DNA from: Sabellastarte sp. h YS-2021
Lineage: Eukaryota > Annelida > Polychaeta > Sabellida > Sabellidae
DNA length: 64,000 nucleotides
Reading direction: 5' to 3'
NCBI GenBank assembly: GCA_964017235.1
Contig: OZ024927.1
Location: 26,183,160-26,247,159, forward strand
Positions 1 through 64,000 of this stretch are shown here, piece by piece. The notes beneath the pieces were generated by a model that worked only from the letters and a program-made list of their open reading frames with translations, searched no databases and was not told where the DNA came from. The position numbers were made by a program, and so were the translations under genes. The number at the start of each line of letters is the position of its first letter. Position 1 is the stretch's first letter.

Positions 1-3000
1 CTTCCCAAGGAAGATGGTGTATCCCCAGACGCCGAATACATAACTCAAATTATATTTTCAATCTTCCTGCAATGATAACTCTAAACCTATTTTCAAAGTA
101 TTTAAATGATTGATGATTGAATGTCCATTCTAAAATAATAATCCCAAAAGAGCATATCTGTTTCTATATTTGTTGACAAACAAAATATTATTTTTAACTC
201 AACTCATCATACTTTTCAATCTTCCTTCAAAGTATTTAAATGATTGATGTTTCAATGTCCATTCTAAAATTCATAATCCCAAAAGCGCATATCTGTTTCT
301 ATATATGTTCACAAATAAAATATTATTTAAAAAAAATTATTTATATTATTATTTTATTATATTATTTTTAGAATTTGCAAATTGTTTTCAGTTATTCATT
401 TCCTCTATACCTATATATGTGGTCCATATATATGCAACCTAAATATGTGACACAATCTCAGTTCTGACTCCCCTTTGTGTTATATGTAATGAAGCCCACC
501 ACCTCCCACCCCCACCCCTCTCCCCTTCTCCACACCTCTCCCACTATTACACAAGATCTGCAACCCCATTGAGTTCTTTGTTTCTCATCTGATATCATTA
601 AATACCTTTGTTTATTTAGTGTCACTCAATATAGCTGGAGGTCCCAGAGGTGGGTGGGGGGAATCCGGGTGGGGGATGCATAAATGGTAAACAAACAATC
701 TATATAAAAGGGGTACTCAAATACAAAAAGAATTGAGAATTTTAAGTATGTGATTATCAACTGAAATGAGTTCATAACTGTAGGAGCTGTGTCAAAATTA
801 ACTGAGGCAAGTTGAATAAAACTGGGCTAGTTGAGGGTTAAAAATCCCCTAGTTTTACTACATAAGGATATAATTTCATTAATATTGGGACTTAAAGCTC
901 ACTTAAAGTGTCCATTTTGTCTACTTGAATATGTTTAACCAGTTTCATTTTCAAAAGCTAAAAACTCAGCAAGCAGAGGTATAACACACAAAAATAAGTT
1001 CTTAAAAGACTAAGATAGCCATAACATTATTAATATTCAAAATTTAAATAGACAGGCATTTCCTTTTAAAAATTCAAAGATTTCAGCTCTATAACCCACA
1101 TAGTTTGACAGTTACTGGGCTTTAAAGTGGCATAATGTCCATAAATAGGGTTTCTGTGGGCATTTTACAATTGTTAAAGAGACCTTAGCAATTAAACTAC
1201 AGATCTGAAACTTTTTGGGGGACATACATAACAAACAAAAATTATATATAATACAGTTTAAGACTTGTCACACTAAGCATTTCCAAATAACGGCAAAATA
1301 CGGAAAAAATGTCCAAAAAGGCACTTGGGCGAGTGTCTATGGCCCTCATACACAGGTTAAATGTCTACTAAAAACCTTGATTTTCGGCATATGTAAAAAG
1401 GACATAATAATGCATTCCCAGATGGGATTTCAGCTCCATCAATTACATAGTTTAACAGTCACAGGGCTTAAAGGTGGTAAAAAGTCCAAATATTGGGTCT
1501 CTGTGGGCCTTTTAGAGATCTCGATGTGGCTTTCAAATTAAAGCTTCAGACTTAAAATTTGTTACATACTAAGATTACACATAGAATATGTATCTAATAA
1601 AGTTTGAAACTTCTCAGACTTACCATTTCCAAGTTACAGAGCAAAATATGTGAAAAATGTCTTAAAAGGGTCACTCAGATGGGTGTTTAAGGTCCTCATA
1701 CACAGTTTAAATGTCTACTTGAAGCCTTGATTTTTGGCACATGTAAAAAGAACATAATAATGTATTCCCAGATGAGATTTCAGCTCTATCAGTCACATAG
1801 TTTAACAGTCACAGGCCTTAAAATTGGCAAAAAGTCCAAATACTGGGTCTTTATGGGGCCTTCTAGAGACCTAAATGTGGCCTTCAAATTAAAGCTTCAG
1901 ACTCAAAATTTGTCACATACTAAGATTACACATAGAATATGCATCTAATACAGTTTGAAACTTCTTAGACTTACCATTTCCAAGTTACAGGGCAAAATAT
2001 GTGAAAAATGTCTAAAAATGGTCACTTGGGTGGGGATTTATGGTCCTCATACACAGGTTAAATGTCTTCTTAAAGCCTTAATTTTTGGCACATATATAAA
2101 TAACATACTAATATCTTCCCAGATAGGATTTGAGCTCTATCAGTCACATAGTTTGACAGTCACAGGGCTTAAAAGTAGCAAAAAGTCCAAATATTGGGTC
2201 TTTGGGAGCCTTTTAGAGACCTCAATTTGACCTTCAAAATTAAAGCTTCAGACTTAAAATCTGTTACATACTAAGATTACACACAGAATATATATCTAAT
2301 ACAGTTTGAAACTTCTCAGACTTACCATTTCCAAGTTACAGGGAAAAAGATGTGAAAAATGTCTTATAAGGGTCACTCGGGTGGGTGTTTATGGTCCTGA
2401 TACACAGGTTAACTGTCTATTAAAGGCCTAAATGTTGGGGCACATATAAGAAAACACATAGATATATTCCCAGATGATATTTAACTTAGATGAGAGACAT
2501 AGTTTGAAAGCTACAGTGCTTGAAAGTGGCAAAAAGTGCACAAATTGGGTCTCTGTGGGCACTTTTGAGACCTTAAGTCGACCCCTTTGGGTAAACCTAC
2601 AGCCCTAAAATTTTCTACAGACAAGGATTACATATCAAAGTTATACCTAGCGCAGTTTGAGACTCATCAGAATTACCACTTCCAAATTATAGGGCAAAAT
2701 ATGTGAAAAGTATAGCAAAAAATCCCTAAGTGGGGGTATTTATGGGCCTCAAACACAATTTTCTCCCCAACTTAAAGTCGTGATTTTCGGCACATGTACT
2801 AAGAACATATTAATGTGTTGTCAGGTAAAATTTCAGCCAGCTGAGCATCATAGTTTGTGACCTACAGGGCTCTAAGTGGCCAAAAGTCCAATTTCTGACC
2901 TTAAGGTGGCCATAAGTTCTTTTTTACTGGGAGTTTAAGGTCACCTTAAAATAGGGATCTTCCTTTGGGCACCCTTAACATGTGTACCAAGTTTGAAAAA

Positions 3001-3125
3001 AAAATATTAATTTGTTTTTGAGTTATCGCGTCCACAAGGAAATTTCTACGGCGGCGGCGGCGGCGGCGGCGGCGGCGCGACGGACCTGAATCCAATATAT
3101 CCCCGACTTTCGTCTGGGGATATAA
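1..3125 (-). mobile_element. Helitron-like family B, copy B1 (3' end cut by window)
   Basis: This copy matches B2 (from 37219 to 40807) almost base for base apart from a 452-bp insertion in B2. It is non-autonomous: no Rep or helicase coding is seen. The interior from about 1090 to 2500 is built of diverged repeats of ~320-350 bp with recurring CACATAGTTTGACAGT and CAGACTTACCATTTCC strings. Read on the minus strand its 5' end is TTATATCCCCAGACG in a palindrome, followed by a (CGG)9 tract at 3049-3075. The right flank begins with T, as expected. Confidence 0.8.
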
Positions 3126-4150
3126 TTACACATAAAAACATAACAGTAAGTGTTTTGACCAATGTTAATCCTAATAGCATTTTTTTCACTCAGTATTTTA
3201 TCCAGACTGAGGATATATTTGAGAACAGGAGTCCTAGGTACCACCATATTAAGTCTCAAATTGACCTGTATAAAAAACAACATGCAGCAAATCTGATGTT
3301 ACATACCATAAAACTCGCTGGACTAGTCATCCAGATACAAATATTGCAGGGAATGTGGCAAAGCGACAAACTTATTTGTACTGATTTTTTTACTTCTCGT
3401 GTTTGTGATGAATACTGTTTAAAATCATTTTTTCTACCCTTTAGGAGTACTTTCATCATAAAAAGAGCCAAAGTTTGAAAAATTTTCTTCAAAAGTTGCA
3501 AAAAACTGAGACATTTCAGGTGAATTATATGAGAATATATGTGAAACTGCTGAAATCAAACAATACAGTTTTCCTGCTTTCATCCCTGAAATATTTTATT
3601 TGTCTGTCTGAATGAATACTTGAATACTATTTATAGCCCTCCTTAGTTTTGTGGTCACCAAAAGAACAAAGACTACTAACTAGAACCTAATCAACAATGT
3701 CCTAACTTGAACCTTCTGTGTGGAAGCATGGGCTAAAACAAGATTCAAAACAAAACACACGTGTATCAACCTGAAAACTGGGGATGCATAACAAACACAG
3801 GACGGGTCAGTAGTCATGGTACCAACTTAGTTACCACATCAGTATCCCACAAAAATAGAGTTTGTCCCATTTCTGGGACAAAGTAAATAAACTTGGGGTT
3901 TTAGTTTTTCTCAAACCAAAACAAGTAAAAATGTAACTTAAAGTGCCCCGTTCACAACAATGTATTTACAAATATCAAAATGTGTCCACATGAAGAATAT
4001 TCAACTTGCTTCCAGCAATGTTGGTCTTCTATCACACCTTTTGGATAGTGTAAATTACCCATGAGCAAACTATTTTGGAACTTTGTCTTGAGACTAGGAT
4101 ACCACAACTACTGTCCAATCCATAAACAGACACTGAGGAGACACAGATAC
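3126..4150. other. Unassigned sequence between B1 and exon e21
   Basis: AT-rich intronic sequence with no convincing exon. The short open frames here lack coding character or homology I can recognise. Any remaining ASK1 exon in this stretch would need transcript data to find. Confidence 0.5.
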
Positions 4151-4275
4151 CGTACAGGTTGTCATGGTGACTGGCCATTCCGAAGCCACTGGAAAATCGT
4201 TCTAAGGGCGGGGGACGAGGTTTGGGGGTGTGTACACTAGCACTACTACTGGAACTGCTGGTACGGCTATCTCGG
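4151..4275 (-). CDS. MAP3K5: Probable ASK1 exon e21: Ser/Pro-rich linker after the kinase
   Basis: The exon is bounded by a TTTTCAG acceptor and TACG|GTATCT donor, with 41 codons in the phase that e20 requires. The peptide runs [20 protein letters not shown] then LERFSSGFG. It is Ser-rich and then Pro-rich, as expected after the kinase, where human has a Ser-rich segment. Coding bias is clear against AT-rich surroundings, but there is no strong residue match, and an unrecognised exon could lie between it and e20. Exons for the C-terminal coiled-coil region must lie below position 1 or have been missed. Confidence 0.55.
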
Positions 4276-7200
4276 CTGAAAAGTCATAGAAGTAAAACAC
4301 AGCTACTAAAGACATATTATTGGGTGCAACATAGCACAAAATAAAACAGATTTAAGATCTCAAATTTTTTGTATTCAACTTCAGGGTTAGAACGGTCAGT
4401 ATTTTTGATGCACAATTATCCCCATTTTCTTTTATAGAGAACTATTTCCAGCATAAAACTGAATGATCTGGTTTTATAAAGTTACAGCAATGACTGAAGA
4501 TCAGTTTTGCAACAGTATTTTCGAAACTGTTGATATGAAACAACAAAACAGGAGGAGTTTTAATAAATTGGAAATCACAACTAGAAAAAGGTTTTTGCTA
4601 ACCAAAACAAGCGGCCCGGATGGAGACTTGAGTTAATAAGGCTGTAGTAAGTGTCGTATGAGACTGTAAGAAGGTAAGCTTTACTGTGTTTTGTATCTGA
4701 TGGGAAAGTGGATTATCTAAAAACTGTATCAGTTGCAGTATTAGACTGTAAGCAGAATAACAGCACGCACAGCTAGGCTTGATAAAGCTCAATGAGAGTG
4801 AACCTTTCCATTTTCTATCAGTTTCTTTTTTCTTCTGCAAGACAGAAAAGATACACATTGCACACATATTCTCCTCTTTGTTTGAATGGGGGGGGGGGGG
4901 GGGGGGGGGGGGGGGAGTGAAACTTACAACACACACACACATAATCTCACTTCCCCCCTCATCCCCCATACACAGAGGCAATTGTTTTCTCACAAGCATT
5001 TTTATTTGAGTGAGGGGAGTGGTGAGGGGGCAGATCTGTGCAGAAAAAGACTGTCTCTCCCTTACTCCCCTCACTGAAATAAAATGCAGGTGAGAAAAAG
5101 ATTATTTACTGCAGTAGAATGTTTAGGTTTTACAGCAATTACTTAATTATGTAAGGGGCTACAGTTCTAAAATTTTACTATGTTATGACCGACACAAAAC
5201 TACATCAAAAACACATTTAACAAAATGCTCTAAAAGTAATACTTTTCAAGTTATAAGTGATTTAGTGCATAAATACATGAATTTTAATGCATCAAAAATT
5301 CATAAAAACATAATTAAGAAAGATCCAGACCTGATACTCCCACAAGGGAATCTACTGGTGGCCTAGTACATATATGCAAGATATGAGAGAAATGCCTGCA
5401 ATAGTCAATGAGATTGTGATAAAGTTTTGAAATTTTCAGACTTTGGGTGGGTGTACCTATCTTGTAATGGCTCTGGGGAACAAACGAACACACAGATCTG
5501 CATGGATTTTACGATTTATCGTCCTCGATAGATAAGGTATCTTTTAAAACAAACAGCATGTCTCTGGGTCTTGTAGTTTTGGAGAAGTTGTTCACGCGGA
5601 CTTGTACGCCACAGAGTGATGCCATAATGTTAGCTGACTGACAAGTCAGCTGACATAATAACAGGAATTTTAAGGAAAAAGGTCATTAAAAGTCTTCCTT
5701 AAACTCAATCAATGTGTCAAGTTGAACTGATGTCATTTAACAGTAAGTTGGTTGGCAGCTGAAAACCCTTATTTTTACTTCAAGGGTGGCGCCATGATTG
5801 TACTTGCATTGGAACTCCAAGGTGGAAAGAAAATAAGAATGTCCCTATAAGTTTGCAAAATTGAACTGAGGTCAGGTGAACAATACGATAGCTGGAGAGT
5901 AATTACTCCATAATTTCACTGCAAGGTGGCCATAACTTCATTCATATTGCAACTTTAAGGTGACCATAAAATAAGAATGTCCCTTTTGTCACCCTTTATA
6001 AGTGCATGAAGTCTAGCTGAGGTCAGTTGAACAACAAGATAGCTGGAGGCTGAAAACTTCCTTTTTTTCACTGTAAGGTGACCATAACTTCATTCATATT
6101 GCAACTTTAAGGTAACCATAAAATGAGAATGTCCCTTCTGCCAACCCTTATAAATGTGCCAAGTTTTATTTTAAAAATTTAAACATTAACTGAGCTTAGG
6201 GCTGAAAAAACCCTACATTTTAAGTTTAAGATGGCCATAACATCATTAATATTTAAATCATAAGGTAGTAAGAGTCTTCTTTTGATCTACTTCAATATCA
6301 ATATACGTTAGATATGGAAAAAGAAAAGGGCCAGACGGCTTTATTCCAAAATTTTATGACTTTAGGGGGCCATAGCTCCAATTATATTAACAGTTTAAGG
6401 TCACCATAAAGTCACGATAATCCTTTGGTAAATCTTAATATATATGTCAAGTCTGGTTGAAAAAAGTCAAAAACTAAGTGAACTGGAAGGCTAAAACCCC
6501 CTTTTTTTGACATTAAGGTGACCTTAAGATTGCAGATACAGGGCTAAAACTTCGGCATGCGAAAGATTATCAAAAAGTAGCTGAATAAGTTATTCCAACA
6601 AAACGCCGAAATCCTGATCGTTTTGAGATATAGACCAAGTACCCATTTTTAAAAACTTTACAAAAATAAAACACCTCCCATTCAGGCAGCTATGGTCCGA
6701 TTGATCAGAAAATCCTTTTTGACCTGCGGATATAGGTCTAGAATGTACCTGATAAATTTTATAGCATAGGTGTGTGTGGTTTTTTCCAAAACGCGATGAC
6801 GGGATGTTTTTGAAAAATGCTTAAGGTTACCTAAAGCTTAAGGTCTCCGCAAAGTATCCCAAAAAAATTTCCCGCCCCTATAGTTTTAAAGAAAGATAAG
6901 AAGGAAAGAAAAATTTGAAAGCCCAAGAAGTTATTCAAGGGTGACCATAATCCCGTGGCGATGATCAGTCGAACTTATGTGAAAACAAATAAGTGCCCCT
7001 GACGGGCCGCTTAATTAACTTCGAAGCGCCACTTCAACTAAAAATGATCTCAATATTTTTAACAAATGATATTTATTTTATTTGGGTAGAAAATTACAAA
7101 CGGATTTAGATGATTAGCACCAAACTACAAAAATCATCAATCTAAATATATTTGCTATACAAACATATCATGAGGTGAAAGATAGTTGGGTTTAATCAAG

Positions 7201-10200
7201 TTTGTTATTTGTAGGGATGGGACGGTAACATATTTTTCATATCAGTATTCTACTTGTGTAAAAACTCCCCATTCCGGGGAATCAAGTAAGATGTGTTGTA
7301 GTTTTATTGAAATGGCCTGGTAACAGGAAGTAGAGTTAATGAAAACAAAACGCTTACCAAAATCACTACAAAACCTTAACACATAAAAAGAATCAAAACA
7401 TTTCTTTGTCGTTTCTGTCAGTTTCTTATTCAGCCTTTTAAAATTCCCACATTTTCGTGCTATCGACTGAGATACTAGTTGAACAATGCTTTCAAGTAGT
7501 ATTTCAGTAAAACAGTTTCAATACTGAAAGTACCATCTCATCCCTTAGTGGCTGTAATATTATTTGTAGAAGACATTTGACAAATTTAAAATTAGACCCT
7601 CTTAAGTCATTCTATTACATTAGAGTGAGGATTTCAATATAAGGAAATGTTAAGAATTTTATGGAATGTTTTTGATCTATTTAATCACTACATGTAAATC
7701 ATGAGTCAAATTTATGTATGTAGTCAGGATAAAGTTATTATTTCCATAAAATTTTTCTAAATAAATAAAAGCTAAAATAAAACAATAAACTCTGACATGT
7801 CATGGCACTAAATATCCAACAAGTGAAGAATTACAGAAGGAAAGGATTTACTCAAAGAACCAATGTGAATATTCTTAGGGCTATAAGGCTAACTGGAGTG
7901 ACAAAATACAAAAATTAGATACATGGAACACCAATGTTTTGTAGATATATACTAGTGGGTGGACGATTAGACGTGTGCTCGATTAATCATCGGTGACAGT
8001 GTAAAATTGCAGTCGGTCATTAACGTTTTCTAATGATGAATATTCAGCTTAAATCTTACCTTTCCTGATTTATCTCAATATCCATATTTTCCATATATTT
8101 TACGAATTTTTACTTAATAAATCAACAGATTTGTCATGCATTGCGAGTTTGTTTACGTCTACCGCCATATTTACAGGAAGTGGGTGCTTTTGGTAGATTC
8201 TAAATGTCGGAACACCGTTATTCTTACCGGATTGACCTATACTTTATCCCGGAAAGTGTTTCTTAAATAATAAACAACAATGGAGTAAAATACTCGATTA
8301 TGGGTCGATCATCGGTCGGAAAGATGGGACGAATAATCGACAATGAAAATTGGAGGCGATTCCCAACACTAATATATGCACTAAAACAGAATCTAATAGA
8401 CATAAATACAAATTTAGGAAATCTGAATTTCATAGTAGTGACTACACAAACAGTACAGAAACCTGGATTAATTAGAACCATAATCTAGTCAAACATACTG
8501 TATATGTACTATCAATAATAAAACATTCAGGAATTTTGTTAAATTATTGGCTATACTACTCTGCAGTAACATAGGTAAGAATAGCATTGACAGATGATAC
8601 AGCTACATTAAGCTCATTAACTACTTCAAATAAACTCAATGTGTAGGCTATTGAAATAATTGATGATTTTAGTTTTCAACGGAAAGCCAGCAAACCAATT
8701 CTGAACAATCCTAAGCTGTTTTTCTTTTCTATTTTTGCTATTTCTTCCACAAGAAAACAAAAGGGGCAACACACTACTTCTTTAACAAGCCATACATATA
8801 TTCTGTAAAACACACTGAAAGCAGACTGTAGAGAAGACCAAGAGAAAGCAATGGCGATCACAAATGGACAACTGACCACTCTGCACCAGTGACAGCATTA
8901 CAGCAGTGTTGATATATAGTGCCCTTCCAATTTGGGGTCCAATATCTCTTCCAACAGCCAGGTCAAGCTATAACCAAGATCTAAGTTTTATGTCCTTTTT
9001 GAACACTGAAGGTCATGGCTGGAAGGCTCTCAGTAAATCCATGATTCCAATCCAACTCCATCAGAGGCGAGAGCCAAGAATTTAAATACCAAAGTTATCA
9101 ACATCTTGACTATTACGGCCGCTTTCAAGCCATTACACAAACTGATTTTATAATATTAGGCTTATCTGTCAACAATCTCAATGTGTATACAGATCCCCAA
9201 TACCATTTCAATACCATAAGCATATCTAGCCCCTATGTTAGGTATTTTCAAATACCATGGCTGGGAATTAATTAGCCAGCCTGGGCATTAATTTGAACAG
9301 TATTTTTTAAGACGTTAAAAATCAACCAAGATGTTCTGAACCACGTATTAAATTTGGAAAAATAAGTTATGCCTTTTTCGGTGAAAGTATAACTCAGTTT
9401 ATTATTTAAAATGGCACTTTTAACATGTTGCACACAGCCAATCTGTAATTGTGGTCAATGTTTGAAGTATGGATGTGTTGTTACTCGTATAACTTCATGT
9501 GGACTACTTCTGATTTTATATATTTAAGTAAAGGACAAATTTTTGAGTAAAAAATATAGGTTAGTCCGTACAAACAGGGTTTCTTTTATTTCGGTAAATA
9601 TTCAAAATTTGGGAGACATTGGCCAATATAAAAGTCCAAATAACTGCAACCGTAAATAAACTACAATTCAAACTAATAATGACGAGTAAACAGCTAATCA
9701 GAGAAGAAGCTATTTTGTTCAAATAAAAGACTGGCTTTTAAGTTAAATTATAAACCTGGAACAACTGATTTTATGATTGGGTGACACCAAGGATAGGTCA
9801 ACTAAGAGAAATATATATAACGGTATTATTAAGTCAGTAACCGTAGTAAGGCATTTATTTTCTTCCATTTCATGATCAGATAAATTACTTGATTAGAATA
9901 CTTTTACAGAGAAAAATTTTTTTACTGAAGCACAAAATCTACAAAATTAATTTAAAATTTTTTATAACTGATAAAATGATTGGTTTACTCAAATATGACT
10001 ATGCTGCTGTAACACTTGACTTTCCAGTAAATCATTAGTTTCTAACTGGACATCAAAAAACTATTGCACTCATTTTATGTTATCATTTTCAAAAACAGAT
10101 CCACCAATCATTTGTGGGCTAGTATAACAAATTCAATATTTACCTGACACTATAAAGTAACACAATATTTGGTAAAAGATATTTCCATATTAAAGTTACT

Positions 10201-13200
10201 GTAAAAGTAGTATTTTCTGCTATGATATTCAAAGTACAGTATATCCAGTGAAATGTTTGCCTTGACACCAAGTATGAAATACATATGGTACATTAATTTG
10301 CAAATTTAATAAGTAAATTAAATTTTTATAAGTTAATACCCTATCCAATGGACAATAGCTTATCCGGTCGGCGCAGACCGGCCCGCCAAACGCCAGAAAA
10401 AGACGTCCTGTGTTGCCACTAGCTGGCCGGTCCGTAGTACTGTGCACTCCCCAGATGGCGCCTCGTACTTCCTTCCTGTCTAGACAACCTGACGTCATAG
10501 CATCTTTTTCGTTGTCTAAACCTATTAGACCCCTAGTAAGTTGAAAGCGGGGTTGGTGGGAGGGTCTTGTGTGTCCATTGGATAGGGTATTAACTTATAA
10601 AAATTTAATTTACTTATTAAATTTGCAATTTTATTGCGTTAATACATCCTATCCAATGGACAATAGCTGAATAACTACCGCTTGGTCGGCGGGTAAGTTA
10701 CTAGGGACTTATGTGAACTCACAAGTAATAGCAAATTTTAAACCTACGGTCTAGGCTGACTTCGTCAGAAGACCTATAGGTCCAGGCCTGGGTTGACTTT
10801 AAGGTCAGGAAACCCTGCAAGGCCATGGTCGGTTGCCAGCAGCCGGTTACCCGGGGCTATACCGCCGTCGCCCCCCCCCCCTTTTTTTTTTTGCAGACCT
10901 GCTCTGAGGTAGGGGAAGAGAGGGATGAGTTCAGTCCCAGAATGCAAATAAACCTCCCGAAGGAAGCACGCCACACTTAATTCTTATGTACATGAAGAAC
11001 TGTTATGCACATATACAAATCTCCTCAATCTAAGTGCCACTTGTGGATCTGCTGAGCAGCCACTACCTAGCCCAATGGGTAAAGCTCCGAATCAGCCCAA
11101 GCCCCGACCTTCATATAGAACTGTGTGAAGGTATTGTGACTTCAGTGGCGGGCTGACAAGATTGGATCTAAGGAGACTCCCGACTGGAAGACCTTAGAAG
11201 CAGCCAAGGCCCTGACATCATGGGCTTTAACCTGATGTTAAAAGTGTGACTCCTGGTCAGAGAGCTCATAACATAGGATCACAGTCTGCTTGATCCAAGA
11301 GGAGATAGTGGCAGGTGAGATGTCTTTGTTGAAACCTTTCTTAAAGGAGACAAAAACCACCTCCTTATTCTGCCTGATGTCTGAGGTCCTGTTCAAATAG
11401 TAGCCCAATGCTTTGAACGGACAGAGGGACCTGTCAGACTTGAGGGATCTATCCAGAGTTGGGGCCAGGGCTGTTATAACCCCAGGGACCACACTGGACA
11501 CTCTATGGCCAGCTGATTCTAGGATAGAAAGCTGGGTGATGGATACAGGGACACCTTGGACCAATCGGATTGGTGTCCAATATATCAGTTTTGCCAGGCA
11601 TGAATCTCACTTTGCACTTGCCCGACCCAAGGGCCAAGAGGAATACCGTCTTGAAGGTCAAATGCTTCAAGGGGGCCTCCTTGATTGGATCAAATGGGGT
11701 CTTAGCTGGTGCACGGCCAGTAAGAATTTCCAGGAGGGTATGCCACTCCTGCCTTTGGGCCTGTCTCTGAGGAATCTATCCAGGAGACGAGCGAGATTTC
11801 CGTCCTTACTGATGTTGAAGGGTGAATTTCCCAGTTTATCAACAATGGGTGACCTATAGCCATCAATGGTGCTGGGCTGTTTGCCAAGCATGTATCTCAC
11901 TTCTACGCTTGCCCGAACCCAGGGCCAAGAGGAAAACTGCTTTGAAGGTCAAATGCTTCAAGGAGGCCTTTAATTGGTTGAAAATGAACTTTGTCAACTG
12001 GTGCAAAAACCAGGGAGAGGTTCCAGGAGGGGGTTCCCCTCCGGTTTTTGGGTCTGTCTCAGTGGAAGCTATCCAGGAGATGAGTGAGATTTTTCCTTAC
12101 TAACATTGATGGGCAAATTTCCCAGACTATCAGCAATGGCTGACCTGTAACCATCAATGGTACTGGGCTGCAACTTCCTGTCCTGAAGCAGGTACCTAAG
12201 GAAGTCAACAACTGACTTTACAGGTGGTGCCCGAAGTCCACCTGATGAATGATACATCACTTGGTAAAAAAGACCCATTTGCCTCATAGACTGATCTGAT
12301 TGACCCCCTTTTGAGGAGCCTCAATTCTTGCCACTGCCTCAGACAAGTCCTGCTCCTCGAGTGCTGAGGCTCTAGGAGCCCTGCATGGAGATATTGATTG
12401 TCAGGTTTCTGTGAGGGATCTGATCGAATGGCTGTGAACAGGCTGGGCAGATTGGGCAGGTTCAGAGGGATGTGGGTGGACATGGCCACTAGATCCCAAA
12501 ACCAAGGCATGTTGGGCCACCCCGGAGCAATCAGAATGATTCTCTTACATGGGGAGTCTTGTAACCTCTCCACCACTTTGCCCAATATGGCTGATGGTGA
12601 GAAGGTGTATCCTTTTAGATCCTACCATGGCCGACTGAGCACATCCACTGCTGTGGCCAGGGGAACCGGTACCGGTGACACAAAACAGAGGTGACTTGTT
12701 GAACCTCGTGGCAAATAAGTCTATTTTGGGCCGGTGCCACCTACTGCATAGAGTGGAAGACCGCTGGAAGGAGAAACCACTGTTTGGATGGTCTGGCCTA
12801 GCCTGGACAGCCTGTCTGCCACCACATTAGGCCGGCCTGGAATGTGTCGTGCTCTAGAGTCGCTTGTTTCCTGGCACACCAGGTCAAGATTCTCCATAGT
12901 AGGGCACAAAGTGGGCCCGACCTCATTCCTCCTTCCTTTATGTATGACACTACTGTGGTGTTGTCAGTTGCTACAAGTACTATCTTGTTTGAGCAAATGT
13001 CTTAGAACTCTTAAAGTCAGAAAAACTGCTTAAAGTTCTAGATAGTTTATATACAACTTGCTTCCCGGAAGGGACCAGGTTGCTCTTGCAAAGTGCTCAT
13101 CTAAGTGAGCGCCCCACCCTTCTATTGATGCGTTGTAACTATTTGCAGAGCATGTTTTATTGGGTGTAATGGTTGGCCTGTAAGTGCATTGTCTTCCTTC

Positions 13201-14436
13201 AGCCACCATTGTAAATGGGGGTGCAGGGACCTGGGGACTTGGATCCCCTTTTCCAGTGATTCTGGTACCCTCCAGTTGTTTTTGTGATGCCACTGAATGA
13301 GTCTCATATGAAGTTGGCCTAGATGAACTTGCTTTTCTGTAGCTGTTAGCAAACCTATCAAGGACATGAATTCCCGGACCGGGCAAGCCGGTAGGGATAG
13401 CAGTTTCAGCATTTTCTCTTGAAGGTTCTGCCATCGATCTGGAGTCGGCCGGACCCGATCTGATCTGAGGTCTAACTGGTAGCCTATAAAATTGAAGTCT
13501 CGTTTGGGCTCCAGCTCTGATTTCTCTAAGTTCACCAGCCAACCTAGTTGCTGACACATTATTTACTAGGTCCTGTGTATGTTGGAGACAAGCCTGGTGG
13601 GAGCTGGCCCTCACCAACCAGTCGTCTAGGTACTGGTGGCTTCTTAAATCCTTGTGTATGGCCATCAATTTCACCTGCTTTGGTATCACGGTGAACTCCA
13701 AAGGTGCTGTGGACAAACCGAATGGCAGGGCCTTGAACTGGAATGCCCGACCTTGGATGTGAAATCTCAGGCATTTCCTGGATTCTTCTTGTATAGATAT
13801 ATGGACGTAGGTGTCCCTCCTTCAACATTTGTACTACCTAGGGTCCAGTCCCCAAGGCTTCCTAAGTTCCCAAAAAGGGCTTAGTCTGGACCCTATAGGC
13901 AGATTGTGTGCCACCTTTGGGACATTTGGTATACTGACAAACATTTCCTGTCCCTCCGGACACTGGTCCGGTCTGGTGACAATGATCCAGATTAACAGTC
14001 TCTCTGTTCTTATTGTGGTCTGGTGGGGCTGACACAACTTTTCACATTAATAGACTCTTCGCCCCGGGCCGGCAGCCAGCAAGGTGCAGCATTTACAGAG
14101 CAATTGTCATTTGTGAGATGTCTGACCCCTGGCCGGACATGATGACAAATTTATTATCTCTCCAGTCAAGTCCAGCACCGATAACAGGTTTTTGAGAGGT
14201 GTGATAAGAGAAGGTTGCCTGGCAGTAGCTTGGGACACTGTCATATCACAGTCATATCACCAAGCCCACTGACTGGTCTAAGAATAACCAAATTTACCTT
14301 AGGCAACTCTGTCCGGTACCAGGACTCCATATCCGGTACTTTACTGTAACCAGTAATTCTCTGTAACCGGCAAAAAACTGGCAGGCTGGGGTCACCAATG
14401 CATTTTGACATCTACTGGTCTATATTTCGCCAGCTT

Positions 14437-14468
<32 letters not shown>

Positions 14469-17400
14469 AACCAGTTGGGGTGAAGCACTGTACAGTAAGG
14501 ACTGTGTAGCCAGCACCCTGTTAGTATACTTTGTAACCGGTAGGTTGAAGCAAGTGCACAAGGCTGTGTAGCCAGTACCAGCCGGCACACTCTGCAACCA
14601 GTTGTTGAAGCAAGTGTACAAAGCTGTGTAGCCAGTACCAGTCGGTACAATCTGTAAGTAGTTGTTGAAGAAGGCTGTGTAGCCAGTACCGGCCGGTACA
14701 CTCTGTAACCAGTTGTTGCACCAAGTGTACAAGGCTGTGTAGCCAGTACCAGCCGTACACTCTGTAACCAGTTGATGAAAACAAGTGTACAAGGCTGTGT
14801 TACCAGTCAGTACACTCTGTAAACAGTTACTAAAGCAACTTAACAACTATCTTCTGTGTTGAATTCAGCTTGCTGTAGGTTTCCTCCATTAATTGAAGTA
14901 TTTCTTAAATCGCACGTCTTGTTTGAAGATTTGACAGTTGCTGGGGAAGCCCTTGTAATCTATTTTTAGAAACACTTGGTGTTCGGTGTGTCACGTGACC
15001 AGCCTGCTGGTCGGAAAGACACGCGATTGGCTGATTGGAGTTCGTCAGTTGCCGCGTTCTTTTGTGATAATTAAACATGCAAATGTGCAGTATACTGCTC
15101 ATCCACAAACCCCACTACCGACAACGAAGGTCGGTTCATGAGAGAGGGACTGGTATCGCAGTAGATGTAAGTTGTGAAGAACGCAGTTCCGACCTTCCTG
15201 GTCGGTGAAAACACGTGACCAGCTTCGTGATTTGGTCGGAAGGACACGCGATTGGCTAACTGGAGATGACGTCAGTATTCGCGTTCTTTGTGCGATGCTT
15301 TACTGGCAACTTTACAGTCCACAAAACCCCACTACCGACAACAAGGTCGGGTCTGTAAAGCAGGGACTGTAGTCACAGTAGACGTGAGTTCTGAAGAATG
15401 CACTTCCGACCTTCCTGGTCGGTGAAAACACGTGACCTGCTTCGTGATTGGTCGGAAAGACACGCGATTGGCTGACTGGATATGACGTCAGAGGTCGCGT
15501 TCTTTTGAGCTGGCCGGCCGGCTGATGCTTTTAAAGCAGAGAAGCCTGGACCAGTGCGCTCTGTAGATGTGTAGATGAAATTCCTTCTCTCTTTCGTGAT
15601 AAAACCAGTGAACTGGCCATCCACAACCCCCACTACCGACAACAAAGCCGGGTCTGCAAGGGAGGGACTGATATCACCTTCTATTTGTGAGGTTGTAAGA
15701 ACTGGAGCTTGCCGGTCGACTAATGCTTTACAAGCAAAGATGTCTGGACCAGTGCGCTCTGAAGAAATCTGAAGAATTCATCTCTTGCTGCTGATGTACA
15801 TATATATAAGCTTACCGGTCGACTAATGCTTTAAAGCAAAGATGTCTGGACCAGTGCGCTCTGAAGAATTCTGAAGAATTCATCTCTTGCTTCTGATGAA
15901 AAAAAAAAACAAAAAAAACCAATACTCGAGCTAGGCTGGTGTGACTGATGCTATACAGCAGAGAAGTCTTTACCAGTGCGCTCTGAAGAATGCACCTTTC
16001 GTATGCGGAATTCCTTCTATTTACAGTGTTAAATACTACATAGAACGAAGTTTCCGTGATTTTCCATTTGTAGTACTAGAGAAGACGTTTCTATGGTGAT
16101 TGTAGCTGAAGGTACATTCAAACTAAAAGACACGGATAAAAATACCTTGTAAGTAGAATATCCATTATTTTCTTTAAAAATTGTCGATCTGCCCCTAACA
16201 ACACAATGGTTAAAGAGAGGAAACTAGCAAAATGGCTGCCTTCATATTTCTCGTCGATCACTGCCCTATCCTCAACACTAAATTGAGTCAACTAGGGAGC
16301 GTTTCCAGCAGATTCTAAATGTATTTCCGTGCTTGATCAGTAGGTAACACTTCTACACTGAACATATCCATATATAAGGTTAAAAATCCGTCATAATGCA
16401 CACTTTTCCTTAAAATATCTGGAGATTGTTGAAAACACGTTCGCACAGTACACGCGCCAAACGAAAAAGATGCTATGACGTCAGGTTGTCTAGACAGGAA
16501 GGAAGTACGAGGCGCCATCTGGGGAGTGCACAGTACTACGGACCGGCCAGCTAGTGGCAACACAGGACGTCTTTTTCTGGCGTTTGGCGGGCCGGTCTGC
16601 GCCGACCGGATAAGCTATTGTCCATTGGATAGGATATATTAACGCAATAAAAATCTATTTTTTCATAATGACTTTAGCATGCGCAAGTGTTTACGTTAAC
16701 CAGATACACACACTTAAAATAGAACTTATTTAAAATGAAAGCAAAATGTGTTCTGTAAATCAAGTGGACATACATGAAAATTGTAAAAGAAGCCAAAAGA
16801 AACAAGCCATAAATACTCTTTCTCTCTGTGCCATTTCTGACATTTGACACTTGAACACAGACTATATTACAATGATGCATACATCTTCCATAAAAAATGT
16901 ATTTGCAATAAAACTTTGTAGAAAGGTTTATCACTTAATAATTAACATGATATAACAACGATAAAAATTGTGAAATTATAGATTAACTTGGTCTTTGTTA
17001 CCAGATGAATTGTGATAAGATTATACAAGGTCTTTCCTTTTTCCTTAAAAACCTTTGTATTTATAACCATTACAGTTAATATATTTTTGAAGTTGGAAAG
17101 CGACAAGTGGTAAACAAATAGAGCGTGGAACATGTAAAAGCAAATTGTTACGACTTACTCTTCCAGGAAAGGATGTTCTAACAGTGCACCACATTTAAAC
17201 CTCTTGTTGGGATCGGGGTCAAAACACCTGCAAAAAATACATATATATAAAATATAGCACTTTAATGATGCCTTGAATTACCACAATTTTTTTGTAAAAT
17301 TTGACATCCCTTTCTGACAGGTAAAGGTCATATTGGAACAGGCAATTAGCATATTCCATATGGTGCCGTGAGCTGGATTCCAAACTCATGATTGCAGAGC

Positions 17401-20400
17401 TGAGATCAAAGTGATCAACTACCAAACTTGATAATCACCAGGCTGCCAATTCAAAAACAAATCATAATTTTTTTTGAAGAAAATTATTAGAATAAGAGTA
17501 TTCTAAGAATTAGAGTGTCAGTGAATATGAGCCCAGAGCAATATATGAAGAATTGATGATACGTAAGAGTACAGTTTATTCCTGATGAGTGACATCAAGT
17601 CAAAGAACTAGAAAAACACTTCTGTATGACCAGAGTTTCCAGACAAAAACATAAATTGTAAGATAAAACTCTGACGTGAATGCTAGTCCACTGAATTTTA
17701 TCAAAAAGGTTTTCATTTGTACTTAAAAAAAACTTAAAATGCAAGACTCTGCAAAAGATCACAGTGCAACATTACAACTTTTCAACATGGGAAACTATTC
17801 AACCAGTCATACTGACTTGAGGAGGAAGTCCTTGCAAGTCTCAGAGAGTCGCGGTGGAATCTCAGGGTGCATCTTGTAGTAACCCACTTTAAACATGGCC
17901 GCCTGGGGACTTCCCAGCTGAAAGCAAAATACAGTACAATCTCTGGAGTCTGAACTTTGTCAAAATGAGTGATTTTTATGAAGACTGTTTGCCTCTCCCA
18001 AATGAATTATTTACTGCTGTGCTGCACTAAAAGACCTTGTCTATTTTATGAGTCAACCTAATCTCACTCTCCAAACATACTCCCTGTAGGTGCTAGGTTC
18101 AAATCTGTTCCTACCAGTTTAAGATCAAATAATGTAACCTTAAGTTTTTCACAATAAAGGAAATTCAGATTCTTTACCAACAGTTATAATTACGGTTACG
18201 TATTTTGTGTAATTTTTTGCACATTTTAGATGTGTTTTGATCAAAGAACTTCATATAATCAACAAGAAATGATAACACTACTATTTTTCTATACATCTGC
18301 CTCCAATGCCTCTTTCACACTAAAGGCGGTATCCCCCGTGGTAGGCCACGTTTGGTGAAATGTTCCTTATATAACATAACACGATATATTTATATAGCGC
18401 AATTCTATTTAAGAACAAGTAATTTACCAAAAATGTGTAACTGTAGTAGTTTCAGAGAAAACTGTGTGACCCACACACGCACGCACACACACACATGGTG
18501 CAAATTATAAAAAACAATCATTGCGCTTTTTCTCTACAATATGCTGTTTGAAATAACCGCCTCATGTCTGTTTGAAAACTTGTGAGTCAGTGGCGAACTG
18601 TCCAATACCTTACGTGGTACCGCGAGCATGCACAGACGATATCATGCGCATTTGAATTTTTACTACGGTAACTGAAGGTATGGTTCACAGTGTACATAAG
18701 GTTGTGATTCGACGGTCTTTCGATGTAAAACGATGACACAAGGTGAGTTCAGGTAAATGGACATTTTGCCACTATGTCACAAAGTCACATACGAATCTCA
18801 AACTATAGTTGACAGACAGGGGCATTTCCCCAAATGCATATACCCGTGAATTACACTGTCTAGTGTGAACAATTCGGACAAAATGGGGCGACCTGGGAGA
18901 CAGTTCAAGGGGTATAAGGTATACACAGTTTTAATTTAATTTTTTGCTGTTTGTAAATTCAATCTAGATCTTTTGATTCTGTTTAATCTGTTGATTAAAA
19001 ATAAATGTAAATTAAATTCAAGTATACCTGGTCCAACATGTCCAAAACTCACCTCAATGAATGGTGGCTTTCCAGTGGCCATTTCTATCACAGTACAGCC
19101 CAGGGACCAGACATCTGCAGCTGGTCCGTAACCTCTCAGTCCTTTGTCAATCACCTCTGGCGCCATGTACTGAAGTGTCCCAGCAAACGTATCAGTTGTC
19201 GGGTTAATTCCAGAAAGCCGCTTTGATGTGCCAAAGTCCGAGATTTTCAGGACGCCGCTGTATGTATTGACTAGAACGTTGTCCCCTTTAATGTCTCGGT
19301 GCACAATCTTATTGTCATGCTTGAAAGAAAAACAGAATGAAACTTTTCGTGAAAATCATGTTAAAGTGATAAAGTATGATCTAAGATTCTAAGTTGAACT
19401 TTTCATCCCTTTTAACATACGACAGGCATGTAGTAGAGAGAGATAAATGTGTTCACATCAACTACCACAGTTGCTTTAGTAGCATTCCCAGTTGATTCCT
19501 ACTTTAATGTGGTTACCTGGTTTTGTGTTGATTCTTACCAAACACCCAGGCCCATTTTTGTCCCCATGTACCAAACAGCCTTAAACCTGATGAACTCACC
19601 AAGTACTTGAGTCCTTTAAGAATCTGACGTGTGTAGAAGGCAATAGTGGTCTCGCTGTCCAGTAGAGGGCCCCACTTTGACTTGAGTAGCGTGGACAGAC
19701 TGCCACCGGGCACCTGCTCCATCATAATCTTGAACATGTTCTCTTCAGAAACAGAGCCCAGGTACCTCACAATGTTCTTGTGACTTAGCCGAGAGTGTAA
19801 GGCAATCTCCTCATGTAAAGGCTGCACATCTCTGCAGAAACAGTAAAATAAAATTTAACACACAAAAAAAAATTTTGTTTTTAAATGTAGCACATATATT
19901 GGCAATGATTCTGCCAGAATAGTGACTGCACCTGTTCAAAGGGGACAGAAATACAAAAGTATTTTAATCATGAACAAATAGGATTACACTGTCACAAGCT
20001 TTTAACACACTATTTCTGCCATTCTGGCTGACTAAAAGCTATAGTCTATTTGTGAATAACTCATGTTAAGGCAGTGACATCTTTGGAAAAAACATTAACC
20101 AAACTAATAAACACTATAGAAAATAATTATTCAACATTTTGCTGCATTAGCAATTCTAACTGGCTAATAATTATGGTCTAAATAAACGTCTAACTGCATC
20201 TGTTCCATCTGTAAGTTCTGTAAATACACTGCAGCAAATCAGAATGACAGACAATGATGCAAGCTTCCATCATGTAATAGCCATAAAGTCCTATGATTAA
20301 AATCATGAGTCATTTCACTCTTTTATATCAATGAGTCAGTGTTATCAAAATATTTATACTGAGATGACTTCACTTGTACCATGATGAGATTTTACGACCA

Positions 20401-23400
20401 ACATCTCAATTGTCAGCACATATAATTTTGAGGCAACTTAAAATATTCAAAACCATAAATATGAAGAAATTATAAACTTTAAATCCATACTATTGTTCTT
20501 TTAATACTTCTATAGTGATTATTTTGGAGTAGAACTGCCATGTTTTGTTTTCAAACGTCTACTCTCAGTTAGACGGCCTGTCAGTGGGGTATGCCAAATG
20601 GTATCCTGCAATCAGAATGGTTTTGCACTGACGGGATACAGAAGTGGAAAATGTGTCACTGACCCACCCTCACTCTCTAGTGATATTAAAACACTGGTGC
20701 AACTTGTATCTAACTCAAATTCACAATGGTTTCTGCTTGAAAACAGTCCAGTAGTCTGATCAATCGGACTTTTGAACCAATTCTTTGCACTAACAGATTG
20801 TCTAAGTCATTTACACTGTAATTATCTAAACATTTTTAAAAATTATTTGTGCAGAAGATGCTTTAACTGATACAGATTTACTTACTCTTGCACTTTTTCA
20901 GGGATTTCCTTGATGGCAATCTTGACTTGTTTGTCGAGGTCAATCCCTGCATACACCGCTCCATATGTGCCTTTACCCAGTAGGATGCGGTTCCCATAGT
21001 CATCGTATTCGTATTCATACTGGAAAAAAAAAAAAAAAACAAACATTACATATGACTATATATCTTTTTAACGCTCGACGATAGGAGAGGGTTATTGTGA
21101 TAAGTTTGTTTCTGTCTGTCTGTCTTTCTGTCTGTGCACCGTATTGCCATTATAACTCAAAAACTATAGCATCAATCGAGCTCAAATTTCGTGGGCAGGT
21201 ATTTCATGGGATACAGACGGATTCTTCCAAATTTGGTGTAATTTGTTTGAAAATTAAAGTCAGGAGACAGGTTTTAAATTTTTAATTGGGCACATACAGT
21301 GAAACCTGCTTGTCTTCAAAAATCAATATCATGACAGGATTTCTTCCTCATGAATTTGTGTCCAATCAGGTTTTTTCTGTGGCTGTGAGTGTAATGTGTA
21401 GAACTTGTAATCTCATGGTTGGGGTTCAATACCAGTCAATTCTACAGTTGTTGTTTTTTTTTTTATTTCTGTTTTTACGCTTTTTTTAGCAATTTCTTTA
21501 AAAGGTTTTTTAAAAGAAAAGAAAAAATTAAAACACAGCATTTAAAATTTTGCTGTTCAAAAAAACTTTAACCAAGATGAGGTGTCCAACTTGACAGATA
21601 ATGATTTTCGATTTGGCATATACAGTGAAATCTGATTTTCTTTATCACATAAGTAAACAAGATGCACTCAGAGAGAGCAAAACGCTCGACTCTTAGTGAC
21701 CAGTCTCTCAAGTGATATAAAGTATTGTACGGAAGACAATAAAATAAAACCAAACATGTAAATTAACCTTCATAGAAATATCAAGTAGAAAGCTAAAGTC
21801 ATTAAAAATACATTGAAATGGGATCTCTGAAAAATCATGATTTTTTTGTATCCAAAATAAGATTCAGATCTTTCTTTTAGTAACTTCTTCCTTCAGTCAG
21901 GTCCTAACCACAAATTTTTAAATAAAGATCTGTTCATTAGTTCTAGAGTAATTTAATCACACACACACACAAAAAAACAAAAAAACAAAGAGACAAACAA
22001 TTAGCACACAAAAATATAAACTGCTGGTGGAGGTAAAAATATTGCTTAAAGATCACTTCTTGGTGAAAATCATGCATGGTAATTTTTTGTGATGGACTGT
22101 CAAGGTATTGAAAGAAAAAAGAGAAAATAAAACAGAAATAATAATTAATAAAAATAATGAATATATCACCTCCCTCTTTATTATGTTTATGTCAATTTCA
22201 AGCCATAAAATGAGAAGAAATATTTTTACTTAAAGTCAGCAAGTATCACAAGCTAGGTTTGTGACCTCACAATGACAGTTGCATTGTGACATCACTGAGT
22301 GATGACATCATCAGAAAGTAAAATATTGATTTTTGACGTATGTGATGAAGAGAAGCAGTTTCACTGTGAATTCCCTATTAAAAATAAGAAAAACTCTCTC
22401 CTGGCTTTAATTTTCAAGCAAATTACACCAAATTTGGCAGAATCTGTCTGTGCCCCATGAAATACCTTCCCACCAAATTTGAGATTGATTGATGTTGTAG
22501 TTTTTGAGTTATAAGGGAAAAACGGTGCACAGACAGGGAAGCAGATTTCACTGTAAAAGCCCAATTACAAATAAGAAAAACTCTCTCCTGGCTTTAATTT
22601 TCACACAAATTACACCAAATTTTCAAGAATCCGTCTGTACCCCATGAAATATCTGCCCACCAAATTTGAGCTTGATTGGTGTTATAGTTTTTGAGTTATA
22701 AGGGCGAAACGGTGCACAGACAGACAGACAGACGGACAGACAGAAACAAACTGATCACAATAACCCTCTCCTATCGTCGAGTGTTAAAAATCAATATTTC
22801 ATTGTCTGATGATGTCATTACTTAATGATGTCACAATGCAATTGTCATTGTGTGAGGTCACAAACCCTAGCTTGTGATACTTGCTGTCTTTAAGTAATAT
22901 TATTTCTTCTGATTAAATTATGTCTTGAAATTGACATAAAGATAATAAAGAGGGAGGTGGTGTATTCGTCATGTTTATTTATTTCTGTTTTCTTTTTTGT
23001 TTCAATTTTTTGACAGTCCATCACAAAAAATTTACACTGAGTCATTTTCACCAAGAAGTGGCTTTTAACCAATATTTTTACCTCTACCAGAAGTTTATGT
23101 TTTTGTGTGCTTTTTTGTCTATTTGTCTGTCTGTTTTTTGGTATTTAGATTACTCCAGAACTAATGAACAGATCTTTATTACAAATTTTGTGGGTAGGAT
23201 CTGGTCAAAGGAAGAAGTTACTAATTTTGGGGAAAGACCTGGATCATATTTTGGATACAAAATACAAAAAAGGTTCCATTTCAATGTATTTTAATGATTT
23301 TAGCTGTCTACTTGACATTGCTTCCAAAGTAATGAATAAATTTTCATGTTAAATTTTAAGTAGGAAGGGGCTAGCCATATGGGAAGGAGTGATTACATTT

Positions 23401-26400
23401 TAGGAAAGATCCAGTTAATATTCTGGATACCAATAAGCCTTCAAAATTTCTGGAAATGCCACCATGGTGGATGTGTGTTATACTTTATAACACTTGCGAG
23501 ACTGGTCACATCGAGTCAAGCGTTTTGCTCTCTCTGAGTGCATCTTGTTTATATAGTGCTTTAAATTCATACAAATTAATGACTTAGTTCTACATTACCA
23601 ACTCAAAAGGATGTATTTTAATTTATTTGACTGCCACAACAAACATAAGCTGAATTAAAAATTCACAAGAACAAAAGGATACTTGCTACATTTACTACAT
23701 GAAACTTACAGCCTCCCAGTATGTAGAAATTGAGACAATACCCTGAGGCTTTAAGGGATGGGACAGTGGTCACAATTATTTAATATCAGTAACTGGTGAG
23801 CCCTTACCCTGATGGTGTTTTTGGTCACTGCAGCCTCCAGGTCCACTTCTGCATTGGCCTGGCCTTCTACCATCTCTAGCACCATCTGGTAGAACCTGGA
23901 CACAGTAACATGTGACAATGAAACACTGACACTGGCTGGTACCAACCAGACACAGAAACCTCATACTGATACATAGACTTGTATGTCCAGCTTCTAGCAG
24001 GATTTGGACTCTTGTTGTAGGGTAAAAATATATGACAATTTGGTTGGAATAAACAACTGAAAACCACTGAATTAACTAACTATTCATAATATTACTGTTA
24101 ACAACATGATGATTATCCTGCTCTAAAAATGTTTTATTTGCCCTTTTTGACCATAAAATTAAAACCAAATATTGGAAAGGGGAGAGTTCAAACTCAAACC
24201 CATCGAAAGCCTTATACCAGGGTCAAACACAGAGATTTGTTTTTAAACACAAAAATGGCATGTATACCGGTTATATAAAAAACAAAACTTTGTCTTTGAA
24301 GTCCATGCAATAGAAGAAATCTTCCTTCTGGGAGCATCATTACATACTGAAAGAATATTGCCATATCTGATGATGCATTCAGTAGTTACCTCTGTCTGTG
24401 GGTCTCAGAGGGGAGGTAGATGTGGAAGTCGTCAGAGTTGTCATAGACGTACACAAAGATGGCACGGGAATCCTTTTTGTACTGACTCACCGACTTGATG
24501 GACGATGCCAGGAAGTACCAGTCGTGAATACCTTTACAGTTTGGAGGGGGTGCCACATGCCAGAGTCGAATCGACTGAAAAAAAAAAAACCCAAAAAACC
24601 CCACTGAATTATTGGAATGACGTGACATCATTTAATCACATTTAATGTATATGAAGATCATTTACCCATTTTTTTCACTTCTTCTGAGTTAATTGTATGG
24701 TCACAACATGCTCTTGAATTTTTTATATAATGTACATTTGAGTAAAAGTTTGAGCAGAAACCCCTTTGAAGTTGAAAAATTCTTTAGTTTCTCAGTTATG
24801 AATTCATCACTCTTGCAAATAAATACAAAATTTCTGGCATAGAGATTAAGCTTCAGTTTAATTAGATCAGACCTTGAGTAGCACTCCAGTGACCAAAGAT
24901 ACCCTGTATCTGACTCCAATACAAACTTTGCAGTAACAATAGACCTCTGACTGATCAGTTTGCACACACTTAGTATACCGAAAGCCACTCACCCTGGCAC
25001 TCCTGCCACCCACACTGATGCATACTTCATCCTCCTCTTCATCATTCACCTGCGCGTAACTCGGCACATACCGGCGATTACCGTTACTTGTCTCTACAAT
25101 CAACACCTGAAGACAGCAAAAAAAAAAAAAAAAAATTAAAAACAAGTCACCATCAGCATCTGGTGCAAAATAACAGTAAACTAGGTAAAAGCACAGAAAC
25201 TGCTTCCTTAACTCCACACGTTGTAATAAGTTTCATCCTGTGGTTGTAAGATTAATTGAAACAGAATACAACCGAAATCCAAGTCACATTACCCAGGGAC
25301 CACAAAAATAATTCCACTCCATCCTGGATTTCCAATGCAAGGATCAATCTCAGTTGAAAAGGACTTACAAGAACCTGATATGAATATTTACCGAAACCAG
25401 CATTTAACATAGCTTTCTAAGGTAAGAGGTCAACAAGCACTTTGAACCACTTAGTCCTCTGTTACATGTTGCACTGGAAACACAAATTATTGATTGGTTC
25501 TGCTGGGACTCAATCCCAGTCCCTTTGGATTACACACAGAAATAAGCACAAGTGTAGCTCTTTAACAAGCTGAGCTAAACAGGAATTCCTGGAAGTCCAG
25601 GTGTTAACAGAACTGATATACATGAGGATATTACAATGTGATACTAAAGTAACAATCTTAACATATACATGGTGGGTGCAACCAAAATCATCGGAAGTAC
25701 AGAGTGGCGCAACAGCATTGATATTACATTATGACATGGTGCTCAGTTACATGATAAAGGACTGACTGCATTGCCGTAATACACTGATGTGAAAAGAAGG
25801 GTTTATACAGCATTTTACCTCCACCCAAATGATATGTAATATATCCACAGCTATTTTTTATTCACCTTGTATGTACCACCTCTAAATATGACACAAGTGG
25901 TTGTAATTTAAAGACAGAACAAGATAACCCAGATTTAACTTAGAAGTTAGAACTGTGACATTTTCTTACTATAAACCTTTTTTTTCTTTGAAGTTTTGGT
26001 CATTTATTGGATTATGTTGCAAATACTTTCATTGATTTCAATGAATTTTGCTTTTTGTTGTCAGACTTTAAGAGGTGACATTTGCATCCTGCAACATGAT
26101 TTACCTTCTCAAGTTTACGCTGATAAATACAATCGGTCCATACGAACATGACCCTAGCTTTTGAAAAGCACATAAAACTCTAAATTAGACTCTGTCTACA
26201 CTCAGAAACTACTTAGCAAAACATAGAATTGTGTCACCAACTCCAGCTTCAACAACATCAGTTAAAATGTATGCATTACAAATGAACTTGATGTCACACA
26301 GAATGACTTACATAGCTTTTATACTTACATAGCTTTTAGACCAATATTTATGTTGAAACAACTACTTACAGGAAACCTCACATCAGTGGTTTGTGCAGTG

Positions 26401-29400
26401 AGAGCTTCATTGAAATAATCCATCCAGAAATCAAACAGCTGCAAATATACAGGAAGTGGCTATGATACTGCTGATAATTACTGGTACTGGATGCATTTCA
26501 AAAGGAATTTATACAGGTTTGATATTGCTTTCAAAGCATTGTGTAAGCTTGTTAAAATTAACAGGGTACACTAGATGGTCAAGATTCTACACTCTAAGTT
26601 GCCAAGCATTAGTAAGCCGCCTCTAATTCTATTAATTTGTACTGACAGCTTCTAAGGGATATAAAACCATATCAGGGTTACAAATTCATTAAGCCAATGA
26701 CTTTTGAGAAATGAACTTACTACTAAGAAGACTTTGAATTCTAATTCAAGGGAGTTTCATTACACCACAAAAGACGAGGAAAGTTGGGCAAAAATTTTAA
26801 TACATAGTTTTGTAGCCTTTGTTTTGGAGGACATAATATACCCAGGTATATGTTAGATTTCACAGTTCCTCACCTTCTGTTCTCTTGATACACTTCCTGT
26901 GCTCTCGTCTTTTCTGAAATTCATTATCAGTCTGATGTTCCCTAGTGTGGATTTCAGATACCTTTAAAAAGTCAATACCCACTCCATTATAAACCCTACA
27001 ACCCAACATGGGTCAGTAAAAACTTATATATTTAAAACTGATGTTCTGATTAATATCGACCAAAAAGTGATTTATTGGGCAGTCAAAAATAATTTGGCAC
27101 TTCAGTACTTATCTACCATTTGTCAAAAATGTGATCTTACTTCATTTTCTTTAAACAAATCCATTTGATGTTATACATCTGTTTTTGTTAAAATAAAAAA
27201 ATTAAAAAAAACTTTTTTTCTACTACTTTTTTCACACTCATCATTTTTATTTATTTTTTTTTTCTTTTGGTTTTACAACAAATGGAGAAGACAATACAGA
27301 AAGTAAATATTGTATTTTGCAAATATGGCACTGGTGTTAATTATCTCAATATGTAGTCAACTGCACATTCATATGAATGATGCATCTATTTGTAATCTTA
27401 AATGGTGGTAAAATGTCAAAGAAGTTACTCTGCACCAGAGGTTTATTTTAACTTGGGAGACATGGGGAGAAAATATGACACGAGTCTCCAGAAGTATATG
27501 GGACCTAATCAGATCACTTGCACTGGGAATTTCTTCATAAATTCTTACCAGTTTGGAGGTTCAAGTTTAAACATGCACTCTGCAGCCTGCACAGCCTTCC
27601 CATAATCCTCTGCCAGCACGCTGAACTCAAACATAGAGGCCACATCCCAGTAGTCTGTTAGTGTGTCCAGACTTCCCTTCCTGCCAATAATGTTGTTCAG
27701 CTGGATGCCTGAATGAAACAAATGAAAGCTATGATGAAACACCTATCCTGGATAATACCACAATAGGTGATTGTACACAAGGAAAACCATACAAAAACTG
27801 GATGATCAATAATCTTCATTGGGCATCACTTTAGCCAGGTGCGAGAGAGAGTTAAACCTGTACCCTCAAAGGTTTGTGTCTGTTACTAATATACCACCCT
27901 ACACCGTTAAGACTGTTGAAAAGCTGATGGATTTTATGATATATAAAGAATTTTTACAAGACTGTTATCTTCTTAAGGTGTTTCCATTTTACCTGACCCT
28001 TCCAGTTGCTTTTATTCCCAAAAATTAATATAATACTTGAAACAACAAAGCAGTACAATGAGGCTATACAATGCAACTGTATCATCTTGATTGTGAACAA
28101 TCTTACCCAGCCTCTACTGAAGTGGTACAGCAGAGCACAAGAGTTACATTAGTGTGACCTGTATGGTCCTGTCAACAAAGTGTCTTTTGTGAGGGCTTTA
28201 GAGATCTTACCCAGCCTCTACTGAGTGGTACAGCAGAGCACAAGAGTTACATTAGTGTGACCTGTATGGTCCTGTCAACAAAGTGTCTTTTGTGAGGGCT
28301 TTAGAGATCTTACTCAGCCTCTACTGAGTGGTACAGCAGAGCACAAGAGTTACATTAGTGTGACCTGTATGGTCCTGTCAACAAAGTGTCTTTTGTGAGG
28401 GCTTTAGAGATCTTACCCAGCCTCTACTGAGTGGTACAGCAGAGCACAAGAGTTACATTAGTGTGACCTGTATGGTCCTGTCAACAAACAGTCTTTGTGA
28501 GGGCTTTAGAGATCTTACCCAGCCTCTACTGAGTGGTACAGCAGAGCACAAGAGTTACATTAGTGTGACCTGTATGGTCCTGTCAACAAACTGTCTTTTG
28601 TGAGGGCTTTAGAGATCTTACCCAGCCTCTACTGAGTGGTACAGCAGAGCACAAGAGTTACATTAGTGTGACCTGTATGGTCCTGTCAACAAACTGTCTT
28701 TTGTGAGGGCTTTAGAGATCTTACCCAGCCTCTACTGAGTGGTACAACAGAGCACAAGAGTTACATTAGTGTGACCTGTATGGTCCTGTCAACAAACAGT
28801 CTTTGTGAGGGCTTTAGAGATCTTACCCAGCCTCTACTGAGTGGTACAGCAGAGCACAAGAGTTACATTAGTGTGACCTGTATGGTCCTGTCAACAAACA
28901 GTCTTTGTGAGGGCTTTAGAGATCTTACCCAGCCTCTACTGAGTGGTACAGCAGAGCACAAGAGTTACATTAGTGTGACCTGTATGGTCCTGTCAACAAA
29001 CAGTCTTTGTGAGGGCTTTAGAGATCTTACCCAGCCTCTACTGAGTGGTACAGCAGAGCACAAGAGTTACATTAGTGTGACCTGTATGGTCCTGTCAACA
29101 AACAGTCTTTGTGAGGGCTTTAGAGATCTTACCCAGTCTCTACTGAGTGGTACAGCAGAGCACAAGAGTTACATTAGTGTGACCTGTATGGTCCTGTCAA
29201 CAAACAGTCTTTGTGAGGGCTTTAGAGATCTTACCCAGCCTCTACTGAGTGGTACAGCAGAGCACAAGAGTTACATTAGTGTGACCTGTATGGTCCTGTC
29301 AACAAACAGTCTTTGTGAGGGCTTTAGAGATCTTACCCAGCCTCTACTGAGTGGTACAGCAGAGCACAAGAGTTACATTAGTGTGACCTGTATGGTCCTG

Positions 29401-32400
29401 TCAACAAACTGTCTTTTGTGAGGGCTTTAGAGATCTTACCCAGTCTCTGTAGGGTGGAGGAAGTGGCGAATCTCTTGCCATGGATAACCAGCAGAGTTGC
29501 ACAATTTATACCCGCAAACACACTCGGCTGTTTGTCAAAGCCCTTCTGATACCTGTGTCAAAAAATATTCAATGGCATTTTTATATTACAACTAAAATGA
29601 CAACACCAAGTTTGTTAAAAAAACAGCTTTTACACATGAAAACACGACTAGTGCAAAATCTGAAGTCAAAGAGTGGGATTATTGACAAAAATATCACTAG
29701 CATAACAGCTCTTTTAACAGTGACCCAATACTGATCTGTAAAAATGTAACTGTTGAGCTTTAGAATTGATGAAACCTATTTGTACAAAATACCAGTCAAT
29801 GTATACCCATGTGTTACATCAATTTGAAATATCTCATTTTTACTTTCACCTTCAAGAAGAAATTTCTGTACAACTGATCACTCGTCCCAATTTCCAGAGA
29901 ACCTTAGAAGAATGTTACTTATTTTACATGCAGTCCAACCAATTTAAGTATTACTATGATGAGTAGAATTCCTCTTTAAATAGAATATCAGGTGCACTGA
30001 GGGATTTTCTAATAAAATTCACCATTATCTCGAAAGCCCAGCCAAGTGGAAGGTATTTTTCAGGGTCCTTGGGATTCGACTTTGAGTTTATTTCACTATT
30101 ATAAAACACCCTCAGGAAGGTATTTCCTGGCAACTCACCACTTGATGGCTTCCACCAATGCATCCTGATCTTGATATCCAGACTCTATGAACTTGTCCTT
30201 GTAAATCCGACCTGCCAGACACAAGTGATCTGGAACCTCACTCTCACTCAGATCCATTGCCTGCAAACCATACGCTTGAACAGATTGGTCGACTTATTTT
30301 ATTATTTCATTTTTTATTGGAAACTGGTTTCACTTTTCTATTTAGTAATAATCTTGTGTTCTCAGAGTTATATTAAAATCCTATAAGTTACATTACAGGC
30401 CAATTAGTCATACCACAGGCCAATAACAGTTATACTACAGGTCAATTATGGTTGTATTACAGGATATTACAGTTATATGATAGGTCTATTATAGTCATAT
30501 TAAGACTTATTAGTCCCATGATCAATCAGTCTGTGACCGTCAATTGAACTTTAAATCACATTACAGGCCAATCACAATCTCATCTCCAGCCTATCACATT
30601 TAATTTTTTTTTCCCTGGGAATGTAATGTCAGGATAATGTCATCACCAGTGGACACTGTACCACAATATCACTGACACTCCATAGTGACACCTATTTACA
30701 AGCCAAAATCACCTAGAGTGACTAATCTAACAAGCTTTTGTGTATTAGTTATCAAATTTGACATAAAGCACGGTCATGTAAGAATATAGATGTGAACATT
30801 GGAGTCAAGTAATAACTGCCATGCTACCACATGGCCTTTTACATTATTATATATTATATTAGTTAGATAACCATTTTATTACAGCCACAAGGGCATTTTT
30901 CTGTCACATGACCAACTTATTAGCTACAAGATCAGCCTTGCCTATCTGATAACCATCAGTGCCTTGCGCATGTTTAAGCCATATTACAGCAATTTACAGG
31001 TCTATTGGAGTAATATCAAGGGCTTATAACAGTCAAATCATTACCTTTCTGATGACGACCAGGGCCTTGTCGGTGTCCCCTTCCTTCTTCCTGCGGTTTA
31101 GGGCAAAGGCGTATAGATACTGAATTGCTGTGGAGGATGCCACTTTACAGCTGGGTATTGACTGCAGTCCTTGCACTAATGAGACCATGTCCTCGTAATC
31201 CTAAATGTAACATTTATACAAGAGTATTCTTTCTAGCAAAACTGCATGCTGTTGTTCCTCCAGCAAGGGAATAGTAATATAAAATCATAACAAGAGGAGA
31301 GTGCCCGTGAACGGGCACTGTGTCAGCTGACTGAATGTTTTTGATTTGTGATGGTGATAATGAGAGGAAAGCATAATTATCAGGAAAAGGGCTGTACAGA
31401 AATACAGTAAATGGTAACTGAACAGCATGTTCGAAAGATATTCCGAAGCTGACAGAAGAAAAGGACAAAAAAGTTGTGCCCTGCAAATGGTATTATGAAA
31501 TAAAGTAACAAGGTAATTGTTTAAGTGTAAAAAGTAGGTTAAAAATATTTAAAGAAATACTATAAATGCAATATCCTCGTTCGACCATGAAGAAGGGATC
31601 CAAAGGTCAAATCTGACCATACCAAAAGATTCCCAGTCAAAGAATTTAGGATGGTTTACCATCCCAAACCTGTCGGACCAATAATAAGTGAGTCATAGGC
31701 ACTTTTTAAGTTTGGCTATCCTTGTTTGACCTTGACGGAGGGGTCTAAGGTCAAATCCGACCACACAAAAAAATTCCCAGCCCATGATTTCCCGTAGCTT
31801 GTTTACCATACCAAACCTGTAGGACCAATAATAAGCGAGTTATAAGCAATTGTAAGTTTGGTTATCCTCAATTGACCTTGAAGGAGGGGTCCCAGGTCAA
31901 ATCTGACCACACCAAAAGAATCCCAGCCCATGATTTCCTATATGTTGGTTTACCATCCCAAACCTCCAAGACCAATAATACGCGAGTTATAAGCACTTTA
32001 AGTTTGGCTATCTTCGTTTGACCTGGAAGGAGGGGTCTAAGGTGAAATCCGACCACACCAAAAGATTCCCAGCCCATGATTTTCTATAGGTTGGTTTTTC
32101 ATTCCAAACCTCTAGGACCAATAATAAGCGAGTTATAAGCACTTTTAAGTTTGGCTATCCTCATTTGACCTTGAAGGAGGGGTCCAAGGTGAAATCCGAC
32201 CACACCAAAAAATTCCCAGCTCATGATTTTCTATAGGTTGGTTTTCATTCCAAACCTCTAGGACCAATAATAAGCGAGTTATAAGCACTTTTATGTTTGG
32301 CTATCCTCATTTGACCTTGAAGGAGGGTTCCAAGGTCAAATCGGACCATATTAACAGATTCCCAGCCCATGATTTCCTACAGGTTGGATACAATGATTTA

Positions 32401-35400
32401 CTCAACAGTGAGAACCTGAAAGAAGCTTTGCTCAGCTATGCCATGACATAGAGGTCTGCAATTTCACTATGTTATAGCTGACCAAAACGTCTGTGAATAA
32501 CATATTTAACAAAATACTCTAAATGTAATAGTTTTCAAGTTACAACTGATTTACTCAAGAGTGAGAACCTCAAAGTAACTACTACTCAGCTATGCAATGA
32601 ACTACATGTCTGAATTTTTGCTCTGTTATAGCTGACCTAAAAGTAGGTGAACAACATATTTAAGCAAAATACTGTAAATGCAATAGTTTTCAAGTTACAA
32701 CTGATTTACTCAATAGTGAGAACCTGAAAATAGCTATTGCTCAGTTGTGCCATGAGCTACAGGTCTGTAATTTTACTATGTTATAGCTGACCCAAAAGTA
32801 GCTGAATAACATATTTATACTAAATTCTCTAAATGCAATAGTTTTCAAATTATAAGTGATTTACTCAACATTGAGAACTTCAAAGTAGCTATTACTCAGC
32901 TATGCAATGAGTCACAGGTCTGGAACTTCACTATGTTATAGCTGACCCCAAAATAGGTGAATAACATATTGAAACAAAATACTCTAAATGCAATAATTTC
33001 CAAGTTATAAGCAATTTACTCAACAGTGATAACCTAAAAGTAGCTATTACTCAGCTATGCCATGAGCTACAGGTCTGAAATTTTACTATGTTATAGCTGA
33101 CCCAAAAGTAGGTGAACAACATATTTAAGCAAAATACTGTACATGCAATAGTTTTCAAGTTACAACTGATTTACTCAACAGTGATGACCTAAAAGTAGCT
33201 ATTACTCAGCTATGCCATGAGCTACAGGTCTGAAATTTTACTATGTTATAGCTGGCCCAAAAGTAGCTGAATAACATATTTATACGAAATTCTCTAAATG
33301 CAATAGGTTTTAAGTTACAAGTGATTTACTCAATAGTGAGAACTTCAAAGTAGCTATTACTCAGCTATGCAATGAGCCACAGATCTGAAACTTCACTATG
33401 TTATAGCTGATCCTAAAATAGGTGAATAATATATTGCAACAAAATACTGTAAATGCAATAGTTTCCAAGTTATAAGCGATTTACTCAACATGATAACCTA
33501 AAAGTAGCTATTACTCAGCTATGCCATGAGCTACAGGTCTGAAATTTTACTATGTTATAGCTGACCCAAAAGTAGCTGAATAACATATTTATACGAAATT
33601 CTCTAAATGCAATAGTTTTGAAGTTATAAGCGATTTACTCAACAGTGATAACCTAAAAGTAGCTATTACTCAGCTATGCCATGAGCTACAGGTCTAAAAT
33701 TTTACTATGTTATAGCTGACCCAAAAGTAGCTGAATAACATATTTATACGAAATTCTCTAAATGCAATAGTTTTTAAGTTACAAGTGATTTTACTCATGA
33801 TGGAAGTTACTGAAAAGCCCAAAAGTAGCTATTACTCACTTAGCTATTGAGACAGGCACCCAACTTACTCACCATATTGTAGCTATGCAAAAAGTAGCTG
33901 AATAACATATTTTAACAAAATCTCTAAATGCAACACTTTTCAAGTTATAAATGATTTTGTGCATGATTTCATGAATTTTAATGCATTAAAAATTATTAAA
34001 AAAATTTATTTAAAAAAAAGTAAGACAGATCCAGGTCTCATACTCACACAAGAGAATCTACCTGTGGCCTAGTACATATATGCAAGATATGAGAGAAATC
34101 CCTGCAATAGTCACTGAGAAAATTGTGATTAAGTGTTTAAATTTTCACACTTTTGGTGGGGGTACCCCCCTTGTAATGTCTCTAGCAAACAGACGAACCG
34201 ACAGATTTGCATGCCTTGAACAATTTTTCATCCTCGATAGATAAGGTATCTTTTAAAAAAAACAGCACGTCTCTAGGCCTTGTAGTTTTGGAGGAGAAGT
34301 TGTTCACGCGGACGTGGACGCGTACGCTCACGCCGCAGAGTGACGACATAAAAATGTCATTTAATGGAGATACTATTTGAAAAAAAAAAAAAAAAAAAAG
34401 ATTTGTAAGACTCGTGTTGATTCTAGGGATTTCAAAAAGTGGGGGCGATCCCCCACCACTGCACAAAATGTGGGGGAGGAGCTAAAACTCTCGACAAACT
34501 CTCGATCCGTGCACTGTTTTGATTTTTTAGATATCTCGTCTTTTTGCTTTATAGATTTCCCGCATCGCCTTGTAAAATACGCGTTCTCATATAATTTAGT
34601 CGATGCAGACTCCAAGAAAATCCAAGTTTGTAGGCGAATTAATGTGCGATCCCACGTAAAACGCGTAGAAGCAACACTGGTAAGATTTTTAGACATGGTA
34701 GTCCTATAACATTACTATATTTTATGAAAAATACATAATTATGTTACAATACCACTATGTAAACAGTAATAAAAGCAAAAACATATACTACATTGTGAAA
34801 AGCCAGTGAATACGATTTTTGCAAATTCTGTAAGTTAAAACTGGTCTTGTAGTCATTTGACAACAATAATAAACCTGCAGAAAAGTAACTCACCTGCACA
34901 TCTCTGAAAGCATACAACATGTTAATGACCACATCTGGTGAGAGAAGAGTCGGGTCATCCATGCGATTACGCAATGTGCGTAAAACCTGCATAAAATCAA
35001 TTCATTGCAGAAATGTTACTGTCTTTTGTTTTCGTGAAATACAACTAGTTTTACATCTCACTAAACATTCAAAAATACTAAAAGCAAAGTGTTACAGACA
35101 ATAAGTGAGACAAATGAATGATTACATTCATTATTGAGTCCCGCGAGACTTGACCAGAACGTGGACTGAAGTCTCATGAGTCTGACTAGACCTGGTGTGA
35201 CCTAAACTCTCACGTACGGATAGGGAGGTTTGACAAAGCTGATTGAAAAGACGCAAGTTGGGGGAACTATTTTATTATTAGTCACTATGGATTGTTAAAA
35301 TAATCTGACATATGACATACATGGACGGATGAGGGAAGCGGAACAACCCCCCCCATCCGAAATTAAAACAAAATACCATCCAACACACAATCTAAACCAT

Positions 35401-38400
35401 GTAACTACTACTAACAACCTGTAAAAGACTAAAACGTTTAAAATGGGACAGGAGGGAGGGGATTTTGTTAAAATGCTCTTACTTGGTCAATAACTTAGAC
35501 CCAACTGAGAAGGTTTGCGAAGCAACTACGCATACCAATAGACGATGAGAGAGGAGGGCTGTGATTGGCGGACATTGTTACCTTAGCTGTGATTGGGTGA
35601 GAGAGGTTTTGGACGAGGCCATTCGCGGGAATAGTTCAAAATGACTGATCTGCAACAACTAGGGGTGCTTGCTATAACAGTCATTATTGAGTCCCGCGAG
35701 ACTTGACCAGAACGTGGACTGAAGTCTCAAGAGTCTGACTAGACCTGGTGTGACCTAAACTCTCATGTACGGATAGGGAGGTTTGACAAAGCTGATTGAA
35801 AAGACGCAAGTTGGGGGAAACTATTTTATTATTAGTCACTATGGATTGCTAAAATAATCTGACATATGACATACATGGACGGATGAGGGAAGCGGAACAA
35901 CCCCCCCAGACCCCAACACACAAATGAATGATTAAACTGTTCAGAGCTTATGAATTTCAAAATTTTATTTTATTAAATACCAGACCACTGCAATGCACAA
36001 AACAGGACTGCCAGTGATATATACAGCAGTTACCTCAGCTGGGTTTTAGGACTCAGTTTTTGGCATAATGTGCATCCAGTGATGCTTATCAATTAAGCAC
36101 CACATAAATACTTTTATTCTATTCTATTCCACCTTGTAATTCATACAGTAGGTCTGTTATCCAATCTTCAATGATTTAAATATTCCATTTTATGAACTCA
36201 TTTCCAGTTACCAAAATTATTATAATAAAATGCCTTTTCTATTATCTGAACAAAATCTCTCTCCCAACCTGTTTGGAGAAGAGAAGTTCACCTGTATATA
36301 CCTTGATCATTTCCTCTATGTTCCCTTTGTTTAATTCTCTCGCTTTTCTTAAATCACTCAGAAACTTCTCTTTGCTATGAACTCTGGAATTAAAGAGGAG
36401 TTGTTTTACCTCATTAAGAAACAACACAATTCAACACATGCAGTTTATCAACAAGGTTTAAATTACTGTCTGGTTTGATCATGCTTGATAACATCTACAT
36501 TACAATGTTAATAAAACACCTGGTCTATTGACTTTGAAAAAAGACTAACACCCAGCTCAAACTTGGGAAAAACTATCACACTGGCAAGTTTTAAATTATT
36601 GTAAATTAAACATTGTCATTTTGGGTAAAATTGGTCAGTGAGACTAAAATGTATTTAAAACTATGCAGTTGAATGTGTTGAAATTTATACTATTCACAAA
36701 CAATGAAAAAATTACAGTCAAAATATTTCTTAAGTTTATTTTCATAAACCAGTTTAAAAGAAATTAATAATACCTGCATAAACAAACACAGGTCTGAATG
36801 TAATGAAGCTATACATGTAGATTATAGTGGAATTTGTATAGAGTAAGTGCAATTACAGCCAGACTTGATGTCCCAGCATTACAAAAGTTTACATTTTTGC
36901 AGTGGTGACAGTCAGGAATAAGTATACATAATCCTGTGGGAACTATAGCTTTTCTCCAAACAAAGTCTACTGTTCACCTTGTCACACACATGAAAAACAA
37001 GAGGAGAGTGCCCGTGAACGGGCACTGTGTCAGCTGACTGAATGTTTTTGATTTGTGATGGTGATAATGAGAGGAAAGCATAACTAGATTGGGCCAACTC
37101 GGCGCCAACATATCCCCAGACAGGTCATCACTCACGCCACAGGTTTTGATCGGGAATTTTTAAAAACATAATTACCCATTATTATATGAACTTCAGCACA
37201 TCAATCTACTCTGTTTATATCTTCCAAGGAAGATGGTGTATCCCCAGACGCCGAATACATAACTCAAATTATATTTTCAATCTTCCTGCAATGATAACTC
37301 TAAACCTATTTTCAAAGTATTTAAATGATTGATGATTGAATGTCCATTCTAAAATAATAATCCCAAAAGAGCATATCTGTTTCTATATTTGTTGACAAAT
37401 AAAATATTATTTTTAACTCAACTCATCATACTTTTCAATCTTCCTTCAAAGTATTTAAATGATTGATGATTCAATGTCCATTCTAAAATTCATAATCCCA
37501 AAAGCGCATATCTGTTTCTATATTTGTTCACAAATAAAATATTATTTAAAAAAAAATTATTTATATTATTATTTTATTATATTATTTTTAGAATTTGCAA
37601 ATTGTTTTCAGTTATTCATTTCCTCTATACCTATATATGTGGTCCATATATATGCAACCTAAATATGTGACACAATCTCAGTTCTGACTCCCCTTTGTGT
37701 TATATGTAATGAAGCCCACCACCTCCCACCCCCACCCCTCTCCCCTTCTCCACATCTCTCTCACTATTACACAAGATCTGCAACCCCATTGAGGTCTTTG
37801 TTTCTCATCTGATATCATTAAATACCTTTGTTTATTTAGTGTCACTCAATATAGCTGGAGGTCCCAGAGGTGGGTGGGGGGAATCCGGGTGGGGGATGTG
37901 GGTTGGGACTTAGTTTAGTTTATTAGTTTATTATAGTGACATGTATTATGTTGACAAGGATTATACAAAAACTATTGAAGTAATACCCAGCCCTATATGG
38001 GCTTATAAGTCACTTTAAATAGAGAGTTAATAACAAACAGAGCAAACATATTTTGAGGTAAGATACAGTAAATAAAGACAGCAATTCAATACATAAAAAT
38101 TAACAATATAATTTACTTTTTCTTTCTTGCCACAAATGAAAAATAAAATTAATAACCATATTGACATTCATATGAGTTAATACCCTTGATAATTGATCTA
38201 TTAATAATTCAGATTTATCTATATTTAAAATTTTGAAATATTTCATACGAATCAGCTCTAAAGCTGGACAAACACAAACAAAATGTATCTCATCTTCTAC
38301 ATCTTTTTTACACAGTTTACATGTTCTCTCAAAGAGATGGAGTGCTACAGCATAAATGGTAAACAAACAATCTATATAAAAGGGGTACTCACATACAAAA

Positions 38401-41400
38401 AGAATTGAGAATTTTAAGTATGTGATTATCAACTGAAATGAGTTCATAACTGTAGGAGCTGTGTCAAAATTAACTGAGGCAAGTTGAATAAAACTGGGCT
38501 AGTTGAGGGTTAAAAATCCCCTAGTTTTACTACATACGGATATAATTTCATTAATATTGGGACTTAAAGCTCACTTAAAGTGTCCATTTTGTCTACTTGA
38601 ATATGTTTAACTGGCGTTTAACCAGTTTCATTTTAAAAAGTTAAAAACTCAGCAAGCAGAGGTATAACACACAAAAATAAGTTCTTAAAAGACTAAGATA
38701 GCCATAACATTATTAATATTCAAAATTTAAATAGACAGGCATTTCCTTTTAAAAATTTAAAGATTTCAGCTCTATAACCCACATAGTTTGACAGTTACTG
38801 GGCTTTAAAGTGGCATAATGTCCATAAATTGGGTTTCTGTGGGCATTTTACAATTGTTAAAGAGACCTTAGCAATTAAACTACAGATCTGAAACTTTTTG
38901 GGGGACATACATAACAAACAAAAATTATATATAATACAGTTTAAGACTTGTCACACTAAGCATTTCCAAATAACAGGGCAAAATACGGAAAAAATGTCCA
39001 AAAAGGCACTTGGGCGAGTGTCTATGGCCCTCATACACAGGTTAAATGTCTACTAAAAACCTTGATTTTCGCCATATGTAAAAAGGACATAATAATGCAT
39101 TCCCAGATGGGATTTCAGCTCCATCAATCACATAGTTTAACAGTCACAGGGCTTAAAGGTGGCAAAAAGTCCAAATATTGGGTCTCTGTGGGCCTTTTAG
39201 AGATCTCGATGTGGCTTTCAAATTAAAGCTTCAGACTTAAAATTTGTTACATACTAAGATTACACATAGAATATGTATCTAATAAAGTTTGAAACTTCTC
39301 AGACTTACCATTTCCAAGTTACAGAGCAAAATATGTGAAAAATGTCTTAAAAGGGTCACTCAGGTGGGTGTTTAAGGTCCTCATACACAGGTTAAATGTC
39401 TACTTGAAGCCTTGATTTTTGGCACATGTAAAAAGAACATAATAATGTATTCCCAGATGAGATTTCAGCTCTATCAGTCACATAGTTTAACAGTCACAGG
39501 CCTTAAAATTGGCAAAAAGTCCAAATACTGGGTCTTTATGGGGCCTTCTAGAGACCTAAATGTGGCCTTCAAATTAAAGCTTCAGACTTAAAATTTGTCA
39601 CATACTAAGATTACACATAGAATATGCATCTAATACAGTTTGAAACTTCTTAGACTTACCATTTCCAAGTTACAGGGAAAAATATGTGAAAAATGTCTAA
39701 AAATGGTCACTCGGGTGGGGATTTATGGTCCTCATACACAGGTTAAATGTCTTCTTAAAGCCTTAATTTTTGGCACATATATAAATAACATACTAATATC
39801 TTCCCAGATAGGATTTGAGCTCTATCAGTCACATAGTTTGACAGTCACAGGGCTTAAAAGTAGCAAAAAGTCCAAATATTGGGTCTTTGGGAGCCTTTTA
39901 GAGACCTCAATTTGACCTTCAAAATTAAAGCTTCAGACGTAAAATCTGTTACATACTAAGATTACACACAGAATATATATCTAATACAGTTTGAAACTTC
40001 TCAGACTTACCATTTCCAAGTTACAGGGAAAAAGATGTGAAAAATGTCTTATAAGGGTCACTCGGGTGGGTGTTTATGGTCCTGATACACAGGTTAACTG
40101 TCCATTAAAGGCCTAAATGTTGGGGCACATATAAGAAAACACATAGATATATTCCCAGATGATATTTAACTTAGATGAGAGACATAGTTTGAAAGCTACA
40201 GTGCTTGAAAGTGGCAAAAAGTGCATAAATTGGGTCTCTGTGGGCACTTTTGAGACCTTAAGTCGACCCCTTTGGGTAAACCTACAGCCCTAAAATTTTC
40301 TACAGACAAGGATTACATATCAAAGTTATACCTAGCACAGTTTGAGACTCATCAGAATTACCACTTCCAAATTATAGGGCAAAATATGTGAAAAGTATAG
40401 CAAAAAATCCCTAAGTGGGGGTATTTATGGGCCTCAAGGACAATTTTCTCCTCAACTTAAAGTCGTGATTTTCGGCACATGTACTAAGAACATATTAATG
40501 TGTTGTCAGGTAAAATTTCAGCCAGCTGAGCATCATAGTTTGTGACCTACAGGGCTCTAAGTGGCCAAAAGTCCAATTTCTGACCTTAAGGTGGCCATAA
40601 GTTCTTTTTTACTGGGAGTTTAAGGTCACCTTAAAATAGGGATCTTCCTTTGGGCACCCTTAACATGTGTACCAAGTTTGAAAAAAAAATATTAATTTGT
40701 TTTTGAGTTATCGCGTCCACAAGGAAATTTCTACGGCGGCGGCGGCGGCGGCGGCGGCGCGACGGACCTGAATCCAATATATCCCCGACTTTCGTCTGGG
40801 GATATAATTATCAGGGAAAGGGCTGTACAGAAATACAGTAAATGGTAACTGAACAGCATGTTCGAAAGATATTCCGAAGCTGACAGAAAAAAAGGACAAA
40901 AAAGTTGTGCCCTGCAAATGGTATTATGAAATAAAGTAACAAGGTAATTGTTTAAGTGCAAAAAGTAGGTTAAAAATATTTAAAGAAATACTATAAATGC
41001 AATATCCTCGTTCGACCATGAAGAAGGGGTCCAAAGGTCAAATCTGACCATACCAAAAGATTCCCAGCCAAAGAATTTAGGATGGTTTACCATCCCAAAC
41101 CTCTCGGACCAATAATAAGTGAGTCATAGGCACTTTTTAAGTTTGGCTATCCTTGTTTGACCTTGACGGAGGGGTCCAAGGTCAAATCCGACCACACAAA
41201 AAAATTCCCAGCCCATGATTTCCTGTAGCTTGTTTACCATCCCAAACCTGTAGGACCAATAATAAGCGAGTTCTAAGCAATTGTAAGTTTGGCTATCCTC
41301 AATTGACCTTGAAGGAGGGGTCCCAGGTCAAATCTGACCACACCAAAAGAATCCCAGCCCATGATTTCCTATATGTTGGTTTACCATCCCAAACCTCTAA

Positions 41401-44400
41401 GACCAATAATACGCGAGTTATAAGCACTTTAAGTTTGGCTATCTTCGTTTGACCTGGAAGGAGGGGTCTAAGGTGAAATCTGACCACACCAAAAGATTCC
41501 CAGCCCATGATTTTCTATAGGTTGGTTTTCCATTCCAAACCTCTAGGACCAATAATAAGCGAGTTATAAGCACTTTTAAGTTTGGCTATCCTCATTTGAC
41601 CTTGAAGGAGGGGTGCAAGGTGAAATCCGACCACACCAAAAAATTCCCAGCTCATGAGTTTCTATAGGTTGGTTTTCATTCCAAACCTCTAGGACCAATA
41701 ATTAGCGAGTTATAAGCACTTTTATGTTTGGCTATCCTCATTTGACCTTGAAGGAGGGTTCCAAGGTCAAATCGGACCATATTAACAGATTCCCAGCCCA
41801 TGATTTCCTACAGGTTGGATACAATGATTTACTCAACAGTGAGAACCTGAAAGAAGCTATTGCTCAGCTATGCCATGACATAGAGGTCTGCAATTTCACT
41901 ATGTTATAGCTGACCAAAACGTCTGTGAATAACATATTTAACAAAATACTCTAAATGTAATACTTTTCAAGTTACTACTGATTTACTCAAGAGTGAGAAC
42001 CTCAAAGTAACTATTACTCAGCTATGCAATGAGCTACATGTCTGAATTTTTGCTCTGTTATAGCTGACCTAAAAGTAGGTGAACAACATATTTAAGCAAA
42101 ATACTGTAAATGCAATAGTTTTCAAGTTACAACTGATTTACTCAATAGTGAGAACCTGAAAATAGCTATTACTCAGCTATGCCATGAGCTACAGGTCTGA
42201 AATTCTACTATGTTATAGCTGACCCAAAAGTAGCTGAATAACATATTTATACGAAATACTCTAAATACAATAGTTTTCCAATTACAACTGATTTACTCAA
42301 TAGTGAGAACTTTAAAGTAGCTATTACTCAGCTATGCCATGACCTACAGATCTGAAATTTCACTATGTTATAGCTGGCCCAAAAGTAGCTGAATAACATA
42401 TTTATACGAAATTCTCTAAATGCAATAGGTTTTAAGTTACAAGTGATTTACTCAATAGTGAGAACTTCAAAGTAGCTATTACTCAGCTATGCAATGAGCC
42501 ACAGATCTGAAACTTCACTATGTTATAGCTGATCCCAAAATAGGTGAATAACATATTGAAACAAAATACTGTAAATGCAATAGTTTCCAAGTTATAAGCG
42601 ATTTACTCAACAGTGATAACCTAAAAGTAGCTATTACTCAGCTATGCCATGAGCTACAGGTCTGAAATTTTACTATGCTATAGCTGACCCAAAAGTAGCT
42701 GAATAACATATTTATACGAAATTCTCTAAATGCAATAGTTTTGAAGTTATAAGCGATTTACTCAACAGTGATAACCTAAAAGTAGCTATTACTCAGCTAT
42801 GCCATGAGCTACAGGTCTGAAATTTTACTGTTATAGCTGACCCAAAAGTAGCTGAATAACATATTTATACGAAATTCTCTAAATGCAATAGTTTTTAAGT
42901 TACAAGTGATTTTACTCATGATGGAAGTTACTGAAAAGCCCAAAAGTAGCTATTACTCACTTAGCTATTGAGACAGGCACCCAACTTACTCACCATATTG
43001 TAGCTATGAAAAAAGTAGCTGAATAACATATTTTAACAAAATGCTCTAAATGCAACACTTTTCAAGTTATAAATGATTTTGTGCATGATTTCATGAATTT
43101 TAATGCATTAAAAATTATTAAAAAAATTTATTAAAAAAAAAGTAAGACAGATCCAGGTCTCATACTCACACAAGATAATCTACCTCTGGCCTAGTACATA
43201 TATGCAAGATATGAGAGAAATCCCTGCCATAGTCACTGAGAAAATTGTGATTAAGTGTTGAAATTTTCACACTTTTGGTGGGGGTACCCCCCTTGTAATG
43301 TCTCTAGCAAACAGACGAACAGACAGATTTGCATGCCTTGAACAATTTTTCATCCTCGATAGATAAGGTATCTTTTAAAAAAAACAGCACGTCTCTAGGC
43401 CTTGTAGTTTTGGAGGAGAAGTTGTTCACGCGGACGCAGACGCCCACGCCGCAGAGTGACGACATAATGTCAGCTGACTGACAAGTCAGCTGACATAAAA
43501 AGAGCAGCTTACTTGTTGCTGTTTTCCACCTCTCTGAAGAGTTTTTTCAGTCGGGAGGCTACTCTGACGTTGCACATGTCTGGGGAGTTGTTCTTATCAG
43601 AAATAACACTCATGCCACTGGAGTCTGTACGGTATGCAAAGAAATCTGTGTCGCTGGTGTAAGCCATCTGTTGAAAATAATAAGCCGCTTAGATCTAAAC
43701 CTTTGACTTATTCACAAGCACTAGAAAGAAGTTTTTGCTAACAAAGTGTCAATTGCAATTAAATATCCGAACAATGGTAAAAATAATGATCAGTTTGACT
43801 GATATAAATCACTAGTTTGAATGTGTATAGCCCCTTTATCAAAATAACGGGATTATTGAAGTCAATCAAAATTGGGTTCAGGGCCCTTTCAATGGCCAAG
43901 GCCTCTTCAGAGAAGGCCCTCACTAAATTCTAGGGGCGAGTCGGTAGTAGCAGTATACCGCTAGAGACAATTTTACTGAAATACTGGGACCGCTTTTACA
44001 ACTCTGTCGCATTCAGTGTGCTTTTTCATTGTCCTTTCATGAATGACATTTCAAAAGGGACAGCGAGATATCAGATGTCTGTCACACTGTCTGAATGCGG
44101 CTCAGGGTAATATTATGTCATTATTAGGGATGCGAATGAATAGTTGATGCTCACTAAACAAACAAAGTTTTTGAAAATTTCACCCCAATTCTAAAAGTCA
44201 AGTGCCCAAGTGTATATAAAATAACACAGTGTGGTGGTAACGCTTTAGATGAAGTACCATTAATAGCACACTTTCCTTACATTAATCACATAATTGACCA
44301 TTAAATTTTTTGACATGATACTCATTATTTATATGGTGACATCAGATACTTCTAAAGATTCAAGAATTTTTTATCTTAATGTTTGTTTTTTTTCTAATTT

Positions 44401-47400
44401 CTTTTTTTTTTTTTTAAGATAGCCCCCATATTGAATGATGTCTTTTTTTTTCAAGGTACATACTAAACTTTGGGAGGGCTCAGTGTCCAGCTGATATTTT
44501 ATGCAGTCAAGCCGAGCAGTCAACCCCAATTACTTGTGCTTGTGAAACCCCTAGTAATCATTACTCACAGAAAACACCAGCAAAGATATTGTTAGAGTTA
44601 GGGCTGGGACGGGTGCTTAAAAAACAGCCCTGAGTACTTCCCCTCTGGCAACCGACCCAAATTCCAGTAACCGCAAGATTTAGTACGTACCATTAGTAGT
44701 CTTGTGTACACAAACAGTCAATTCCGGTAACGAAACTTTTGAAGAAAAACGTCTTCTATTTAACCAGATATTATACAATATTTAGTAAATTATACATTTT
44801 TAAGGGGAAATCAGAACTTTCATTGGCATTAAGTGGCGGAATTGCAGAACTGTAGCATATTTTACATAAAGGTTTCATTACATGGACGATAATACAATAC
44901 CTTGCGAGTAACCAAGTAGTTAAAATGGACTAGAGTACTAGCAGAAACCGACCTGTCTATCGAGGCTCGAGTAATCGTTCGCAGCCCTAGTTAGAGTACA
45001 GGGATTCAACAACAACTAGTCAAGTTTGTACCTCAATAACCTTCTGTGTTGTGGTCAATTCTCTTTAACGAGTTCTCATTTTTTTTTTCATAAAATTACC
45101 AAATTTATCATAATGGTTCATTTAAAATTGAGAAAAAAAATCATGCAAAATAATTTTTTAGCAATAATTTTAATACTATTGATATTGAGAAAAGAGAGAA
45201 GTATTTTCTGGTGTTCAAATTGTTTTCCAATTGGTTTGTTACTTTACTCTTTAAACAATACTAGATACTCCTTGCACTCCAAGTTCAATCCTGTTAAAGG
45301 GATCAGAAACCTATATCTACATACTCAGTGATTCTACATAATAACTAATTAAATGGACATGACATGCTATAGATTTAATTTAAATTTCTCCTTAAGGAAG
45401 AAGTCTAGTTGATACAGCTCTCTTTAAGGGGTTATGACTATATATGGTATTTCAATACCTTCATAGCTAGTGTGAACTCAGGGTTGTTGTCATGCAACAT
45501 GATGGCAGTCTCTGGGGTTCCCATGCTAGTGCGCACTCCAATATGATAAGACAAGGATGCTCTCTGCTCCTAAATAACACACAAAATAAAACATTGTAAA
45601 AATTGTTATTGTGAAATTGTAAAGAAATTTGATATAGGACACCGACTATGGTGCCCTTAAAAAAACAAACTTGGAATCTTTGAAGTGAACTTGTATGAAT
45701 ACAACTAAATAATACTAAGTACTAGTACAAACTAGAAAAAGGACGCATCTGTGGCCAGATGCTGGATGTATCCACCGACAAAGGCCAACTAACATAGTTT
45801 AGAAGATAAAAAGCATTTTTCGTTAATAAGCAAGCTGAAAGCACTTTTAAGTTTGGCTACCCTTATTTGACCCTGTACCAGGGGCCCAAGGTGAAGTCTG
45901 ACCACATCAAAAGATTCGCAGCCCATGATTTCCTATAAGTCGTTTTCACATTGCAAACCTCTAGGACCAATAATAAGCAGGAGGGGCCCAAGGTCAAATC
46001 TGACCACATGAAAAGATTTGCAGCCCATGACTTCCTATAAGTTGTTTTCATATTAATGAGTTATTTGAGAAATACTGGCTATCTGCAATACTTGTAGAGA
46101 TAATTCGCATTTACTCATTTTGAGTAGGTGAATAATTAGCTACGGGTCTGAAACTTCACCAAGTGAAAGCTCTCTCAAAAGTAGGCGAATGAGTTATTTG
46201 AGAAAAATTGGCTACCTACAATACTTTTAGAGATAATTCGAATTTACTCATTTTCAGTAGGTGAGTAATTACCTACGGGTCTGGAACTTCACCATGTGAA
46301 AGCTGTCCCAAAAGTAGATGAATGAGTTATTTGATAAAAATTGGATATCTGCAATACTTTTAGAGATAATTAGCATTTACTCATTTTGAGTAGGTGAATA
46401 ATTAGCTACAGGTCTGAAACTTTACCAAGTGAAAGCTCTCCCAAAAGTAGGTGAATGAGTTATTTGAGAAAAATTGGCTATCTGCAATACTTTTAGAGAT
46501 AATTCGCATTTACTCATTTTGAGTAGGTGAGTAATTACCTACAGGTCTGGAACTTCAGCATGTGAAAGCTCTCCCAAAAGTAGGTGAATGAGTTATTTAA
46601 GAAAAATTTGCTATCTGCAATACTTTTAGAGAAAATGCAGAATTACTCATTTTTAGTAGGCAAGTAATTTAGCCACAGGCCTAATTTAGACATAAAGCCT
46701 ACCAATAGAATACTGTGGTGCACCCTCTAATATACCTTGCAAACTTGAGAAGGCTAGCTATAATATTTTTTTCGTTAGAGCGGTAATGGTGAAATCTCTC
46801 TACACACTGCGGCTATCCAGTGGATACAATGATTTACTCAACAGTGAGAACCTGAAAGTAGATATTGGTAAGCTATGCCATGACATAGAGGTCTGCAATT
46901 TCACTCTGTTATAGCTGACCAAAAATTATGTGAATAACATATTTAAACAAAATACTGTAAATGTAATAGTTTTCACGTTATAAGTGATTTACTCAACAGT
47001 GATAACCTCAAAGTAGCTATTACTCAGCTATGCAATGAGCTACATGTCTGAATTTTTTCTATGTTATAGCTGACCCAAAATTAGGTGAACAACATATTTA
47101 AGCAAAATACTGTAAATGCAATAGTTTTCAAGTTACAACTGATTTACTCAATAGTGAGAACCTGAAAATAGCTATTGCTCAGCTATGCCATGAGCTATAA
47201 GTCTGTAATTTCACGACGTTATAGCTGACCCAAAAGTAGGTGTACAACATATTTTAACAAAATACTCCAAATGCAATATTTTTCAAGTTACAAGTCATTT
47301 ACTCAACAGTCAGTACCTGAAAATAGCTATTGCTCAGTTGTGCCATGAGCTACAGGTCTGTAATTTCACTATGTTATAGCTGACCCAAAAGTAGCTGAAT

Positions 47401-50400
47401 AACATATTTACACAAATTTCTGGAAATGCAATAGTTTTCCAATTACAACTGATTTACTCAACAGTGTGAACTTCAAAGTAGCTATTACTCAGCTATGCAA
47501 TGAGCCACAGGTCTGGAACTTCACTATGTTATAGCTGACTCCGAAATAGGTGAATAACATATTGAAACAAAATACTCTAAATGTAATACTTTTGAAGTTA
47601 TAAGCAATTTACTCAACAGTGATAACTTAAAAGTAGCTATTACTCAGCTATGCCATGAGCTACAGGTCTGAAATTTTACTATGTTATAGCTGACCCAAAA
47701 ATAGCTGAATAACATATTGAAACAAAATACTCTAAATGCAATAGTTTTCAAGTTACAAGTGATTTTACTCACGATGGAAGTTACTGAAAAGCCCAAAAGT
47801 AGCTATTACTCACTTAGCTATTGAGACAGACACCCAAGTTACTCACCATGTTGTAGCTATGAAAAAAGTACCTGAATAACATATTTTAACAAAATGCTCT
47901 AAATGCAACACTTTTCAAGTTACAAGTTACATTTTTTATCTACCAGAGGCCTAATTTAGACATAAAGCCTACCAAAAAGATAGGGTGGCGAGTCCTCTAG
48001 CATACCAAGCCACCTGCCAAATATGAAAGAAATCTGGAAAGAAATGTGGACTGTAGGTCGCTAACAAGCAATATTCCACATTTTAGACATTTTTGTCTAC
48101 CACAGGCCTAATTTAGACATAAAGCCTACCAAAAAGATAGGGTGGCGAGTCCTCTACCATATCAAGCCACCTGCCAAATATGAAAGAAATCCGGAAAGAA
48201 ATGTGGACTGTAGGTCGCTAACAAGAAATCTCTGCGGACGCGGACGACGACGATGATGAATCCATAGTATCCCCGCTTCGCGTCGGGGATACAATAACAA
48301 TTCAACTTCTACAGATTCCACTTAAGCTGCTTCAGCTGGACCTGTTGATCAAAATGAGTCATGTTTATTTCTGTTTCTGTATATATCACAAAGCCTGGGC
48401 GTGAATTGCAACTAAGGTATTGTAAATTATACATAAAGCATTGTCTGAATGTAATTTTGGAACTATATCTATACTTTTTTCCCACGTGCTTAAATTTTTT
48501 TTACATTACTGCAAAACTTTAAATATTGTGTAAAACAGTTTCAGTATTATTTACTTGAGGTATATATGTCACAGTATGGTAATTATACAGTATTTCATTA
48601 TTATTATTATTAATTGTTTTATTTTTTGTAGTTTCCATCTTTTTTCGAACTGGACATTTATTTCAATACACTGACAACTTTCACTGGATTTTAGTATTTG
48701 ACAACATATAAGCACCCAAATAGATGACACAACTAGACTAAGGACGCATCTGTGGCCAGATGCTGGATGTATCCACCGACAAAGGCGAACTAACATAGTT
48801 TAGAAGATAAACAGCATTTTTCGTTAATAAGCAAGCTGAAAGCACTTTTAAGTTTGGCTACCCTTATTTGACCCTGTACCAGGGGCCCAAGGTGAAGTCT
48901 GACCACATCAAAAGATTCGCAGCCCATGATTTCCTATAAGTCGTTTTCACATTGCAAACCTCTAGGACCAATAATAAACAGGAGGGGCCCAAGGTCAAAT
49001 CTGACCACATGAAAAGATTTGCAGCCCATGACTTCCTATAAGTTGTTTTCATATTAATGAGTTATTTGAGAAATACTGGCTATCTGCAATACTTGTAGAG
49101 ATAATTTGCATTTACTCATTTTGAGTAGGTGAATAATTAGCTACGGGTCTGAAACTTCACCAAGTGAAAGCTCTCTCAAAAGTAGGCGAATAAGTTATTT
49201 GAGAAAAATTGGCTATCTACAATACTTTTAGAGATAATTCGAATTTACTCATTTTCAGTAGGTGAGTAATTACCTACGGGTCTGGAACTTCACAATGTGA
49301 AAGCTTTCCCAAAAGTACATGAATGAGTTATTTGATAAGAATTGGATATCTGCAATACTTTTAGAGATAATTAGCATTTACTCATTTTGAGTAGGTGAAT
49401 AATTAGCTACAGGTCTGAAACTTCACCAAGTGAAAGATCTCCCAAAAGTAGGCGAAGGAGTTATTTGACAAAAATTGGCTATCTGGAATACTTTTAGAGA
49501 TAATTTGCATTTACTCATTTTCAGTAGGTGAGTAATTACCTACGGGTCTGAAACTTCACCAAGTGAAAGCTCTCCCAAAAGTAGGTGAAGGAGTTATTTG
49601 ACAAAAATTGGCTATCTGCAATACTTTAGAGATAATTTGCATTTACTCATTTTGAGTATGTGAGTAATTACCTACGGGTCTGAAACTTCACCAAGTGAAA
49701 GCTCTCCCAAAAGTAGGTGAAGGAGTTATTTGACAAAAATTGGCTATCTGCAATACTTTTAGAGATAATTCGCATTTACTCATTTTGAGTAGGTGAGTAA
49801 TTACCTACAGGTCTGGAACTTCAGCATGTGAAAGCTCTCCCAAAAGTAGGTGAATGAGTTATTTAAGAAAAATTTGCTATCTGCAATACTTTTAGAGAAA
49901 ATGCAGAATTACTCATTTTTAGTAGGCAAGTAATTTAGCCACAGGCCTAATTTAGACATAAAGCCTACCAATAGAATACTGTGGTGCACCCTCTAAAATA
50001 CATTGCAAACTTGAGTAGGCTAGCTATAATATTTTTTTCGTTAGAGCGGTAATGGTGAAATCTCTCTACACACTGCGGCTATCCAGTGGATATAATGATT
50101 TACTCAACAGTGAGAACCTGAAAGTAGATATTGGTACGCTATGCCATGACATAGAGGTCTGCAATTTCACTCTGTTATAGCTGACCAAAAACTAGAGGAA
50201 TGCTTGTGCTAACAAAAGTGAAGCGTCCCTTAAAGTTTAAAATGCTTTGTGGTTTTAATAAGCATGCTGTAAAGCTAAGAATGCACAAAGCTGCACCGTA
50301 TGCTTTCCCAATACCTCTTAATACATTCTGAAGCTATAAAAGCAACAATAAAGGAGATATAAGGCAAAAACTCCAAAGCAGTTACTTATGATCCCGGTTT

Positions 50401-53400
50401 GGCCCATAAAGGGGGGTCGAGGGATAAAACTGACCGGCTATTTAGATTCTCCACATATGCTTTCCCAATACCTCTTAATACATTCTGAAGCTATAAAAGC
50501 AACGATAAAGGAGATATAATGCAAAAACTCCAAAGCAGCTATTTTATGACCCCAGTTTGACCCATAAGGGGGGGTTGGGGGATAAAACTGACCGGCTATT
50601 TAGATTCTCCACATATGCTTTCCCAATACCTCTGAATACATTCTGAAGCTATAAAAGCAACAATAAAGGAGATATAAGGCAAAAACTCCAAAGCAGCTAT
50701 TTATGACCCCAGTTTGGCCCATAAGGAAGGGTGGGGGGTAAAACTGACCGGCTATTTAGACTCTCCACATATACTTTCCCAATACCTCTTAATATATTCT
50801 GAAGCTATAAAAGCAACAATAAAGGAGATAAAGGCAAAAACTCAAAATCGGCTATTTTATGACCCCAGTTTGACCCATAAGGGGGGGTCGGGGGGTAAAA
50901 CTGACCGGCTATTTAGACTCTCCATATATGCTTTCCCAATACCTCTTAATACATTCTGAAGCTATAAAAGCAACAATAAAGGAGATATAAGGCAAAAACT
51001 CAAAATCAGCTATTTTATGACCCCAGTTTGACCCATAAGGGGGGGGCGAGGGGGTAAAACTGACCGGCTATTTAGACTCTCCATATATGCTTTCCCAATA
51101 CCTCTTAATATATTCTGAAGCTATAAAAGCAACAATAAAGGAGATAAAGGCAAAAACTCAAAATCGGCTATTTTATGACCCCAGTTTGACCCATAAGGGG
51201 GGGTCGGAGGGTAAAACTGACCGGCTATTTAGACTCTCCATATATGCTTTCCCAATACCTCTTAATACATTCTGAAGCTATAAAAGCAACGATAAAGGAG
51301 ATATAATGCAAAAACTCCAAAGCAGCTATTTTATGACCCCAGTTTGACCCATAAGGGGGGGTTGGGGGATAAAACTGACCGGCTATTTAGATTCTCCACA
51401 TATGCTTTCCCAATACCTCTGAATACATTCTGAAGCTATAAAAGCAACAATAAAGGAGATATAAGGCAAAAACTCCAAAGCAGCTATTTATGACCCCAGT
51501 TTGGCCCATAAGGAAGGGTCGGGGGGGTAAAACTGACCGGCTATTTAGACTCTCCACATATGCTTTCCCAATACCTCTTAATATATTCTGAAGCTATAAA
51601 AGCAACAATAAAGGAGATAAAGGCAAAAACTCAAAATCGGCTATTTTATGACCCCAGTTTGACCCATAAGGGGGGGTCGGGGGGTAAAACTGACCGGCTA
51701 TTTAGACTCTCCATATATGCTTTCCCAATACCTCTTAATACATTCTGAAGCTATAAAAGCAACAATAAAGGAGATATAAGGCAAAAACTCAAAATCAGCT
51801 ATTTTATGACCCCAGTTTGACCCATAAGGGGGGGCCAGGGGGTAAAACTGACCGGCTATTTAGACTCTCCATATATGCTTTCCCAATACCTCTTAATATA
51901 TTCTGAAGCTATAAAAGCAACAATAAAGGAGATAAAGGCAAAAACTCAAAATCGGCTATTTTATGACCCCAGTTTGACCCATAAGGGGGGGGTCGGAGGG
52001 TAAAACTGACCGGCTATTTAGACTCTCCATATATGTTTTCCCAATACCTCTTAATACATTCTGAAGCTATAAAAGCAACAATAAAGGAGATATAAGGCAA
52101 AAACTCAAAATCAGCTATTTTATGACCCCAGTTTGACCCATAAGGGGGGGGCCGTGGGGTAAAACTGACCGGCTATTTAGACTCTCCACATATGGTTTCC
52201 TATTACCTCCCAGTACATTTTATAGCTCTAAATGCAATACTTAAGAAGATAATAGGGGGGTTGGCCTAAATTTAAGGCTTTCAGATTGGAAGGTGTCAGA
52301 AAATCACTCATAAATGAGACATTTTTCAAGGGATTGCTCCCAAAATCTAATCAGCTCGTGTTTTCAATAGTATGAACAGGTGTGTCAAATTATAAGGCTC
52401 TGTAGCAAGTAGTTTTTCCTTAACTGTGATGACGGGGGGGGGGTACACTTCAAAAAATAGTTTTTGATCATGTGACCTTCATAAAGGTCAAAGCTAAAAT
52501 TTAAGCATGCAGAAAAATTTTCCCACGCCTAAGGTATATAACTGCCAAATATTGTTTGAAACCTTCTAATAATAAGGGAGATATTCAAGGGAGACCATAA
52601 TGCGGCGGCGAATTAGGGACGCTTAATTATGTGAATAACATATTTAAATAAAATACTGTAAATTTAATAGTTTTCACGTTATAACTGATTTACTCAACAG
52701 TGATAACCTCAAAGCAGCTATTACTCAGCTATGCAATGAGCTACATGTCTGAATTTTTTCTATGTTATAGCTGACCCAAAATTAGGTGAACAACATATTC
52801 AAGCAAAATACTGTAAATGCAATAGTTTTCAAGTTACAACTGATTTACTCAATAGTGAGAACCTGAAAATAGCTATTGCTCAGCTATGCCATGAGCTGTA
52901 AGTCTGTAATTTCACGATGTTATAGCTGACCCAAAAGTAGGTGAACAACATATTTTAACAAAATACTCCAAATGCAATATTTTTCAAGTTACAAGTCATT
53001 TACTCAACAGTCAGTACCTGAAAATAGCTATTGCTCAGTTGTGCCATGAGCTACAGGTCTGTAATTTCACTATGTTATAGCTGACCCAAAAGTAGCTGAA
53101 TAACATATTTACACAAATTTCTGGAAATGCAATAGTTTTCCAATTACAACTGATTTACTCAACAGTGTGAACTTCAAAGTAGCTATTACTCAGCTATGCA
53201 ATGAGCCACAGGTCTGGAACTTCACTATGTTATAGCTGACTACGAAATAGGTGAATAACATATTGAAACAAAATACTCTAAATGTAATACTTTTGAAGTT
53301 ATAAGTAATTTACTCAACAGTGATAACCTAAAAGTAGCTATTACTCAGCTATGCCATGAGCTACAGGTCTGAAATTTTACTGTTATAGCTGACCCAAAAG

Positions 53401-56400
53401 TAGCTGAATAATGTATTTATACAAAATTGTGTAAATGCAATAGTTTTCAAGTTACAAGTGATTTTACTCATGATGGAAGTTACTGAAAAGCCCAAAAGTA
53501 GCTATTACTCACTTAGCTATTGAGACAGACACCGAAGTTACTCACCATGTTGTAGCTATGAAAAAAGTATCTGAATAACATATTTTAACACAATGCTCTA
53601 AATGCAACACTTTTCAAGTTATAAGTGATTTAGTGTATGATTTCATGACTTTTAATGCATTTTAGACATTTTTGTCTACCACAGGCGTAATTTAGACATA
53701 AAGCCTACCAAAAAATAGGGTGGCGAGACCTCTAGCATACCAAGCCACCTGCTAAATATGAAAGAAATCTGGAAAGAAATGTGGACTGTAGGTCGCTAAC
53801 AAGCAATATTCCACATTTTAGACATTTTTGTCTACAACAGGCCTAATTTAGACATAAATCCTACCAAAAAGATAGGGTGGCGAGTCCTCTACCATATCAA
53901 GTCACCTGCCAAATATGAAAGAAATCCGGAAAGAAATGTGGACTGTAGGTCGCTAACAAGAAATCTCTGCGGACGCGGACGAGGCCGCGGACGACAACGA
54001 TGATGAATCCATAGTATCCCCGCTTCGCGTCGGGGATACAATTAATACAGTAAGCTGAATACACAGGTGATAAAACAATACTGTTGTACATTTTGACTAG
54101 TTTTCCTTTGAATAGAGTTAAAGAAGTGAAAAAAATGTTGATACTCTGTCAATCAGCAGGGGATATATTTGAAATAAGTTTGTAGTGGATAGTCACAGCA
54201 CAAATGCACAGACCTACAAGACCTAACAGTACATTCCAACAGCTAGAGAATAACAATTACAGGTTGGTGGCAATTAAAATACAACAAAAAGGCTAAAGCA
54301 AAAATCTTCAACACAATTTCATTTGGCATGTCTATTATTGAAATTTTTTCTCTATAAAAAAAATAGCATCAGAGATGCCCGTACCCACAGCCTGGGGAAA
54401 TAGTTTTCAACACCATGACATATAGAAGTAGTGCAACAGTACAAAGACTGAAATACTTTCAGTGCAGTGTCACTTATACAAAGGTCCAAATAATGTTTAA
54501 GTAGAGTAAATAACATCTAAGAGAAAGAAAATGTATGTAAAGATAAAGTACTAAAACAAGACAATTCAATGGCAAGATGACAGCATTAATCAGTAAACTA
54601 AAAAGATATGAAGCTTTAAAATTTATTAATTGAAGAATAGCAGTCAATGGAAATAGCATAATTATGTAAAAGTGCATATAATAACCAGTTGAAGCAATCC
54701 ATATATCCTTGTCATAAGAGAAAGATGTCTCAAATATGGCAGCTGAATACACTTTGGCAGAGCAAAAATGTCACAACATGATGCACACATCCATTTACAT
54801 ACACCCCGTAACCTATGTCCCTACCAAGTATCAACTTGCTACATCTTACTGTTTCCAAGCTATAGCCTGGACAAGATTTCAAAGGTCAAGGTCACTAAGG
54901 CGAGGTCAAAGGTTAAATCAAGGTCACACCATGACATTGCACACCTACAATCCCCCACCAATGTCCCTGTCGAGTAAGAACTTCCTGCACCTTACAGTTT
55001 CTGAGATATCACCAGGACAAGATTTTATAGGTCAAGGTCACTACAGCAAGGTCAAAGGTCAAATCAAGGTCACATCATGATGAGGCACACCTAGACCTCC
55101 TAACCAAAGTCCATACCAAGTATCAACTTCACACAGCTTACCGTTTCTGAGATATAGCCTGGAAAAGATTTTATATGTCAAAGTCACTACGGCAAAGTCA
55201 AAGATCAAATCAAAGTCACACCATGATGAGGCAAACCTACACTGAGTAACCAATGTCCCTACCAAGTATTAACTTCCTACACCCTACGGTTTCCGAGATA
55301 TAACCAGGACAAGATTTTATAGGTCAAGGTCACTACGCCAAGGTCAAAGGTCAAATCAAGGTCACACCATGACGATGGACACCTACACACCCTAACCAAT
55401 GTCTCTACCAAGTATCAACTTCCTACACCTTACGGTTTCTGAGATATAGCCCGGACAAGATTTTATAGGTCAAGGTCACTAAGGCAAGGTCAAAGGTCAA
55501 ATCAAGGCCAGACCATGACGTTGCACACCTACACCTCCTAACCAATGTCCCTACCATGTATCAACTTCCTACACCTTACGGTTTCTGAGATACAGCCCTG
55601 GCGAAGTTTATCCCGTGGTCCGCCTGCCCATCCGGACACCATGGGTGAAAACAATACCCTGACAGCCTTTAAGGGCTGTGGGGTAATAAAACTTACAGGA
55701 ATTGACATGTCAACAATGACCACATCAGCATTGTAAAACTTGTCCAGGTAGAAGGTCTCCCCAAAGTCCAGCTGGTCAAATCCAATGTGGAACAAGTCAA
55801 GATCCACGCTACAAATATAGCAGCAAAATTAAGTGTACAATCTACATAATAGTGAATTATGTATATCTAACTACTGAAATGAAATCTGTGATACCGCTCA
55901 CGTCAGAATTATGATCCACCCCCAAAACATATAAATTATGCATAAACGGCCACAATTTTCAACAAAATGTAGAGTCTAGATTGTTTGAAAGGACTTTTGA
56001 TATATTTCACTTAAGTTTTATCTGCATAACTTCATAAAAATTGTATATTTTAGCCATTAGCAAAACCATAAACAATCATGTAATAAAAGTGGGAATTCCC
56101 CGCAGAGAAGTTTCAAGGGTTTTCTGATTGGCTGAGCATAAATGTGGAAATACATGTGGAGAGTACAAATCATTGTAGTTAATTTCTGTAAATGAAAAAA
56201 ATTATTAAGGCCTTCAATCGCTGGAATTAGCTGATGTCACTATATAACATAGCGACTATTATGCTTAAATAAAATGGAGCATTATGGGATTTCTCATTAA
56301 AGTTCCACTACACAAAACATAAACAGTTCAATATGGTAATTATATATGGGCGAGCACTCAATTCTTAAAATTGGGTAGACTTTTGATGAAATTTGTCAAG

Positions 56401-59400
56401 CCTTGCACATTCAGTCGCACCCCTATATGAGATTATGTATTTATTTTATAAAGATACATTACTGGGTTGTCAGATTAGTGTTTAATAAAAGACAATATTT
56501 TGTAACATTGAGAGGTATGTTGTTGTTTGCACAAACAGCCATTATTCAGCTATACGAGCACATGGTTAATGCCCCATGGGCACTTCCATGCAGTGTTCGA
56601 AACTCACGCTGGTCCATCGGCCCGAGACCACCAACTATGGAGACGGTCCAGTAACTCTTCAGAGTTTGTGGCCTGTCGGTCTACCAAATGTTTGATGCAA
56701 GGAATTAAGATGTATGAACGTTTAAAAATTAAACTACATTAGAAACAGCTAGAAAATGGGAAGTATTTAATCGAATATTTAACAACAAATCCAAATGCTT
56801 CTATTATGGCCCATCGGAAACGTAGTTTATAAAACACGCAATTTCATTGGTCAACCCCGAAATTTGCTGGTCAATGAGATTCCTCGACTTAAACCATCAA
56901 CACAGATCGTTTTTGTGAATAAACCCATGCAAATTACGTCACAATGTTAGTAGTTCTTTGAAATGGACGACTGAACTAACATATCTGTGATACCTGTTAA
57001 GAGATACCCAATTTTAAACATTCATTATAAAATAACCAATTATTGAATTGACTTCAAATCTGAATACATAAAAGAACTAGAAGAATGTTTTTGCTGACAA
57101 AAACGAAGCGGCCCTGATGAAAAAGAAGTCACCCATAAAAGATGTCAACATATGCATCATAAGCAACAGAAACTGTGAACTTTATTGCATTGTGTATGTC
57201 ACTTGTCCCTATTTTCATCTTTAATAAGTGTGCACAATTAAAGTGAGGTCAGCTGAACAATACAATAACTGGAGATTGAAAACTCCATAATTTCACTGCA
57301 AGGTGGCCATAACTTCATTCATATTGGGACTTTAAGGTGACCATAAAATATGAATGTCCCTTTTCTCATCCTTTATAAGTGCATAAAGTTTAGCTCATGT
57401 CAGTTGAACAATATGATAGCTGAAGGCTGAACTTCCTTTTTTCACTGTAAGGTGACCATAACTTCATTCATATTGCGACTTTAAGGTGACCATAATATGA
57501 GAATGTCCCTTCAATATCAATGTATGTTAGATATGGAAAAAGAAAAGAGCCAGACGGCTTTATTCAAATGTTATGACTTTAGGTGGGGCCAAAATTATAT
57601 TAACAGTTTAAGGTCACCTTAAAGTCAGGATAACTCTTTGGTCTGCCATCCTTTATAGGTGTGCAAAGTTTAACTGAGGTCAGTCAAACAATAAGATACT
57701 TGGAGGTTGAAAACCCACTTATTTCACTTTAAGGTGGCTACAACTCCATTCATACTGAGAGTTTAAGGTGACCATAGTATTATTTTTATCTACTTTAATA
57801 CCAGTGATAATTTCAATATAAAAAATGGAAAAAGAAAGGAGCCAGAGGATTTTATTCCAATTTGATGACTTTAAGCAGGCCATATGTCCATTAACATTTT
57901 GAGTTTAAGGTCACCATAAAGTCAGGATATTCCTTTGGCAAATCTTAATATATGTGCCAAGTTTGGTTGAAAAAAGTGAAAAACTAAGTGAACTGGAGGG
58001 CTAAAACCCCGTTTTTTGACATTAAGGTGACCTTAAGATTGCAGATACAGGGCTAAAACTTCGGCATGTGAAAGATTATCAAAAAGTAGCTGAATAAGTT
58101 ATTCCAACAAAACGCTGAAATCCTAACCATTTTGAGATACAGACCAAGTACCCATTTTAAAAAAATTTACAAAAATAAAACGCCTCCCATTCAGGCATCT
58201 ATGGTGCGATTGACGAGAAAATCCTTTCCGACCTTGGAAATTTGGTCTAGAATGTACCAGATAAATTTTATAGCACAGGTGTGTGTGGTTTTTTCCGAAA
58301 CGCGATGACGGGGTGTTTTGGAGTTATGCTTAAGGTTACCTTTAGTAAAGCTTAAGGTCTGCGCAAAGTATCCCAAAAATTTTTCCCGCCCCTATAGTTT
58401 TAAAGAAAGATAAGAAGGAAAGAAAAATTTGAAAGGCTAAGAAGTTATTCAAGGGAGACCATAATCCGGCGGCGGCGCTCAGTCGAACTTCGATGAAAAC
58501 AAATAAGCGTCCCTGATGGGCCGCTTAACTAGCACTGCCCTATCTGGTACTTTTTACAATATAGTATTAAGTTGTGGGTTTGTTGAGATACAGCACATTG
58601 AACCTGAGTATATTTTTTTTCGCAATTTACATATTTTACAATTTTAAAATTAAGTGCACAATCTAGTTACTAAATTCACTGGCAGGCAATATTCTTACTT
58701 ATTTTATGTATACTGATGTTGGGGAAGTTCAACATTGCTGATTCTAACAGCACAGACTTTATTTTATTTATTTTTTTTTTTTTGTGCCCACACAGTAATT
58801 TTTATGTTTAGACATGTTACATTTTACTTTGCTTTTGTTTACATTTTATGTAAAATCTGAACATTTACAGCTTCATGCAGCTTGCCAAACAGCCTGTGTC
58901 AAAATGTCAATCAGCCTGTGTCAAAGGCATTTGAAATCAAGATTTTAACAAATAAATATTGGAACAGGAACTTTTCATTCGGGCAATTAAGTTTTTTAAG
59001 TTACTGGCCCGTTGGACCACCAACTATTTTGGCTAAGCCATGAACACTGCTTCCATGTGTGTTATGTGCTGGAGATCAGGTCCCAATATCGAGTTACTAC
59101 TGTATGTAGAGTTCCCATAACTCTATCACGGTGAAAAAGTTGAGCAGACAAATCTCTGAGTACCTGGCACTGTAAGACATATTTGAAGTAAACTTGCTGT
59201 CAGTGTATAAAACTGTAAACTGATTAACCTGATTATCAATGAATTATGCATAATGTATATGGATTGATGCAAGAATAAGGGAATCAAGTGTCTACATCAA
59301 TGTTTACAATAGGCCCTTGATCAACAACACTTGCCCAAGGTTTTCATAAAACACTATACTGCCCAGAAGGAAGCGTTTTATTCTGTTTATTATACTGAAG

Positions 59401-59673
59401 GTATTTAGTTTTCTTCTTTAATATGTAATATCACAAACCAGTTTAACTGATGTCAGTCACCCAAATGAAATTTTTTAACCACAATGGACAATATAGCACT
59501 GTTAAAAACATTTGATTTAGTAATATAGCTGCCATACTCTTTGCAAGCCTTCTTAACTTCTTCATAAGCTGATTTTCTTGCAGTGACTCCCTGATCATCC
59601 CTGTCTTCCAACCCACTGGAGTTCAGGTCTATAACACAGACCACCAGCATACTGGTCATACTTTTAGTCTCAG
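4151..59673 (-). CDS. MAP3K5: ASK1-family MAP kinase kinase kinase, 21 exons placed, partial at both ends
   Basis: This gene encodes a cytoplasmic Ser/Thr kinase of the ASK1 family (vertebrate MAP3K5/6/15, Drosophila Ask1, nematode nsy-1). Known members are held by reduced thioredoxin and, under oxidative or other stress, phosphorylate MKK3/6 and MKK4/7 to activate p38 and JNK. The exons join in phase with GT-AG boundaries into about 904 codons (2712 nt). Order is thioredoxin-binding domain (e1-e4), central TPR-like and PH-like regulatory region (e5-e15), kinase (e16-e20) and a Ser/Pro-rich linker (e21). Kinase landmarks are a GKGTYG glycine loop, IAIK lysine, HRDIKGDN catalytic loop, DFG and an activation segment ending in APE. 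The span matching human residues ~90-940 is about 862 codons, close to the human length. The N-terminal start and the ~400-residue C-terminal part are not seen. Invertebrates usually have one such gene, so the vertebrate symbol marks the family, not a one-to-one orthologue. Confidence 0.96.
4889..4916 (+). repeat. Long G homopolymer
   Basis: An uninterrupted run of close to 30 G residues, followed by a short CA-repeat at 4930-4941. Its length is likely to be inaccurate in any assembly. Translating it gives artefactual poly-Gly or poly-Pro peptides. Confidence 0.9.
5100..5657 (-). mobile_element. Family A right-end (5') fragment
   Basis: The stretch runs from TTCAAGTTATAAGTGATTTA through the gene-poor tail to the palindrome TCAGCTGACT-GACA-AGTCAGCTGA at 5633-5656. 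It matches the ends of A1 (to 34351) and A2 (to 43498) with scattered substitutions. No family A left end is found nearby, so this is a truncated or internally captured copy. Confidence 0.75.
7212..7547. mobile_element. Degenerate MITE with AGGGATG termini
   Basis: Left terminus AGGGATGGGACGGTA and right terminus (inverted) AGGGATGAGATGGTA agree at 13 of 15 positions, about 335 bp apart. No clean target-site duplication was seen. The termini resemble those of the hAT-type MITE at 44599-44989, so a decayed relative is likely. Confidence 0.45.
7548..10297. other. Unassigned intron sequence
   Basis: AT-rich intron of the ASK1 gene. I found no exon with splice sites and homology, no RNA gene and no clear repeat structure, apart from short recurring CGATTAATCATCGG-like strings near 7980 and 8300 that do not resolve into an element. 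Confidence 0.5.
10298..10628. repeat. Perfect 57-bp inverted repeat enclosing a DIRS-end fragment
   Basis: Positions 10298-10354 are the exact reverse complement of 10572-10628. The outer ~39 bp of each arm is AT-rich sequence that is not part of the DIRS terminus. The inner ~18 bp is DIRS terminus (CTATCCAATGGACA). Between the arms, 10355-10510 is the inverted copy of the right end of the DIRS element (about 16466-16612). The block abuts the left terminus of the full element at 10629. Confidence 0.85.
10629..10668 (+). repeat. DIRS left inverted terminal repeat
   Basis: Begins TTTTATTGCGTTAATACATC and ends CAATGGACAATAGCT. It is the reverse complement of 16613-16652 with one substitution (C for T). 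Confidence 0.92.
11100..12290 (-). pseudogene. DIRS tyrosine recombinase, broken and internally duplicated
   Basis: Active relatives use this enzyme to insert the circular DNA intermediate. The N-terminal SAM-like part reads [19 protein letters not shown] at about 12120-12200 and again, diverged, at about 11830-11900. The catalytic part starts near 11564 and contains [13 protein letters not shown] and [12 protein letters not shown]. The HxxR box is HDVR at 11211-11222 and the Tyr nucleophile lies in a QFY motif near 11115. A TGA stop sits between HDVR and the Tyr, and frames change at least twice. Confidence 0.85.
11588..12174. repeat. Direct duplication of ~293 bp inside the recombinase region
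   Basis: Copy 1 (about 11588-11880) and copy 2 (about 11880-12174) share strings such as GGTCAAATGCTTCAAGG, CTATCCAGGAGA and CCATCAATGGT in the same order. They have diverged by many substitutions, so the event is old. Confidence 0.8.
12205..12910 (-). pseudogene. DIRS RNase H end and inter-domain region, broken
   Basis: The segment near 12721-12909 contains [15 protein letters not shown], the conserved end of DIRS and Ty3-like RNase H domains. The segment at 12205-12585 contains [19 protein letters not shown], a conserved linker seen between RNase H and recombinase in DIRS elements of aquatic animals. The two are in different frames with stops between, so the region is non-functional. Confidence 0.75.
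13030..13830 (-). pseudogene. DIRS reverse transcriptase and RNase H, frameshifted
   Basis: Reverse-transcribes the element RNA in active relatives. The catalytic box YLDD is encoded at 13621-13632, preceded by [10 protein letters not shown]-type residues and followed in a second frame by [13 protein letters not shown] and FIGYQLD, typical of DIRS polymerases. The switch of frame falls near 13560, so the coding sequence is broken there. The RNase H motif [10 protein letters not shown] follows at about 13100, but the expected catalytic Asp codon before it is lost in another frameshift. Confidence 0.85.
14436..14835. repeat. ~60-bp tandem repeat in the DIRS leader
   Basis: Six units with a recurring GTGTAGCCAGTACC core at about 14505, 14565, 14625, 14674, 14732 and 14790, spaced 49-60 bp. 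A T23 tract and a short GT repeat precede it. The array lies upstream of the polymerase region. Confidence 0.85.
14990..16000. repeat. Two interleaved direct-repeat sets in the DIRS leader
   Basis: The string GACACGCGATTGGCT recurs near 15018, 15244 and 15460, and CCCACTACCGACAAC near 15109, 15329 and 15630, giving a ~220-bp period. From 15545 to 15990 a second set of ~100-bp units repeats ACCAGTGCGCTCTG (15552, 15740, 15852, 15965). Their position at the 5' side of the element suggests leader or promoter sequence, but function is not shown. Confidence 0.8.
16613..16652 (-). repeat. DIRS right inverted terminal repeat
   Basis: Begins AGCTATTGTCCATTGGATAG and ends TTAACGCAATAAAA. It pairs with 10629-10668. 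The ~150 bp inside it also occur inverted at 10355-10510, to the left of the other terminus. Confidence 0.92.
16653..17158. other. Intron between the DIRS element and exon e20
   Basis: AT-rich sequence without a recognisable gene or repeat. Confidence 0.5.
17159..17227 (-). CDS. MAP3K5: ASK1 exon e20: end of kinase domain
   Basis: One base plus 22 codons and [22 protein letters not shown] is the typical C-lobe end with the conserved Arg, matching human CFEPDPDKRACANDLL. It leaves in phase 2. The next intron is at least 12.9 kb and contains the DIRS element. Confidence 0.96.
17817..17917 (-). CDS. MAP3K5: ASK1 exon e19: kinase C-lobe
   Basis: The exon has 33 codons plus [22 protein letters not shown] matches human [20 protein letters not shown]. 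Acceptor is TTTCAG|CTG and donor TCAA|GTCAGT. It joins e20 to give [10 protein letters not shown]. Confidence 0.97.
17918..19052. other. Intron e18-e19 with a CA repeat
   Basis: Intron sequence with a (CA)n tract at 18472-18495 and a small perfect hairpin CGTGG-TAGG-CCACG near 18340. No gene is visible. Inverted TTCACACTA strings at about 18316 and 18874 might mark an old MITE, but I could not support it. Confidence 0.4.
19053..19319 (-). CDS. MAP3K5: ASK1 exon e18: catalytic loop and activation segment
   Basis: The exon has 89 codons in phase 0/0. It contains [16 protein letters not shown], the activation segment and APE, then [17 protein letters not shown]. The Thr residues equivalent to human Thr813, Thr838 and Thr842 are conserved. 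The Thr between the last two in human (840) is Ala here. The acceptor is CAAG|CAT, slightly weak. Confidence 0.98.
19600..19831 (-). CDS. MAP3K5: ASK1 exon e17: kinase helix C to helix E
   Basis: One base plus 77 codons. [20 protein letters not shown] holds the helix C Glu, and [20 protein letters not shown] is the hinge and front region, both nearly identical to human. Helix E follows as [13 protein letters not shown]. Donor is TTG|GTGAGT. Confidence 0.97.
19832..20885. other. Intron e16-e17, nothing recognised
   Basis: AT-rich intron with no repeat, exon or RNA gene that I could identify. Confidence 0.5.
20886..21019 (-). CDS. MAP3K5: ASK1 exon e16: kinase N-lobe with glycine loop and catalytic lysine
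   Basis: The exon has 44 codons plus GA. It carries the nucleotide-binding loop [13 protein letters not shown] and the beta-3 strand [10 protein letters not shown], whose Lys is the ATP-contacting residue (human Lys709). The poly-A run at 21022-21037 is the pyrimidine tract of the acceptor on the coding strand. The 1.9 kb foldback element fills the intron to e15. Confidence 0.97.
21066..21300. repeat. Dispersed repeat, inverted relative to 22560-22790
   Basis: It starts TTAACGCTCGACGATAGGAG, then a GTCT-rich tract and TATAACTCAAAAACTATAG. The same features occur in reverse complement at 22560-22790 and partly at 22365-22556. The start resembles a mobile-element terminus, but the other end of this copy is not defined. 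Confidence 0.7.
21654..23551. mobile_element. 1.9 kb foldback element with long inverted arms
   Basis: The outer ~75 bp are inverted: 21654 onward reads TAAACAAGATGCACTCAGAG, and the right end (to 23551) is its reverse complement with few mismatches. Further in, 22190-22337 pairs with 22785-22938, sharing reverse-complement blocks such as the GATGTCATTACTTAATGATG region. The centre (22365-22760) holds two direct ~195-bp units. No transposase is encoded. A TA flank may be a target duplication, but this is unproven. Confidence 0.75.
23808..23895 (-). CDS. MAP3K5: ASK1 exon e15: link from PH-like domain to kinase
   Basis: One base plus 29 codons reading [19 protein letters not shown], matching human KKFFEMVNTITEE. 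The rest is variable. It leaves in phase 0 into e16, whose opening YEYEYDD matches human LLEYDYEYDE. Confidence 0.92.
24390..24574 (-). CDS. MAP3K5: ASK1 exon e14: PH-like domain
   Basis: The exon has 61 codons plus [22 protein letters not shown] and [13 protein letters not shown] match human ISIWHVLPDDKKGIHEWNF and LYVLHNSDDFQIY. The polypyrimidine tract before its acceptor is long and is followed by TTTTCAG. Confidence 0.96.
24993..25106 (-). CDS. MAP3K5: ASK1 exon e13: PH-like domain
   Basis: The exon has 38 codons in phase 0/0 from [20 protein letters not shown] to GRSAR. It aligns with human VLILEPTKIYQPSYLSINN. An acidic EEEDE stretch replaces human EVEEK. Confidence 0.92.
25107..26369. 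other. Intron e12-e13, nothing recognised
   Basis: AT-rich intron starting next to the A-run acceptor tract of e13 (25118-25136). No repeat, RNA gene or extra exon was recognised. Confidence 0.5.
26370..26438 (-). CDS. MAP3K5: ASK1 exon e12: central regulatory region to PH-like domain
   Basis: The exon has 23 codons in phase 0/0. [12 protein letters not shown] and then DVRFP match human LVDFWMDFLVEA and VRFPVLILEP. Acceptor is TTGCAG|CTG and donor CCT|GTAAGT. Confidence 0.95.
26874..26961 (-). CDS. MAP3K5: ASK1 exon e11: central regulatory region
   Basis: One base plus 29 codons starting [17 protein letters not shown], which aligns with the human WYLKSIVETILIYKHF helix. The remaining SREQK end matches a variable human linker. 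Donor is AAG|GTGAGG. Confidence 0.93.
27549..27708 (-). CDS. MAP3K5: ASK1 exon e10: central regulatory region
   Basis: The exon has 52 codons plus two bases at each end. It contains [18 protein letters not shown] and [17 protein letters not shown], close to human LLGRKGSLEKM, YWDVG and KAVQAAERLFKLKPPVW. Both flanking codons (Gly with e9, Trp with e11) are restored by splicing. Confidence 0.97.
28104..29439. repeat. Minisatellite of 13 units (102-103 bp) beginning at the e9 splice donor
   Basis: Units start with TCTTACCCAGCCTCTACTGA at about 28104, 28207, 28309, 28412, 28513, 28615, 28718, 28820, 28922, 29024, 29126, 29228 and 29330. The last boundary, at 29433, runs into exon e9. Identity between units is very high, with variants AAAGTGTCTTTTG and AAACAGTCTTTG accounting for the 1-bp length difference. 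Because 102 is divisible by three, the plus strand stays open for 216 codons, but this is a repeat artefact and not a gene. Confidence 0.97.
29440..29552 (-). CDS. MAP3K5: ASK1 exon e9: TPR-like central region, beside a minisatellite
   Basis: The exon starts with the G that completes Trp and reads [16 protein letters not shown], matching the human YRKGFE...YSGIN segment. Its donor, CTGG|GTAAGATC, is the first of a series: the same CTGGGTAAGATC string recurs in nearly every unit of the array at 28104-29439, which begins at this splice site. Confidence 0.96.
30139..30260 (-). CDS. MAP3K5: ASK1 exon e8: TPR-like central region
   Basis: The exon has 40 codons plus TG, completed to Trp by e9. It contains [16 protein letters not shown], matching human CLCGRIYKDIFLDS. 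Acceptor is TTTGCAG|GCA and donor AAGTG|GTGAGT. Confidence 0.96.
31045..31200 (-). CDS. MAP3K5: ASK1 exon e7: TPR-like central region
   Basis: The exon has 52 codons in phase 0/0. [18 protein letters not shown] and then [18 protein letters not shown] match human segments with YDSIVKLVETLEKLP and [10 protein letters not shown]. It lies about 90 nt below the left end of Helitron-like A1, which fills most of the intron to e6. Confidence 0.96.
31570..32390. repeat. ~146-bp tandem array of family A
   Basis: About 5.5 units marked by AAGTTTGGCTATCC at 31708, 31853, 31999, 32147 and 32292. Each unit contains TTTGACCTTGAAGGAGG and CCAAGGTCAAATC. The same unit recurs in A2 (about 40990-41820), A3 (about 60640-61570) and as 1-2 units in C1 and C2. 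Confidence 0.92.
32390..33960. repeat. ~155-bp tandem array of family A
   Basis: About ten units marked by GATTTACTCAACAGTGA at intervals near 155 bp (32394, 32549, 32703, 32858 and onward), each with TAGCTATTACTCAGCTATGC and ATGTTATAGCTGACC. The same monomer fills 41820-43080 in A2, and 46820-47930 and 52630-53640 in C1 and C2, so it is shared between families. Confidence 0.93.
34352..34893. other. Intron remnant beside A1
   Basis: Contains an A-run at 34380-34399 and a perfect hairpin GTGGGGG-CGAT-CCCCCAC at 34440-34457. No gene is visible. Confidence 0.5.
34894..34986 (-). CDS. MAP3K5: ASK1 exon e6: central regulatory region helices
   Basis: The exon has 31 codons in phase 0/0. [18 protein letters not shown] aligns with human LTADIVINLLLSYRDIQ. 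Acceptor ATGCAG|GTT and donor CAG|GTGAGT are both strong. Confidence 0.95.
35110..35124 (+). repeat. Left 15-bp target-site duplication
   Basis: ACAAATGAATGATTA, identical to 35920-35934. Confidence 0.88.
35125..35919. mobile_element. 795-bp insert with two 226-bp direct repeats and a 15-bp target duplication
   Basis: Flanked by identical 15-bp sequences, so it was inserted as a unit. Repeat 1 (35128-35353) and repeat 2 (35681-35907) are nearly identical from TCATTATTGAGTCCCGCGAG to GCGGAACAACCCCCCC, separated by 327 bp of different sequence. No coding region is present. The long duplication fits target-primed insertion (SINE or LINE machinery) better than an LTR element, whose duplications are usually 4-6 bp. 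The class is unresolved. Confidence 0.8.
35920..35934 (+). repeat. Right 15-bp target-site duplication
   Basis: ACAAATGAATGATTA, identical to 35110-35124. Confidence 0.88.
36302..36383 (-). CDS. MAP3K5: ASK1 exon e5: start of central regulatory region
   Basis: One base plus 27 codons, including [18 protein letters not shown], matching the human LNDIRKARN helix that follows the thioredoxin-binding domain. The donor is AAG|GTATAT. It joins e6 to give [14 protein letters not shown], which aligns with the helix before human DNIEVLTADIVINLL. Confidence 0.92.
37084..40807 (-). mobile_element. Helitron-like family B, copy B2 (complete, inside A2)
   Basis: A complete 3724-bp copy running from CTAGATTGGGCC to GGGGATATAA. 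On the minus strand it starts TTATATCCCCAGACG, forms a palindrome around a short loop, continues with a (CGG)8 tract, and ends with an inverted copy of ATATCCCCAGAC, a GGC-rich hairpin and CTAG. The intact A1 sequence GCATAATTATCAGG gives the empty site and shows insertion between A and T with no duplication. It carries a 452-bp insertion absent from B1. Confidence 0.9.
37899..38350 (-). mobile_element. 5'-truncated non-LTR retrotransposon fragment inside B2
   Basis: These 452 bp are absent at the matching point of B1 (between 678 and 679). The minus strand encodes a C-terminal piece with [20 protein letters not shown], a CxxC...HxxxxC pattern typical of the zinc-binding end of LINE polymerases, then a stop and a short 3' region ending in TAAACTAA-type repeats. 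No poly-A and no clear target duplication were found. Confidence 0.75.
43513..43667 (-). CDS. MAP3K5: ASK1 exon e4: end of thioredoxin-binding domain
   Basis: The exon has 51 codons plus two bases, from [10 protein letters not shown] to REVENSN. It is the least conserved exon, but splice sites (AACAG|ATG and AACAA|GTAAGC) and phase fit e3 and e5. The single Cys in PDMC (codon 43572-43574) aligns with human Cys250, the residue reported to contact thioredoxin. The segment between this Cys and the Cys185 position is about 20 residues shorter than in human. Helitron-like A2 ends 13-14 nt beyond the donor. Confidence 0.88.
43872..44598. other. Intron e3-e4, unassigned
   Basis: AT-rich intron with T-runs near 44380-44450. 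Nothing else was recognised outside the adjacent MITE. Confidence 0.5.
44599..44989. mobile_element. hAT-type MITE with 8-bp target duplication
   Basis: The 391-bp element starts TAGGGCTGGGACGGGT and ends with the inverted TAGGGCTGCGAACG. It is flanked on both sides by GTTAGAGT (44591-44598 and 44990-44997), a perfect 8-bp duplication, which is characteristic of hAT transposition. It has no coding capacity. A related fragment occurs at about 61876-61910. Confidence 0.88.
45459..45569 (-). CDS. MAP3K5: ASK1 exon e3: thioredoxin-binding domain
   Basis: The exon has 37 codons, phase 0 to 0, with [10 protein letters not shown] matching the human LFYHLGVRES motif. By ungapped alignment the position of human Cys185 is His here (codon 45492-45494). 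Acceptor is TTTAG|GAG and donor AAG|GTATTG. The 10.1 kb intron upstream (45570-55696) holds the C1, C2 and E elements. Confidence 0.94.
45732..48294 (-). mobile_element. Helitron-like family C, copy C1
   Basis: The left end is A|CTAGAAAAAGGAC followed by the hairpin GCATCTG-TGGC-CAGATGC and then GATGTATCCACCGAC. The right end is a palindrome, GTATCCCCGCTTCGCGTCGGGGATAC, then AA|T. TGTATCCCCGAC at the 5' end and TGTATCCACCGAC near the 3' end are subterminal inverted repeats. The interior has 1-2 units of the 146-bp monomer, about five units of a ~130-bp monomer (46060-46690) and about seven of the 155-bp monomer. Two ~120-bp copies of a GACATTTTTGTCTACCA block precede the 5' end. Confidence 0.87.
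50192..52626 (-). mobile_element. Helitron-like family E, complete, inside C2
   Basis: A 2435-bp element running from CTAGAGGAATGC to GGGACGCTTAA. On the minus strand it starts TTAAGCGTCCCT and ends with the exact inverted copy AGGGACGCTT, an imperfect hairpin and CTAG. Comparison with C1 (GACCAAAAATTATGTG at 46917-46932) gives the exact empty site: insertion between A and T, no duplication. Its core is a 12-unit tandem array. A CGG-rich stretch lies near its 5' end, as in B and D. Confidence 0.93.
50290..52200. repeat. ~158-bp tandem array with five-unit higher-order structure
   Basis: Twelve units are marked by GCTTTCCCAATACCTCT at 50298, 50457, 50614, 50772, 50929, 51087, 51245, 51402, 51561, 51718, 51876 and 52034. 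Variants such as CCTCTGAATACATTC or GGGGGGGTTGGGGGATAAA recur 786-788 bp apart, that is every five units. Short open frames in the array are artefacts. Confidence 0.93.
54042..54763. other. Unassigned intron between C2 and the 146-bp array
   Basis: AT-rich intron between e2 and e3. No exon or element was recognised. Confidence 0.5.
54764..55606. repeat. 146-bp tandem array next to exon e2
   Basis: About 5.8 units with AAGTATCAACTT-like markers near 54826, 54972, 55118, 55264, 55410 and 55556. Each unit carries a run of AGGTCA-type hexamers. Three units contain the exact string AGGTCAAAGGTCA (55049-55061, 55341-55353, 55487-55499). The array ends about 90 nt from the splice donor of e2. Confidence 0.93.
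55697..55808 (-). CDS. MAP3K5: ASK1 exon e2: thioredoxin-binding domain core
   Basis: The exon has 37 full codons containing [18 protein letters not shown] and then [12 protein letters not shown], which match the human segment with LDFGET and FYNADIAVVEMS almost position for position. Acceptor is TAG|C and donor CCT|GTAAGT. It enters with one base completing the e1 codon and leaves in phase 0. A 146-bp tandem array begins about 90 nt beyond its donor. Confidence 0.96.
55809..57076. other. Unassigned part of intron e1-e2
   Basis: AT-rich sequence. Short open frames are present but none has splice context or a domain I recognise. Confidence 0.5.
57077..58527 (-). mobile_element. Helitron-like family D, copy D2 (complete)
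   Basis: A 1451-bp element with no internal array. On the minus strand it starts TTAAGCGGCCCATCAGGGAC, itself a near-palindrome, and ends with CAGGGCCGCTTCG, a perfect hairpin GTTTTTG-TCAG-CAAAAAC and, six bases later, CTAG. AAGCGGCCC at the two ends is inverted. The interior repeats blocks such as AAGGTGACCATAA, and a CGG-rich patch lies near the 5' end. Confidence 0.87.
58528..59537. other. Unassigned intron between D2 and exon e1
   Basis: AT-rich intron with a T-run at 58767-58783. Nothing else was recognised. Confidence 0.5.
59538..59673 (-). CDS. MAP3K5: ASK1 exon e1: start of thioredoxin-binding domain
   Basis: The exon opens after a TTTCAG acceptor and ends at GA|GTATGG, which leaves phase 2 and joins e2 to give a KKACKD segment. 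It reads [12 protein letters not shown] near the start, matching the first strand of the domain, and carries a Cys in KKAC that aligns with human Cys120. A Met codon lies at 59657-59659, but a splice acceptor 14 nt upstream and four open codons before it suggest an earlier exon supplies the true start. No upstream exon was recognised up to 64000. Stopping instead at the in-frame stop in the intron would destroy the fit to e2. Confidence 0.85.
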
Positions 59674-60389
59674 CTGAAACAAATGAATAATCATGTTATG
59701 GAAATGTAAAACATTGTCATTTATTTCATAATGTTCACTCTAGCAGCATGTTTTTGTAGTAGTTGACTTTTAAAAGTGTTTCTTGAGAAAGTGTCAAATT
59801 TAGTATTTCATGTTAAACACAGAAGCCACATTCACAATGTTTCACAACACACTTGTTTCACTAGTGAATGACGACCAAACACTGATGGTCTCCCTGGTTA
59901 CGACTCTTCTCACTTTTGATTTATGCATTATGTTTTGGATGATGTGCCTTAAGAATCCGCCGAGATGGAGAATAGGCACATGGATACATGATTGTTGATA
60001 ATGTGGTTCGGTAATTCCACAGCCCACATAAAATGTGAACACGCAGAGATCTGTAAAAGATCAACTTGCTTATATATATCTGGTACCTCAAATTTGTGGA
60101 CTTGCAAAAACTCATAGTCATGAGCAAATCAAAAATATATAGTTACAGAGCTTCTCATATTTGTATTCTGAAACTGGGAAACATAGACTGGGTTGAATAT
60201 CCACAATCTAGTGTTTCAAATTCACTGACTCACACAAATTCAAAATGTCTGATGACTGATAATATGATGTTATTTACTTTTTAAATTAAATACAACTGTG
60301 TAAAGATTGATTTGCTTGAATATCAAGTATTTTAAATTCTTGGATGGGCATAAAGTGACAGAATATATATTCATGAGCAAAACAAAAAA

Positions 60390-62210
60390 CAAGTAATCAG
60401 TGCTCTTGAACGGCCTCTGTGTCAGCTAACTTTGTGTTTTGTGCTTCAAAGTACAAGTGAAACTAGAAAAGGACATATATGAAAATACCTATTGCTCAGC
60501 TATGCAATGAGTTACAGGTCTGCAATTTTACTATATTACAGCAGACCCAAAAGTAGGTGAATAACATATTTTAACTAGACCTACGCATCGGAGACCGAGG
60601 CAAATTTGTATCCACCGAAAAGACAACTCACCAAAGCCAGTGAACCAATGTTTGACCTTGAAGGAGGGGCCAAAGGTCAAATCTAACAACAGAAAATTCC
60701 TAGCCCAAGATTTTGCATGAGTTGGTTTCGTACTCTAAACTTCTAGGATCAATAATAAGTGAGTTATAAGCACTTTTAACTTTGGCTATCCTCGTTTGAC
60801 CTTGAAGAAGGGGCCCAAGGTCAAATCCGACCACGCCAGAAGATTCCCAGCCCATGATATTCTATAGGTTGGTTTACCATCCCAAACCTCTAGGACCAAT
60901 AATAAGCGAGTTATAAGCACTTTTAACTTTGGCTGTCCTCATTTGACTTTGAAGAAGGGGCCCAAGGTCAAATCCAACCACACCAGAAGATTCCCAGCCC
61001 ATGATTTCCTATATGTTGGTTTACCATCCCAAACCTCTAGGACCAATAATAAGCGAGTTATAAGCACTTTTAACTTTGGCTATCCTTGTTTGACCTTGAA
61101 GGACGGGCCCAAGGTCAATTCCGTCCACACCAGAAGATTCCCAGCCAATGATTTCCTATATGCTGGTTTACCATCCCAAACCTCTAGGACCAATAATAAG
61201 TGAGTTATAAGCACTTTTAAGTTTGGCTATCCTTGTTTGACCTTGAACGAGGGGTCCAAGGTCAAATCTGACCACACAAAAAGATTCCCAGCCCATGAGT
61301 TTCTATAGGTTGGTTTACCATCCCAAACCTCTAGCAGCAATAATAAGCGAGTTATAAGCACTTTTAACTTTGGCTATCCTTATTTGACCTTGAAGGAGGG
61401 GTCCAAGGTCAAATCAGACCACACCAGAAGATTCCCAGCCCATGAGTTCTATTGGTTGGTTTACCATCCCAAACCTCTAGGACCAATAATAAGCGAGTTA
61501 TAAGCACTTTTAACTTTGGCTATCCTCGTTTGACCTTGAAGGAGGGGCCCAAGGTCAAATCCGACCACACCAGAACAGAACCTGACAGTAGCTATTGCTC
61601 AGCTATTCAATGAGCTACAGGTCTGCAATTTCACTATGTTATAGCTGACCTAACAGTAAGTAAATAACTTTTCAAACAAAATCATCTAAATGCAATAGTT
61701 TTCCAGTATTTACTTAACAGTGAGAATCTGAAAGTAGTTATTGATCAGCTATGCAATGAGCTACAGGTCTGCAGTTTTACTATGTTACAGCTGACCCAAA
61801 AGGTAAAAAATATATTTAAACAAAATACTCTAAATGCAATAGTTTTCAAGTTACAAGTGATTTACTTAATAGTAGGACTGGGACAGGTGCTCTAAAATAG
61901 CCCTGGATGAGATTTTATACGTCAAAGTCACTATTCTTCAATAGACAATGAGAAAATTGTGATAAAGTGCTGCAATTTTCACACTTAAGGTGGGGGGACT
62001 TCACTTGTAATGGCTCTGGGAAATAAACAAATATATCTACATGCCTTGAACAATTTTTCATGCTTGATACTCAATAGCTAAGGTATCTTTTAACAGAACT
62101 AGCATGTCCCTGGGCCTTGTACTTTTAGAGGAGTTGTTCATATGGCTGTGTATCCAGTCACCACAGAGTGACACCGTAATATCAGTTGACTGATAAGTCA
62201 GCTAACATAA
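60390..62210 (-). mobile_element. Degenerate family A copy A3, composite with a C-type end
   Basis: The left end CAAGTAATCAGTGCTC...GTGTCAGCTAAC and right end ATCAGTTGACTGATAAGTCAGC are diverged family A termini. Inside, a C-like left terminus (A|CTAGACC... TGTATCCACCGA) occurs at 60575, followed by about six 146-bp units (60640-61570), two 155-bp units and a fragment of the hAT-type MITE near 61876. No C-type right end is found, so this is either a recombinant or a truncated nested copy. Confidence 0.65.
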
Positions 62211-62337
62211 AAATCAAAACCTTAACAACTCAGTTAATTCAGTTGTGGCATATTTGCTTGGTAATAGAGTATCAAATATCAGACTTCAAAAATAAAAAAT
62301 AAATAAATAAAAAAAATTCATAAATATAAAAAAAAAA

Positions 62338-64000
62338 CTAGATTGTGCCGACTCGACGCCAACATATCCCCAGACAGGCCATCTCTCACACCACATGCAT
62401 TCACTGGGTATTTTTGCAGCACCCATTTTGTGTAATTCACAATAATTATAAACTATTTTTATTATTTTTTTTTTTTAACCAAAAAACATGGTTCAACCAT
62501 TTTTTCTCATTTTTGCGGGATGAATTTTGAAAAAAAGTCCTCTGAGTGGATCATTCACATACATGTTAAATGTCTACTTAAAGCCTTGGTTTTTGGCACA
62601 TGAAAAAAGAACATATTAATATATTCCCAGATGATATTTCAGCTGTATCAGGCACATATTATGACAGTTATAGGGCTTAAAAGTGGTAAAAAGTCAATAA
62701 ATTGGGGGTCTGTGAGCATTTAAGAGACCTTAAGGTGACCTTAAAATTAAAGTTACAGACCTAAAATTTTTGACCAAGATTTTATGTAGCATTTATATCT
62801 ACTACAGTTAGAGACTTGTCAGGCTAACCATTTCCAGGTTACAGGACTAAATATGTTGAAAAGGGTTACTCGGGTGGGTGTTTATGGTCCACATACACAG
62901 GTTAAACTACTATTTAAAGCCTTGGTTTTTTTCACAAGTAAAAAGAACATAATCATATATTTCCAGATGAGATTTCAGCTATATCAGTCACATCGTTTGA
63001 CAGCTATAGGCCCTCAAAGTGGGTGTCTGTGGGCAATTTAGAGACTTCAAGGTGACCTTAAAATTAAAGTTACAGACTTAAATTTTTTTACAGTACATGT
63101 AGAAGTTATATCTACTACAGTTCCAGACTTGTCAGACCTACCACTTTTGAGTTATAGGGGAAATATGGGGAAAATGTCTAAAAAACGTCTAAGTATGGTT
63201 TTTGTGGGTCTCAAAAACAATTTTAACCTTAACATAAAGTCTTGATTTTTGGTATATGTAAGGATAATATAGTAATGTGTTCCCCGGTAAAATTTGAGCC
63301 AGATATGCCACATAGTCTGTGACCTTGAGGGTATAAAGTGGCAAAAAATCAAATTTCTGATCTTAACCCTTTCGCTACTGAAGGAACATTATTCCAAGGG
63401 ACTGTAGCCATATGACGTCATATCACGTCAGAAACGCCAATGAAGTAAAGTAATATCTCACTACCTTATACACTTTATTTGCGGTATTTTTCGGCATATT
63501 TTATTAGGAATTGATGAAAGTCGAATGGGAAAATTTGTGGGAATTCCCCAAATAAAAATAACCACGAGTAAACAATATGCAACAATATGCAGCTATATGC
63601 GGTAAATACGGCAATATATACAGAAACCAGTTAAAATAGGTGAAATGGCGAATTTTTAAAAAAAAATATGGCTTAACTTTCATATAAAATACTTTAAAAA
63701 TCAGTTTAATACTGATACACCAAAGAAAACGTACAACAGTACACTGAAGGGAAAGAAGAAATATATATTATTGATGTCGACCCTTGGTCGACGGACATGG
63801 TCCCTTGTAATACACATTGATGTAGACTGCTAGCCGACAGACATGGTAGCGAAAGGGTTAAGGTGGCCATAAGTTCTTTATTACTGGGAGTTTAAGGTCA
63901 CCTTAAAATAGGGTTCCTCTCCTGACTCCTGAATGAAATCTGTGAAAGCGTTTTTGAGTTATCACTCACACAAGTCAAAATGTACCGCGGCGGTGCGACA
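62338..64000 (-). mobile_element. Helitron-like family B, copy B3 (5' end cut by window)
   Basis: The left end is A|CTAGATTGTGCCGACTCG followed by ACATATCCCCAGACAGG, the same arrangement as B2 with substitutions. It is internally shorter than B1 and B2 and split by a MITE at 63367-63857. The window ends within the CGG-rich patch that precedes the 5' terminus, so only a few tens of bases are missing. Confidence 0.82.
63363..63861. mobile_element. piggyBac-type MITE with TTAA duplication, inside B3
   Basis: The 491-bp element (63367-63857) starts CCCTTTCGCTAC and ends with the inverted GTAGCGAAAGGG, flanked by TTAA on both sides (63363-63366 and 63858-63861). The matching sites in B1 and B2 read GACCTTAAGGTGGCC with a single TTAA, giving the empty site. 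TTAA duplication and CCC-initial termini are typical of piggyBac. No transposase is encoded. Confidence 0.9.

Follow-up and report, generated by a model that had tools for sequence, protein, structure and literature searches.

Helentron-Type Elements with the HINE Terminal Plan and Their Shared Strand in a 64-kb Window of an Annelid Genome

Introduction

A 64,000-nucleotide stretch of the Sabellastarte genome (hereafter the window) carries several families of non-coding mobile elements, all on the minus strand, and raises the question of what these elements are, what moves them, and why they lie the same way round. A first-pass annotation had sorted them into families A–E with one terminal plan, i.e., a palindromic 5′ end, an inverted copy of that end near the 3′ terminus, a small hairpin, and a terminal CTAG (CTTG in A), likened them to Helentron/Helitron2 elements, and suggested a possible undescribed group. 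The letters A–E used here are our own matching to those families, which carried no coordinates. We conclude with high confidence that A–E are HINEs, i.e., non-autonomous Helentrons. The same-strand pattern came as a surprise, and that all elements occupy the minus strand is more interesting than their terminal plan.

Terminal Architecture of the Window Elements

Read on the minus strand, A, B, C, and E begin with T at a palindrome (Table 1). The palindrome coincides with the 5′ subTIR in A, B, C, and the autonomous copies described below, and in E with one mismatch, as judged by eye. An inverted copy of the 5′ end stands 24–42 nt inside the 3′ terminus of A, B, C, E, E2, E3, and the autonomous copy, the longest exact match being 12 bp in A, C, and the autonomous copy, 10 bp in E2 and E3, and 9 bp in E. 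The 9–12 bp initially proposed thus hold for A, C, and E; the copy in B is imperfect, with an exact match of just 7 bp, and in the A variant at 60390–62213 no match exceeds 6 bp, so that it drops out of the inverted-end test. A strict 10-bp scan of the window returned A and C only on the minus strand, and hence B, D, and E fail the strict form; the plus strand gave two low-complexity hits, the reversed control one hit, and the complemented control two.

The 3′ terminus is CTAG in B, C, D, and E and CTTG in A, as proposed, at the 11 ends checked. The hairpin is less uniform: when one sequence per family was folded against shuffles, it was clear in A (z = −3.5), B (−3.5), and E (−2.5), intermediate in the autonomous element (−1.9), and weak in C (−1.3) and D (−0.5). 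The plan is incomplete in two variants; in E2, both the 5′ palindrome and the 3′ hairpin are gone. For D, the 3′ end lies at 60575, and no 5′ end was found. Family A follows the plan in copy 2, while copy 1 has another 5′ end (similarity between the two ends at 34351).

That sequences differ between families is partly correct, although B and C have a TATCCCC core in common and the 3′ copy of B resembles that of D. Comparing the subTIRs of E (AAGCGGCCC/GGGCCGCTT) and E2 (AAGCGTCCC/GGGACGCTT), one 5′ base differs and the complementary base is changed at the 3′ end, as expected if the two repeat copies have to match. The window also holds tandem arrays of 133, 146, 155, 158, and 351 bp; central tandem repeats are common in HINEs, although not required. 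An Rfam search of the 64-kb window at gathering scores gave no matches.

The boundaries of C are reproduced by a second full-length copy elsewhere (locus L065), 98.8% identical to the copy at 37084–40807 and with both boundaries the same. Genome-wide, the 5′-end pattern matched 8,497 times for C and 2,671 times for B, against no matches for the reversed pattern of either family.

Table 1. Elements and host gene located in the window.
Feature	Position	Strand	Ends and remarks
HINE family C, second window copy	678..3125	-	likeness to 37084..40807 copy ends at 678
HINE family E, second copy (E3)	4581..7014	-	
MAP3K5 (ASK1)-like host gene, span of search-supported exons	18942..45569	-	Pfam and PDB matches
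HINE family A, copy 1	31291..34351	-	3′ end intact; 5′ end unlike copy 2; empty site for C insertion
HINE family A, copy 2, C nested inside	36998..43501	-	5′ TTTTTATGTCAGCTGACTTGTCAGTCAGCTGACAT, 3′ GTCAGCTGACACAGTGCCCGTTCACGGGCACTCTCCTCTTG
HINE family C, nested in A copy 2 at GATAA^TTATGC	37084..40807	-	5′ TTATATCCCCAGACGAAAGTCGGGGATATA, 3′ GTCTGGGGATAT..AATCTAG; 351-bp array within
HINE family B, copy 1	45732..48294	-	5′ TTGTATCCCCGACGCGAAGCGGGGATAC, 3′ GTCGGTGGATACA..hairpin..TTTTTCTAG; empty site for E2 insertion of copy 2
HINE family B, copy 2, E2 nested inside	48733..54041	-	
HINE variant E2, nested in B copy 2	50192..52626	-	5′ TTAAGCGTCCC, 3′ GGGACGCTT..CTAG; 158-bp array within
HINE family E	57077..58528	-	5′ TTAAGCGGCCC, 3′ GGGCCGCTT..hairpin..TTCTAG
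HINE family A variant	60390..62213	-	5′ TTTTTATGTTAGCTGAC, 3′ GTTAGCTGACACAG..ATTACTTG
HINE family D, 3′ end and adjoining 146-bp array	60575..61575	-	array probably part of D
HINE C-type 3′ end	62338..64000	-	copy continues past window edge; 3′ end alone visible

Insertion Sites and Class Assignment

Two nested copies, E2 in B and C in A, have exact empty sites within the window, neither with a target-site duplication; that of E2, CACATAATTTTTGG, is exact in B copy 1. TT directly follows all 11 of the window 3′ ends checked. All 20 fetched copies of family C, and likewise the two in the window, have T at −4, A at −2, and T at −1 of the 5′ junction, establishing TNAT^T as the target of this family. 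A and the autonomous element occupy T-run targets that are not clearly TNAT, and the target of E1 is TAGT.

These sites bear directly on the class of the elements. Non-coding sequences with inverted ends might be MITEs derived from a DDE transposon that has subterminal repeats, but such MITEs carry a target-site duplication, absent from the two empty sites, and the 3′ copy here lies inside the terminus, with a hairpin and then CTAG|TT after it; this assignment is very improbable. Nor do the elements resemble canonical Helitrons (Helitron1), which start with 5′-TC and lack terminal inverted repeats: the window elements have a TT start and inverted repeats. The CTRR 3′ end of Helitron1 fits the CTAG of B–E but not the CTTG of A. 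A rolling-circle group apart from Helentrons and HINEs, defined by the common plan, could be argued from the retention of that plan while family sequences differ, and from the failure to find a helper with identical ends (the ends of one autonomous family having been determined). However, its components already appear in the parts of the HINE descriptions cited here, for HINE (PMC4067079) and Cg_HINE (PMC7492417), and a Helentron resident in the same genome has the same plan, so that the suggested undescribed group is very improbable. Since the HINE plan is in print for mite, fly, and oyster, A–E are new families of a known kind.

An Autonomous-Type Helentron in the Same Genome

The genome contains 24 matches to Helitron_like_N, none of them inside the window, in agreement with the earlier statement that no helper is encoded there. 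An autonomous-type Helentron is present twice, the two copies sharing blocks of 6.3 and 6.6 kb at 98.5% and 99.0% identity. In the first, a single 2,245-codon frame stays open and matches Helitron_like_N, PIF1 helicase, and Exo_endo_phos, this last match scoring 21.4 bits, short of the Pfam cut-off of 24.5; the frame of the second is broken. At a third autonomous locus (L035), Exo_endo_phos_2 scores 29.3 bits, over the cut-off, and a search for its ends found none. An NCBIfam search of the Helentron protein gave a single match, far under the cut-off.

The candidate 5′ end of the two copies is TTTTTAGGCGGGTTGCGTGTAACCAACCCGCC with a GTCC/GTCT microsatellite, its end motif being present more than once, and the 3′ end reads GCGCAACCCGCC..CTCTTG. 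This Rep-helicase-endonuclease Helentron has the same terminal plan as the HINEs, with its own 12-bp repeat. Among autonomous elements with determined ends (one family, two copies), no helper with subTIRs identical to those of A–E over at least 11 bp was found. The autonomous Rep/helicase element with matching ends called for by the first-pass annotation was thus found by plan and, within that one family, without identical repeats. Together with the ends and the T-rich target without duplication, it upholds the likeness to Helentron/Helitron2.

The probable chemistry, with a resident Helentron as the presumed helper, can be set out in three steps. (i) The resident Helentron Rep-helicase-endonuclease would most likely nick the element strand at its 5′ end. 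(ii) The nicked end may then be joined to a T-rich target, TNAT^T in the case of C. (iii) The strand would be peeled off up to the 3′ hairpin and CTAG/CTTG, and joined to the T that comes next. Putative guides for Rep binding and cleavage are the palindrome at the 5′ end and its inverted copy near the 3′ end, and the central satellite arrays would be carried along as passengers.

Same-Strand Domains and Host Genes

The common strand extends well beyond the window. On one chromosome (contig C1), among the first 100 matches listed for each of B, C, and a DIRS-like retroelement, pairs of copies spaced 5–50 kb apart lie on the same strand in 38 of 42 C-C, 19 of 20 B-C, and 7 of 7 B-B cases; at a spacing of 5–30 kb, strands agree in 43 of 44 listed pairs. 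In 48 of 48 listed matches, the DIRS-like element, intended as a control, lies on the same strand as the B or C copy closest to it within 50 kb. Searches of open PMC papers on strand or orientation bias gave no description of such domains.

Host genes appear to run the same way. Of six genes looked at, five have elements on their own strand. For instance, A copy 1, A copy 2, and C are located between exons of the MAP3K5-like gene, sense to it; these exons match Pfam MAP3K_TRAF_bd and Pkinase (three of six exon matches above the family cut-off), and their PDB matches lead to MAP3K5. Elements are also sense beside three PDZ exons, and one C fragment is antisense. Near old Rep matches the picture is mixed: L012 and L013 are co-directional, but L029 is not, nor are L010/L016 and L030/L031, each pair counted as one event. 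At L064, candidate C-terminal MAP3K exons picked by eye align with 19 residues of MAP3K15 (E = 0.94, the second of two matches); other searches of them gave nothing useful, and the gene is therefore not put at 200 kb. A kinase codon motif, used as a source of gene strand, found just the MAP3K5-like gene near listed copies (391 matches against 209 in the control, i.e., half noise).

Three other causes were considered. Segmental duplication is rejected since, over 500 bp, the 5′ flanks of the 20 C copies fetched and of the two window copies are mostly unrelated; 18 of the 20 belong to two same-strand clusters (L044–L054 and L055–L061), and the matches comprise a common satellite array (L045, L050, L060, and window 40807) and L047/L052 over 103 bp and 69-bp pieces. 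Target density cannot explain the agreement, because the two strands differ by just 3–11% in their TT or ATT counts over 28.8 kb of non-element window DNA. Nested insertion into co-oriented arrays is rejected as the sole cause, with 15 of 20 flanks lacking a match to the window HINE arrays; such matches occur in L045, L050, L053, L060, and L062, with further matches, short or of another kind, in L048 and L056.

We consider it slightly more likely than not that element strand is set by place: HINEs of different families and an unrelated DIRS-like element almost all lie the same way over ~50–100 kb, apparently in the direction of host genes, through either integration steered by transcription or replication direction or near-complete removal of antisense copies. 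A rolling-circle-specific form of steering, with elements entering DNA that is single-stranded at replication forks or along the non-template strand of genes being transcribed, would suit the agreement of listed B and C matches to ~50 kb with mostly unrelated flanks, and the sense elements in the MAP3K5-like gene and beside the PDZ exons. DIRS-like retroelements integrate by a chemistry other than rolling-circle, yet have the same strand domains here, and with the antisense C fragment and the mixed insertions near old Rep matches this makes such steering unlikely.

Alternatively, many element types may insert both ways, with antisense copies in long host transcription units purged afterwards. 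A pattern common to HINEs and DIRS that follows five of six genes is consistent with this reading, to which we assign a probability just short of even. However, the orientation biases of transposable elements in mammalian introns are far smaller than the 43 of 44 listed pairs at 5–30 kb, and in seven elements, poly(A) signals show no consistent difference between strands. The printed mammalian intron bias is given as antisense in a published abstract. Whichever cause applies to a strand set by place, if the domains are genome-wide and gene-following, long transcription (or replication) units would be readable from transposon strand alone, and strand-selective insertion could be tested against strand-selective purging on thousands of copies.

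Comparison with Known Systems

The known relatives resemble A–E by plan, and the statements below follow those parts of the cited papers that describe it. Helitron2-type FoHeli1/2 of Fusarium (PMC5148889) have asymmetric terminal inverted repeats, hairpins, and TNAT/T insertion, as here; they differ in being fungal, in their ATTTT ends, and in that the cited part reports no endonuclease domain. The window supplies exact HINE empty sites, together with a TNAT^T target of C resembling the one given for these fungal elements.

In animals, the HINE plan was described in part of PMC4067079 for mite and fly, with a 5′ subTIR and its complementary copy, a microsatellite, a central satellite array, a 3′ subTIR and palindrome, a TT target, and no duplication. 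The HINE/Helentron of Metaseiulus and DINE-1 of Drosophila have, like A–E, subTIRs (12–15 bp), a 3′ palindrome, an unmodified T-rich target, and a Rep/Hel/endonuclease partner, and the mite subTIRs are palindromic, as here. Unlike them, the elements here carry long satellite arrays; the likeness drawn is one of plan. Similarly, Pearl of Crassostrea virginica and Anadara, re-classed as a non-autonomous Helentron, is described as having end modules that flank short arrays of ~160-bp repeats (PMC7492417, in part).

A close description is that of Cg_HINE in Crassostrea gigas (PMC7492417, in the part cited), with a 5′ subTIR and nearby complementary copy, a GTCY/GTCC microsatellite, a central array built from one or two kinds of satellite, and a 3′ subTIR and palindrome, inserted at TT without duplication and with empty sites, all as here. 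The likeness drawn is again one of plan, and the present data resolve the target of C to TNAT^T. The oyster study was unable to relate autonomous Helentrons to its HINEs and left the helper question open; although its ends are not identical to those of A–E, an autonomous Rep-Hel-EN copy in the present genome shows the HINE plan.

Families and their termini

The window (C1:26183160-26247159 of the 1.79-Gb genome) is rich in repeats bearing tandem arrays of 133, 146, 155, 158 and 351 bp. Pairwise comparison of similar copies and their ends recovered five families of non-autonomous Helentrons (HINEs), and central arrays are common to different families. The minus-strand families A-E of the first-pass annotation stood to the extent that five families fit and every identified copy lies on that strand, the match being made independently of its coordinates. 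The A elements carry two unlike arrays, 146 bp beside 155 bp (at 31572-33957 and 41003-42918); the 155-bp unit is present in B too.

Features of the window and terminal sequences of the families
Feature	Position in window	Strand	Description
MAP3K5 (ASK1)-like gene	18942-45569	minus	supported exons from 45.6 to 18.9 kb
DIRS-like retroelement	10295-16660		inverted ends 10336-10513/16460-16637; reverse-transcriptase-like frames on the minus strand
Tandem array, 102-bp unit	28100-29448		units 98% alike; open frame of 249 codons on the plus strand; inside the MAP3K exon span
Tandem array, 146-bp unit	54800-55597		related copies beside Helentron loci L025 and L035
Family A 5' end			TTTTTATGTCAGCTGACTTGTCAGTCAGCTGACAT
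Family B 5' end			TTGTATCCCCGACGCGAAGCGGGGATAC
Family C 5' end			TTATATCCCCAGACGAAAGTCGGGGATATA
Family E 5' end			TTAAGCGGCCC
3' ends			A, ..CTCTTG; B, C, D and E, ..CTAG

TT directly follows the 3' end in 11 of the 11 window ends checked. Exact inverted identity between the two ends extends over at most 12 bp in A and C, 9-10 bp in E, 7 bp in B and 6 bp in an A variant (60390-62213); the inverted copy sits 24-42 nt from the 3' terminus. Family D is represented in the window by its 3' end only. A, B and E have a clear 3' hairpin, C and D a weak one; it is absent from the variant E2. This variant differs from E at a single base of the 5' repeat, and its 3' repeat has the complementary change. 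Outside the window, locus L065 holds a second full-length C copy, 98.8% alike and with both boundaries identical.

Insertion sites

Two nested insertions can be set against empty sites: E2 in B copy 2 (CACATAA^E2^TTTTTGG; CACATAATTTTTGG in B copy 1) and C in A copy 2 (GATAATTATGC in A copy 1). No base is duplicated at either site. Since positions -4 (T), -2 (A) and -1 (T) of the C 5' junction are constant in 20/20 fetched copies and both window copies, the C target is TNAT^T; this also fits B1, B2, E2 and E3, and the fit is not clear for E1 (TAGT) or for A and the autonomous element. Some ten bases separate the start of A copy 2 from a putative splice donor upstream of it (interval 43501-43512), and the putative exon that this donor would end (43512-43688), recognized by eye, has no Pfam match.

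Autonomous Helentrons

The Pfam domain Helitron_like_N has 24 matches in the genome, falling into about seven or more groups by BLAST identity among their longest frames; 0 of 24 lie inside the window, bearing out the earlier statement that no helper is encoded there. Two autonomous-type copies (L033 and L034) align in blocks of 6.3 and 6.6 kb with 98.5% and 99.0% identity. The frame of L034 is broken; that of L033 is open for 2,245 codons and matches Helitron_like_N, PIF1 helicase and, at 21.4 bits and thus under the 24.5 cut-off, Exo_endo_phos. At L035, another Helentron locus, an Exo_endo_phos_2 match exceeds its cut-off.

The autonomous copies share the HINE end plan, with TTTTTAGGCGGGTTGCGTGTAACCAACCCGCC and a GTCC/GTCT microsatellite at the 5' end and GCGCAACCCGCC followed by CTCTTG^T at the 3' end. 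Their 5' end motif, AGG(C/T)GGGTTGCG, occurs twice per copy (L042/L036 and L043/L040), ~600 and 770 bases apart. Families A-E very probably move by Rep-helicase rolling-circle transposition, with helpers that would act in trans. Among the autonomous ends worked out, those of the L033/L034 family, none carried the subterminal inverted repeats (subTIRs) of A-E.

Element strand and gene strand

Three HINEs, A copies 1 and 2 and C, are situated between exons of the MAP3K5-like gene, all sense. By eye, a further locus (L064, 1-2009, minus strand) may carry the last exons of this gene. At 3 of 20 PDZ loci a HINE, always sense, lies 1.5 kb or less from a PDZ exon: B at L074, an A-array fragment (125 bp, 72% identical) at L078 and C at L081. 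Between PDZ exons presumed to belong to one gene, L091 has a sense DIRS copy (exons 67 kb apart) and L090 an antisense C fragment, 84% identical (exons 105 kb apart); L088 and L089 contain no such element. Element strand thus equals gene strand in 5/6 genes, or in 4/4 without L090 and L091, whose single-gene status is unproven. Near Rep matches, insertions are co-directional at L012 and L013 and not co-directional at L010/L016 (one event), L029 and L030/L031 (one event); L025 matches only the 146-bp array at 54.8-55.6 kb of the window.

Strand domains along C1

Because the window elements share the strand of the MAP3K5-like gene, the comparison of strands was extended along C1 with, for each pattern, the first 100 exact matches listed. 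Genome copy counts, which cover families B and C, gave 1,343 + 1,328 B and 4,350 + 4,147 C 5' ends (at most 2 mismatches), with 0 matches to either reversed pattern. Among the matches listed, pairs 5-50 kb apart share a strand in 38/42 C-C, 19/20 B-C and 7/7 B-B cases, values reached by 0, 6 and 146 of 10,000 permutations, respectively. Pooled B/C agreement among these matches is 11/12 below 5 kb, 43/44 at 5-30 kb and 21/25 at 30-50 kb, then 43/71 at 50-100 kb, 79/118 at 100-200 kb, 78/118 at 200-300 kb and 294/669 at 300-1000 kb; the sole listed exception below 5 kb is a C pair on opposite strands, 829 bases apart. The flanks of 20 copies favour independent insertion. At C1:33137795-33197682, a one-strand motif recurs every ~2.2 kb, which points to 2.2-kb units repeated in tandem.

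As a strand control we chose a retroelement that we take to be DIRS-like from its frames and inverted ends. Its motif has 7,772 + 7,933 genome places (reversed control, 0). Among the matches listed, at 5-50 kb, strands agree in 32/33 DIRS-DIRS, 54/58 DIRS-C and 18/18 DIRS-B pairs; 48 of 100 listed DIRS copies have B or C within 50 kb, sharing its strand in 48/48. Below 26.5 Mb, the 202 copies listed fall into 47 strand runs, against an estimated ~101 expected by chance. Strand sharing among listed B, C and DIRS-like neighbours reaches up to ~50-100 kb over C1 0.9-84 Mb, window included.

DIRS shows the same domains, and the pattern is therefore not peculiar to rolling-circle insertion. The main weakness of the evidence for the domains is its base of six genes, a single chromosome and two element classes (HINE and DIRS-like). 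Antisense insertions may have been purged from long transcription units, a tentative reading with somewhat less than an even chance; that insertion was steered into single-stranded DNA is rather unlikely. A third reading invokes neither purging nor steered insertion.

Comparison with known systems

In Thomas et al. (2014; PMC4067079), HINEs are characterized by subTIRs, a palindrome at the 3' end and a T-rich target left unmodified, and have Rep/helicase/endonuclease partners. Under their rule, by which elements of one family have 11 or more subTIR bases in common, the window families are separate, new members of the HINE kind. The possible undescribed group raised in the first-pass annotation is unsupported, the published HINE descriptions (PMC4067079, PMC7492417) having the same plan. 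In Vojvoda Zeljko et al. (2020; PMC7492417), the order of parts in Cg_HINE is identical to that in the window families, Cg_HINE is inserted in both orientations, and the authors were unable to relate autonomous Helentrons to it. Insertion between TNAT and T is reported for Fusarium FoHeli1/2 (PMC5148889). For strand domains, the closest printed precedents we met are bacterial IS200/IS605 and Tn7, whose orientation is described as following replication (PMC5371812), and barley LINEs, reported to show a weak strand bias beside genes (PMC5738225).
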